From the NCBI RefSeq assembly GCF_041260155.1, contig NC_091938.1:19366632-19430631 (forward strand): 64,000 bases of DNA. Reading direction: 5' to 3'. The position numbers were made by a program, and so were the translations under genes. Shown piece after piece: positions 1 through 64,000 of the stretch. The first letter of the stretch is position 1. The number at the start of each line of letters is the position of its first letter. The notes beneath the pieces are model-generated. The model did not search any database, had not been told where the DNA came from, and worked only from the letters and a program-made list of their open reading frames with translations. Source of the DNA: Ptychodera flava (Eukaryota; Hemichordata; Enteropneusta; Ptychoderidae).

Positions 1-765
1 AAGTTATTAGCAATTCATGAAAGAATTAAACACCGAAAAAACTCAATTGAAATTCTGTACCTTAAGAATAAATGTCAGCTACATCAGTAATTAGATTCAA
101 GCAATCCAATGGTGTCAATTCATGTGGCCACGTGTTTTTTAAGAAGGAACACAAGGTGAGACAAAGTTCAAAGTGTAGGGCCTATAACTTCATTGGATTT
201 CGTAACCCCATGGAGCAATAGAAATATGTTTACACTTTTCCATTCTTTTGACGAGTTAATTTACTCCCAGTGGAATGCCACACAGCTTACTGCTATCAAA
301 CGCGCCCCCCCCCCTCTCCAAAGCAGACTGAGCAAATATAGGCTTATATGAATAGCGATCTCTTGGGTTACAAAAGAAGGCAAGCATCCGAACATCCGAA
401 GGCATTGTAGGTTTAATGTAAAAAGATATTTCCATCGACGAAAAGATTTGTACAGTTGATACATCAATAATTCACTTTTGATCTCTTCCTCCGTGACGTC
501 ATGTATCACAATTATCATCCGAAAAATGCTTGCAATTCAAAGAAAACACAATTGTAGGATCAACCCTGAGCTATCCGACGTGTGTCACTTTTACAAAGTG
601 CGTCACATTTCCTTAATTTTGCACATTGATATCATGGTTCAGCGAGATACCGGGGCGAGATATCAGTGAAAATTTCAGTGAGTGAATTCAAAATCTTCTC
701 TGATCTTTGCAAGTATGCACGCATGCGCTCACAGATTCGCACACATCAATCAAAGCAGTACTTAC
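1..765. other. Intron or 3' flank of the LRR-caspase gene
   Basis: No further exon of the gene is recognisable here on the minus strand. The stretch has a C run near 303-314 and one copy of a roughly 130-bp dispersed repeat (474-615) whose partner lies at 3183-3315. Confidence 0.4.
474..615 (+). repeat. Diverged direct repeat, copy 1 (partner 3183-3315)
   Basis: Both copies begin with a TTTTGATCTCTT-type motif, share the core ATGTATCACA and TGCTTGCAATT, and end near a GTGTGAC/GTGTCAC motif with similar spacing. They lie on either side of the upstream flank of the LRR-caspase gene. Neither copy is convincingly coding; copy 2 is open on the minus strand, copy 1 is not. Confidence 0.6.
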
Positions 766-1666
766 TTATTTCGGATCGGAAAGTATCGCTGTTTGACCTT
801 TCGCTAAGGTCACGTTCATACTCATAATTATAGATGATGAGGGCAGCACCGCAGGGATGGCTGTCCATTGTATAGCAAGGTACGCGAGCTCCAGAGCTCC
901 ACTCACGCATTTCCATTCTTCCGTTTCGCATCCACGTCGAGTTTACAGACTTTTCCAAATCTCTAAGTCCCTGGATATCTTTCTTTAGTACATCCTGATA
1001 TTCCTTGATAAGTAGGTTATTTTCGAAATTTCCCTTGTTCAAGTTTTCAAGGTTACTGCACAGAGACGCCGGTAATATTCTCAGACGGTTTTCGGCAAGT
1101 TGGAGCTCTTCCAAGTTTTTCATTTCGCCCATCGAGTACGGAATCCAGTCTATCTTGTTATTGTTCAGCCACAGGACTTTTAAATTTGTCAGTTTCTCGA
1201 CTGCCTTGGGCAGATTTGTAATTCCATTGTTGCTCAAGAAAAGTTTTTCAAGCCCTCGCAGTTCATCGCTCCACAGACACGCCGGAAATGCTGTGAATTT
1301 GTTGTCCGAGATATCTAGGTACCGAAGTTTAGACAGCTCTCCGACGGAACTCGGTAGCGCCCTCAACCGGTTGCTCCCCATGTACAACCGAACGAGTTCT
1401 TTCAGTTCTGTTATAATCTCGGGAAAATCCTCGAAGTGGTTGTTTTCCAAAAACAACCATCTCAGCCTTGTGAGTTTACTGATGTCTCGTGGGAGCGATT
1501 TTAACCGATTAACGTTCAAGTTCAACCACTGCAGCTCTGTCAGCGTGAATACCTGCAGGGGGACACTGGCGATATTGCGGTAGTTCAAATCCACGCGGAG
1601 ATCGTAGGCTTTTCCCCGGTAGGGTTTTATGTTCAGGGCTGTCAGTTCTCGTTCTATCTTCGACAT
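766..1666 (-). CDS. LRR protein running into a caspase-like domain (first coding exon, gene incomplete)
   Basis: One open exon of 301 codons from the ATG at 1666 to a donor AATAA|GTAAGT at 766 (phase 1). Residues about 20-205 are leucine-rich repeats of about 23 residues with the L-x-x-L-x-L-x-x-N-x-L pattern (e.g. LRWLFLENN, LKVLWLNNN). A charged helical linker follows (about 205-245). Residues about 262-297 look like the start of a caspase p20 subunit: YTMDSHPCGAALIIYN then an acidic/arginine stretch ending SERSNSD, like the Y-x-M-x-x-x-P-x-G-x-x-L-I-I-N-N...R-x-G-S-D start of caspases. The catalytic His and Cys would lie in later exons; none is visible between 1 and 765, so they are beyond the window or lost. 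Same strand order as the second LRR gene at 24.1-24.8 kb. An LRR-caspase fusion is unusual; caspase assignment is from the N-terminal strand only. Confidence 0.78.
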
Positions 1667-2739
1667 CGTTACACCACTTTTGATTTCGAATATCTTTCAA
1701 AATAAAGTTACAGCCCAGGACTTTGGCCAAAACATCTCCGTTACTAGGGTTGGGACAATCAACGCGAAACTGCTAAAATAGGCATACGTCCTATTCAGAC
1801 CCCGCAATCATTACATAAAAAGGAGAACTTGTTGTTTTACATGCCGACGTGATAATGCGGTGGTGTCATTGATTAGCTATTAAAAAGACAAGTGAGTTTA
1901 TGATGCCGCCGAATGAGGGAATTATCACTCTTCTGGCGCAACTGAAGTCTCTTGTACAAAGGCACGTCACCAGCCCTGGAGAATCGAAGGCTACTAATTA
2001 AAGCTCACTAAGCAAAATGCTTGTCCCACTCGATTTTCATTCCGAGACAGGAGCGATCTTCCAGGCTCCGATCGGAACTTGTGTCTGCTTACCCTAGCAC
2101 ACTTGGGTACGTAGAGCCCGCTCTCAACCAACCCCTTCAAAGGGCTATCGATTACCGCAGTTATGGCTACTTCAAATTGACAATGCCTCGACCCGCTACA
2201 ATAGCAGGGCAGTAACAACTTGCACACGTTGCTTTGATGGCAGGATACATGTCCCAGCGTCTTAATAGGAGTTTTTAAATCGCAGGAAGAAATTAAACTA
2301 TAATATGTAACCTTCAGCGCTTGTTATAGAAGAGCCCATTAAGTTCAGCGGATCAGTGGTGAATATTCGTCGCAGAAGTCCAGCACAACCACCTGTTGTG
2401 CAACGCTGATGGTGTAAAGTACCTTACCCGTTCAAAGAGAAAGCGTTCCCTAGATTCTCTAGATCCTTAGATTCTCAGGTGCTTAGAGTCGAACAGAAGT
2501 ACAATGCGTTCCACCTACTGGACGAACCTTGCTTCTCCTCAATGTCACCGGCGGTAGTACTATTACTGGCAGAGCAGTTGGATCTGAAAAATTTGTGCGC
2601 ATGCGCAGGCGTCCCATTGTGCGACAGACGTGACGTTATGGACTTCAGTAGTCCTTTTTCTTGCTAACAGAGAGTGAACAAATTCATAGGTATTTTGAAC
2701 GAAACAAAATTTCTTTTTAGAAGGAAAAGGTGTGTCTCA

Positions 2740-2921
<182 letters not shown>

Positions 2922-3182
2922 ATAGTTTGCTCTTCCACATCGCACGCTATCCCTATTATGTTATGTACAATGTGCTGAGCTGTGTGTGTAGTGCAATTCA
3001 AACAAATTTTAACACAAATTTGATTCCTACAATGTTCTTCAAACACCACACCATATAAGCGATTATAGGTATCTGTACTTGAATTAGTGTGCATAACGCG
3101 TACGTTTACTCGGCGTCGACATGGAAATCACTGGCCAAATTGTCACGTGGATGGCATGAGCTGTGTGTGTATGGTGACTTTG

Positions 3183-3315
3183 ACTTTTGATCTCTTTCTC
3201 CTTGACATCATGTATCACAAAGGCGAACAAGTGCTTGCAATTTAAAAGAAACATAAGTATCAGGTCAAGCCTTCGACTATCAAACGTGTGACTTTCTTCA
3301 GGGAACCTGACATAA
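3183..3315 (+). repeat. Diverged direct repeat, copy 2 (partner 474-615)
   Basis: Second copy of the repeat described at 474-615, ending a few bases before an inverted-repeat transposon at 3328. It could mark a local duplication or an old dispersed element. Confidence 0.6.
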
Positions 3316-3327
3316 AACCACAAATAA

Positions 3328-3594
3328 GGCCAAAGTAATTAAATTCTTTGTTTTGCGTCCCAACCCGCCTAGGTTTTTTAAGGTTTTCATAAAAAACACA
3401 CACAGTGTATTTGAATAGGAAATTTTAGGACATGGCCGCTTAGCTTTTCTGAACTAAAATTTTGTTACAATTTTTTATTTGCTGCAATCAAATTACATTG
3501 TGTTAATTTTCTTGTGTGTGTTTTTCAGCCGCTTAGACGCGTACCTTTTCCCATTTAGAGTGGACGCAAAACAAAGAATTTACTTACTTTGGCC
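3328..3594. mobile_element. Short DNA transposon (MITE), GGCC ends, TAA target duplication
   Basis: 267 bp with terminal inverted repeats of about 33 bp (left GGCCAAAGTAATTAAATTC..., right end its reverse complement with one or two differences) and TAA directly repeated outside each end (3325-3327, 3595-3597). A three-base TWA target site with GG ends is the signature of PIF/Harbinger elements. There is no coding capacity, so it would have been moved in trans. Confidence 0.85.
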
Positions 3595-4840
3595 TAAGTG
3601 AAGGGAACAGGTGAGAAATGGTATTTGTTTTCCGAACATATTTGACAAATGACGAACACAAGGATTGGACTTCAAAGCGCCCTCATTAAAGATTTGCTCT
3701 TCACAGGATTGAAATGTCCACTGAATAATTACCTTCCACAAAGTACCGCGCCAAACATACCGGTACCGGTATATACAAGACTTAGTAACCAACTGAGGCT
3801 TACCGTGGATCATATTTCGATCATGGAGGCCAAGAAATTCTATAGATCGTTCGTGCACTGTGATGTCAACGCCTTGTTGAATCGGTATGCCATATTTATG
3901 TTAACGACTTTGTAGTTTCAACACTGAAGGATATCGGGGCAAAAATTACTATTTTTTTCCTTTAATTTAAACTAACCACCAGGCGGCAATATAACCATTT
4001 TGAATGATTTGTGTTCATTAAAATGTTCATGGGTATAAAATCTTCATTTTCAGATGTCTTGTTACATTGGCCTGTTGTATAAACCACCCGGCCGTTAAAT
4101 GATATTTACAGAATGTGCCGATAGATTTTGCAAATCCTTCTTTTCGTGTATATAGTCATTGTGATTATTATTGTACCCTTTGAGGTCGGTAAAATAACTT
4201 GTTTGATGTCCGTTAGGGTAATTAAAGCGGTTTTTTTTCCTTCTTTAGTATGTCGAACCATACTTTATTCGAGTTGAGCACTACACCTGGCCACTACACT
4301 ATGCATTTGTTCACTGTCCTTGTGATATTTTGCAAAAGTGATGCGATGATGCGGTTTTCGGTTTTGTATTTTATGGAGGTTTTTGCGGGGGGGGGGGGCT
4401 TTGTTGTGAGATTTGAGGAATAGTTTTTGTTATTTCTTTGACTACAAAAAATTTCTCCTATCTTTTTATTTTTAGAAGAGAACGTTTGGAGTCTATTTGT
4501 TTTACTGCTACGAAATTGAGAATCGATACAATTTTTGTGTTAGCCAATTGTAAGTGATACTATGATGGATATTCATTGAACATCATTACCTAAACAGGAA
4601 GATATGACGCGCAGATGTCGCAGTAATGCTGATGATGACATAATTATTTTCTTCTTTACTGCGCAAAGTGATTTTCATATCGTGCCTTTCAATAGCAGTC
4701 GTGCGCCCACCCGTGTTCATACCACGATGTTTAGGAGATAATGTGCACCTAGTATGACTCATTAGCTATAAAGAATATGAGTTTCAGAAACGAAACAAAT
4801 CAGAGACCACTTTATTCACAATATTTCGTGGCTGTGTGTG

Positions 4841-4842
4841 TC

Positions 4843-4879
<37 letters not shown>

Positions 4880-4948
4880 GACAGGTAGAGAGACAGAGAG
4901 ACAGAGAGAGACAGAGAAACATACAGAGAGAAACAGAGACAGAGACAC
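4841..4948. repeat. CAGA/GA-rich simple repeat
   Basis: Tandem CAGA units that degrade into mixed CAGAGA. Same composition as the tail of the GA tract at 42.2-42.4 kb. Confidence 0.9.
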
Positions 4949-5739
4949 AAAAGAGGATGGGGTCACCTTCACCATGTATAAAAAATGAACACCATGTATG
5001 TATAGAATTGACTCAGATAAGTAGTTCAGCTAGCCATGCAATCAACAAACACAGAAGGAATGTTGCAAACTATGACGTGTCCATCGAATAATGCTAGTTA
5101 AAACCTTTGCCCTAGTTCAGAGGACACCCCTTCAAGTTTGTTGACACCAGCGCGCGTACACAAACTTTTTTCAACCTGGGTAGGCAAAATATTGCTACTA
5201 AGGAAATTTTAGGAACCGGGTTAAAGTGTAGTACACGCCACAGTCAAACATTTCATGCTGTAGTTTAAATTTCATTTATTACATTATTTCAGTTCCATTA
5301 TTATTATTATTGGATTCCATGTCCTGCAAAAGAGCCGTAAAATGTTGAACATTTTCTTGACGTCTCTGACAACCCCGTTACCCCCCCCCCCCACCCTCAC
5401 CCCGCGTAACTTAGTTGGCACTTTCAGCGAAACAACGACATATTGAATAAACATCGGACAACTAGCAAAGTGCAATCGCTCTCAGTCCCGTCCAATTTAG
5501 CCGTTATACTACTAACAGTATCTTTATAATAACATTCAGTGTATTGCCTAAAGACTTTGTAAAACACAACTATAAGAGTAAAATTCTGTATAGATTATGC
5601 TGTATCATAATGAAACAACAAAACAGTATTCGTGTATTGGTACAGATGTACAGGTTATCAATCATTTTCAGCTTCATTTATTATAGTAATGTCCATTAAT
5701 CTGAAATCCTTCATCCATCGTGTGGCGTTTGTGCACATA

Positions 5740-5743
<4 letters not shown>

Positions 5744-5830
<87 letters not shown>
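5744..5830. repeat. (CT)n microsatellite
   Basis: Pure CT dinucleotides over about 87 bp, ending in a short TATATA run. Confidence 0.98.
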
Positions 5831-5833
<3 letters not shown>

Positions 5834-7066
5834 ATATATGTACATAACGGTAACAGCCTCTGTCTCTGCCAAGTCGTAGCCTCATCTATGTTTGAAACCT
5901 GCGGAGAGAAAATGCATGAAGTTATCGCCTGTAATATTGATTGCTCTTCGACATACATTGAAACGCCAACCAAATTTCCTCAAATACGTGCATGCATGAA
6001 CCTGTAAGATAAGATCAAGTTGTACGGCTGTGCAAAGGACAAATGATGCAAGGGACTTAACTAGAAACGAAGCAGGAGATTTGCTTTACAGAGGAAATTA
6101 CAAGTTTTGGTAAGCCGTTCGTGAAAAAATGCTTGGCGGGCAGGAAATTAGCTGAAATCTCGGGTAATACGTGATTTTACAGGAAATGCGTACTCTGTCA
6201 CGGTGCACAGGTGTTGAAAACTCGTGGGAAGGGCTCGTAAGACAAATGTACCTTGAAACTTGGGCTAATGTGCAGCATTTGGAAGCTTTTGGTCAATTGT
6301 TTGGCTGAAACTCAATTTTCTCATTTTATTATTTCCAAAATGCCAATCAGTTACTCAATAGGTTTAGTTTCAGTCAGACTCCTTAAGTTGTTGTAATTAT
6401 TGACGTAACCTTCAGAGACCCTGCATATTGCCAGTGAAACTTGCTTGATCATACGTGTGTCGCTTCGATGTAACGCAAATATGTGATAATATGAATATCA
6501 TCTCACTACGGGAGATGCAACCAACGGTTTAAAGGATCAGTAACTGTTACTTCTGGCGATTTTGCAACTGCATTTTATTTCCGTGTATGCACTACAGATG
6601 CTTTGTCTACTTCCTGTAGTATGGCGAAATACCTGGTATTTCCTTTGTCAATGCAAATACTAGTATTTTACTTGTCAGTGCAGCGTCATGATGTTTGACA
6701 TGCATTCTTATTGGTGACCACTTAATTCAGAACAGGGCCTGAACTGACTTGACAACAAAACGATGTATGTAATTTTAAGTCTATGTTGACGTACCAAATA
6801 TTTGGTATTCAACAACGGCATGTTGTAGGAATCAGATCAAAGAACCGTTGTTGATATACGGAACAAATACATTTATATTTGCCAAAGTTACGGTCACTCC
6901 GCTTTTAAACAGAAAAGTGTTGATTTCTCATGCATGATAAATGGTGACCACTGACTGAAACATTCTTAGCCTAGTATTTGAAACCCCCAGCAGTTACCCA
7001 CTACACACCTGCATACCCCCTACCCCCCCCCCCCCCAAAAAAATCAAAATGAGAGTAGACGCTTGC

Positions 7067-10000
7067 CTCTGGCAGAAGACGGCTGGAAAGCGTACATCGA
7101 GTATAGTCTCATGATGAAATCATCGCCTTTGTACGGGCGAAGTCGACCTTTGTGGCGGGAAATTTCGTCTTCTGAGAGACTCACGTCCTGGTCCATTAAG
7201 TCTTCGATGGTGTTTCTGGCTCTCTCTAAGGTCGGGGAAGAGTAACGCGCTGGTTTGCTGCTAATAATTGGCAAAACCCTTGCATTTGAACGGAGGGCGA
7301 TGCCGAGTTTATCTGCAAGAAGAAGAGTAAAGATTGTGGTTTCTAAGCAGGTGTTAAAATGAACATTGAAGGTGAAATATTGAATAAATCCTCTCGGTAT
7401 GTTAGTATAAACAGCGTAATTAATAAATTATGTTATTTGGTGTGATGTGGTACAGTGTGGTGTGGTTTTGAGTGTGGGGTTGTGTGGTTTGATGTATTGT
7501 GGTGTGAGTTTAGAGTTGCATGGGCCGTGGTGTGGTTTATTTTGATGTAATGTGTGTGTTGTGATGTGATGTGGTGTGATGTGATGTGATGTGATGTGAT
7601 GTGTTGTGATGTGATGTGATGCGATGCGAAGCGATGCGGTGCGGTGCGGTGTGGTGTGATGTGATGTGATGTGATTCGATGTGATGTGATGTGATGTGAT
7701 GCGATGCGATGTGATGTGATGTGATGTGATGTGATGTGAAGTGAAGTGAAGTGATGTGATGTGGTGTGGTGTGGTGTGGTGTGGTGTGGTGTGGTGTGGT
7801 GTGATGTGATGTGATTCGATGTGTTGTGATGCGATGCTATGTGATGTGATGTGATGTGATGCGATGTGATGTGATTTGATGTGATTCGATATGTGATGTG
7901 ATACGATGTGATGTGATGTGATGTGATGTGATGTGATGTGATGTGATGTGATGTGATGTGATGTGGTGTGATGTGGTGTGACGTGACATGTGTGGTGTGG
8001 TGTGGTGTGGCGTGGTGTTGTGTTGTTCGCCGTGACATGACGTGGTTTGGTTTGGTTGGAGTGATGTGGTGCGCGCCTTTGCGTTGTGGTGTAGAGTGAT
8101 TGTTGTATTTGATGTGGTTTGGCGTGATGTGGTATTGCATTGGTACGGTAATGTACGGTATCATGGCATTTATCATGACATTATTACATGTAAATCAATG
8201 ATAAAACTCGATATAATGCCGAGAAAAGATGAACTTTTTAATTCAGCCGGTGAACAATGGTGAAAGCCGATGACATTTCTGATGATATACTTGTAAGCTT
8301 CTTTGCAAAAGCAAGCCCACTCTCTCTAAGTAGCAAGCTCACTCTCTGCATGTATTAAGTAAGCTTAGATACTTTCACTTTTAAAACACCACGTAAATTA
8401 TGACATTTACTTTTGAGTACTTTCGCCTTCATGGAATATTTGTGCATACCCACCTAGTTGCCTGCCCAGATATCTCATAATTTGATCTTCCTCGTTCAGA
8501 ATTTCGGCAAAACATCTCTCACAGTGACATAATAGAATAACCCTGTCGAATTTTGGAAATCGGTTAAACCAAAGCATTCGGGCTATTTTAACGCAGTATA
8601 GATTAAACACATTGTTTATGCCATAACTTCTCAAATATTTTGCTTTGAGGTTGTCTGTCATCGCGGAATGTGAATGATTCTCACAGAGTTTCAAAGTTGG
8701 AAATCCGTTGACAAAATACGTGAGCGCGTTGCTGATTTGCCGTCGGCTGTCGTCGTCGGAAGCAAGGGGCCTGGACAGTTCTACAGTAAAATGGCGATCG
8801 CGTTGAACCACGTGATTGGTTAAGAAAGGGTTGCTATGCAGATCCCCGTCAGCAAGAGTGTCACCTCTCTGACCAATCACAAGGATGTTGGAATCGCGCG
8901 TGCGCATCTCAAGTGGCGTACTGGGAATCAATGGCAGCTTGATTAGGTAGTCCACAATACAGTCAACCTGGGTCGAGTTGAATTCGTCGGACACGGAGAA
9001 AATTCGACGGTCCTGGGCAAGTTTCCACGCGAAACGGTCTCTGTGTTTCCACTGTTTCGGCCACTTGTCAGCGATGAATTCATCACCCAAATCTTTAGAC
9101 TTGCTGTCTCCATAGATCACGACTAATATCGACCCTGCAGTTGAACAAAACAATCAAATATCAAAATTGAAAGTCATAAATTGTTGACTGATGTCAATAT
9201 TTGAAAGTGATAATTCCATATTAAAATTAAAAGTCATGCTGCTGAAGGTCAAACTGAAGGAAAATGAAGAAAATCAGAGGATTGAAAAGCAAATACAAAT
9301 TTGTGTTTCCGATAACCCAATTTATATTATTGAAAACCCTCCGACCCTACAAACTTTTTTCTGCATTTTAAAAATTACGCAAGATTTTGCAAAGTTTTGA
9401 ATTACACCCCATTAAAAACAAAATAAGATTGTCCCGACCACTCTACCCTATATACTGAGGGTTTGTTAACGGAACTTGAACAAAAACATTTCTTTTACTA
9501 TTAGATTATTTCATGGTACTGTACTGACATGAAATTTCATTAGAGTTACCTTTGAGAGTACATCATCATGAACCTATAGTATGTCTCAAAGGTGGGTACT
9601 TAGCCAAATTGGTTTCCTTATCAGATTACATGACCTTACTCCAGTACACTAACAGTATCATGTCGTGTCTAACCCGGCAAACCTACGTATTCGATCATTT
9701 TTAAACATATGACCAACAAATACTCAAGTTAGACTGTTTTCGAAAGGGGGAAACTTTCCAGTTTTTGTACAAAAGGTCAGTCGCAGGTATCACTCTCTAA
9801 AATTGTCATAACTCAAATGTACTTCATATTCTGTCGAAAGTTTGTAAATGCCATATCAACAGACGGATTGGCGCCAAATTTGCAAATATATAAAATATAT
9901 ATAAATGACTCATATAGCGCAATTGATGTTCAAACTTTTCCTACCTTTGGGCTTAGTTGCAGTCCTGCTCAACATGGCCAACTCCTGTCTATGGTCGATG

Positions 10001-10275
10001 TTTCTGTCCCTTTTATGCGGTGCCAGACACACTCGACTCTGCCGGGCATCGATCACAACTACGGCGGTGGAAGTGGTAAACCCGTCGCAGGCCGAGTGGC
10101 CGGACTGTGAACCACCCAGGGTCCCCGACCTTCTGAAACTTCCGACGGTCACTTTCCCTCTGAGATTCTCGTTTCTTGCAACAACAGCATTTAGCAAACC
10201 TTTGACGTCTTCTTCAGCAGCTTTCTGGAAGGACTTTAACTTCGCGAAGACGAACAGCCGGTGTTTTTCCGCCAT
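7067..10275 (-). CDS. Family X protein A (unrecognised family, three coding exons)
   Basis: Exons 10275-9945, 9134-8454 and 7312-7067, joined in phase 1 each time; about 419 residues before the frame runs into a further, unseen exon. Start MAEKHR aligns with the starts of paralogues B and C. Exon 1 has VFAKLKSFQ (residues 9-17) and AVVVIDARQSR (71-81), then IDHR-x-EL. Exon 2 begins GSILVVIYGD and contains RIFS, NPFL, FPTLK, RFPKFDRV and the motif CHCERCF. Exon 3 has KLGIALRSNARVL and LYSMYAF. The pattern of short hydrophobic strands alternating with helices suggests an alpha/beta fold; TIR-like or flavodoxin-like folds are possible but unproven. The exon 2 donor at 8454 (CTAG|GTGGGT) was chosen over a later one because B and C split at the same place and the later one runs into a stop. 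The exon 3 donor appears to be GC (AGAG|GCAAGC). Divergent to GTPase 1, 1.9 kb away. Confidence 0.8.
7435..8110. repeat. Pentanucleotide (ATGTG)n satellite in intron 2 of family X gene A
   Basis: About 675 bp of TGTGA/TGTGG/TGCGA five-base units with drift, ending in GGTTT variants. It gives a long false open frame on the minus strand rich in His, Thr and Ser (HITSHHITS) that I do not take as coding. It fills most of the 1.1-kb intron 7313-8453. Confidence 0.95.
9135..9944. other. Intron 1 of family X gene A
   Basis: AT-rich, bounded by AAAG|GTAGGA (minus-strand donor at 9945) and CTGCAG| (acceptor before 9134). The short plus-strand open frame at 9191-9400 is lysine- and isoleucine-rich without recognisable features. 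Confidence 0.7.
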
Positions 10276-12154
10276 ATTTGATTGACGCCCACCACGAACA
10301 CGGTGAACAATATCACTTCAAAATATTTAGCCAGGTCGGCAGCAAAGGACCGCTACGTCCTTTCGGCCCTGTCCAGACGATAGCATGATCAGTCATGTCC
10401 ATCATAATGCTGTCAAACTATGTACGAATCATAAAGAGCATACAAACCTTGCCACCAATCTGGCTTGCGCATGTTTCCAACGCTAACAGTGAGCCTGCCA
10501 ATCTGATTTACATACCTGACTTTTGCACTGTGTCATCGGTATTTATGTTAATAGCAATATAAACATTGCCCAGGGCATGAATTATTGTTCCGCGTTTGTC
10601 AAAAGCCATTTCCCTATCTCTTGAATACTTGCAAGTAGTACAATAAAAGCTGACACTTGAAATTACCTGAAGTGTATGAGAAGGCCTCGAAAAACGTTCC
10701 ATCAATAGTCTTAGCTTGAAACCATCATAGGGACCTACAAACATGCACGAATGGGCCTGGTATAGCTAATATCGGGAAGACGTTTAACTAGTTTTCCTTA
10801 AAAACGATCTAGCTCTAAACGAATTGAGCAAATCATAGACCGGTTATCAATATGCAAATAATACATCAATATGCACGACACAAACATTGACATGCAAGCA
10901 TTTGAGAATGAACCTCTTCGATTACACGCTGCTTGAAGACGGAGGCAAAAAGAGCTCACAACAAAGCGCAAGAAGGCTCAATTTCTCCCTTACTCAAGGC
11001 GACGAGAATTTTTATACGAAGGCATGCTCATAATACCTATATGAATATATCTATGCAAATTTTGGAATAGAATCTTAATTTCTCATATTGATTTTATTTT
11101 CTGACCTATTTATACTTATCTCAGTTGCAGTCTTGAGATGGCAAAAGTTCGTTGAGTCATGGCAAGCTATCCATCATCACTTAAATGGAGTGTCAGAACA
11201 TATCTTGACGGAACCTAGTGATCAAATATAAATTATTTTTATGAGGGCTGAAAAATTTAGTTCCCCCTAGATGAATGTAGATCATTCTGAAACTCAAAAA
11301 AGCCCACTGAAATTAAATATCGGGGCCTTTGATTATCTTAATATCGTTTGTCAAAAGGTTTGAAGAATTAGTCAAGATTTAGGTGCCATCCGACCTTCTT
11401 TGTTCGAAGGTCACTGTACGGATGTACCTGCCTCGATCCGGGTACTGAGGTGTCTATATATTTAGCTTGTTTACTGACTGGAATAACTATCTTTCTTTTA
11501 TGACAATTATTTCTCTCACAACCAGGTAAACATGACAAAGAAATAAAGTCTGATTAACCTTAATTTACATTGAACTTAGCTCTCAGCTCATTAAAGGCGC
11601 AGTCCTCAATCCCTGGTTTTCGCATTTATTCTTGTTGACATTGGGCATTTTCATGGTGTTAGTCCGTTGTTTCCATTTGGAATTTCATCAAGTTGCCCAT
11701 TTTGCTTTGAGACAAATCAAAGCTGGCAAACAACCCGCCCCTTTAAAACACACTGTCGTATCAGCCCGTGCGGCTATAACACCTGTTGTTATCTAGAATA
11801 CTTCTTTTGCCCTGCTTAGGGCTCTGATTTGAGACCCACTAAGCTACCTTAGAACAGTCGCGCACATGCTGACGTATAAAGCAAGATTTATGAAGCCATG
11901 TACGTGCAGGGCAAAGAGGGGAGTTCCACCGGCAGTTGAGAGTTCCCTTTTCCGGAGCAAAGCAAGCACGATTACGTACTGAAGGAGGTTCAAATATAAG
12001 TGTGATCAGCGATTAACCATTTACGTTTTGTTGAATCCTACGCCATTGTTCGGAAGATATAAGAAGTGTGCAATGTCTATCGCTCTGGTCTGACTCTGTC
12101 CTGTTTGAAATTCACCGGTTTTGCTACAGCGTGTCGTGGAACAGACCAGATACC
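10276..12154. promoter_or_regulatory. Divergent intergenic region between family X gene A and GTPase 1
   Basis: 1.9 kb separating two start codons that point away from each other, so both 5' ends and promoters must lie here unless untranslated exons sit elsewhere. No clear TATA box, interferon-response or NF-kB site was confirmed by eye. No coding exon is supported inside it. Confidence 0.45.
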
Positions 12155-15100
12155 ATGAGTCGACAAACTCTTCTGGCTGATCCGCTGAGCACCTCTCGAA
12201 TTTATGTGACCATGAGAGGTTTCGGCTCGCCAGACGCGGACCTACACATATACGTGCGATACGCCAAGGGAGGCCCTAATCCGATCCGCATCGAATGCCA
12301 CAAGGACGACACCGTCTACGACCTGATCAAAACACTGATCATCCGCGCGAAAGAGTTCGGTTTGGACAACGCCGGGGTCACGCTCAGAGAAGGGGATATC
12401 ACCGTGTACAAAGTCATACAAGATCAAGAATGCAATGTGCAGAAGAAGGAACGGCTGCCTCCCAGAAGGCTACTGACAGAAGTACACGAATTTGACTTGG
12501 AGTTCGAGGCAGGTGAGGTCAAGTTTTCATTGAGCAGCAATTTTTGCTTGATGACAAAACCAGCAAATGACCAAATGACTTCTCTAGCGATAGCACAGTA
12601 CAATAGGTCATAACAAATTTCTTCCTTGTTCATCAACATACTGTTAACATAGGTTTCTTAGCGAACATTCCACGCGAATTGGCATCACTAAGACCCAGGT
12701 GTGCGACGGGATCAGTACATTTAATTTTGCCTACTCTAAATCCCCTACCTGTTGCATCTCTTTCCACCTTTGATATTTACTTCCGTGTGGGGTGTATATG
12801 CCCTCTCAGTCTCTCATGCATGACAACAGCTCAAAATGGAAGAACACGAATACAATTTGCAGGCCGTATGTCATGTCCTAACACGAGTCGACCGGCAAGT
12901 GTATCAAAAGTATATACATGGGAGACAAGCTAATCCGCACCAATAAACAGCAGTAAAAATACATGGGGTCCTTTGGTAGCGCCAGGCTTTGAAGTGAAAC
13001 ATGGGACAGGGTCGTTTTGCGAGGTATTGAAGTATATATTTTCGCTGGCAGACCTCGACGACACCACGGTGATATCGGACCACGGTGTATGTTTTTGCTC
13101 ATCAATCGACAACTTTGTCGTCGATACAGCTCTGGCTCAAACACATTTTTTGTTTGAATCGCAACAGAAGTTGTTGTACTTGAAGGGGTTCGATCCCAAA
13201 TGCAATTGCAAAATTCAGGGAGGCAGTTACGTAAAAATAACATTTCAACTCTCGTTCGATGATTGCTTGACAAGGGGAAGCGTTATTTTAAATTTGTTAA
13301 AAAATGCTTTGGGCGCAAAAATGGTGCAGCAAACATCATTTATGATTTTCATGCACTTGTAAAACATTTAGTGAAATGACACAAAGCAACGACAATGTAA
13401 ATTTGCTGAGCCCGATTTTCTTCGTCTTTAGTCCCGTGCAGTTATTTTAATAACTTCTGTCGTGCTTCGAATGTAACACTTGTCTTTAATACTCGACGAT
13501 TTTCATGACAAGAAGGACATGGCCATATTGCTAGCGCTAGAGTTTGTTTCATCACTGAGGTAATGAAAAGATTATTTTGTACCTCTTTGTTATGATGAAT
13601 CGCCCTGGACCGGTGTATATACATTACGTTTGCCCCGGCACGTCCAGTGGTGGACTTTAGTTTTCAAGTGACCACTTACGCGTTGTTTTACTTTTAATTT
13701 ACAATTCAGGTTGACTTTATGGGTGGTTCAGTTAAAAACCTAGCCTAGGCATTCTTTTGCAAGGCATGGCTTTACATACCGCGGCCGTTCTGTTACAAAT
13801 GCCATTGGAACCAGTCAGCGTAATCTTCGGAATTACCAAAATCCATGATGACGTCATTCTCCAGTTGTGAAACCAGGCGTGTGTTGTGTATATTTCTATA
13901 TTTTACATTTACATTTCCGGGTGTGATACATAACAATTGCATTGATACCCCAATATTGTTTAGAGAACAAAACACTAAAAAGTGTGCGATTACGCTTTTG
14001 GCGTTGTTCCAAATCAAAATTACACAATTCAAAATGTTTCTTCCGCTTGAGACTATAATAAAAATTCCTTTTCCCCGTAACATGACGAAGTAGGGAAGGC
14101 CAGACCAGACCTGTAGAAAAATTCAAGATTTGACAAGGTCGCTCGTTATATTTGAAAATGAAAAATCTTCATACTGTTCATGTCGGAAGAATGAAAAGTG
14201 ATAGATCGAGATTACCGTTAAGGCGCCTTGAAGTTGAAACAATTAAATTTGTGCTCATGCAAACTTTCATCAAAGAAACTTGAAACCTTTCCCAGCAGAA
14301 ATCAAGAAAAACACATCAGGGGCTACCGTGCAACACTTGGTCCGAGAGAAACAACCTTATAATTACTTGTATTTGAAATTCAAAATGACAGCCATCCCAA
14401 AATCGACTCTATAGATTTTTCGACTTTTGAAATAACAGTAATAATTATTCAGTCAAAGTCATATGCATCTGCACTGCAGGTAATTTCAATGTAAACATTT
14501 TCCCCAACTTTCAGTAGTTAACTCTTGAATGTGGTTTAACCGACCCCGGATAATTGGTATTTATGTACAAAGGAGGCGAACGATCCAGTTAAATTATCTC
14601 CTTGTGGTTTGCAGTATAATATTACGCGCTAGCAAGGACTACAGTCTGCTGTTGTTCATGTCTTTGTCGCTAGGCACACAGCCTAAACTTTGCAACGTGA
14701 CATTGGCAAATATTTATTTGGTTTAATAAAACCAACAGCATGATGAAATACAGTTCGTATGGCTACGGCCTTTGAACTTTGTACTTCAGTTTTGTCACAA
14801 ATATTGACCCTCAAACTCCCATGTATCTTGACTCCAGATCTGTTTGCGAATTTAATCGCACAAACGGGGCCTCCCTGGGACTTCCCCTCCGGACTTACTT
14901 AAGGCAGTACGCACCTCGAAAATGAATGACTAAATATTTTGCTCAAACTGCGCTTAATGAAACATTCAAGCATACTATTACTAAATAAAGAATAAAAATC
15001 GGTGGTCATCGTGTAAAAGTTGGCACTAGATAAACAAATTACCTGACATTCACCGATATCTGAAATTCAAAATGGCCGCCATACCTGTGTTACCTTAATG

Positions 15101-18100
15101 GGGATAAAATTTTCGATATTCAAAAAGCGAAGACGGTTAACATTTTTATTACCTCAAGAGCTTTGAAATAAGCACCAACAAGATGTAGACCAGAAAAGTA
15201 TTGAAAAATCTGAGAGTCCTAATATCTGTCCGAAGGCACATTCTACCTTAATTCGGCCAGCTTATCACATACGTACGCTCAATTATTGTCTTTTATATCT
15301 AATCTTTTAGATTCATCTTATTGCTAGGCTAACATTTACGACATGATTAAAGTAAGCCCGCTAGGAACCAACTGATTGGATAATATCTACTTTATTGCCA
15401 TTGTCGCCGCTGTTTATGGTGTTGTCGTCCTTGCTCGACAAAGATGACAACTAAATACTAAACGGATAAATATTATGAGAAGATGGAAAAAACTATTCAT
15501 AGTGATATTAGGCAAAAATGAATACAAGGAAATTTTAATCAATTTCAGCTTGGTGTCAATTTTCCTGTGATCTCACAGGCATTTGGAGTGTCCATTGTGG
15601 TGTACGCACAAAAATACGCGAAGCGCCCGTGAATCTCCTCAGCGCGTACTGTGTATACAAATAAGCAAGGTGTGACAGTAGCCGAGGATAAGAATCAGAA
15701 ATAACCGCTACAATAAAGAAATCAAATTCACAAACTTATACTTAACATTCTGCACTCTCCTCTCGCACTATTCACAAACAAAAGCGTGTAGTGCGCCGGC
15801 ATCAGTTTAGCACTTGCAAACTTTCCGGCAGCGCAGAGTTTGCTTCCATGGTGAAAACTAATTCACAAGAATGGACGAAATAGAAATTTTATACACCCTG
15901 TTTAGTAGAAATTTAAAGGAATGGCGATAAAAAAATCATGGTGTTCACGGCTTAACACATCATACTGAGAAACAAATAAAACCGTAATTTTAAAAAGCCG
16001 AGCGGAACTTCAAAAACAGACGGATAGAACAGTTATTTAAAAGCAGCGGAAGTATACATGTAAAACAATTGTAAAATTGAAGGCTCCCTTAGTTCTGCTA
16101 ACACGATGAGTTATGTGCCGTATGCAGTGCAATTGGTGACAAGTCAACGCTAGTTCGGATTAAGATTCAGCTATCAACCATAATATCGGATATTGTACAC
16201 ATTCAAGTTTTGTTGCCAGGTCAGATACCAAGTATTTCGACATGACTGGGACAGTGGGACAAGGAATTGCATTTCAAAAATCGGACAAGCATTCTGGCAA
16301 ATAAACCAAGATTTCAACCTATGCGGCTTTTGGTTGATCAGAGGCGTGTATAACGTCAGATTTATGCTCGGAATGTTTGAATAACTAACAGGTATTTTGA
16401 GAGCACAATAGCCTATCGTATAAAATGACAGATTGACTTCGTCAAATCTCTCCAACTTCTCGAAATCAGGTCAGCATACCAAAGTCTCTCGAGCCGTTAA
16501 TAATCATTATTTTTCAAATTACTATCTTAAAAAAGGACGAACATGTTGAAAAGAATCAGATTGGAACTTGTGAGTTGGCCTATCTTATCCAAAGGAGCTG
16601 TATGTAGTATCCGTGGCTATGCTTTGAAAGAAAGGAAGCTACTTGCCTAACATTTCAACATTCGAAATCGTAATTATTCATCAAATAAACAGAGTTTTGG
16701 CGTTGAGGTTGCATTTTGCATGGGTGAAATTCAGCGTCTAGCCTCGTTTTGGTGTCATATGAATAAATAATAACTCATACATTATTAATTAATACAGCCA
16801 TTCATAAACAAGACATATATCATCCACTACATGACATAAGGAAGTTTGGTTTCCTTAGGTGTCAGTGGTACAAACAAAATCTCGTGGTAAACAAGCATGG
16901 AAATGCGGCCAACCAAAACATATGTCTATACCGCCTACACTGTAGATTTTTGCTCGACAATGTTTGTTTTTTGTTTTGTTTTGTTTTTAGGGGGATTGTT
17001 GTTTCCACTCGTAAGTGATTTTTCTTTTGACCCTGTGGACTATGACTGGACGTACCGTGAAATTTCTATACATGACCGTCAAAAATGAAAATTAGCCACG
17101 CAGTCGTTAAACAAAGAATTGTCGTTCATTTGAGAGTTCAAATGTATGAAAAGGGGGCGCATTTTGTCATATTAAATGATTAAATGATGCCAAAATGAAG
17201 AATTTCTACCGTGGGTTATGAAGTCAAACAGATTTGCTAAGGTCATAGTCCGGCATCCTTTGCGATTATAACATGTCTTTTTAATACCCTCCGCATATGT
17301 TCTCCACAAAAATCCTCGCCACAGAATTCCCAAATGAATATTTAACAATTAAAATGACTCGCACGATATCGTATCACTAAAAGTGATAGACTTGATCTGT
17401 GTAGTTGCTTTATGCAAATATCCGTACGTGCTACGAGGACAGAGAAATTATCTTGCAGTTAGTGAAAATGGTGTGAACTGTGGTGGTTTAAGTCTAGTGC
17501 TGAAGTGAGTAGCAAAAAAAACAGAGAGTGAAACCGGAAGTAACTCGCATCATCGAAGCGTTTTTGCTAAAATGTCACGAGCCAGAAACAGATCTTTTTC
17601 TTGGTCCCAAGACTTGTCGCAGTGAAGGAAGCATAAAAGCTTTGGGGTTTTTTTTCGCAGATGTATGTGAAGTCCCAGTGTCGCACGCACGAGCGGACAC
17701 CAGTGCCGTGTTTCTGTGCCGCAGGACGGAGACGTTCGGTGACCTGGCCCGGAAAATACAAACTAGGCTGCCGACGTTTCACTTCCAGGAGGCCTACCTA
17801 AAAGAAATCAGGGAACAGCTGGAAGGGGGCGCTCAACTGAGAATTTCCGAGTATTCGAGTGTTGGCGGGAAGAGCAAACTGGTTGATCCCACTACCAAGA
17901 TAGGAGACTTGGAGGACAAGACTTTTGGGTTCACTGTTGAAACGCCAAAGAAAGCGATTACTTTAGGTAAGTGAACTTCTATGCGAACTATAACAAACCA
18001 ATTTCAATGTTTTACCATTCGGCAGTAGCTCATGTGCGTTACAATTAGTGAAATGTAGATGAATAAGTGGAAAATTTGTCATTTTCCTTGTGTAGCAAAG

Positions 18101-18857
18101 ACCTTAAACTTAATTAAACTGACCAGTCGATAGAGGTAATTTCAGTCAAAGCGCCCTCAATGATAGTCTCATTTACTAGTGAACTTCGCTCGACAGTATA
18201 TTCTGTTCTTCGACTCAGTTCACACTTACTTACACATGTATGTTGATTTTTATTTCAGCTGATATTAAAGAAAACATATGCGGACAAAATATTGCTTTCT
18301 TTGGTCCTTCCGGCAACGGAAAATCATCAACTATAAACACATTTGCCAAGGTAAGGGATCCAAAGTTCTTGAAGAATGGACTGTCACCCACGTTCGAAGT
18401 GAATACTAAGCAAGACAAACTGAAATCACGCCCCCAACGACAGATCCTGTCTAGCAGGAAGCACGAAATTGTTTGCAGTTTGCTACGTTTACTGTTTTTG
18501 CGTAGAAAGTTTCCAGATACTATTTGGCTCTTACAGTTTCACCAGCTGTTTATTTCAAAATATCTTCCACTATAACCGTTCTGTTAATGAAAAACAAAAT
18601 TATTTTTCTACTCTACCCTCCCCCAATAATGATGAGATGCCCAGTCTTGTCAACACCGCAAGTATGCGTGGCGTTCCATGATTTGATGACAAATATAATT
18701 TTAGTTCTGAAATCAGTGACGAGAGTTCATCAGTAAACAGTAATACAAAACATATTGTTTACAATGCGACATGTTTCCAAGGCAATTACTAGTAGTTTGA
18801 AGTTCAACATACCTAAGATATTTGAATGAGAATATGGAGTCTTCTTTTGTAATGTGT

Positions 18858-18927
<70 letters not shown>

Positions 18928-20503
18928 GTATTCAGATTTCCCCGTGGTAAATTAGAGTACTCGATGCTAAAAGCAGAGCGTTATAGATAATAACACAAAT
19001 CATTTTGCATTTATTTTGAAGTTGAAGTAATTTAGGTTTATATGTGACTGATAGCATTACATTTCTTTTCATTCCAATTTTCGCGTTCTAGGCATTGATA
19101 GGCGTGTACCAGCCACTCGCGCAGACGTTTCAGCTAGAGGGGCCCGGTACAAAAGTGTTCAAGCCGTACAAATTCTCCATAGAGAACAGGACGTTCTTCC
19201 TCTGTGACGTGCCAGGCCGCGGTCTCTTGGTCGACGACGATGAGGATTCAAGCAAAATTATCACACGAATTCTAGATGGCAAACTTCCCGCCGAAAGGCC
19301 TCTAGACCACAAGATAAGGTTTTTTGACAGAGGATTTGGCAAGATCCATGGTGTCGTTTACATTCACAAATGGGAAGCGGAGTTGGATGAACTTCACACG
19401 TGTTTGTCCGATGAACTTGCAACAAGAGGTTAGTTAAGGAAAGCTTTGACTTAAAGATATTTATATCCCGAGTGACATCGCATCAAATGAGAACACTTAC
19501 TTGTGACTTTAATTTTCGAACACTGAAATACCAAGAAATCGCCTGGCAAACAAAGACTGTATATTTGCGAAATTGTGTGTATAGAGCTAGATTGATGGAT
19601 GGATTGATGGAACTAGGCTGCAAAGTTAAAGGGATACAGTCGTCGGAACTGCGCTCAAGGTCGTATGGGACCCATACGACCAATGTAAACAATGTATCCA
19701 AAGGTACGATGGTGATTGATGAAAGTTAAAACATGTCTGTCATAATCTACATCGTATAATTTAAATGTTGCAGCTATGATGATGAGATGCATCTAGATAT
19801 CGTGCACAAAATACATTGTTTGTGAACAAGAAACTCGCACAGGCGCAGTTCCGACGACAGTTTCCCTTTAAGCTTGGCATACTTCTTTATATCTGCATAC
19901 GAACCCCGAAACACATGTACACATAGAACACATCAGAAATCTAACCATTCATCAGTCTCATCAGCAGTCAGTTGGTAACCTAGCCGAAGTACACTCACTT
20001 TGTCACTTTGGGTCTACCTTGAGGGCGCACTTGCCCATTCCTAACACCTTGTGCAGGCAGTACAGTCCAAGATGGTCCCATCGTAATTGTTCTATTTGCT
20101 TCTTCAAGTTGGAACTGGTGATTTATTTACTGTACCATGAGTGAAAAATGATCATTTGATCCGTTTTGATGTCGTATTTTGCTATTCTCTTGTTTTCACA
20201 GGAAGTGGAATACCGATGATTGTCATAATGACACATATTGACCGCGCGCAAGACAATCCCGAATTGATCGCTCAGAAATGCAGCGAGTTGGCCGAAAAAA
20301 TCGGCATCGACGTCGCGAACGTCTTCACCATATCGAACTTTGACCACGAGACAGAGCACGAAGATCAACAGAGAGACGCGCACGCTCTGAACTTGCTCAA
20401 CAAGATCTTGGCGTCGGCCAAGTCCTTCTGCAACAGGGGAAAAGTCAGAGTATCCGAAATTGTCAAGGAGTTCAATAGCCTTACAACGACAGACAAACAC
20501 TAG
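12155..20503 (+). CDS. IFI44-like GTPase 1 with two N-terminal beta-grasp-like modules
   Basis: Five coding exons: 12155-12512, 17661-17966, 18259-18350, 19092-19428, 20202-20503; phases 1,1,0,1; 464 residues. The ATG at 12155 (MSRQTLL) was preferred over an in-frame ATG 29 codons earlier because GTPase 2 begins at the matching place. Exon 1 (residues about 27-119) and exon 2 (120-221) each show strand-strand-helix order like ubiquitin-like folds (LHIYVRYAKGG...TVYDLIKTL; VFLCRRTETFGDLARKI). The GTPase part has P-loop GPSGNGKSS (237-245), DVPG (291-294) as G3 and THID (375-378) as G4. Matches to the IFI44 family outside these are RILDGKLP, GKIHGVVYIHKW and the VFTISNF...LLNKILASAKSF tail. Probably a cytosolic GTP-binding protein of immune type. 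A poly(A) signal AATAAA lies at 20858. The vertebrate TLDc domain is absent. Confidence 0.87.
14217..14420 (+). mobile_element. Degenerate partial copy of the TTAA-flanked MITE family
   Basis: Begins TTAAGGCGCCTTG, keeps the order GCTCATGCAAACTTTCATC, the conserved TTGAAATTCAAAATG-C-AGCCAT core and a CGACTCTATAGA stretch seen in the intact copies at 14903 and 39276, but has drifted strongly and lacks a clear right end. Confidence 0.55.
14903..15247 (+). mobile_element. TTAA-flanked MITE, copy 1
   Basis: 345 bp with ends GGCAGTACGCACCTCG and (reverse complement of the right end) GGTAGAATGTGCCTTCG, flanked on both sides by TTAA (14899-14902, 15248-15251). The interior carries AAAATGGCCGCCAT, shared with the copy at 39276. 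TTAA target sites are typical of the piggyBac superfamily; the GG terminal bases differ from the usual CC, so the superfamily is tentative. Non-coding. Confidence 0.82.
18351..19091. other. Intron 3 of GTPase 1 with (AT)n tract
   Basis: Lies between the P-loop exon (donor CCAAG|GTAAGG) and the exon with DVPG (acceptor TTCTAG|). Besides the AT microsatellite at 18860-18923 nothing is recognised. Confidence 0.75.
18860..18923. repeat. (AT)n microsatellite
   Basis: Uninterrupted TA dinucleotides over about 64 bp inside intron 3 of GTPase 1. Confidence 0.97.
19630..19867. mobile_element. TTAA-flanked MITE, second family (AGGGA ends)
   Basis: 238 bp in intron 4 of GTPase 1. Left end AGGGATACAGTCGTCGGAAC and right end reverse complement AGGGAAACTGTCGTCGGAAC pair over about 25 bp; TTAA stands outside both ends (19626-19629, 19868-19871). 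A near-perfect palindrome (GGTCGTATGGG-A-CCCATACGACC, 19659-19681) lies just inside the left end. No coding capacity; piggyBac-like by target site only. Confidence 0.85.
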
Positions 20504-20857
20504 ATCTGAAACATCTTTGTTACGAAAAGTCGCCTTGTGAAATCGTTGTATTGTTACGTACTGAACTGTTATGTCAGTATTACAACTGCTATGTCCAGAA
20601 ACATCCCATGAAACTGCATTTCAGGGTCACTGTCGAATGAGGGCGTACCCCTAGGTATGACACACCTGATTGGGTGAAACGAATCAGTTGTAGCGGTTAT
20701 TGACCGTGGATGCAGTCGTCGTCCCCACTCTTATTACAGTCATTTGCTCAATCTATGTGTGTTCAAAAACATTTACTACTAAAGATAGAATTCCACACTG
20801 TTCAATGCATTAAGGTAAACAGTTTTTTTCTTGTTGAAAGTGGACCTATCATTTTAA

Positions 20858-20863
20858 AATAAA
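20858..20863 (+). terminator. Candidate poly(A) signal for GTPase 1
   Basis: AATAAA about 355 bases after the GTPase 1 stop codon; the first canonical hexamer I find downstream on this strand. Cleavage site not visible. Confidence 0.4.
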
Positions 20864-21704
20864 TAGTCAAGAGAGTGATAACTGTTATCAACGACAAGGT
20901 TAAGGGCTTCATACTGAAGCCAGAACTGTAAGTTTATAAAAACAGATCGACCATAGCCCTGGATTAAAGTTCCATCAAAAAATCATGTCCGTTGTGTGTA
21001 CAACAACAATGTAATCATAGCTACCGAACATGCGCACACCTTCGCTGTAACTTACATTATCACGTACGTGTGCAGACAAGCACTAATTGGGTCGAGTATT
21101 CAAGCGATATCGTCTAAATAAAATCATAGAAATAGTGACATGCTTTCGTCGGCTTGGGTCAGGCCACCTCTGCAATACCGATCATTATTACGTTATCTTG
21201 CCACTCGACCGTCGTTTGGCAACTGGTTGCCCATCTTCCATTAGCGGGCGAATTTCCGGCGTGCCGGCCGTTTTAGTAAATTTTAAATGTATGGCCATTC
21301 TGACATCTCGACGTCTTCCCTTCTGATGAATGTGATGGCTATTGATAGCATGGTGCATCGCTGAAGAACATGTTTTGAGAAAGGGATGGCGTTCCCAAAA
21401 TTTCGCCAGAATTGCATGACAACACCCATGAGTTTTTTTTAAAACAAGCATACGGTTCATCTTGTTAGTCGGATCGGTTACATACATAGAGACGACCCGC
21501 ATCATCATCAGTCGTTCTCAAAATGACAAATCCATCGTATCAGATGTGACAGCTGCAATCGCTGTCACAGAAAATAAAAATAAGCCCAGTTTCTAAAATA
21601 TCCGAATGCACTCGGCAGATGAAGGCAGTCGTACATCATGCGGAGTGTTTTCTTTCTACGGAAGACTGTGTTAGAGATAGAATCACAGAATGGTTGGATG
21701 TCAT

Positions 21705-21793
<89 letters not shown>
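21705..21793. repeat. (CT)n microsatellite
   Basis: Pure CT dinucleotides, about 88 bp. Confidence 0.98.
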
Positions 21794-21795
<2 letters not shown>

Positions 21796-22091
21796 GCACT
21801 TTCATTTGGAAAATTTAGAGCTGTCTAAAATTTAAATAAAGCCTTCCAACCGACTTTCAATTCCCATCACTCCGATCAATAACTTTTGACAGCGCCGTTT
21901 AGACCAGCTGACGGCCCGCTGATGCTTATTATACTTCCAGTTTTGAAAAACTTGTATTAACGAATGAAAAAGAAGTCAACTGCGATATTATATTGCTTTC
22001 TACTCGTGACAATTGCTGTACACCAACATGATTTCGAAAATTATGACAAAAATACTTGCAGGAGAATTCTTGTATGTCAATTGTATGTTTG

Positions 22092-22185
22092 TGCAGCACA
22101 GGCGTTATGTTGACTGTATGTTGAACGTAGCATAAACTATACACTTTTACAAACTACCCAGTCAACATAACGCCTGTGCTGTGCA
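22092..22185. repeat. Hairpin with 25-bp arms
   Basis: Left arm 22092-22116 (TGCAGCACAGGCGTTATG...) pairs with right arm 22159-22185; only a short insertion near the tips breaks the match. The loop is about 42 bp. Could be a miniature foldback element or a transcribed hairpin. Confidence 0.8.
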
Positions 22186-23618
22186 GGCCTTCGGAGCAGT
22201 GACAAGCCTTGTCAACGATGTTCTGGATGTTGTGGCATCAATTTCACTGGCTGTCTTCTAAGCCCTTCAAAATACATCAAACTACATGCATCGATTGCTT
22301 TTCCTTCAGATATTAGTTATCATGTTCCACCTTCTTTGACTCTTTTACCCGTCAAATATCCAAAGGGTCACAAATCGAAAATACCTGATTACTTCGACTG
22401 TCATGCGCCTATCTCATTAACTGGCAGGATATCTGACCTTGTGGGTAGATTAACATCAATCATCGTGTCTCAAGGGTCAAACATACAACTAAAATAATGT
22501 CGTCAATTAATAGAGCTTGTCTTCTCCAGCGTGTTTTAAATTGAGTTCAGGAGATCAGGTTTTATCTGTCATGAGGGACCAAAGTCCTCAACCACAGCAA
22601 CGACAGCGGACTATCAGTGAACAATTTTTGAGTCTTTACATAGTTTGGATTTTGAAACATCAGAAGATAACGCTAGCTTAATGAACCCGAGTATGTACAC
22701 TTGTAGAATGGCGCTACGTGTATCCATCACATCGACCCTACTCCCTGACAAAATGTGAATTTTCATTTTTCCCTTTCATCCACAGTCTATGTGAATACGA
22801 ATATATTGGGAAACGTTCAGGTATGCATGTTGACCATTTAATACTGAACTCATTTTCGACACTCGGATGGCTCCCAAAAGGATATTACATGGTATGTTAA
22901 ACGGCCGTCGCCTTTCTTCAGTGTCTGTAGGATTAGAAGCGAATCGTAAAATGAAATATTCTTCCGGTGATTTATGGGATATGGCGTTTGGTACACCCAG
23001 ATTTTATGGAATCTATTGATAGGTATGCAAATAAGTAAGTGATGTACGCGTGGTCGACAGGTGCCACGTATGTATCGTAATTACGATTTGACTGAATTGC
23101 CCTTTTTGTTTTTTACTAATTGCTAACACCTGCCTCAAAAATAGCTTAATCAGATATTGATAGCGTTATTGTCGCCTTTTTTTTTTTGGTTGACCGCAGG
23201 TCGATTTTGTAATCATTGAAAGTGATGCGCATGCGTCGATTTATCCGAGCATATTTGCACTTTGACACTCACTGGCAGTCGCTCTTCACCCAGACACCTG
23301 CAGCTGTAAAGTGAAACTTGGCGTTTTCAAATTTCACTGAGAAGTCTTGCATGTATGTGTATGCAACGATTTGGTAAGGGAGGGCGGGGCTCTGTCGTGA
23401 ATGTTTGTGTGGTAATTTGGCGGCAGACTGACATAACATGACTTTCACTTTGTCCAAAAACACGTCTACTAAGCTACGCAATAAAGTGTGTCGTGAAATT
23501 CGTGTATTAACATGCCATGTGACTGTATTACTTATATTACTAAAAATTTATCACATTTCTTATCGGTCCCCATATAAGTTATGGTATACCGTATCTCAAA
23601 GTTGATGTGTTTTTTTAG

Positions 23619-23894
23619 GTACGCCTAATGTTCCATCGCGTGATTTGGACGATAATGTCAAAGGTAAGCTTAATGAATGTTTAAAGGTTCTACAGATGAC
23701 TATATTTCTAGGAAAATATCGAGAGAAACAAAAATGCATCAGTACATTATTGTTGCTGTAACACACATGATCGCATTAAAAATAGATGCTTTTGAATTAA
23801 TGTATGCACCTTGGCGTTGCTCTCCGCAGTTCTACAAAATCAAGTGAAGATACATGGGAAACCAGCAATTGGACCTAAATATGTGAAAAAATAA
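23619..23894 (+). CDS. Possible last two exons of an unidentified gene
   Basis: A 45-bp exon (23619-23663) sits between a pyrimidine-rich acceptor (TTTTTTTAG|) and a consensus donor (AAAG|GTAAGC). A second exon starts after CTCCGCAG| at 23830 and reaches a stop at 23892-23894. Phases agree across the intron and give 35 residues: TPNVPSRDLDDNVK then VLQNQVKIHGKP...KYVKK. I do not recognise the protein. Upstream exons were not found; they might belong to GTPase 1 as an alternative 3' end or to a separate gene. Matching phases and good splice sites are the only support. Confidence 0.3.
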
Positions 23895-24082
23895 GCATAG
23901 CAACCATCCGCTTAACTGTCTACCAATAGCGGTGTTCAACTGACAATAGGTCACAAAGCATAACTAAGTACAACGGGCGTTCTAGTAAGTTGGTAAAATG
24001 TCACGTGAAATGAAGCGTCAAAAATCGATTTTCCCCTAACAACAGACGATGTTATTAAACCAGTGTCTCCGCACATTTACTT

Positions 24083-24796
24083 TTACTGTCCTCCAAGGTG
24101 TCGCTTTATCGCTGCAACTCCAGTCTTGCAGACGTCCATCGGCGGGTTTTCCATCTGGTTACCGTCGACCATAACCCTCTTCAGTTTAGGCAATTTCGTT
24201 ATGGCGTCGGGCAGGTCAGACAGGTTGTTGTCCTGCGCCCAGATCTCTTGCAACAGGGGCAGGTTGCCGATGCAGTCCGGGAGTTTGCTCAAATGGTTGC
24301 CATTCACCACCAGCACTTTCAGGCATCGCAGTGAGCTCAAATTCTCCGGCAACTCCGTCAGCTTGTTATTCCTCAAGTATAGCTCTTCGATTTCGGAGTC
24401 GCACAGCACATCCGGGAAACTCTCGAACTCGTTGTTGTCCAGCCACAATTCGCGCAGGTTGCTCAAGTTAGCGATGCTTTTCGGCAGCGACTTCAGCTTG
24501 TTACCCCGTAGATCCAGCACCCTCAACTCGCGCAGCTCGCAAACCACCTCGGGCAGCTCTTCAAGGCCGTTCTCGCTGAACGTCAGACTCTCGAGCCTTC
24601 CCAGGTGCACTAAATCCTCCGGCAAGTCGACAATGCTGTTGCCCTTAAGACTGAGGCCCATCAGGTTCCGCTGCCCGTAAACGGCTTTCGGAATACCGGT
24701 GAGCCGCGAATTGTCGAGGTCGACGCACACGCCAAGGTCACCCTGGTTGTTGATGAAGGGCTCAAAGAACAGTTTGACTCCATCGCCATCGGACAT
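24083..24796 (-). CDS. Leucine-rich repeat protein
   Basis: Intact frame of 237 codons from ATG at 24796 to TAA. A short N-terminal part (residues 1-30) precedes about eight leucine-rich repeats of 21-23 residues (e.g. LRVLDLRGNKLKSLP, LKVLVVNGNHLSKLP), closing with VCKTGVAAIKRHLGGQ, a tail seen at the end of many plain intracellular LRR domains. No signal peptide or membrane segment. The last codons also contain possible donors (GGACA|GTAAAA), so the frame could instead be a first exon continuing into another domain as in the LRR-caspase gene; no such exon was found. It holds the same place and strand in module 2 as the LRR-caspase gene in module 1. Function would be protein-protein recognition, partner unknown. 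Confidence 0.82.
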   Translation of the reverse strand: MSDGDGVKLFFEPFINNQGDLGVCVDLDNSRLTGIPKAVYGQRNLMGLSLKGNSIVDLPEDLVHLGRLESLTFSENGLEELPEVVCELRELRVLDLRGNKLKSLPKSIANLSNLRELWLDNNEFESFPDVLCDSEIEELYLRNNKLTELPENLSSLRCLKVLVVNGNHLSKLPDCIGNLPLLQEIWAQDNNLSDLPDAITKLPKLKRVMVDGNQMENPPMDVCKTGVAAIKRHLGGQ

Positions 24797-27700
24797 GTTT
24801 GCTGATGTTGCTGAGATGCAAATCGTTCGTAACTAACTGTCAGTGTTCTTTCAGTTGGACTTACAAAAGGTGTTTCAGTACCCGTCGACTACAAGGGCGC
24901 GAACAGTATATTCACCAGTCTTTGGTGCAAGAGAGACAGATGTTCTGGTAGATACGGACCTCTGAACTGTTTCTGTTCTTCGAGTGGCCCCACTTCGTGT
25001 GTGCCGTTCGTTCCCGCGTTTCTTATCAGTTCAGCCAATGGACGCGTGACCAAAAACGACGCAATTTAAACATTACCTAGGTTTCCGGAGTGTCAGTTTT
25101 CCGGTGGCATGCAGAGAGCGGCGAGGATCGTTCCCGAAACTGTTATGCAAATTTGTGCTTCCGATGTACAACACAAAAAATGTTCTTTTCTGTGCTGGGT
25201 ATCGTGCTATCCTATTCGTCGAGAGACAACACGAAATTTCCAGACTCTGGTTTTAAACCTCAGCCACGAACTTTGGGAGACAGACAGATAACATCAGCAA
25301 TGTTGCGGGGCACGTCGGCGGCACTGTGACACATTTATATGTGATGTTTGCCGCGTTAAAGGGTTGACCCCAGCTGAACGCATGTATTATTAATACATAG
25401 GCAAAAACGTAATTTTAAACCGCCACGCACAACACTAACAATGGCAACCCAGTAATGCATGACTTAGCACGTTGTATTCGATGGCATTGTGGGAAAATAT
25501 CAATTCCCACACAGATTAATTTGACACAGTTAATAAGATATGGGAGCCAGCAGAGAAAGACTCTTTTAACGTTTTGACAGGGTCAATATCTCTATTTGTA
25601 CATTCAAATATGTCAGACAAATGTTTTAGTCTGCATCGAGTCGATAATTTTAAGCTAACATTTGACGAGACGGCGCACATAACGGATTATGAAGGTCATT
25701 ATGGAGGACAATATCGGAGCAATTTGCCATTCCATTTCATTTTTATCTCGTATTAAATCTTTATGTAATATCGCCAATGCTTAATTTTAATACTGTACTT
25801 TTATTGTCGGCCGTATCAATTGACACATTTGTAATCCTATATCACGGGCGTGAGAAATGTGAAGGAAAATTATTGCGCGCTCCAGAAATGTAGAATAAGT
25901 GATTGTAAAAACTTGGGGTCGTAGAACTAGTACTGGATCTGATATTGTCCCATTCTTAGTCACACAGACAGACACATACAGAGACAGAAACATATAGACA
26001 CGCACACACACACAAGAAGAAATACAACCGTTACGTTGTATCACCACATGCTCACACAGCAATAGAAGTCGCGACTGTGTGTGAGGTTTCCATGGCAACA
26101 AAAGCCCGGGGAGAAATAAATGACGTCATCGCCCCCATACGACCTTCACGCAGAAACGTATTTAAGTAATTGTCGGGCATTCAGATTCTGTGTAATCGCA
26201 TTTTGTCGTCATAGTAACAAGGGGATGATTTCACGACATCCGACAGCCGACATTGCCTCAACGTTTCGCTCGAATAAATTTTGATATTAACTTGCATGGA
26301 GTTGCGATTCTAAATGCCAAATGATCACCTCCGCGACATTATTCCTTAATTTTGTCACTCGATAAAAATGTGATTAATTAGGCAGCGATTAAATGTGACA
26401 ACCGCATGACTTCGGGGAGTACGCAATATTGAGAGTGTCTGGCTTATACCAGGATACTATAATACTTCATCCTGCGAGCAGCTGGCGTTAAACCCTCTCG
26501 TGCTGTTTCTGATTTTTGTGGTTTTCTCTTTTAGATTATTCTGTAATGATGCATGTTCTGTTGTTTTTTTATACTCGACGAATTGCAATTTATGAACAGA
26601 ATTGTACAATTCCTTTGAAAGTACAGGCGCACAAAGGGACATCGAATATAACACTAAGTGTAGCCCTCTTAATATTTTATGTATTTTTCTTTAATATGAC
26701 AAGGATGTTTTCATCTCCGTAAAGTATGTCAACTTGAACTTGAAAGAGAAGGTGTTATATAATCTTGCACATTCACCGCATTTTGTACAATGATGCAGGA
26801 GGTGACGAGTACAGTGGATTCAGGTCCGGACTAAAATTCAGCTGCCAAAGATGACATGAATACTGTAAATATACACAGACAGGCCCTTTTCATAAGTTAT
26901 AAACATCGAAACGTCGACATTGTTTTGATAGTAGAACAAGAAACTGTATGTCCTTAGTGATGCTGGCAAAAATACATCAAAGGTTACATACAGGTGACAC
27001 TTAAAGAGACTCACGGTGCGAGTCACTTACTGCGTCATCATAGCTGCAAATAATAGCACGCCCGCGTCCACTATACGGGACTGTGCTCACTGTGAAAATT
27101 ACACCGTGGTTTTGATGGAAACCTATCTTCATACAACTTATTGTCAGAGTTTTTAGCATGAAAGCGGACGATGTTAGTGATGATTGAATGATCATTATAT
27201 TTATATTATCTTCGATTTGTAAGTTTTAAATGTTTTAATGTCCATATATTTACAAATTATTTAAAAATCCCAACAAAATAATTTGAAAAGAACGTATTTC
27301 TCATCAACTTGTGATTTTTCCCATTTCACATATGGGGAGGGAGTGATATTAAGCGATTAACATTGCAAATAGCCTGTGACCCCATATTTTTATTTGATGC
27401 ATATGTGCAATATCTGAACAATAATTTATGTGAAAATAAACAAAATTGTCTGATTGGAAACTAAGATAATTCTATGGACGAAGGCCTGAGATGTGATAAA
27501 AAAATTTAAATTCTTACGCACACTTTCAGCGGAAAAATAGCTAAAACTTTCATTTATTATTCAATGTGGTTCACATGTAAATAAAACAAGTGCAGCATTT
27601 CAAGAAAGGAACTGAAAGTAAATATATCTGTTCGGCAACGCTGACTGGAGATTCATAATTTCTGTCATTCGAATGGGATAAAGTGGGTGTATTTCAAATC

Positions 27701-28726
27701 CTAGCTGCCAAATTAATCTGGTGACACATTGATTTTTTGTCGTAATCTCATCCTCAAATATAAGTCTTACTGTTAGAGAAAAATAACGAAATTTTTTGGT
27801 AAAATATTTAGTGGCTCGATCACCCGATTCTACGCAACTCAGACAAGATGGTAAACATCCAAGAAGTATCTCAAAGAGCGACGAGGTAGTCGCACACATC
27901 TAAAAGCCTAGTTTTTCTCCCAGTCACCGTCTGTGTTTTTGTTATTGCACATTTCCCGTTTGTTTGGTATTTGTCTGTCCGTGTCAAGAATTACGGAAAT
28001 CCTCACGAAAGTGGCAGCGGTGAAACGACAGCGAAAGTTTGTGGTCACTCCCCGGTACGGCCATCGAAATCGATGAAAGGAAACTACGAGGAGTTCGATG
28101 GGAGTGTATTCCTTTGGAGTCTATCATGAAAAACAGCCACTGTATACATTATGAATGAGTGTACCGATGTACTAGTACTGCAATATTAAAGAATGCCACA
28201 AGATTAGCAAAATGGTGTGTTTGTATTTTCTATCAAGATGGATTGTTTCATTGTTCCTTTTTAATTTTAATTAGTCTAATGTATATAGTATCTCCGGGCC
28301 GAATGGTTTACAGCTTGATTGATATGACTATAAGAACACGCTCGAGGACATCTCCAGGAAACCATTACCAGATAATTGCTTGCTGACACATATGTAAAGT
28401 CGCAAGCATCCTATTTTATTACTTGGCATATGCACAAATATATTATGACTAATTAATACCTTGATTAAAGCTAGATAAATAGGCTTGCAAATCGGCAAGC
28501 ATTCTGCGAAGAAAATTAGAACGTAGAATTTTTTTAATCCCACTCAATGAGGATTTCTCAATCAAATGCCATGAGTGTGTTTCACATGGGAATTCACTCA
28601 AGATTAAATTTAGCACAATGCATTGATGCGTTCAATTTGTCATTGTTGAGAATAGAATTCAGTGGCTACATATTTTCTGCGGAATGCACATAGTAAAATC
28701 AATATTTCCGGCTTTTTATACAAGCA

Positions 28727-29034
28727 GTAGGTTATTCGTATCATCTCATTCAGACTACAAGAACAGAACATAAATTTATTAGTAGTTGTTGAAATAGCAG
28801 CAAATAGTAATACAAATAATTATCATCCTTGTCATCGTCGTCGCCATCATCATCATCACCATCATCATTATCATCAAAAAGTAGCTTATTCGTATCATCT
28901 TATTCAGACTTCAAGAACAATATAGATAATAAATTTATTGGAAGTAATTTTAATAGAAGTAATGACAATATTTATCATCATCATTGACGTCATCATCATC
29001 GTCGTCGTCGTCATCATCATCATCATCATCATCA
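28727..29034. repeat. Two-copy tandem duplication with TCATCA tracts
   Basis: Copy 1 starts GTAGGTTATTCGTATCATCT at 28727; copy 2 starts GTAGCTTATTCGTATCATCT at 28881. Each runs through an AT-rich part into a (CAT)n/(CGT)n trinucleotide tract. Period about 153 bp. Confidence 0.8.
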
Positions 29035-30116
29035 CGCAGCAAGCATCCTTGTTTTGACATGAGTACAACGTATATATGATGAGGAAGTGATATTTAGCTA
29101 CACCGCAGGTAGTCCAGCGTCCCTACGTCTTTCTGAAGATGCTGTACACTATTTTTCAGAAATGGACGATTTAAGTTGCGAGTATGCTATCGTCGTATGG
29201 CAACGCAATCAAATCTGCCGATATACCAAGTGAAATTCAAAAGCAGTAGGCTTTTGGTATGCGGTGTTAATTTAAGAATTTTCAGTTCATCAAGTGTCGG
29301 AGAAGTTCTAAAATACGCAAAAAGCCATAGACTTGCTTGAACACTGTACATGCTTTTCATATCTATGATCGGTCCTATTTTTCCATGTTTGATTCACAGA
29401 CACTATGAAAAATACCGGCCTATTTTGGAGTTCATTCTTAATTTAGCTAACGTCACGTGCGGCGAATTATGACCTGAACCTGAACACACCGTTCATCCGT
29501 GCAAAAAATACCACCTGTCTGTCAGACTGACAGACACAAACAGACAGGTAATACGTCCAAACTGACCACCGAACATAAAAGCGGCTCTAAACCTACAGTA
29601 ATCACACTTTGGTATCAATTGAACATTCCCTAAAATTAAACGCAATGGTGTCGTCACTCATATCATTGATTGAAACAGCTAGCTACCAGTGAAAATATCG
29701 TTAACCGCGTGACGATCGCCACCATAGTCGCAAAGTGCACAACTTTGATATCGCTTGTTTTTTTCGAACAAAATTGTTTACATATCATTGAAGATGAATA
29801 ATAATGCTGACGTTTCTAGTAAATTTAACAGTATTTTTATGATATTTTCTGACATTAGTGTCTTTACGGTGACATTTGTGCCACGTTTCCATGTTTCCAG
29901 TACTTCTTTCATGAGATAAATAAGATATAGCGAAACCATGCAGAAGTGACTTTTCAGAGTCTGTACAAACAACGCAATGTTGTCAAATACCACACATTAT
30001 TCTTCAACACTAAGCTTAGGCCGAACAAAAAAAACTGTGCTGTTCCGATAACCCGACCTAACATATTTTTTGCCTGCCGACCCTAAACTTTTTAGAGGTA
30101 CGTAAATACGGAAGTA

Positions 30117-30120
30117 AAAA

Positions 30121-30152
<32 letters not shown>

Positions 30153-30153
30153 A
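30117..30153. repeat. (GAAA)n microsatellite
   Basis: Eight or so GAAA units. Confidence 0.95.
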
Positions 30154-30457
30154 ACCCGTAAAATCACGCGTTCGTTACATAGCATTTGATTTTTACTTGA
30201 ACGAGGATGTCTTTTCGGTTTTTCCCTTTTATATGTATGATACATTTTTCTGGAAATGTTGTGGCCAGTGTTTGACCGCCCTGAACCCTGAAAATGCATA
30301 TTTAAAGATTAAAATATTTAGGGGAAAAAAATCCCGCCGACCTACCTACCATATTTTTGAAAACCATGTCATCGTGACAGCAAATTTGGGGGGGGGGGGC
30401 TATGTGACAATCATGTACTTACTTCATGTAGACGTCGACATCGTTATCACTTACATC

Positions 30458-30639
<182 letters not shown>

Positions 30640-30781
30640 AGCTCTCAAACACATCACTATCATCATCATCATCTAACATTGATGTCATAAAGCAACGTTG
30701 TCTTTTAGTGTAATTTTCCATGCACAAAATCATAATTTTCCTGAACAGTACAAGGAATCAGAAGAGTAGGGATAAAGTGTA

Positions 30782-30841
30782 GAGGTACGGCAGGAATAAA
30801 TTGAATAATGTGAGGTACGGCAGGAATAAATTGAATAATGT
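30782..30841. repeat. 30-bp tandem duplication
   Basis: Two identical 30-bp units beginning GAGGTACGGCAGG, back to back. Perfect identity suggests a recent duplication. Confidence 0.95.
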
Positions 30842-31803
30842 CGCACTAGGGCGCAATATCCCGTGGTTCAAATACGATTCAACACAAATAGTGGAGCGAT
30901 TGACACGGATTTCTCTCATAATTTCACACTTTTCATCATGTGGATGTTTTAGAGTGGGAGTCACAGGTAAGAGTAATACGATAAAATCTTACCTTGAGAA
31001 CATATGATGATAATGATTATGCTGATGATAATGATAACAAGAATTGCTACAGCGAAGAATATGTATTAACTTCATATATTTATTGATCGTATACAAAATG
31101 AACAGTGTAAGAGTTGCCATCGCCATTATCATTACTTTTTTCTATTAAAAGCAAAAAAAAATGTGAAAAATAGCTGCCTAAAGTGTCATCCCTTGGTTTT
31201 CCGAGTAAGAGCACATGGCTTACATGTCACATCCATGCACATTCACTTCAGACTCATTATAAAGCAACGGCAATTAGAGAGTAGAAACAGGCGTACTTGA
31301 CTTGCGTTATGTTATATTCTATTATAGCTTTGTCAATACCAGTGAATTTTGTGAAATCATACCCCAAGATTATCACTGATAATGTATCCGATTATCCAGC
31401 GCTGTGATCCAGGGTACCCCTCTCGGCCCATAATGGACTCGAGAGCAAATTTTACACTCCATACTACTCGGCTGCGGCTCGTATATTATGTCGTGCAATG
31501 GGCTGGAACGGGTACATTATTGCTTAAATAAATCTTATCTCACACAGGTAAGAAAAAAATCAATTTGCTGTCTATCAAATTTTCAACCCAAAAGGGCAGG
31601 CATGCCGTTGCAAGCCGTACAAGAGCGGATTCGCCGTTTGAATATTTTGTCAAGGATGTTAAATGCATGGTTGTGATCAAACTACCGAATTTCTGATGTC
31701 CTAGTTATACTAAGAAAATCACATTCTCGAGACAGTGCTAAACATACAAACGCAAATTTTCTTTCAAGAAAGTAAATTGAGGGAATACTCTTTGTGTTTG
31801 ACT

Positions 31804-32150
31804 TCAACATTCTCCCACTGAAGGTGTTCTGACATTACAAAATGATTCGAATTGTTCTGAATAAAATTGTCGGAAAATATGTTGAGAATTGAAAACTGTC
31901 AAGTGTGATATTGCGAAATCCTGTATATTGTCTTCGGTCAGTCGGGACTCAAACCAGCCAGAGTTTTTCTCGTGACAGAGCAAACGGAACACCCTCAACG
32001 GTAATTCACCAGCTGTCCTCAACTGACAATATAATCACCTGTTTGTGAAACTCCTTATGTTCGTAAAGACCAATGTCACATTTCTCTTCCAAGGTTACGT
32101 CAGTGTCGATGAGTCGTTGTCTCACATCCATGTAGAGAACCGTATTGGTC
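31804..32150 (-). pseudogene. CARD-like exon downstream of family X gene B, frame broken
   Basis: After an acceptor GTCTTTCAG| the minus strand is open as TNTVLYMDVRQRLIDTD, then VTLEEKCDIGLYEHKEFHKQ and VIILS. It continues after a one-base frame change near 32022 as LRTAGELPLRVFRLLC and on to a stop at 31804. The order L-x-x-x-D...VLT-x-EE-x-x-x-I...K...LL-x-x-L-x-x-x-G...F-x-x-L is that of CARD (death-fold) helices 2-5, with normal spacing only if both frames are used. The entry phase also disagrees by one base with exon 3 of gene B. It is therefore either a decayed C-terminal CARD exon of gene B, part of another gene, or affected by a sequence error. CARD domains bind other CARDs in inflammasome- and apoptosome-type complexes. 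Confidence 0.5.
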
Positions 32151-32425
32151 CTGAAAGACAATGAAAACTAATTAAGAGTATGGCTTTAATGTTTAGAAAA
32201 CGGGATGCTTTACCCTTATATATAGGGCATTTTGTAGAAATGAACAAATTCTATAAATGAGCACATTCTCAAACGTCACACCTATTGTCAGTTTAATGAG
32301 CTCGTTCTAAACTTGGCAATTGAAAATTGTAAGTTTATTGAAATATATATGTGTCTTTTGGTGCTATAGGTATTTAATTCAATTAACATAACGGCAAAAT
32401 CACTTATTATAAGTTTCACTCTAAC

Positions 32426-35400
32426 CTGGTTGGAAGGCATACATCGTGTACAATTCATATATGAAGTCGTAGTCGTCTTGTAGTAAGTCAAGACGGCTTG
32501 TTAGCCTTTCGCCCGATCTAGTAGACAGGCTGTCTTCTATTTCCAACTTGGCTCTATTTCTTACACGAGCTTCTTTTAATTTCGATTTCAGCAATGGCAA
32601 CACTCTTACTTCAGCGTGTAGTTTCACTCCAAGCTTGTCTGAAAGTGGAACAAAAAACTTTCCTTTGTTCTTTTATGTGGTTCATCGCACAGGTACATTT
32701 TACTATTTTAAATTTCGCAATTCAATCACGGAAATGAGATTTTCAGAACACATTATGTTCTGTGTTATTCTGACGAGTTTGGCATAAGATTATCGCAAAT
32801 GTACTTAATATCCAGAACGCTCTGTTACACTCAGTATTAAACTAAAAGTTCTTCATTCGCGCATTTGCAAACATTATGATTTCATTCTCATAAAACAATG
32901 TCAACTGTACCTACTTAGTTCCGAAATCAGATGTCTTGTAATATCTTCTTCGCCGGCTTTGGTGCGACAGAAACATTCTTCGCAATGGCAGATCAGTAGA
33001 ACTTTATCGAATATCGGAAAGCGTTTGAACCAAAGACGTCTAGATACTTTGAAAAAATAAAGATTTACCATGTTGTTAAATCCAGAGTCTATAAAGTCCT
33101 TGGCTCTCAACATGTCGGTGATCGGCCCAGAGTGATCACAAACCTTCAGTATTGGAAAGCTGTCAACGTAGAATGCTTTTAAGGGGCTGTTGTCGTATGT
33201 GTGCTTTCCGTCCGAGTCGGCGAAGGATAGATACTTTGTCTCCTCGGCGGTGTAATTAAGTTCGCGTACAGTGACACGAGTGGTCAGTAACGGATTGCAG
33301 TGGACGTCCAACTCTCGGGCGTCTTTATCTCGTTTGCCGAGCACCAGAACATTTGAGGCTCGACTCTCCGACGGAAAAAGTGGCAATTTTATCAGATACT
33401 CAGCAATGGCTGATACTTGTTTTTCGTTGAATTTGTTGAAGATGGAAAATATTCTATTGTGTTTGACAAGCTGCGTGGAAACTTTATCGCGAATTTTCCA
33501 ACTTTTGACAAACCTTTCCGCCACCAATTTACCATTCAAGCTGTCAGACTCATGGTCTCCATAAATAACGACCAAAATTGAACCTGGAATGATAAAATCA
33601 CATAGCCTTTCAATTTGCGTTTTGGCTGTGTCAAGAAATTGTGCTTTAGTCGTTGATTACAAGTTAATTCAACAGTGAGAGCATTGTAAGTAACAGTGCT
33701 GCTTCCGGGCACAATTCCTTCTATATTCGAATTCAGAAAAACGCAATCTGAACAATCTGAATATAGAAGGCGAGTGCCACAACTGGGCTACTCCTGTTAA
33801 ACTACTGGGCTGCACAAAAGCTACCATCACGGGGTTACGCCCCTTCCCAAGGGAGATGGTCGATCGTTATCAATAACTCTGCCATGTATCTAGCCCATAC
33901 CATGTCGAAATACGAAGTATTCTGTTTGTCAACACAGCCTCTATATATCTACAATCACCATTGCGTACTTTTTAGGGATTATTGCACAAAGTTTGGTCGA
34001 CATCGTGTTGTATTCGATATCGTGTCCATGTTTGACTGGTTGCGCAGCAATGAGTCAAAATGCGGACACATCACGAGAATACGACGCGGTATCGCCCAAA
34101 CTTCGTGTAATAACCCCTTTATCATACATGCATGCTTTGGTTATGACTGTTTTCCGATCGATGTTCCGAAATAAGCGACAAAATCGACGGAAATCGACCT
34201 TGCTTGCTTCTCGATATACTCATAGAAAGTTGGTAGCTAAAGAGTGATGGCAACAAGGGTAGATGCACAACATAGGCTGGTGTGTATAAAATGAGTTTGT
34301 TTTCGTGTTTTAAAAAAGGCTCGCAAAAAATCGGGTCAAAATCGAACTCCACTAGCATTCAAGACAGTGCTCGATCGAGTGGCCACACAGCACACGGAGC
34401 GAGCAAGTTCATGGACATTTAAAATGAGGATATAGTAGCCGTACCAGTCAGTTCATCTCCAAGAATTATGCATTTCCTTAGACGTCACATATGCCGAATT
34501 TACCATTTTAGAAAGGAATTTGCATAGTGGGTGGATTATGGAAACTTTGAAGTGAGTAAAGGGTAGTAACTCATTCATTGTAACACGGTCCTCTCAGAGT
34601 AGGGATCGTGATTGTAATTTTAATGTACATGTTGTTGCACTACGAATGAAAATATTTCAAAGGTATTTACATCACCTGCTTGTATATTTTCGTTACTGGC
34701 TTGCCTAAATAGAACTAAACTTGCCCAACACGAAAGTTTGACTTTCTTTGAATATCTTATACCCTGCACTTTGTACTCGAAACTTACACGGTCATGATCC
34801 TCACTTCTCTGAGTCACTGTACGAATTGGAGAAATGATATAAGCTTTATATGCACCTTCTCTGCATGTCGTGTATTTTCAAAGGCGTACTCGAATTCTTG
34901 AGGTTCATTTACATCTATACTCGATATAATTCACTACCTGAATATGAAAACTCGTCAATAGGAAACTTGCCATAGAGTGGCTCTGTAATGATGATGCTTT
35001 GTTCAGGGTTGTACTCTTCAGCAGAGGGACCGTGAACGATGACAGGTGTCAGTCGCAACACATACAAATTTTTAATGCGTTCTTTTGTTTGTTTTTGGTA
35101 AAGCTATGCTTGTGGCATTTCTGCATGTACCTAAGTTAAATGCCAAACAAACTGGAAGAAAACAACAAAATTTGGCCCATAATTATAAATGACGCTTCGA
35201 AATGTCAGCTGTTTTATCTGTTTACCATATAAACATACTGTACCGACGCGTACGCCTAGCTTTAAGTAAATCCGGTTTCAGTAAAAATAATATGATTCAT
35301 ATTTTACATGTTACATGTTAAAATACCGGTTCATATCAGTACTGTCTACACATTATGAATGGCAATACAGGCATTACAAGTATGATAAATAACAATATTA

Positions 35401-35861
35401 TAACCAACAAAATACACGTTCCAGCAGGGTTTATCATCGTAAGTGAAGTAGACTGTTTTTCGGAATGCTGTATAAGATGGAGCTCATTCCGATACATACC
35501 AGGAGCAGAACACGGCCTACTGACAATTTAGCCTGTAACAAATACCTTTTGGTTTAGTAGCACTTTGAAATAGTACATCCAATTCTTCTCGGTGGTCAAT
35601 ACTGCTGTCTCGTTTGGATTGCACAAGACAAATTCTACTCTGCCTTGCATCAATCACTATGACCGCTGTTGTTGTCATGGCTACACCAGTTTGTTCTCTC
35701 TTTCTGGGATCGAGTTCGAATCTGTTGACGACGACCTTTCCTTTCAGCTGCTTGTTGTTTCCGATCAATCGTTCCAAAAGAGATTGCACGTTCGTCGCCG
35801 CTGCCTGGAATGACTGCAGTTTGGCGAAGACAAGCACTCTGTGCGTCTCTCTTTCTGCCAT
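32426..35861 (-). CDS. Family X protein B (unrecognised family, three coding exons)
   Basis: Exons 35861-35546, 33583-32915 and 32638-32426, all joins phase 1, 399 codons before the next exon. Start MAERETHRVLVFAKL was chosen because paralogues start at the same place; an in-frame ATG lies 11 codons earlier. Conserved marks: FAKLQSFQ, AVIVIDARQSRICL, IDHREELDVLFQ, ATKPKGSILVVIYGD (spanning intron 1), RIFSIFNKF, NVLVLGKRD, FPILKVC, RFPIFDKVLLICHCEECF, and in exon 3 KLGVKLHAEVRVLP and YTMYAF. The donor at the end of exon 3 (ACCAG|GTTAGA) is phase 1 like those of A and C, so a fourth exon is expected. The only candidate nearby is the CARD-like exon at 31804-32150, whose frame does not fit cleanly. 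No signal peptide or membrane segment. Role unknown. Confidence 0.8.
33584..35545. other. Intron 1 of family X gene B
   Basis: About 2 kb between donor AAAAG|GTATTT and acceptor TTCCAG| on the minus strand. It holds a small hairpin at 33717-33770; no coding exon is supported. Confidence 0.65.
33717..33770. repeat. Small inverted repeat
   Basis: CCTTCTATATTC near the left pairs with GAATATAGAAGG at the right; the flanks GGGCAC/GTGCC extend the symmetry. Located in intron 1 of family X gene B. Confidence 0.65.
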
Positions 35862-38031
35862 AGATGGGTGTTGGTTGAACTTTGCGCGAGCCACGGCTTT
35901 TAAGTGTTATCACCCGATGATTTGAAATGAGTCTTGTCGTCTGGACAGATGTATCGTGCAACTCAAACGACACAATGAATGTGCTCGAGTCACGCTTTCG
36001 AAAATTGAATGTACCGTTGACGGAAGGGCTATATCACGTACGCCTCTTTCAAGCATTGTAAACCATTTTGTGTGTGCAGCTATCTTTATTTGATTTCCAC
36101 TCCAGAAAAAATATGACCTATCACCAGTGGCGGTCACTTTGTTAATGGAAAAGATAACACAAGAGCGATATGAAAGTTATGTCAAGAGTCACGATACTGC
36201 GGTTCGCATGTACTTTGTAAATTCCACAGCGAACCATTAATTGGTCATTGTTTTACAAAGAGCTACAATAGTATATACAACATTGCAATCTTGGAAGACG
36301 CGTCCGCCAAATAAAGAACCATTTGATCTCAAAGGATCAAGAAACGTATGTCAACTTGCCTGCCCTGATTTACTCTCTACACATTTTTACACTACATAGG
36401 CATGAAGATTTCTATGCTTTGCGAGACTTCTTCATATAGGGTCAGTCATTTTCATCATTGTTCCCTACAAAACTTTGCTTTTTTCAGAAAGGTGTAGACT
36501 CCTGAGATGGTTATTCCGCGGAACATTAACTTTATTAGTGATATTGAATACATGTAGAATGTTTGTGGAGTATTAATTCCTGAAAAATCCGCTCTTACAA
36601 TAAACGACCAGTTTTTCGACGCCTGAGCTCAAATAATTCCTTTTCAAATCATACTCTCCTAATGGTACCAATGACTATTTCATTTCAGCCAATCCGATAT
36701 GATCTTCAAAATACATATTTAAATTTATATTTACTCAAACTTTCTTTGCTTCATCAATGTTCATGTATTTCGCCGGACCTTTCAAATTGTTATCTGAATA
36801 ATATAGATCTATTTTTACGAGATACGTACTGTATTAATTTACATGCCTGGAAACAGTGGGACGTTAGCGGAGCAACTGTAAAATTGAACACTGAATCGAG
36901 AAAAAAGTTAACATAACCTAACGGTACAAAGCCAAACAATATTTATGGTTGGGTCCATCCAATGTTCTTGGTTAGATTATTCTGTCTTTCTTCCGAAAGT
37001 TTTCGGTGACCATTTTCCCGGACAGAGCACAAACTTAGCGTGAGCACCAACATTTTGTTGTTGTTCAATTTAGTGGTGTGACAATCCCAGTGACATTTTC
37101 TTAGTGTTTAATGTAAATTGCTGAGTACAGAGTATACGCCAATGCGCTGGCAGACGAGAAAAGAAAAGGCAAGCAAATAAACATCTCTTGGACAGAGATG
37201 AAGAGATTCAATCGAGGCAACATTATATCGACTACATTGAGCAAGACTCTACTAAGACTGAATATGTATAGTTAGATGAGGCGTTTATTACAATTTCCAT
37301 ATATTTTGTCTGTTACTATTTTGTTTTGACATCTCGGTATATGCATCAAAGTCAAAGTCATAATTAACGCGAGACAAATGAATAAATTCGGCAGAGACGA
37401 CCAACCAGGCCAAATTTCTTGCCTCCGATCACCGCCAAAGAGTGTGACCGCTGTCTCTTCATTCCGTTGTCAGCATTATTTTACAACCATGTGGAGACTG
37501 GTTCATTTGAATGCCCTTGATAGATAAATAAAAGATAAAACAAAACACGGTGTAAGAACTTGTTTGATTGAGAGAAACTACTTTCATATGCATGGTAAAA
37601 CCAATAATATCACTCCTATACGCTTGTAAATCCACTATGTTACAATGTAACTGCGATAATATCAATCTTAATACGATTCTAATTAATGTTCCATAAGTGT
37701 AAAGTAAGTGTCGTAAAGTTATAGCTCGAAGTGTAGACTTGCTCCAAGTCTGTGGGCATATAAGTATCAAAACATATAATAAATTGAAGGACTGAACATA
37801 AGCAGACCGTCGCGCTAATGGTACGCTGTTACGTAGATCGAGGGGTGAGCGCCTTGACGCACATTTGGCCAGCCAGTAACTCAGCTGCCGAGGAAAGCTA
37901 GGCGACTGGGGGCCAGTCGAAGTGCAAACGGCGTCGTTTACTGCACGACATTAGTCGAGTCGAGTTCGGGGGAAGACAGCGGTGGACGAGAATTCAAGGA
38001 AAAGTGCTGAATGATCACTTGAATTGCATAC
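35862..38031. other. Stretch between family X genes B and C
   Basis: AT-rich. It should contain the promoter of gene B and the 3' part of gene C, whose exon 3 ends in phase 1 at a donor (GCAG|GTATGC). I could not find a matching fourth exon here. No repeats of note. Confidence 0.45.
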
Positions 38032-40178
38032 CTGCTTGCAAAGTGCTCATGTGCATGTTATACAGATCAAAAATAAAGCTATCATCTAGATTGAGTAATT
38101 GCAGGCATGTTTTCATGTGACGTTTACATTCATATGAAAGACTGTTTTCTTCATCAATGGCGTCTTCTATTGCCAACTTTGCCTTCATTTTGACGTCACC
38201 GTCTTCGGATTCAATGTTCGCCAGTGTTACCACTCTTGCATTTGAACTCAATTGAATTCCAAGTTTTCCTGAATTAAAAGAAGACACATGGGCTGTCAAT
38301 CTGATGCATAAACCCAAAGGTTAGTTTGTCCAATAGACTCCCATGTATTGTAATTGGATGTTTAGGGTGAAATTCCAAATCACCGCACCCCTACCGTCAC
38401 TGTCCAGTGCCTTATGTATGAGAACCTTCAAAATAAGAAAGTCGTACTCACTTAATTCCGATTTTAGTCCCTTCTCGATGTCGTCTCTTTCTAGGGTTGC
38501 TTTGATAAAGCAGTCTTCGCAATGACATACAATCAAAACCTTGTCGAATATCGGAAAGCGGCTGAGCCAAAGTACTCTGGGTATCTCAACAAAGTGGAGA
38601 TTGATCTTGTTCACTATTCCGGAGTCTTTTAAGTCTTTGGCTGTAATCGAGTTTCTGGCTTCTGGCGAGCACTTACCGTCGCAAAACTTCAACAGAGGAA
38701 AATCGTCCGCGAAATACGTCGTTACGGAGCTCGCTTCATTGTTGCATTGCTCATCGTCAAGCGAGGTATATTTTAATTCATCGACGGTGAATTGGCCTTC
38801 ATGTTTATAAACATAATGATTTAAAAAGGGATTTTGCTGAATATCGTCTGCTTTTTGGTGTCCTTGATCTCTCTTACCGAGAACGAGGATATTAGAGCTT
38901 ACTGTTTGAGTTGTCATGAGGGGTGACCTTATCAGGTAGTCGATAATACTAGCTCTCTGCTTTGAATTAAATTCGTCAAATATGGAAAATATTCTGTTCT
39001 GGTTCACCAGCTTCATCGCTAGTGCATCATTAATTTTCCAGCTCTTCAGCCAATGGTCGGCGACCACTTTATCGTCATTTATGCTTTTAGATTTCTGATC
39101 TCCGTATATAACAGCCAATATAGAGCCTTCAAAGGAAAAAGAAAAAATAAACTTGTAATTTGTATATCAGTATAGTGTGTGACAAATATTTTTTTGCTGT
39201 CATCTACGGGCTTATGACTGTGCAAGTCTTTGTAAAAGGGAGTGGGTAACAAATGTGATAATGCTACATACTTAAGGTAGTATGCACCTCGAAAGTGAAA
39301 CACTTAAACTTTTGCTCAAACTTTCCTTAATGAAACTTTCAGCAACTCTCTTACCACATCAAAAATAAGGTCGGGAGTCACCATGCAAATTTTGGAAATA
39401 GAGAAAGAAATAACTCAAGATTTACCGATATTTAAAATTCAAAATGGCCGCCATCCTTATGTTAACTCTATGGAGAAAAAATACAATTTTCGATTTTCGA
39501 AAAACTAAGAGCTTTAAAATGAACCCCCACAAGAAGTACATCAGAAAAGAATAGCAAAAGTTTGAAAGTCCAAATATCTTTCCCCGAGGCGCGTTCTACC
39601 TTAATGTAAAAGTCATGCTTATTAAATCATCATCTGCTGTCTAGTATCAGTACGTACGTCAAGCAAAAAATTTGGAACATTTATCTACTATGAATAAAAA
39701 TCTTTGGTTATTTCTCTTGCTACCTTTGAGTTATTATTTCTGGAGTATTTCTCGTCCATAAATGAAAATTATAATTTCATATTGATTTGTTTGAAAAAGA
39801 GTCGATCAGTAAAAAACCAATGTAATAACCATAAATTTAAAAAAAGATCTTGTGATATGAAATCCCTGTACCGTTTGGCTTTGTAGCTGTTCTGTACAAC
39901 ATGTCGAGTTCGCTGCGGTGGTCGATATTACTATCTCGTTTCGACTGAACGAGACAAACGCGGCTCTGTCTGGCGTCGATGACGATGACTGCCGTCGTAC
40001 ATACAGCTGCACCTGCCGGTACAGAACCTTTTCCTGTGCAGTACTGTTTGACTGTAACCATACCGTTGAGATGGTGGTCATTTTCGATTATTTCCTCCAG
40101 TAGGTGTACGATTCTCTTTGCAGCCTTTTGAAAAGATCTAAGCTTAGCGAAAACAAGCACTCTATGTCCTTCTGACAT
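38032..40178 (-). CDS. Family X protein C (unrecognised family, three coding exons)
   Basis: Exons 40178-39872, 39126-38452 and 38268-38032, phase 1 joins, about 406 residues before a further unseen exon. MSEGHRVLVFAKL aligns with the starts of A and B; the longer upstream frame lacks counterparts. Conserved marks: FAKLRSFQKAA, AVIVIDARQSRVCLVQ, IDHRSELDMLY, ATKPNGSILAVIYGD, RIFSIFDEFNSKQ, ILVLGKRD, NPFL, FPLLKFC, RFPIFDKVLIVCHCEDCF, KLGIQLSSNARVV, LYNMHM. Exon sizes (307, 675, 237) are close to those of A (331, 681, 246) and B (316, 669, 213). The nearest gene upstream is GTPase 2 on the other strand, 5.5 kb away, mirroring gene A with GTPase 1. Intron 1 carries a TTAA-flanked MITE. Confidence 0.82.
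39276..39600 (+). mobile_element. TTAA-flanked MITE, copy 2 (same family as 14903-15247)
   Basis: 325 bp in intron 1 of family X gene C. Left end GGTAGTATGCACCTCG; right end reverse complement GGTAGAACGCGCCTCG; TTAA outside both (39272-39275, 39601-39604). It shares the AAAATGGCCGCCAT core with copy 1. Well preserved, so younger than the fragments at 14217, 45115 and 53805. Confidence 0.88.
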
Positions 40179-40967
40179 TTTCCTCGCATTCACCCGGAAT
40201 AAGCAATTGATTGTATGCAACATTAGCTGTGGCAGCATTGCCTTGTACTTTCTCGTGGCATCGTGTTGTACGTGTACAATGATAAGCCTATCGTTTAGGA
40301 GGACGTAAATCGTGCAAGGTTGATGGAGATTTATCACGGTAAGTGGACGCGTACTTTCCCAGTTCAGACTACCTGAGACAGGACACAGTAATTAATTTTC
40401 ACCATAATTACTTTATTGTACTTTCAAGACTTACACATAACACAATGGTCAAACAACTCTTTAAATGCCTATCGGTATAATTTTAAATGCCTCCACGGCG
40501 AACTAAATACAAATTCCGTGTTCGAAGGAAAATCCTATGTGTTACGGAAACAAGTTTTGCGTTTTCATTGTGCCAAAGTAAAACCTTTGATAACGATGAA
40601 ATTTATCGCAATATTCAATATATCGAAAATATGGGACTGAAAATAGGAATAAATCAATGTCTTATAAAAAAAGATGCTGTAATTCCTGATTAAAGAGATT
40701 GTAGCAGTAACTTTGTACAGTATTGTCATTATTGTTTGTTCTATATAGCAGGTATTTCTTCTTATTCCTCTCCTTAAAGTATGTTGGCAAACAAAGTATT
40801 GACCGTCCATGCAACTCTCAATGTCTGTAACATACAGTGTTATTGTTGTCAGAGGAATTTTAGTCCTGGCAAGTTAACGTAATTGTTATGGTGGCCGTCT
40901 ACTTAAAATCAAAAGTATTTAATATCATTTTTCTGAATTTTGCATATGCCTTACTCTCATTAGTTAT

Positions 40968-41880
40968 ATCAACAAAATGAATGAACAGAAAAGGGAGTTC
41001 CCTTCCTAATTTTAAAGTTAGGCGGTCCTAAAGTATCTCTACACTTTTCTTCAATAAGGCTGCATTCACCAACACCTATGAGGGAGATTTCGGGGGAGAA
41101 CTTGGAAAAAAAATGCAACACGCAAGGGGGGAATCTGATCGGGGGCGACTTCAAATTTTATAGCAAGTCAAAAGTGGGACTTGAACATATTGCGGGTTTG
41201 TTAGGGTGGGCGGTATTTGAAAAAATCTGAGAACTTTTTTTGAATCTCCCTCGCCCCCTAGAGGTGTTTGTGAACGCAGCCTAAATAATCTTTTTTCCCT
41301 CGTTTTTGATGGTTTCATCAAAAATACATACCCACACCTTGTCAGAGAATACAACCATTTTTTCCGATTTTGCGTTCGTTGTGTTCTCTGAGGCTGATTA
41401 AGCATATCAAAAAATAAGCAGAAAAGAGGGATTTCAGTTCTGATTTTTGAGTAAGGGGTCCAAAATACTATAACCCTACCCATTGCTTTTTCTGCCATAA
41501 ATGGGCTCCTTTTTTGTCATCTTTTGATGATTTCAACAAAACACACACCTAAAACTTGTCAGGGAGTATAGCATATGTTGTGCTTTGATATATCTTGACA
41601 ACAAAAGTAAACATAAAAGGACGGTTGCTGTTCTGCTTTTAGAGTTACGAGGTCCTAAAGTGTCCCTTTGTCGTGTACTTTCAACCAGAGGCAAGCTTAC
41701 TACGTCATCGTTTCTTTGATAATTTCTGCAAAAAGCACGGCTGAACTTTATAGGGAATGTTGCCATTTTTCTAATTTTTGCATTTTGTGTATGGTACGGC
41801 GAATATATGACAAAAATGATGCGAAAAGGTACTGTTTCCATATTGCGTTTTGAAATACATCTCATGGAAATATGCCGCGT
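40968..41880. repeat. Diverged tandem array, about 200-bp unit, four copies
   Basis: Homologous blocks start near 40982, 41413, 41610 and 41815 (motifs CAGAAAAG-GGGA, then TTTT-GAGTTA-G-GGTCC, then TAAAGT). Spacing is about 200 bp once the 224-bp MITE at 41058 and its target duplication are subtracted from the first interval. Confidence 0.65.
41058..41281. mobile_element. Short DNA transposon (MITE), GGCTGC ends, TAA target duplication
   Basis: 224 bp; left end GGCTGCATTCACCAACACC and right end reverse complement GGCTGCGTTCACAAACACC pair over about 30 bp. TAA flanks both sides (41055-41057, 41282-41284). PIF/Harbinger-like by target site. It is inserted in the 200-bp tandem array, so it is younger than the array. 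Confidence 0.87.
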
Positions 41881-42189
41881 ACCACTTTAATTTACGCAGC
41901 TTACATTTCTGTGAGACATTATCAGCTCTAAAGCATGTAGGGAGCTGATAAAGATTACAGTATTGTGTTTCCTGCAGTAAAGGGTTCTAAAACATTCCTT
42001 CATGAATGGCCCTTATATTTTATGAGGAAAAGTGGGTGTTGTTGATCACTTGATGAAGTTGCGAGATGATATACTTCTCAAAGGCACTGAGAAAAACTGC
42101 ACAGCCAGCATTTTTGCAGGCTATTTTACACAAAAAAGAATGATATTGCCATCTATCTTAAAATTTTGGTCACTGAGCAAACATGTTGC

Positions 42190-42415
<226 letters not shown>

Positions 42416-43029
42416 GTAGACGGACGGGCATAAATGGATGGACAGACATACAGATATAGCGACAGCGACATAGATACAAGCGGAGATTGCCAGAGGCACG
42501 GTGACAGTGAAATAGAGACAGACAAAGGAAAACAATGAGATAGACAGATAAAATTCCGCAGGAGAGATACAGAGAAATACAAGGAGAGGCGAGAAAGACA
42601 ACCTTCTCTTCCAGGACAAGGACCATCATTATTAACATTAGATGAATTTACTAGTATTACAAGCATCGTATATCGAACGTCGCGCGCTCCGTAGGATTCA
42701 ATGGTAACTCATCGATGACGTCGAGGGCCGCATAGTCATCACTGGAGTGAAGGTGAACCTGAACTACTTTCAACTTGACAAATTTAGATGCAAAAATTTT
42801 GAAATTTTATGTTTTGCATAGGAAATCCGGTTTTAGGGGAATTTTGCTTACAAAATTGATAAGCCGCACAACAGTAGTTTAGATATATCAATGTGCCATT
42901 CGATGATGAAAATCGTTCCATTTTTAACGGATTTTCGTCTACGATGGCAATGAAGCATTTGATTATCATTTGCCAACAAACCTAAATATTTTGAGTTAAA
43001 ACTGTGTATGAGAGGCATGTAATAAAAAC

Positions 43030-43138
43030 ATAGCCCAAACAAGGGACTATGTACCCTCAGGGCAGGAGACCATTTGCCCTCCTTACGTCGGGCAAATGGT
43101 CATCCACCCTCGGGCACATAGTCCCATGTTTGGGCTAT
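43030..43138. mobile_element. Palindromic miniature element
   Basis: Nearly the whole 109 bp is an inverted repeat: arm 43030-43079 (ATAGCCCAAACAAGGGAC...) and arm 43090-43138, with a loop of about 10 bp. AAC occurs directly outside both ends (43027-43029, 43139-43141). It would form a long hairpin if transcribed. Family unknown. Confidence 0.75.
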
Positions 43139-43774
43139 AACATGTAAAATGAGCCTGTCTACTTATGACAAGTGGACTGATCCTGGGATGCAAAACACAA
43201 AAACAGCTACGTGACCTTATGGACCAGATGCATTCTAACTTTTAGTACCAATGTACCATGTAACAACGTAAGAGGGAAAATTTCGCTATGATACATTTGC
43301 TGAAATAACATGGATGCAAAACTGACCCGCTCGACATATTTATTTTATATGTATGTAAGTGGTTACTACATTCTCTGGGACTTGCAGTCATTTCGGAAAA
43401 AGATCGACGCCAGTAAATTTCCTAAGCACGCTATCGATCCTAGCTATAAAACAGTTGATAGGTGAAACATGTTTGAATACTTTTACTGAATAACACTTCA
43501 GCCTTTGTTTGAAGGAATTTATAGGCTCTTGAAGAACACTTCGTGATGTCTCCCAAAAGTTTGTAGTGTGCACACCCATCTACAGATAAGTCTAGTGGTG
43601 GTGGTGACTCTCAAACAATCAATTTGTGAAATGACTTTGGAGTGCCTCAAGGTCCGCTCCAGTTTGTATGACAAACAAAACGTTGATTTTAAAATTGCAA
43701 CCATGGCAAGTATTTTGCAAACAGACTAGAAAAGGTACTCCCCGGTTTGGTTCATGAGACATAAACAGCTTCTG

Positions 43775-44075
43775 TCAAAAAAGGTACATTGGAGATGTAA
43801 TTAGACTGATAGGAAAATTATGGATTATACAAAACAGCTAAATATTCCAGGCATTCTAATTACAATTTATATACAAAAAGCATTTGATTGCTTAGAATGG
43901 TCCTTTTTTAAAGCCAATAAAGCTTTTAATGTTGGCCCCTTTTTATTCATTGGGTAGAAGCACTTTACAAAAATACACAGAGCTGTGTGATGAACAAAGG
44001 GAGATCAGCTGGTTATTTTGACTCTTATACCGTGGCGTTAGACATGGTGATTGTCTCTCACGTTTCTAAAAATAG
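43775..44075 (+). mobile_element. LINE reverse-transcriptase fragment
   Basis: The plus strand reads, in more than one frame, RYIGDVIRLIG, then NIPGILITIYIQKAFDCLEW, FNVGPF, QSCVMNKGRSAGYF. These are in the order of the middle of an L1/Tx1-type reverse transcriptase, whose usual form is N-I-P-G...D-x-x-K-A-F-D-x-x-E-W-x-F...F-G...S-C-V-x-N-x-G. The aspartate before QKAFD is replaced by tyrosine, and there are frame changes and stops. No 5' or 3' ends were found, so this is a dead 5'- and 3'-truncated piece. Confidence 0.75.
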
Positions 44076-44082
44076 GGTCTTG

Positions 44083-44290
44083 ACAAAATATCTGTATGTG
44101 TCTGTGCCCTTAGCTTGGACTTTTCTATTTCCTTAAAGTCAGGGTCTTGCTGCAACTTTTGCATGTGTTCCCTTAATTTGGGTCTTTCAGTTTCTTTAAA
44201 ATCGGATCTTGCCGCAAGCTTTGCATTTGTAACATTAACTTCAGTTTCTCCAGCTATCTTAAAGAGGCACTCCCACTTGGTAACATTTTT
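44083..44290 (-). pseudogene. Fragment of a short-repeat protein (DFKE-E-x-x-KLR units)
   Basis: The minus strand encodes NAKLAARSDFKETERPKLRE, HMQKLQQDPDFKEIEKSKLR and so on: about 21-residue units of the type KL-x-x-D-x-DFKE-x-E-x-x-KLR. Such lysine/glutamate repeats occur in long repeat proteins often linked to transposons. Only about three units remain, in an open frame of 77 codons, next to a LINE fragment on the other strand. Origin uncertain. Confidence 0.5.
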
Positions 44291-44354
44291 AAAACACATT
44301 TTTTAATGCCAACGGTCGATATTTGACGTGGTGACTGCGCGACTGTGGTGGCGG

Positions 44355-44652
44355 GGTTAAAATCGTAAAAGTCAAACCAGCCCGTAAAAGGCATGAATCC
44401 CGTCTGAAAACACCACAGCTATGGACCCACAGCTAATAATGACCAAGCTGCCGATGAGGGTTGGCAATTTGTAATTTGCGCCGGGTTAGCTGTGGGTCCA
44501 TAGCTATGGTGTTTTCAGACGGGATTCCAGCCTTTTATGGGCTGGTTTGGACTTTTACGATTTTAACCTGGGTTAAAATCGTAAAAGTCCAAAGCAGCCG
44601 GTAAAAGGCAGGAATCCCATCTGAAAACACCACAGCTATGGACCGACAGCTA
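44355..44652. mobile_element. Foldback element with three copies of one arm
   Basis: An 81-bp arm (GGTTAAAATCGTAAAAGTC...CAGCTA) occurs at 44355-44435 (+), again as reverse complement at 44487-44568, and a third time in the first orientation at 44571-44652. Arms 2 and 3 are almost directly joined and could form a second hairpin. This suggests nested insertion or an inversion/duplication of a palindromic element. Confidence 0.85.
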
Positions 44653-45114
44653 CATGTGTGCAAGAATTATACCAGACCATACTCGAATCCGTACACTACA
44701 TTGTAGGTTTTCTTCATTTGTACTAGTAGCCAACAACTTTTATAAAGTGTTAAATTTGAGCAAAATAAATGGTTCCATGGCCAGAATATCACGTGACACG
44801 TACAATGGTGAAAGCACTCTGTTCACATCAGCACAGTCCCTCTTTGGTGTGTAGTTTACTGCCCGTTTGGTGCGGTGAAAATCATATAGATTACGTAAAA
44901 AGGGCACTTTCAGGTTACCAAATTTAATTTAGTTGTACTATATTCTCTACATCATTATGAATATCTATTTCATTCTTAAATATGGCCACGCGCATGAAAA
45001 CCTCTTAAACTTATATGGACCTAAATCAAAGTCTTTCCACCGTGACCTAATTAATTAATTAATTCACGAATAGACAGGTCTCAAAATCTCAGTGCGTAAT
45101 AAACGTTATGACTT

Positions 45115-45330
45115 AGAGGCATACTGCGCTTCGACAGAACTTTTCTGGTCTACTATACTTGTTGGGGCTCATCTTGAAGCTCTTAGCGTCAGGGAAAAAA
45201 TACCGTCCTAGATTGCTCAAATCGAACATGGTGTTTTTCCTAACAGAGTTAACTCAGGTATGGTGGCCATTTTGAATAAAAATGTCCGTAATTTATTGAA
45301 ACATTTCTTAATGAATGTTTCAGCAGTATG
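45115..45330 (-). mobile_element. Old TTAA-family MITE copy, reversed
   Basis: Read on the minus strand it carries the AAAATGGCCACCAT core, the AGAGCTT...CCCCAACAAG-TA block and the ACCAGAAAAG block of the elements at 14903 and 39276. The end near 45114 (TTAGAGGCATACTGCGC) is a drifted right terminus. Confidence 0.7.
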
Positions 45331-45653
45331 TATATGCATGTATGTATGCATGCATACATGTATGTATTTATGACATTCCTTTGCGTGTCACTGTGGGGGT
45401 ATCTGACAACATAAAATATTTCGCAGTCAACCACTTAACCTGAATTACCTCGGTAGGTGTAGATTTCTGTAAGTTCCAGGCAAATTTACAGGAGGACATA
45501 AATATTGATCGTACAGTCTGATAAAATTTACTGAAGATTTTCTCAACAAGACAAATGTAATCGATCAAGTTTTTAAGAACTTTCTGGGGTTACCTGTTGG
45601 TACTCAAGTTTGCATTACAGGCACTGCAACATCGTCCATCGGTTGTTGGGAAA

Positions 45654-47167
45654 ATGAGCGGAATCCAGAAAAAAAATGTCGACTCCCATCAGTACGAGGC
45701 GCCTGTGGACATGAGTGTAAACATTTATGTACGCTATAAAAATGGCGGGACAAGTCCGACTCAACTCAAATGCACAAGGGGAGAAGTTGTCCATAATCTT
45801 GCTGAGAAGATAGTGAGCAATTTAGAGCTTTTCAACAGTAAGCTGCTGACAGAAGGCGACATCGGCCCGGGCAATGTCATCTTATACTCTGTCGACGCTG
45901 AGGGGAAGCCGTCACCGGCAATTCACCCGCGGACTCCACTAACAGACATAGAGAAGTTGGACTTGGAATTTGATACCGGTAGGTATCCAGTCCCATCTAA
46001 CACAGAGAAATGCAAGATGTAGGAAACATTTCACTCTTGTCGCTTGAGGTAACGCCATTAATGTTAGACCCATTCAGTTGACCAAATGAATCCATCGACA
46101 ATGAAATCCATGGAAAAAGAGATATGCCTCTCGCATAATGTGTACATTAGAATAGCGTTCCAGTGTATAACTTCATGTGAGATTTTTACCAAACAGTTAG
46201 GGACTGGTCAGTTTCTTCGGCCTGGGGGGGGGCGGTGGATTCATGGGGGGTCACCCTGTTTTTGACTTTGGTGATAGGGGGGTCACCATGTTTTTGAAAT
46301 GCCCAATAGGGGGGTCAGTGTGTTTTTGAATTTCGACACAGGCTCATCATTGCCTAAAATGCATCGTGTCAGCCACAAATTTCACCCAGTTGCATTTTTC
46401 GGCGCGCCCTTCGGGCGCGTAACTTTAATAATCAGACATATTTTCAGCACGCCCAACTTTAACATATCAGGCATACATATATCAGAGATATATGTATGTT
46501 CAATATTTTTCAGCGTGCTCTTCAAGCGCATTACTTTAATATATCAGACATTTTTCAGCATACCCTTCCTGTGCATTACTTTAATATACAAGACATATAT
46601 ATCAGAGATATCAGGATGTTTCATATTTTTCTTCGTGCCCTTCGGGCGCCATACTTTAATAAATCAGAGATATATGCCAGAGATATCTTGATGTTTGCTA
46701 AGTGAAAGTGTACTATTATGAAATCTGCATTTCATATGAAAAGCATGACAAATTCCTGATACTTTTCTGTTCTCTCTATGAGAATTCAGTATGAGAAAGC
46801 AACATGCACAAATATCAATGTTACAAGAAAAGGTCATCTCAAACTCTGCACACATCAGATTTGGCTAAAATGCCTCTCTATTGTTCCTCAGGAGATTTAA
46901 TTGGATGGCTGGCAAGTCTTAACACCCATCAAAGTTTTTGATTTACTGCTTTTTCCTGTTTGATATTAATGATTGACATCCATTTCTGTACAACAGTTCA
47001 GGACATCTGGTTGAGCATAGAAAGAGTGAAATACATTCACAGCTCATTCAAAATGTACTGTATTCAAACTTTAAGATTGACACTTTGAAATTCCTATCTT
47101 ACAACTGACATGCCAACAATTTCATTAAAACACAGAATGACTTAAAATATAAATGTATGTAAAATAT

Positions 47168-47266
<99 letters not shown>

Positions 47267-50200
47267 GGGGGTCACCCTGTTTTCAAAATTTGGAATAGGG
47301 GGGTCACCCTGTTTTCAAAATTTGGAATAGGGGGGGTCAGCCACTTTTTGACGTCGGCAAAAGATAATCCACCGCCCCCCCCCCCCCGGCCGAAGAAACT
47401 GACCAGTCCCTTACATGTACTGAGTTCCCAGTTGATGTTTGTTTATGAATGTGTCTGAACAATTACACAGTGGGAACCTACGGTAACTGTTAAGCAAATG
47501 TACGGCCACTGACATGTAACAAGAAATACTGTAACTGTAGTAGATTTTGAATCAAATGATATCCCAGACCCAATATCGCAGTAGAGTGATGATGTACAGT
47601 TACCTTTTGTTGTTCGTTCTCTGCTGGAAGTGAGAGTAACATCTTGAATGTCCGCCAAAACTGATTTCTGCTTAGGTTGGCGAGGGGGTTATTTGGTAGA
47701 TTTGCGTGAAGGAGTATCTCTCGCCTCGAAACATGAGGGAACATTGGGTTCATATCGATCATTTATTCCTTGTGTGACCCTTTAAAGGCTGCATTCACAA
47801 ACACCTCTGGAGGGGTAGGGGAAATTCCAAAAGAAGTTCTCAAACGTTTAAATCCCCTTTCTGACTTGCTATAATTTTGAATTCTTCCATCCTCAAAGGA
47901 AGACAAAATGTAGCCGATACAGTGTTTCGTCCAAAAATGTCAAATCGTAATACATGGGAGATAAGTGGCCAAACTATCATATTTTTCCCAATATAAAATT
48001 TGCAATGGTTTTGCATATATAAACCCTGGATCATTGAAATAATTTGTACTTGATTAGAAGAGGGTGATTACATGTGCATATGCGTGCATGAAATTTGATT
48101 TTGGAATTTCGCCGAAAATGTTGATCCACTATATATTTTAGTCAATGAGGAAACTATGAATATTTTTGCAGCAAGGGTGTTTCAAAGTTTAGATGCCGAC
48201 AATAAATACGATATTGGAATTTTAAGGTAGTCTACACGTAATCTACAACATGTTGTCCTGTCAAAACTTGCTATATCTGTAATATGTGTAAAGACGTACC
48301 GTAATCATGACAAATGAATCATAATCCGGACTTGAATTTAATTTTGAACAATAACAATGTTGACCGTACACATCATTCAGTCCATCATCATTCAGTCCAT
48401 CATCCAACGGGCACTAGCCCAATTACAGGATGAGGTACGCATAACCCACTAACCCCAATGGAGCACTGAGGAGTAAAGTGCCTTGCTCAAGGGCACAACA
48501 CCGTACTGGAGTCTCGAACTCACCGTCCTTCGACAGTGAGTCCGTTACTCTGGACCTACCGGGTCTTGAACCGGGTATCGAACTCACCACCCTGTGACAG
48601 TGAGTCCGTTACCCTATCCACTGGGCCACGGTGCCTCCACATATGGCTGGACTTTTCATCACGCTTCAGGGAGTAGAACAAGAAAGAACAGTGGATACAC
48701 AAAACCAAACCACCCTAAAATTAGCCAAACGTTAACGTAAATTGACAACCTAACACATATTTCATATCAATCAGAGACAGTTTTGTTTCGAGTCTCCCTT
48801 TTAAGTCCAAAAATCTCTTTAAGTACCCCTTACACATCCTTGATATTTTCAACCCCCCCAGTCAATTTCCCCCTCCCTCCAAAGGTGTTTATGAATGCTG
48901 CCTACGTTATTTTACGTGGTTCAAAAATTAACATTCTTGAATTTCAGATTTTCGCCTAGTGCAAATTATCCACTCGGAGAGCACAAGGCCTTTTCTTTGT
49001 CGAAAGGACGAGACGATTTTTGACCTAACCAACAAAATTGCAAAACAATTGGGAGACTTCAGCTTTCCAACTGACTACCTAACAAGCATAAAGAACAAAC
49101 TTGGGAATAAAGGCCATATGCGGATTTACCAATATCCGACTGTTTCTGGCAGGAGTGTTCCACTCGACCAAACGGGAAAGATTGCCGACTTCGATCAGGA
49201 TAAATTTACTTTCTCAGTTGAGTCTTTCCAGAAATACATCACCATAAGTAAGTCACAGTTCTGTTAGCAATCGAATTGGAGTTGAACGTGGGAATGAATG
49301 ACCATTTGGGCTTACTTGCCCGACTTGTTACTAGGCCTCTGTGTGTGAATAACACCGACTGACCAATGTATTTTCTGAAGAGCGTACCTACATTCACCAG
49401 GGAGATATATCAGTATACGTTTTCGGGTCAGTCTTCCCCGCACAACCACCGCTAAAATAATTCGAGTCACAAACTTTAAGTCTACAATAAGCCAGATGTG
49501 AACTGAATGTGCTCACGTGTTTTACAACAGGCTCATTAATAGTAGTACGCTTCACAGAACAATCAGATATCTGTTATATTATTATATCTAGCAGGTTTCA
49601 TCAACTTTCGCACAGTACTTTCAGAGTTAAATCACCAATTACAAAACTTTGTGTAATATGCAAATAAGCTGTTTATTAACTTGACACTGCTAAATGCTTC
49701 ATGGGACAATTAGATATCTATCAGATCAAATACATGTAGCACGTTTCATCAAATTCAAAGCTGTAATTTTGGCGTAATATCATTAATTACAAAGTTCATT
49801 AAATATGCAAATGAACCCTTAATTAACTTGACACTCCTCAATGTTTCATAGCACAATTAGATATTTATCAGATCAATATCTGTAGCAGGCTTAACAAAAT
49901 TCGGTGCCGTAATTTTAGAGTTATATACCTAATTACAAAGTTCATTAAATATGTAAATGACCCTAAAATAACTTCACATGCACTACTAAATGCTTTACAG
50001 TATCTGCAGCAGATTTCATCAAATTTGGTGCATGTATTTGGGAGCAATATGACTAATTACAAAACTTAATAAAATATGCAAATGAGCCATTCATTAACTT
50101 GACACTGCCCAGTGCTTCTCGGTATAATTAGATATATATCAGATCAATATCTGTAGCAGGTTTCACCGAATTGGGTGCCGTAATTTAAGAGTTGTATACC

Positions 50201-51019
50201 TCATTGAGGGAACCGTTCGTTTCTTTTGACTGGTTGCACATTAATTTCTTCAAAAAATCAGCCAGGCAAAGATTCCAAAGCACTTTGGGATCTGCAATAT
50301 TTTTTTGTCGGAATAATACCAGTCAGCTTCTATTGAGGGAGTGCCATATGACGATAAAAAACTATCGAAATATTTGCTGGCCATTTTTTAAATCAAAGTT
50401 TAAGTCCGATTTGAAAGCAACAAAAATACATTTACTGTTTCAGCAAGAGTTTTGTGTCATAATTTATTTCCGTTTCATTTCTGTTTTTCGACTCATGGTT
50501 TCATTTACACGCTCCTATATTTCAGATGATGTTGAGCAAGAGATTTATGGTCAAAACATAGTCTTCTTTGGTGTTCCAACTCATGGAAAATCATCGACTA
50601 TCAATTCTTTTGTTATGGTAAGACAAATACTTCTTTACAAATTTAAATGTCTTCTCACACATTATGAATCGATTCCTTAAAGCATATAAATAAAACAGTT
50701 ACACATGTTTGTTTGTTCAGTTTATAGGATTCCATGTCGATTCCAGACCGTCATTTTTACCATTGTATGTATAATTCTCAAACTTAAAAGGGTCTAATTC
50801 TTTCAAAACCTATATACAGTAACTTGTGTATATCTGTTTATGAAGACATGGTTCGGTGTGACTTCTCGGCGGAATTTTATTTGCACTTTTCCGTTCTCAT
50901 GCCGTTCCCTCAGATATCAAGGATCGATTTCTCTAAATTATGACTTTAGTTACTGTTTTTAGTCCGAAAACTTTGCACACTGATGAATATATAACAAATG
51001 TCATTCAAAACCAACGCGC

Positions 51020-51050
<31 letters not shown>

Positions 51051-51053
51051 GAG

Positions 51054-51123
<70 letters not shown>

Positions 51124-54100
51124 AACAAGGAAGAAGAGGGATTCAATTGATTACGCTAGTCGATATTTCATTTGTTGAGATAGTTTCTAGCAAATATATT
51201 TGTACACTAGCTTCCATACTTTTCACATTGAAATGCAAGTAACTGTTTTAAGGTCTTGATGTCGTCTTTGAGCGAGATTATATTTCTAACCCAATCACAC
51301 GGTGAGAAGGCATATTTAGTCATAAAAAAGCACAAAACAATAAATTTAAGATAGTGAATATTGTTGGTAAAAATTTAATATTTTTATGTCCTAATTGTAT
51401 AATTGCCAAAATACCAAACTACACTCCAATCCTGATGATGATTGTATTCGTGCCGAATTCACCCAGTTGTAGTACAGACTCTCAGAAATAAGTCTAGCGG
51501 TAGCATTGCACAATAACATGAACGGTAGCATTGCACAATAACATGAACTTTCATTACTGCCTCGGTGGACTCTCTAACAGTATTAATAGGAAGGGGTTCG
51601 ACTGTGAGCTTCACAGCAGAGTACAGGCCTTCAAGCGACTCACGTTTGCTTGGTGCTTCTTGATTTACAAAACTTTATACTAAAGTGGATCAGGTCCATA
51701 TGTTACTGATGTTGTTTTATAACCTCGGCGATCGGCCTGCGATGTGTAAAAATAAGCCTTTGCCATCGACAAATATAAATGCGTCTTTGTAAATATAGGC
51801 CATTTGATGCGCAGTTACAGTATTACAGCCGCGGCAGACTGTCTAAACTGTAAATAATGGGAAGGGGCTTATTTACTGTTTAGAGAGTCAGCCGTATAGG
51901 ATTCGAGTGCTGTGGGTTACTTTTGTCAGTTTACAATGAAAAATATATCGATTTTTTATCAAGAATATTAGTAATTATAAATTTATTAATAACAAGGTCT
52001 GTACTACAAGTACATGAATTTGGCTTGGGAAGTGATCATCATTCAAGATCCGAGTGCAGTAGGGTACTTTTGTAAGTCTACAGTAATGACAAAAGTACTT
52101 AATTTTGTCAAAAGTATCATTAATCATAAATTTATTAATTTTCTTACACTCTTGCAATGACTGGTAGCGCCTTATGGCCCTTTGGTATAGCTTGGCCTTT
52201 ACATGAGATTTCAAGGTTTGTGGGTCCGCAAGAGCATTTCAATTGTAACCTAATGTTATCATTTTTTCCACTACAATGTCGCAACTCCAGGCTATCACCG
52301 GCGAAAAAGGTCCAGCACAAACCTATCCTTCCGGAAATTTGGGTACACCCGTTTACACACCTTATCAAGTGACAATAAATGGGGCAAAGTTTTGGCTCAG
52401 CGATGTTCCTGGATCTTGTCAAAGGATAGACACAAGCGCACGTCAAGATGGAGAAGAAAAACGGAAAAAAGCCATAAGGAGAATTCTGGATGGAAAATTA
52501 CCTGAAAGAGTTCATCCCATAGAGTACAAGTCTAAACTACCAATGTTGGATAAAGGCTTTGTGAAGCCATCTGCCGTGGTAATTATCCACAAATGGGACG
52601 CCGACATCGATGAATTCGACAGCGTTGTTTTATCTGAAGCAAACAAAATGAGTAAGTCTTTTGGTTGGCAGCTTCTTAAGGTGTCTCCCCCTGTCAGGTT
52701 CAAGAAGAACATGTCCTTCTGAGAAAACATTTATGCTCAGCCTGGTATACTTCTTGTACAACCGATGTCAAAATTTGTGGGGAAAAAAGTTTTCGCAGTC
52801 TTGTTTTTGCAAAAAATGTTATTAAATTTTCTGCCTTGCGTTGACAGAGTGCTGATCTCTACTGATTATCAACATCGATATCAGTGATCCTTTGCGTTAA
52901 TCCAAAAAAGTGACATTTTAAGTCTTGATTATATGAAAGAACATACTTAAGCTACATATAGTTTAAACGTTTGATTCATATGTGTTCTGTTTTGTAGAAT
53001 GAAGTTTCTTGTATTTTGTATTTTGTAGAATGAAGTTTTTGTAGAATGAAGTTTTTGTAGAATGAAGTTTCTTGTATAACCGAAGTTTCTTGTATAACCG
53101 ATATCTGCAAAAGCCTTGACGAAATACTCTGTACTCAACTTATCGACTGAGTCTTTATGAGCTATAATAATCACTGCTATTATTGAGAACAGAATTTCGG
53201 TCATGACTAGAAATTCTAGAATGCGTGTATCACCAATCATGACTTTGTATTTCAACATAATTTACGGAGACAAAGTCGGTCATTTTCCATGAATTTCGTT
53301 TGATGCGAGACATTGTTTGACATATTGAAAGATACTGAATAAATGGGTGACCATAGATATTTGACCCCGGTTTTAGACATGATAAATGAAACCATCGCGA
53401 AAATGAATTAATGGTCATAGCCATTTACTCATTTTCGAGATGGTTTCGTTTAATTTGTACGTACGTATATACCTATATCCAAAATTTACGATTGAATTCT
53501 TGTCGGAACTACAATACATTTGTCAACTATACCATCATATATTGTGTAAACAATGCGAGGAGTCGGAAAGTTTAATCTTTGTATTAAAGAATTTGTGGGA
53601 GAAAAAGAAGAAATTTACTGGCTTTACGAACGGAAATTATGAAAATATTTATCACAAGATGCACTTGTTTTCACTGTCTTTTACAATTGCTTTTTTACTG
53701 TTATGAAGTTTCATTTTTTCCTTTAAAAGAATTGGTCTATTTTAAAGAGTTTACCTGTACATCTCGATGCACGCAAAATCAACACTATATTAGAAATACC
53801 ACATGTAGCTCGAAACTAAGTTTTAACGTTTGCTCTAACTTCTCATGAAAACTTTAACCACTGCCAATAAAAAACAAAAGAGGTCACCATGCAAAGTTTA
53901 ACGCTGCACAAACAAATCACCTAAAATATTTTGAAACTACCAGTAATATATGTAAGCTTACTAATAAAGCGGAAACTTCACTTACTCTGCAGACTTCAAA
54001 TGAGCGCACCAAGCAATTGTTGTATGAATTTGAATATCGGTCCAGAGATGCATTCTGCCTAAGATAAGCTATTGTGGTTACTTTCAAAATTATTCTATAA

Positions 54101-54592
54101 AAATTAAAATTGTACCCTTGTATCATTACTGATGCCCTGCGAGCTGCCATGTTACACAGTCTATTTTTTGTAAAGACTGATTAATATTAAATAATGGCTA
54201 TTTTGCAGTTCTGTTTCAGAGGACGTTCTTAGCTCTGTATATTTTTGAGCGACAATCTCAAATAAGCCTCAGAAATCACAACCGGTGCCAACTATCTAAC
54301 TTTTATTTCATCTTTTCTTCAAGGAACTGGACTGCGAACTTTCCTTATCGTGACTCATCTTGATAAAGCACCCAATGACCCTATCGAGGTAGACAAAGTA
54401 TTGAAGGAGCAGGCTGACATACTTGGCATTGACCTCATTAACGTCTACACCATAGCCAACGTTGACCAGGAGGCTGCAGATTTCCGGGGCATGGACGAAG
54501 ATCGAAGGAAGAACGCCCTGTTTATCCTGAAGGAAATTCTGTACGCGGCGAAGATTTATTTGAATAAAGGGGAATCATCAATTTCCCAATAA
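45654..54592 (+). CDS. IFI44-like GTPase 2 with two N-terminal beta-grasp-like modules
   Basis: Exons 45654-45978, 48948-49247, 50526-50617, 52291-52651, 54324-54592; phases 1,1,0,1 exactly as in GTPase 1; 448 residues. The P-loop exon is 92 bp in both genes. Exon 1 contains VNIYVRYKNGG and LEFDTG, exon 2 RPFLCRKDETIFDLTNKIAKQL, matching the paired modules of GTPase 1. GTPase motifs: GVPTHGKSS (224-232), DVPG (277-280), THLD (370-373). IFI44-family blocks RRILDGKLP, AVVIIHKWDADIDEF and INVYTIANVD are kept. The start MSGIQKK was chosen by alignment with GTPase 1; an in-frame ATG lies 19 codons upstream. Compared with GTPase 1 it has a shorter tail (ends GESSISQ). All frames are intact, so it is probably functional. 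Divergent to family X gene C. Introns are packed with repeats. Confidence 0.86.
46200..47410. mobile_element. DNA transposon remnant, GGGACTGG ends, TTA target duplication
   Basis: 1,211 bp. Left end GGGACTGGTCAGTTTCTTCG pairs with the right end over about 23 bp and further through G/C runs and GCGGTGGA. TTA flanks both sides (46197-46199, 47411-47413). The interior has a roughly 30-bp minisatellite (GGGGGTCACC...TTTGAAAT-type units) near each end, a GCGCCCTTCGGGCGC-type block repeated three times in the middle, and an (AT)n tract. No transposase was found. PIF/Harbinger-like by target site. Confidence 0.82.
47170..47261. repeat. (AT)n microsatellite
   Basis: About 90 bp of AT dinucleotides inside the TTA-flanked element. 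Confidence 0.97.
47787..48902. mobile_element. Longer relative of the GGCTGC-ended MITE, carrying a SINE
   Basis: Left end GGCTGCATTCACAAACACC and right end reverse complement GGCAGCATTCATAAACACC match the element at 41058-41281, as does the adjoining GACTTGCTATAA block (in reverse orientation relative to that copy). It is 1,116 bp long, about 260 bp of it a SINE inserted later. Flanking bases (AAA and TAC) no longer form a clean duplication, which suggests age. Confidence 0.75.
48376..48637 (-). mobile_element. tRNA-derived SINE with duplicated tRNA-like segment
   Basis: Read on the minus strand it starts GCACCGTGGCCCAGTGG with a polymerase III A box (TGGCCCAGTGG, plus coordinates 48618-48628) and a B box (AGTTCGATACC, 48574-48584). 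The block from AACGGACTCACTGTC to the B box is then repeated with changes (second B-box-like GAGTTCGAGACTCC near 48508-48520). The body has CCTTGAGCAAGG, common in deuterostome SINEs, and the tail is a short tandem (CATCATTCAGTC). It is not a functional tRNA gene, because the tRNA fold is lost after the first half. Confidence 0.85.
49248..50525. other. Intron 2 of GTPase 2
   Basis: Between donor ATAA|GTAAGT and acceptor ATTTCAG|. Most of it is the roughly 150-bp tandem array at 49555-50205; the rest shows no feature. Confidence 0.7.
49555..50205. repeat. Tandem array, about 150-bp unit, four to five copies
   Basis: The marker TGTAGCA-G-TT-CA-C-AAATT recurs near 49590, 49738, 49892, 50007 and 50156 (spacing about 148, 154, 115 and 149). 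Each unit also has AATTACAAA, ATATGCAAATGA and TTAACTTGACACTGC in fixed order. The third unit is shortened by a deletion. A-rich, non-coding. Confidence 0.85.
51019..51119. repeat. (GA)n microsatellite
   Basis: About 100 bp of GA dinucleotides with a few GAG GAG interruptions at the left. Confidence 0.97.
51498..51547. repeat. 25-bp tandem duplication
   Basis: Two identical units beginning CGGTAGCATTGCAC, back to back (51498-51522, 51523-51547). Confidence 0.93.
51900..52141. repeat. Two-copy direct repeat, offset about 147 bp
   Basis: GATTCGAGTGCTGTGGGTTAC at 51900 and GATCCGAGTGCAGTAGGGTAC at 52047 start blocks of about 93 bp, each ending in ATTAATNATAAATTTATTAAT. Confidence 0.75.
52990..53100. 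repeat. Minisatellite, 16- to 18-bp units
   Basis: Units of TTTTGTAGAATGAAGTT repeat, then change into TTCTTGTATAACCGAAG units (two copies). Confidence 0.85.
53805..53950 (+). mobile_element. Degenerate TTAA-family MITE fragment
   Basis: Keeps CTCGAAACTAAGTTTTAACG, GCTC-AACTT-TCATGAAAACTTT and GGTCACCATGCAAAGTTT in the order of the intact element at 39276. The right half is missing. Confidence 0.6.
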
Positions 54593-55972
54593 GACACTTT
54601 CAGAGTAACACGGCTCCTCCGTTGGCTAGAGTTTTCATTTAGGTGATATTTTTGAACATAAATGTAGTTTGGTCTGTTCATATTGTGGTGAAATATCTGT
54701 ACGATACATATTGCGATTCTGTTGGGTATAAAATCCATGATTTCACTGATTCTGAATGAAAAGGCCAGTAGCCGTCTCCGGCCTCAAAGCATGTTTACAA
54801 TACAGCGTCATAAAATGCATGGTTATAGTTTACATTTGAGTTCCAATTTATACCAGAATTCACCTTGTCAACGATAACGATCAGTCAATGCAGGTATAGG
54901 CGGAGTTGACAAGCTAACAAACTACGCATCTCAACATGCAATAATCAGAAGAACAAGATAAGTAGTTTCCATTAAAAGCAAAAAAGGACAAAAACATCAA
55001 ATTCCACGGCTTCTGGCCCTCTAAGCTGTACAGTGTGTAACAGTAGATTTTATTACAAGATCTGAATGTACATTGAATTATCAAAAATTAATGTTTACAT
55101 TATTTTTATGATTAACACACCTTATGATTTAATATGGGTGAATAATTGCATGGTCAGACCATAATGAATATATAGAACAGTAAATATACTCAACTGTACA
55201 AGTAGTGTGCATTTCTTTTGTCATTTGAACATTTTCACCATATTGAGGTAACTGTAAGAAGTATTTTGTGTACAATTCCTAACATATAAGGTATACTTCA
55301 ATGTGATATTTCTTCTGTATCTATGGAGTATTTTGGCCAACTCAGAAATCAATTTGCATTTTCAGAAAACAAATCATGCTAACTTTCCATTTTAACATTA
55401 TTTCATCATCTTGATTCTCCTTTGACCTACTTGTAAATTGATAATCTGTCAATTAAGACAGAAAGAAAAATATTCACCTAATACTGTGACAATTTCACTT
55501 TTACTGGCAATCAAATTTCCCTTTGAAAATCCTCGTATCCTATTACAACACTCACTATTTTAATTTTTTCCAATTCACTAAAATCTAATATTTTATGTTA
55601 TTTTGGATGTAGTTGAGAATTTTACCTCCCCTTGGCTTGTGAGTGCATATGTCGATGTTGTTTATATAGGTTAAGTTACATTCTGTTCACTTATCAGTAC
55701 AATCAACTTTTTCAACAGCCTGAGTAGCTAGCATTAAGGAACCAATCAAGATGCCGCATAAGCTGCTCCAATTTTGACAATCAAAGTTTACAGCACTCCC
55801 TTTGGAATGTCACAACTTGTATCTTTGAACACATAGCATCTAGTATGGTCTAGTGTGATGAATTTATTCAGCTCTCTTTACATTCACATCCTTACATCAC
55901 AATCTGTCTCTTCTCATATAGGAAAGTCATATATAAATATGAAACAGAGCAAGGGTTGTGTTTGCCTGTAAT

Positions 55973-55973
<1 letters not shown>

Positions 55974-56013
<40 letters not shown>
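55974..56013. repeat. (CT)n microsatellite
   Basis: About 40 bp of CT dinucleotides. Confidence 0.95.
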
Positions 56014-56016
<3 letters not shown>

Positions 56017-58599
56017 TTAAATAAAGGCACCAGAGAAAAAATTGTTTGAATGGTCCTGTTATCATCATCTAAGCGAAGCAACAAAACTATCTTATGCATC
56101 CATGAAAATTCACTTCAAAAAGACTTATGGAAATGACAGTTATAGAGTAGACACTATATAGGGTACTTAACTTGGTGTTTATTTTTAAATGACATTGTAC
56201 TGAATCGCTGAGGTGTTAGAAAAAATTACTTAGTAGTTTGATTCCTTTCTTTTTCAACTTGAGAGCAGACATGCTCTTTCAATCCACACAATGTTGACTT
56301 CACCATTAGCTGCCTGTACATCAATACATTATTGTGATCAATCTATTTTCTGCTTTCCTAGTTATGCTAATAAAATCTCACTGTTGGCACAGTGCCTAAT
56401 TTATAGTCGGCTGTCTTCTTCTTTAAAAATGTACACTGAGGAAATGATCATAATACTGTGACAATATTTCACTCAATCAAAGTGGCAGTGTGACATTACC
56501 TATGAAGTGTATTATTCTATAACCAGTGCACTAGTAATGATCACTTGTTGATATTCTGGACACACAAAGCAGTATTGAAACCTGCCCTCTGTGAATGTTA
56601 CATACCGGTATTACATTTACCGTTCAACTTTGAGTGTAGAAAATCAAAATCTTTATCTGTAACTTTTCCTGATCTTATTATTTCAGTTTTTTTACATGTA
56701 TTCCTCCTTAGTTATGAACACAGATTTCACAAGCTTTCCAATCTAGTGTCTGCACATGGGCCGTGATTTGTAGCACTTTTTGTCCATCTACTCAAGAGCG
56801 CCCTCTATTGGCCAGTTTTGTCTCTGGGTCACCTCGGGGTCAAAACTTCATATGTGTAAATGTCTACAACATTTAAAACAAAAACGTCTTCTTTGCACTT
56901 AAAGAAAGAAAGCAGTTAAAATGCCTTTGCACACACACATCACAACCATAAATTACAAATCAATACAAAAAAATTATTCCATTTCAGCCACCTAATCACA
57001 TATTGGTATGATAGGATTAAATGCATCCAGTCGATAACTTACTGATGACAAATCTTGCTCCGACAGAAATTATGGCAATTTACTGTTAAGAAGGACTGGC
57101 CTGTTCTACAATTCACTTGAAATTGATGAGAATTGGCTGGAAATCAAAACAAACATCTGAGACTTGAACCTGGGCCGCGACTGACAGCTGCTGTGAAAAC
57201 ACCACTTCAAAGCAAGGCTCACATAAATGTATACCAACTGTCGTTCATGTGTTACAGTTCTTTCTGAATATACCCTTGATCTGATACCTTTATTACGATC
57301 TGTAAGAGTAAATTTGTACAATATTTACAGTTACTAATATATGATGAGTGTAAGATCTTCCTTGACAGCTGTCAGTCTCAGAAATGCTTGAAGTCACTGA
57401 TAATTGTTGCAGTTCCAAGTAAATTTCAAATGCTGTCTGACTGGTGATGCGACTTGCAATGACTTCTGTAGTATCCTAAAGACTGGCATTTGCCTTTACA
57501 AAACTGTTTGATCATCCAAAATTGGGCCACAAATTTAATTCTCCCGGAGGCCTTTCACTGGTCATATTAGCTCTTGACGTACTTCAACAGCATCACATCT
57601 TTCTTGCAGCAGAAAGTATTTCTGTAATAGTAAAAAACACCAATTGATGTAATTATTAACAATAACTATTAAAAATAGTGACAACATCACTGTTCGCTCC
57701 CATATATTATCAAAACAAGTCAACAATTGTATGAAACATGGACATACATATACAGACAGACTGACATACACAGACTGGCACAGAGTGATGACATTGACCC
57801 CAAGTGTGCCTTGGCCCATGGAGAGTGATAAAGATATAACAAACAGCTGAATGTAATGATAAAATAGTTAAGTATAGGCCTACAGGCACTGAGAGTGAAT
57901 ATGTTACAGCAATTTGATTAGTTTCTTTTCCTTTTCTACTTCTGTGATAATCTTTAAGACAATCAATCTGCAAGGCAGTTTATGTATTGACAAATATGTT
58001 ATCTTTTACAAGCACACAGTAAACTGTTCTTGATTTTTAATTTACAATATTTGACATAGACTGAAATACATAACATGCAACCAATGTTTACACTTTGCCC
58101 ATACACCAGATACATGGAGAAATTTCAACATACAATCATCAACTCAGAAACCCTACAGGGAAAAGTAAACATTGTTTTCTTCCAGAACAGCTGGTGCATC
58201 CACATCTGGAACAACTTACAAACTTAACCAATTACACAAGGATGATGACACAAGAGATAAAGTTAAACTGTGGTGAACTTGACTATTCCTTTCAAATCCT
58301 TAACTAACTTGACATCTTAAACTAAAATACACTGCATGGTTAATTGTGCACAAAAATACATCGGGGTGGACCATTTGATAAAGGATGGTGTCTGGAAGAT
58401 CGATGAGGTACATTATCTTTTTTATCCAATCCATTGTTCATTCTTTTTTCCCCACTCTCCCACCTTTTCTTTTTGTAATACCTTCTCTGGCTAAATTTTT
58501 TATTGGCATTTGTTTGGAATTTTTTCAAAATTAGCCAGGATTTTTTTACCACATTTCAACACCAAATACAGTTTACCATATCAAATGCTTACTAAATCA

Positions 58600-59540
58600 C
58601 CACATTATATACTCTTAGTTCCAGTAGGTATAAAATTACCCAAAAAAATCGTAAAAATACAAAATGAAAGATATCCCAGTAAAACTGAAAGTTTCATAAA
58701 GTTGCCCCAAAAATTCAAATTCCGGATTTCAACTTAATTTCAATATATCTTATTAACAAAAACCCTAAGAACCGGTTTACTAAATATCAAAGCAATCAGA
58801 CTGGTAAATTTTGAGAAACAAATTTTTTGACCAAAAATGAGAAAAATTGCCCCCCAAAATACAAAATTGCAGATTTCATCCTAATTTTAAATATATCTAA
58901 TTAACATAAACCCTAGGAACCTGTACACTAGATATCAAAGCTACCAGATCAGAAGTTTTAGGAGAAAAATTTTTTGACCAAAAATGGCAAAAATTGCCAC
59001 AAAATAAAAAATTGCCAGTTTCAACATACCTTCAATACATTATATTGAGATTAATCTTAGATACCTGTATACCAAATATCAAAGCTATCAAATCAGTAGT
59101 TTTTGGATTAAAATTTTTTTTATCAAAAATTGGGAAAATTACCCCAAAATTACAAATATGACAATATCAATACAATTTGTACAAGCATGACTGAGGTCAT
59201 TCTGAGGAACATGAATATTAAGTTTCATAGCAATCAGACGAACGATTTCAGAGAACAAGATTTTTTGACTAAAAACGGAAAAAATACCCTAAAAATACAA
59301 ACATGCAAATTTCATCCCAATTTTTGCACACATAATTTAGAATACCTAAAGAAATCTGCATATCAAGTTTCAACCAAATCTGACCAATGCTTACTGAGTT
59401 TTAGCCATTTGCAGGATTTTTCCTTTTTCCCCCTCATTTGCATATTTTTGGCACTGACATGTTCATTTGAACAAATTCACATCTCCACCCCTAGGTGCAC
59501 CTGTACACCAAATACTAAGACAGTATGTGCTACGGTTTAG
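58600..59540. repeat. Diverged tandem array, about 146-bp unit
   Basis: The motif TTTTTTGACCAAAAATG (variants TTTTTTTATCAAAAATTG, TTTTTTGACTAAAAACG) recurs near 58824, 58970, 59115 and 59262, each followed by AAAATTGCCCC-AAAAT, a TTTCA-CC-AATTT block and ATATCAAAGC-ATCAGA. The array ends in a GGACGGACTAACAGACATACATAC tail typical of dispersed invertebrate repeats of this type. Non-coding. Confidence 0.8.
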
Positions 59541-60072
59541 GAGTTTTTGATGTGGACGGACTAACAGACATACATACATACTTACATACACACAGACGCC
59601 ATTTTGCCACCTTATACGAATACCTCCCATTTGCATATATACATATGCATATATGGGAGCGTAAAAATTGATACAAACATATTAACTGTGACATTACAAT
59701 TTCAGCTTCATTTTTTAAAATGTATTTCCAATGCTCTTTTGCATTGTTTAAAAATAAATTTTTGAACATACATAAGATGATTGATGTAATTCTCGTTTTT
59801 TTAATGGATAGTGTAAAGTTTTCTTGTCACTACGAACAACTTTGGGAATTATTAAAAAAAATGAATAAACCCACTTAAATAAAGGATGTACAATTTGAAA
59901 ATTGTAATCCAGAGCAGTTACTACTCAATTGCAGTTTTCTATGTACCCCATGTAATTTTCTTTGTAACCTAGCACTCCAATTGATATCCAAGTGCACTGG
60001 GTGATACCACAGGCACTATAAGGGTTGACCAGATTAAAGAACTGTTGGGTCTCCACACCTACTTACTCATTA

Positions 60073-62908
60073 TCAGTGTTTGTGAATGTAACTTGGTTGG
60101 CCATCCACCACTTTCATCCAGTCGTCATTCTCTCGCGTCAGCGGAGTCTCAGGTCCCAGGAATGCAATACCATTGGTTTGATGGTCTGACAGTAAATACC
60201 TGCGACATTTGATAGAGAAATATTCATGGGAAGAAGATGTTTAATGAGAAATGAACAGTCATGAATTACAGTGAACCTTATGATATTTGCCATTATTTTT
60301 ATAGAAAGAGTGAAAAAAAGTTCACTGATACCAATACCATTTAGAAAGGTGTAGTTCAAAGATGTTCATTCCTGGGAGTAAAGTAGTCTTGCTGGGTAAA
60401 ACCAAACCACAAACTCAATAAAACAGGACACGAATAAGCGATAGAATCAAAATACAACTCCATCTATGGATACAGCAAACTGAAAAGTCAGTTTTTTATA
60501 TTATCACGACTTGCGATCATTCAAAGTTGTGAAGTGACAGGGATTCAGAATCACGCAAGTACATGAATTACACATGTAATTCTTACTTTTGTGCCACATT
60601 GACAAGGTCATCTCTGGTGACGGCAAACAGCTGTTCACGGTGGGTTTGCTTCATGTCGTCTGTGATACCGGTCAGAAACAGGGTCATTCCTCTGCTTGGG
60701 GGCGCTATTGGATAGTCAATCTGTTCAGAAATACCAGAATAGATATTTCAAGGAAGATTCATAAATAATTAACAAAAATCCTTATGGATTATTAACTTAC
60801 AACTTCCTGGCTTTGTAATATTCAGACACATGGCTATAACAATAGCTATAACATATTCCGCAAAACCAGCAACAAAATATTTGATTTTGATGGTAAATAC
60901 ATGTACTGTACAATAGTGCTATGTAAGACTCTGCTATTTCAGTAATACTTAATAATACTTTGTTTTTAGTAGCTTTAACACAAAGTAAGCAAAATTTTGC
61001 TCTACATTGTGATTCATGTTCTTGAAACATGCTGTACTGAATCTTAATTTGACTGCCTGGCAGCTTATCATAGTTTAACAGACATCTCACTCTTGATTGT
61101 CTGTGCTTGTTTATGCAGACAGGAGGCGCTACAGTTGTAGAACTTGCTTCATAGTCTTAAGATTTTAAAAGAAGATTTCACCAGATATTTAAGATAGATG
61201 AACTTATGGTAGCACTGTCTGCAATACCATACAGCAAACTACAGTTGTGACCAAACACTGTGTCACAGCATAGACAGTAGAGGGAGTTCTTCCTCTCTAC
61301 TGTCTGTGGTCACATTAACATGTATTAATATGTTTAATACCATTACTGTCATATGGGAATGAGAGGTTATTGATATTTTCATAAAATTATATTTAAAATC
61401 AACATGTATATTCTGATGATACTAATTTTTGTGTAAACAAAACTTACAGTTTGAAAGACTGAGAGTTTAGCTTCATCAATTTCTTGCTGCGTGTACTTCC
61501 CCTGGCTGGCCCACTCTGCTGAACTTTTGAATGCCTGTAGTGTTTCTATGTTGTTTGGATCTCTGAAATACAAAATACATTTTAGTGGGAGGATATCTCT
61601 GTGTATCCTTCGAGTAAAGAATCATGATTTGGCGCAAGAAACAAATAATTTTCAGCTGGGTCATCAAATTGTCACACCAATGATGAGCCATCTGGTAGAA
61701 TTGTACATCACTTCAGACCTGCAGCAAAGCAGAAAAACTTGAATTCATCCAAAAGGAATTCCCATATCAGCAACAGATGGTCACTGACTACAGGTAGTGA
61801 CAGCACTCCAGATTGCTACAACTTCCAAACATTCTGAATTCACCATATACACTACATGAAAAGCCGGAGTGACTGTATATTGTAGCATTACCTGTATGAA
61901 TAGAATGTAAATATCCCTGATGTTCCCATGGAAGCCCCTCCTCCGTACGCACCACCTTTCTCTCTGTGGACAAATAAAATGTCATAATATTTGTAAGAAA
62001 GAATTACATGTCTTATCACAATGACTTTGCTAAAGATATGTTCGTTGATGTTCTTGAAGCGGGGACATATATCCAAGGCTCTACAGTATCTCCAATGGTA
62101 ATTTGCTTATCCCTGAGCTTGCCTTGCTCTGAGTCAAACACACTGTACTTGGACTTGGATGTAGTAATGAACTGCATTGATAGTACATAATGATTGTCGT
62201 TGTTCGTCAAGAAAACTAAGTGAATTAATCAAGGACAGGGAACCAACTTGCCTGATTTCTCTGTGCAGGAACTTGCTGGTCATCAGTTTACTGAGAACAC
62301 GTAAGCTGACAAAAGAAGGCAGACGTAAAGAGTTATTTACGAGAAACTTTGAAATGTGTTGGCAGCCCAGTGACATGGCCAGGAGATTGTCATTGACTTA
62401 CAAAAATATATCAAAGTGTTGGAGGGGTATGATTTTTTTGTACAGAGCTGCAATCAAGACATTGAATAAAAGTATACCTTTAATCCTGCCAGGCTTATCA
62501 CTTCCCTATCTGCTAAGCCAGTATGAAGTGGAATTCAGCTAGAACCTGTGATTATTTTCATCAACTTGACATGGTATATTGTAGCAGGTTAAGTTAGTAA
62601 AAATCGTGTTAACTTTGCAATATGCGTTTTTGGGGCCTTCCAATTTTCAAGTCTTTGTTGAAATGCACCATGCAGGACATTCTATGCATCACTCGCTTTG
62701 ATCAATCTGACCTGAGGGTGGTCGACATATGCTCTTGGTAGGATGAAGATTATAGCTGATCTGTTATTAAACTCATATTGAGAGGCTAACTTTACCTTGC
62801 ACAATCTCGGTGTGAGTAGGGCACTGTGGGTAGACACTGTCCCATGTAATTGACTGGAAAAGGCAGTGGGAAGTGTATCCGCCTGCTTGATGGCTTGAAG
62901 TCAGATAC
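60073..62908 (-). CDS. PITRM1: Presequence protease (mitochondrial M16C metallopeptidase), C-terminal six exons
   Basis: Exons 62908-62796, 62305-62252, 61963-61892, 61562-61448, 60720-60587, 60199-60073, all phases consistent. The translation follows human PITRM1 step by step: FPVNYMGQCLPTVPY (human FPVNYVGECIRTVPY), LMTSKFLHREIREKGGAYGG (human LMTAKFLHTEIREKGGAYGG), GIFTFYSYRDPN, TQQEIDEAKLSVF, IAPPSRGM, MKQTHREQLFAV, AFLGPETP. The stop follows about 20 residues beyond the usual end (tail VVDGQPSYIHKH). This part is the inactive C-terminal M16 domain; the HxxEH zinc site lies in upstream exons outside the window. The enzyme degrades targeting presequences and amyloid peptides in the mitochondrial matrix. 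The donor after exon 62305-62252 is GC (ATCAG|GCAAGT). Gene order, not function, links it to the neighbouring cluster. Confidence 0.95.
61274..61312. repeat. Small hairpin in a PITRM1 intron
   Basis: AGACAGTAGAGGGAG pairs with CCTCTCTACTGTCT after a short loop, and GTGACC/GGTCAC lie further out on both sides. Confidence 0.6.
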
Positions 62909-63608
62909 CTACGTGTGATATAAGTCATGATGTTATTAGATTGGAAGACAGTGTAATGATGTTATAGAACTGGTGGCAGGCTGGTAAATGTTGAAACGAA
63001 TTTGATATACAGAATGGAATGGGATGCAACAATGTACATCTGTATCAAGCAAATGTTTGTTAATCAGAAGATGTGAAAGAGACAGATGCATGAATAAGAT
63101 GGAGAGACTCTGATATGTAACATGTTGATATTGGTATAAACCTGGTGAGAAATACTGTCAGAAGAAAGGCACAATAGTTTGATATCAAACGGAGAAAACA
63201 ACAATGGAAATATTCATTATGAAGATAAAACAGTGAATTTGAAGCTATTCCATTCATTTAGAAGTGGTTAATAACACATAACATTCAGGCACAGGTGAAG
63301 ATCAGTCGATGCCATCTAGTGGATATGGACTAAAATGATTTTCCTTGGGGGCCTCAAGGTAGGTACTCTATCCCAAACCTGAAGCTAAATGATTCCACAG
63401 GTTTTTAGTGATAAATACAAAATACTGTTAATCTTTCCAATCTTGTAAAGCTCCATGGACATGAACTGTTAATTACCTGGTAATTAAAACTTGTTCACAC
63501 AATTTCTTTCAGAAACTTATTGAGCAAACATCAATCATTAGTATAACTTGTCCAGGTGACTTAGTATTTCTATATTTATTATATGATGAAAACATTAGTT
63601 CTGGTGAC

Positions 63609-64000
63609 AATAATATAATATTTAAAGCCCAATCACTCCGCTCATGAATATAGCCTATTGTTAAGGATTGGGGGATGCGGGTATTGTGGAGGCTACATCC
63701 ATGCGAAAGATTAAACCATCATAAGGGCGGGTGGGTGGGCAGCACATCTTTATCTCTTGCTTGTACCTTTACTGCTCTGTCGTCGTATACGTTATTATAC
63801 CATTCCTGCAGCAGCCTGGCCCTTATCTGTGCGAGGAATGACACAGGTCTTGGTACTTCTTCTTTCTTTCTTTTATACTTCTCTCCATTTGATGAATATT
63901 CATGGAACTTAACACCTGGCGTAATTATATCGCTATGTGATTGGGCTTTGAATAATATAATATTTAAAGCCCAATCACTCCGCTCATGAATATAGCCTAT
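63609..64000. repeat. 342-bp repeat unit with inverted ends, running off the window
   Basis: A 50-bp block starting AATAATATAATATTTAAAGC is present at 63609-63658 and again, identical, at 63951-64000, 342 bp later. Just before the second block stands GTGATTGGGCTTT (63937-63949), the reverse complement of AAAGCCCAATCAC at the start of each block. This fits either a tandem satellite or adjoining copies of an inverted-repeat element. It lies in the PITRM1 intron upstream of exon 62908. Confidence 0.8.

Follow-up and report, generated by a model that had tools for sequence, protein, structure and literature searches.

Three paralogous genes of an unplaced protein family near LRR and P-loop GTPase genes in the hemichordate Ptychodera flava

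Tandem families of unknown proteins are common among the immune-like genes of animals, and such families sometimes yield new effectors. Several described domains invite comparison. TIR domains have an alternating beta-alpha order, and ACT1 (SEFIR) and MyD88 (TIR) form a true fold pair. TRADD-N-like domains are described as carrying a signature tiny-Ser motif at the beta2-beta3 turn and as having undergone expansion in hemichordates, echinoderms and amphioxus (PMC8195603).

Here we describe three genes in a window of 64,000 nucleotides of Ptychodera flava DNA (the whole stretch that was analysed), whose products we call family X. The topology predicted for their first exon may resemble that of the anticodon-binding domain shared by class II tRNA synthetases, GCN2 and NCOA5. 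Sequence similarity to this domain was undetectable by an insensitive method, and the synthetase catalytic domain is unmatched in the proteins. TIR and SEFIR domains are alike in their mixed alpha/beta character, but family X gave no sequence signal for them (in an insensitive test), and the predicted topology of exon 1 differs. Mrr-type nucleases share the order of elements and the D...QxKR of genes B and C; they are unlike gene A, where the motif is broken, and similarity to them stays within the upper background. For TRADD-N adaptors (PMC8195603), the likeness lies in a possible beta-alpha-beta-beta-alpha-beta order and an animal immune-like neighbourhood, and the difference in the signature small-Ser turn, which is absent from family X.

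Three paralogous genes

The three genes (A, B and C) are on the minus strand, with three exons apiece and products of 426, 400 and 411 amino acid residues, respectively:

Gene A, exon 1: 9945..10275, minus strand, 331 bases; start Met, FAKLKSFQ, VIDARQSRVCL, IDHRQEL, ATKP
Gene A, exon 2: 8454..9134, minus strand, 681 bases; GSILVVIYGD, RIFS, CHCERCF
Gene A, exon 3 with stop codon: 7044..7312, minus strand, 269 bases
Gene B, exon 1: 35546..35861, minus strand, 316 bases
Gene B, exon 2: 32915..33583, minus strand, 669 bases
Gene B, exon 3 with stop codon: 32421..32638, minus strand, 218 bases
Gene C, exon 1: 39872..40178, minus strand, 307 bases
Gene C, exon 2: 38452..39126, minus strand, 675 bases
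Gene C, exon 3 with stop codon: 38015..38268, minus strand, 254 bases

GT-AG borders were found at all six introns, every one of them in phase 1, and both intron positions are common to the three genes. The rebuilt exons thus confirm the phase-1 introns at matching codons that the earlier note had proposed; exon sizes, which it had described as shared, are by measured length similar and not equal. Its gene positions were also right, except for the lower ends at 7067, 32426 and 38032, which we moved to the first in-frame stops (A 7044, B 32421, C 38015). Each of the former ends adjoins a possible phase-1 donor past the last conserved codons of exon 3 (7065-7066 in gene A, 32424-32425 in gene B, 38030-38031 in gene C), where the dinucleotide is GC in gene A and GT in genes B and C. 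A conserved fourth exon, sought downstream by cross-gene comparison with the LRR frames kept outside the test, was not found: at E values up to 1 there were 42 cross-gene matches (best E 0.055), and the opposite strand gave 35 (best E 0.022). The start Met is aligned across the three genes, and the frames upstream of it show no apparent conservation by eye. AATAAA occurs 81 bases past the stop of gene B; for genes A and C the distances to the nearest copy are 464 and 725 bases, respectively. A long array of short GATGT/GTGTG-type units (7430-8200) lies within intron 2 of gene A.

Pairwise protein identity is 48.9% for C and B (193/395), 45.3% for C and A (183/404) and 47.2% for B and A (186/394), and 141 of 411 positions (gene C numbering) are invariant among the three proteins. 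All of the conserved islands listed previously are present, the final one reading CHCExCF. Searches of the 64-kb window by tblastn with each protein revealed no fourth copy, the remaining matches having E values of 2.5 or worse. Whole-coding-sequence pN/pS, in comparisons where synonymous sites are saturated, was 0.354/0.843 (A-B), 0.367/0.835 (A-C) and 0.320/0.779 (B-C), and a blastn comparison of introns between genes, on the coding strand, detected nothing at E 0.01. Selection on the protein, previously read from the conservation pattern, is therefore of the purifying kind (pN 0.32-0.37 against pS 0.78-0.84, with dissimilar introns). Exon rebuilding, identities of 45-49% and tblastn bear out the paralogy: genes A, B and C are functional-looking paralogues of one protein family.

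Search for relatives and predicted fold

Searches of Pfam with the three proteins and a hand-made consensus (E up to 10, in a Pfam-A library that includes models up to 2025) returned chance-level matches only, the best being MRS2-like (E 0.014) and Spore_YtfJ (E 0.032), both far under the curated cut-offs. The three proteins had no significant match in NCBIfam, PADLOC or PHROGs, where the best PADLOC E value (0.023) came from one of the three family members. When all PDB sequences were searched by profile, the lowest E values were 0.23, 0.78 and 0.10 for the full length, exon 1 and exon 2, respectively. With full-length and exon 1 alignments, respectively, 25 and 54 candidate stretches were obtained from viral contigs and 38 and 20 from GTDB contigs, and none of them was confirmed; tblastn with gene C alone identified no relative in phage DNA. 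Among the papers listed by literature searches on neighbouring topics, which worked by subject and not by protein sequence, none was seen to describe a family of this kind. The previous failure to place the family was thus repeated with Pfam, NCBIfam, PADLOC, PHROGs and PDB, and we consider it nearly certain that this is a real, conserved gene family that these five resources leave unplaced. Internal duplication of the protein was considered and rejected: hhalign comparisons of its parts gave no signal, and the sole high score (d1 against d2) is a self-overlap.

The word "unrecognised" holds for the libraries searched, on which family X stays an ordinary orphan family. There is a real, if minority, chance that eukaryotic databases already carry an annotation for it, for instance under the name of some described family from which it has diverged. 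The DNA searched for relatives was prokaryote, viral and phage, and lineage-restricted animal families are often missing from Pfam, which would allow this; the lack of anything significant in Pfam-A with models up to 2025 and in all PDB sequences speaks against it.

Structure prediction gave an alpha/beta model for exon 1, beta-alpha-beta-beta-beta-alpha (pLDDT 65), and an unusable one for exon 2 (mean pLDDT 35). The fold result is weakened because exons 1 and 2 were folded separately and not as the spliced protein. Among the matches listed for the exon 1 model, the top structural neighbours are HisRS, ThrRS, GlyRS and the HisRS-like part of GCN2, at a level below the confident one for anticodon-binding domains, and none of the 50 titles names a TIR, nuclease or RRM protein, an absence that rules out none of these. 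Scores of E. coli HisRS, ThrRS and ProRS against the exon 1 region were 9.8-16.4 in an insensitive comparison that a known fold pair failed too. Homology to NCOA5 seemed plausible by eye, but in this insensitive comparison its score was at background level: residues 1-115 scored 11.3 against its anticodon-binding domain (1v95), and 142 of 344 random E. coli pieces, as well as 38 of 100 column shuffles, did at least as well. NCOA5 itself is absent among the structural matches listed.

Conserved polar stretch and candidate domain families

In the stretch VIDARQSRxCLxxxKRDxxIDHRxEL, 11 of the 23 positions from 68 to 90 are invariant and occupied by a charged, His or amide residue, a density equalled in 9 of 10,000 permutations. 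Starting at position 62, 22 of 30 positions are invariant (equalled in 7 of 10,000); for the other four tests of this kind the corresponding counts are 52, 466, 99 and 58 of 10,000. This polar cluster suits a catalytic or a ligand site, and to name either is to infer.

One catalytic interpretation is a divergent Mrr-type PD-(D/E)XK nuclease, which would cut foreign or damaged nucleic acid, with the layout helix, beta, beta with D68, beta with Q78-x-K80-R81, helix, beta. When residues 1-200 were aligned by hhalign to seven Mrr catalytic domains (an eighth was dropped), the score was 24.4, with QSKR placed on QAKR, as against 20.3 for the best of 60 column shuffles and 15.5 on reversal. For a single EcoKMrr domain, 8 of 265 random E. 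coli pieces scored as high or higher; full-length EcoKMrr ranked 6th among 136 frames taken from three stretches of E. coli sequence. However, the profile probability was only 7.6%, two Mrr subsets used as a positive control score 139, and the comparison is not a blind test because the family had been picked by eye beforehand. Although D68 and K80 are invariant, residue 78, which is Q in genes B and C, is P in gene A, so that the (D/E/Q)XK motif is broken there and does not extend to all members. Pfam shows no Mrr match, and no nuclease appears among the 50 matches listed for the separately folded exon 1. We therefore regard a nuclease of this type as unlikely.

The earlier note had proposed a TIR-like or other Rossmann-type fold in a signalling or NAD-consuming effector. 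A TIR- or SEFIR-like domain would consume NAD or make homotypic contacts; past exon 1, strands and helices roughly alternate by residue propensities, and E90 is invariant and close to a helix start. Against such a domain, the exon 1 model (pLDDT 65) places strands next to each other without an intervening helix, no TIR model is matched, and the scores are at background, MyD88 TIR being equalled or beaten by 136 and ACT1 SEFIR by 199 of 265 random E. coli pieces in an insensitive test. Single-sequence tests of this kind are insensitive because the positive control pair, ACT1 against MyD88, itself failed with a score of only 14.2; the TIR proposal is therefore graded as unsupported and is in our estimate very unlikely. 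Equally improbable is an adaptor domain like TRADD-N, with its RRM fold. Were beta3 and beta4 a single bent strand, exon 1 together with the first part of exon 2 could fit the order beta-alpha-beta-beta-alpha-beta, and expansions of TRADD-N-like domains, hemichordates included, are described in PMC8195603. Pfam leaves TRADD-N unmatched, though, and the tiny-Ser motif is not conserved: with strand limits taken from the pLDDT 65 model, G56 is the sole invariant residue of the beta2-beta3 loop, and no following Ser or Cys is common to the three proteins. Membership in TRADD-N was rejected because this small-Ser turn is missing.

Repeated neighbourhood and proposed role

The genes of family X are accompanied by open frames and exon pieces of two other kinds:

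749..1696, minus strand: LRR-only open frame downstream of gene A (Pfam LRR_8, E 6.9e-24)
24086..24832, minus strand: LRR-only open frame downstream of genes B and C (Pfam LRR_4, E 6.2e-24)
12035..20503, plus strand: P-loop GTPase gene 1, traced as exon pieces only (MMR_HSR1 at 21.1 bits, slightly below the 21.9 cut-off)
45561..54592, plus strand: P-loop GTPase gene 2, exon pieces only (MMR_HSR1, 23.6 bits, cut-off 21.9)

The two LRR frames are 32.6% identical to each other, a level that many LRR proteins would reach. The GTPase genes, both of which we take to resemble IFI44, share three exon pieces with 35-57% identity; their first two exon pieces gave no mutual match at E 0.001. The exons preceding each GTPase gene look ubiquitin-like by eye and have neither a Pfam match nor a mutual match. 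Across 749-54592 the order is LRR, X-A, GTPase, then LRR, X-B, X-C, GTPase. Judged from gene order and paralogy, the simplest reading is a block duplication, in which X would have been copied along with the LRR-only gene and the P-loop GTPase gene, followed by a tandem copy of X (B and C).

The proteins contain no hydrophobic stretch of membrane strength and no signal peptide-like start, and on these grounds they are probably intracellular. The N-terminal part of about 115 residues may fold into a compact alpha/beta domain, beta-alpha-beta-beta-beta-alpha with one more strand contributed by exon 2; among the matches listed, its modelled shape is closest to the anticodon-binding domain found in class II tRNA synthetases and in GCN2. 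A putative surface for binding a ligand or nucleic acid would be provided by the invariant polar stretch D68-E90, and the C-terminal part of about 300 residues would make up a second part, itself unplaced, that carries a CHCExCF knuckle. In intracellular defence or stress signalling, family X would then most likely be a binding or adaptor protein that works with the LRR and GTPase products. Taken as a whole, from the anticodon-binding-like domain and binding surface to joint duplication and an adaptor role, this proposal is tentative, and its mechanism is one we infer. Quite unlikely, by our estimate, is the stronger version, in which family X would be a hitherto undescribed family of intracellular enzymes in invertebrate defence, with a putative active site among D68, R70, K80, R81, D82, H87 and E90; its gene would have been duplicated along with those for a P-loop GTPase and an LRR sensor, so that the three products would form one pathway. 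A role for family X is testable, since the gene models are well defined, the invariant polar site is open to mutation, and the repeated neighbourhood points to candidate partners.

Rfam at gathering scores and a tRNA scan returned no match, and the site GGGRNTTTCC was looked for and not found. GAAANNGAAA sites number 11, with 5.66 expected, a count reached in 2 of 100 shuffles. Long (CT)n/(GA)n microsatellites, seen as SLSLSL/ERERER frames, lie at approximately 2700-2930, 5720-5850, 21690-21800, 30480-30660, 42110-42400 and 51000-51130.
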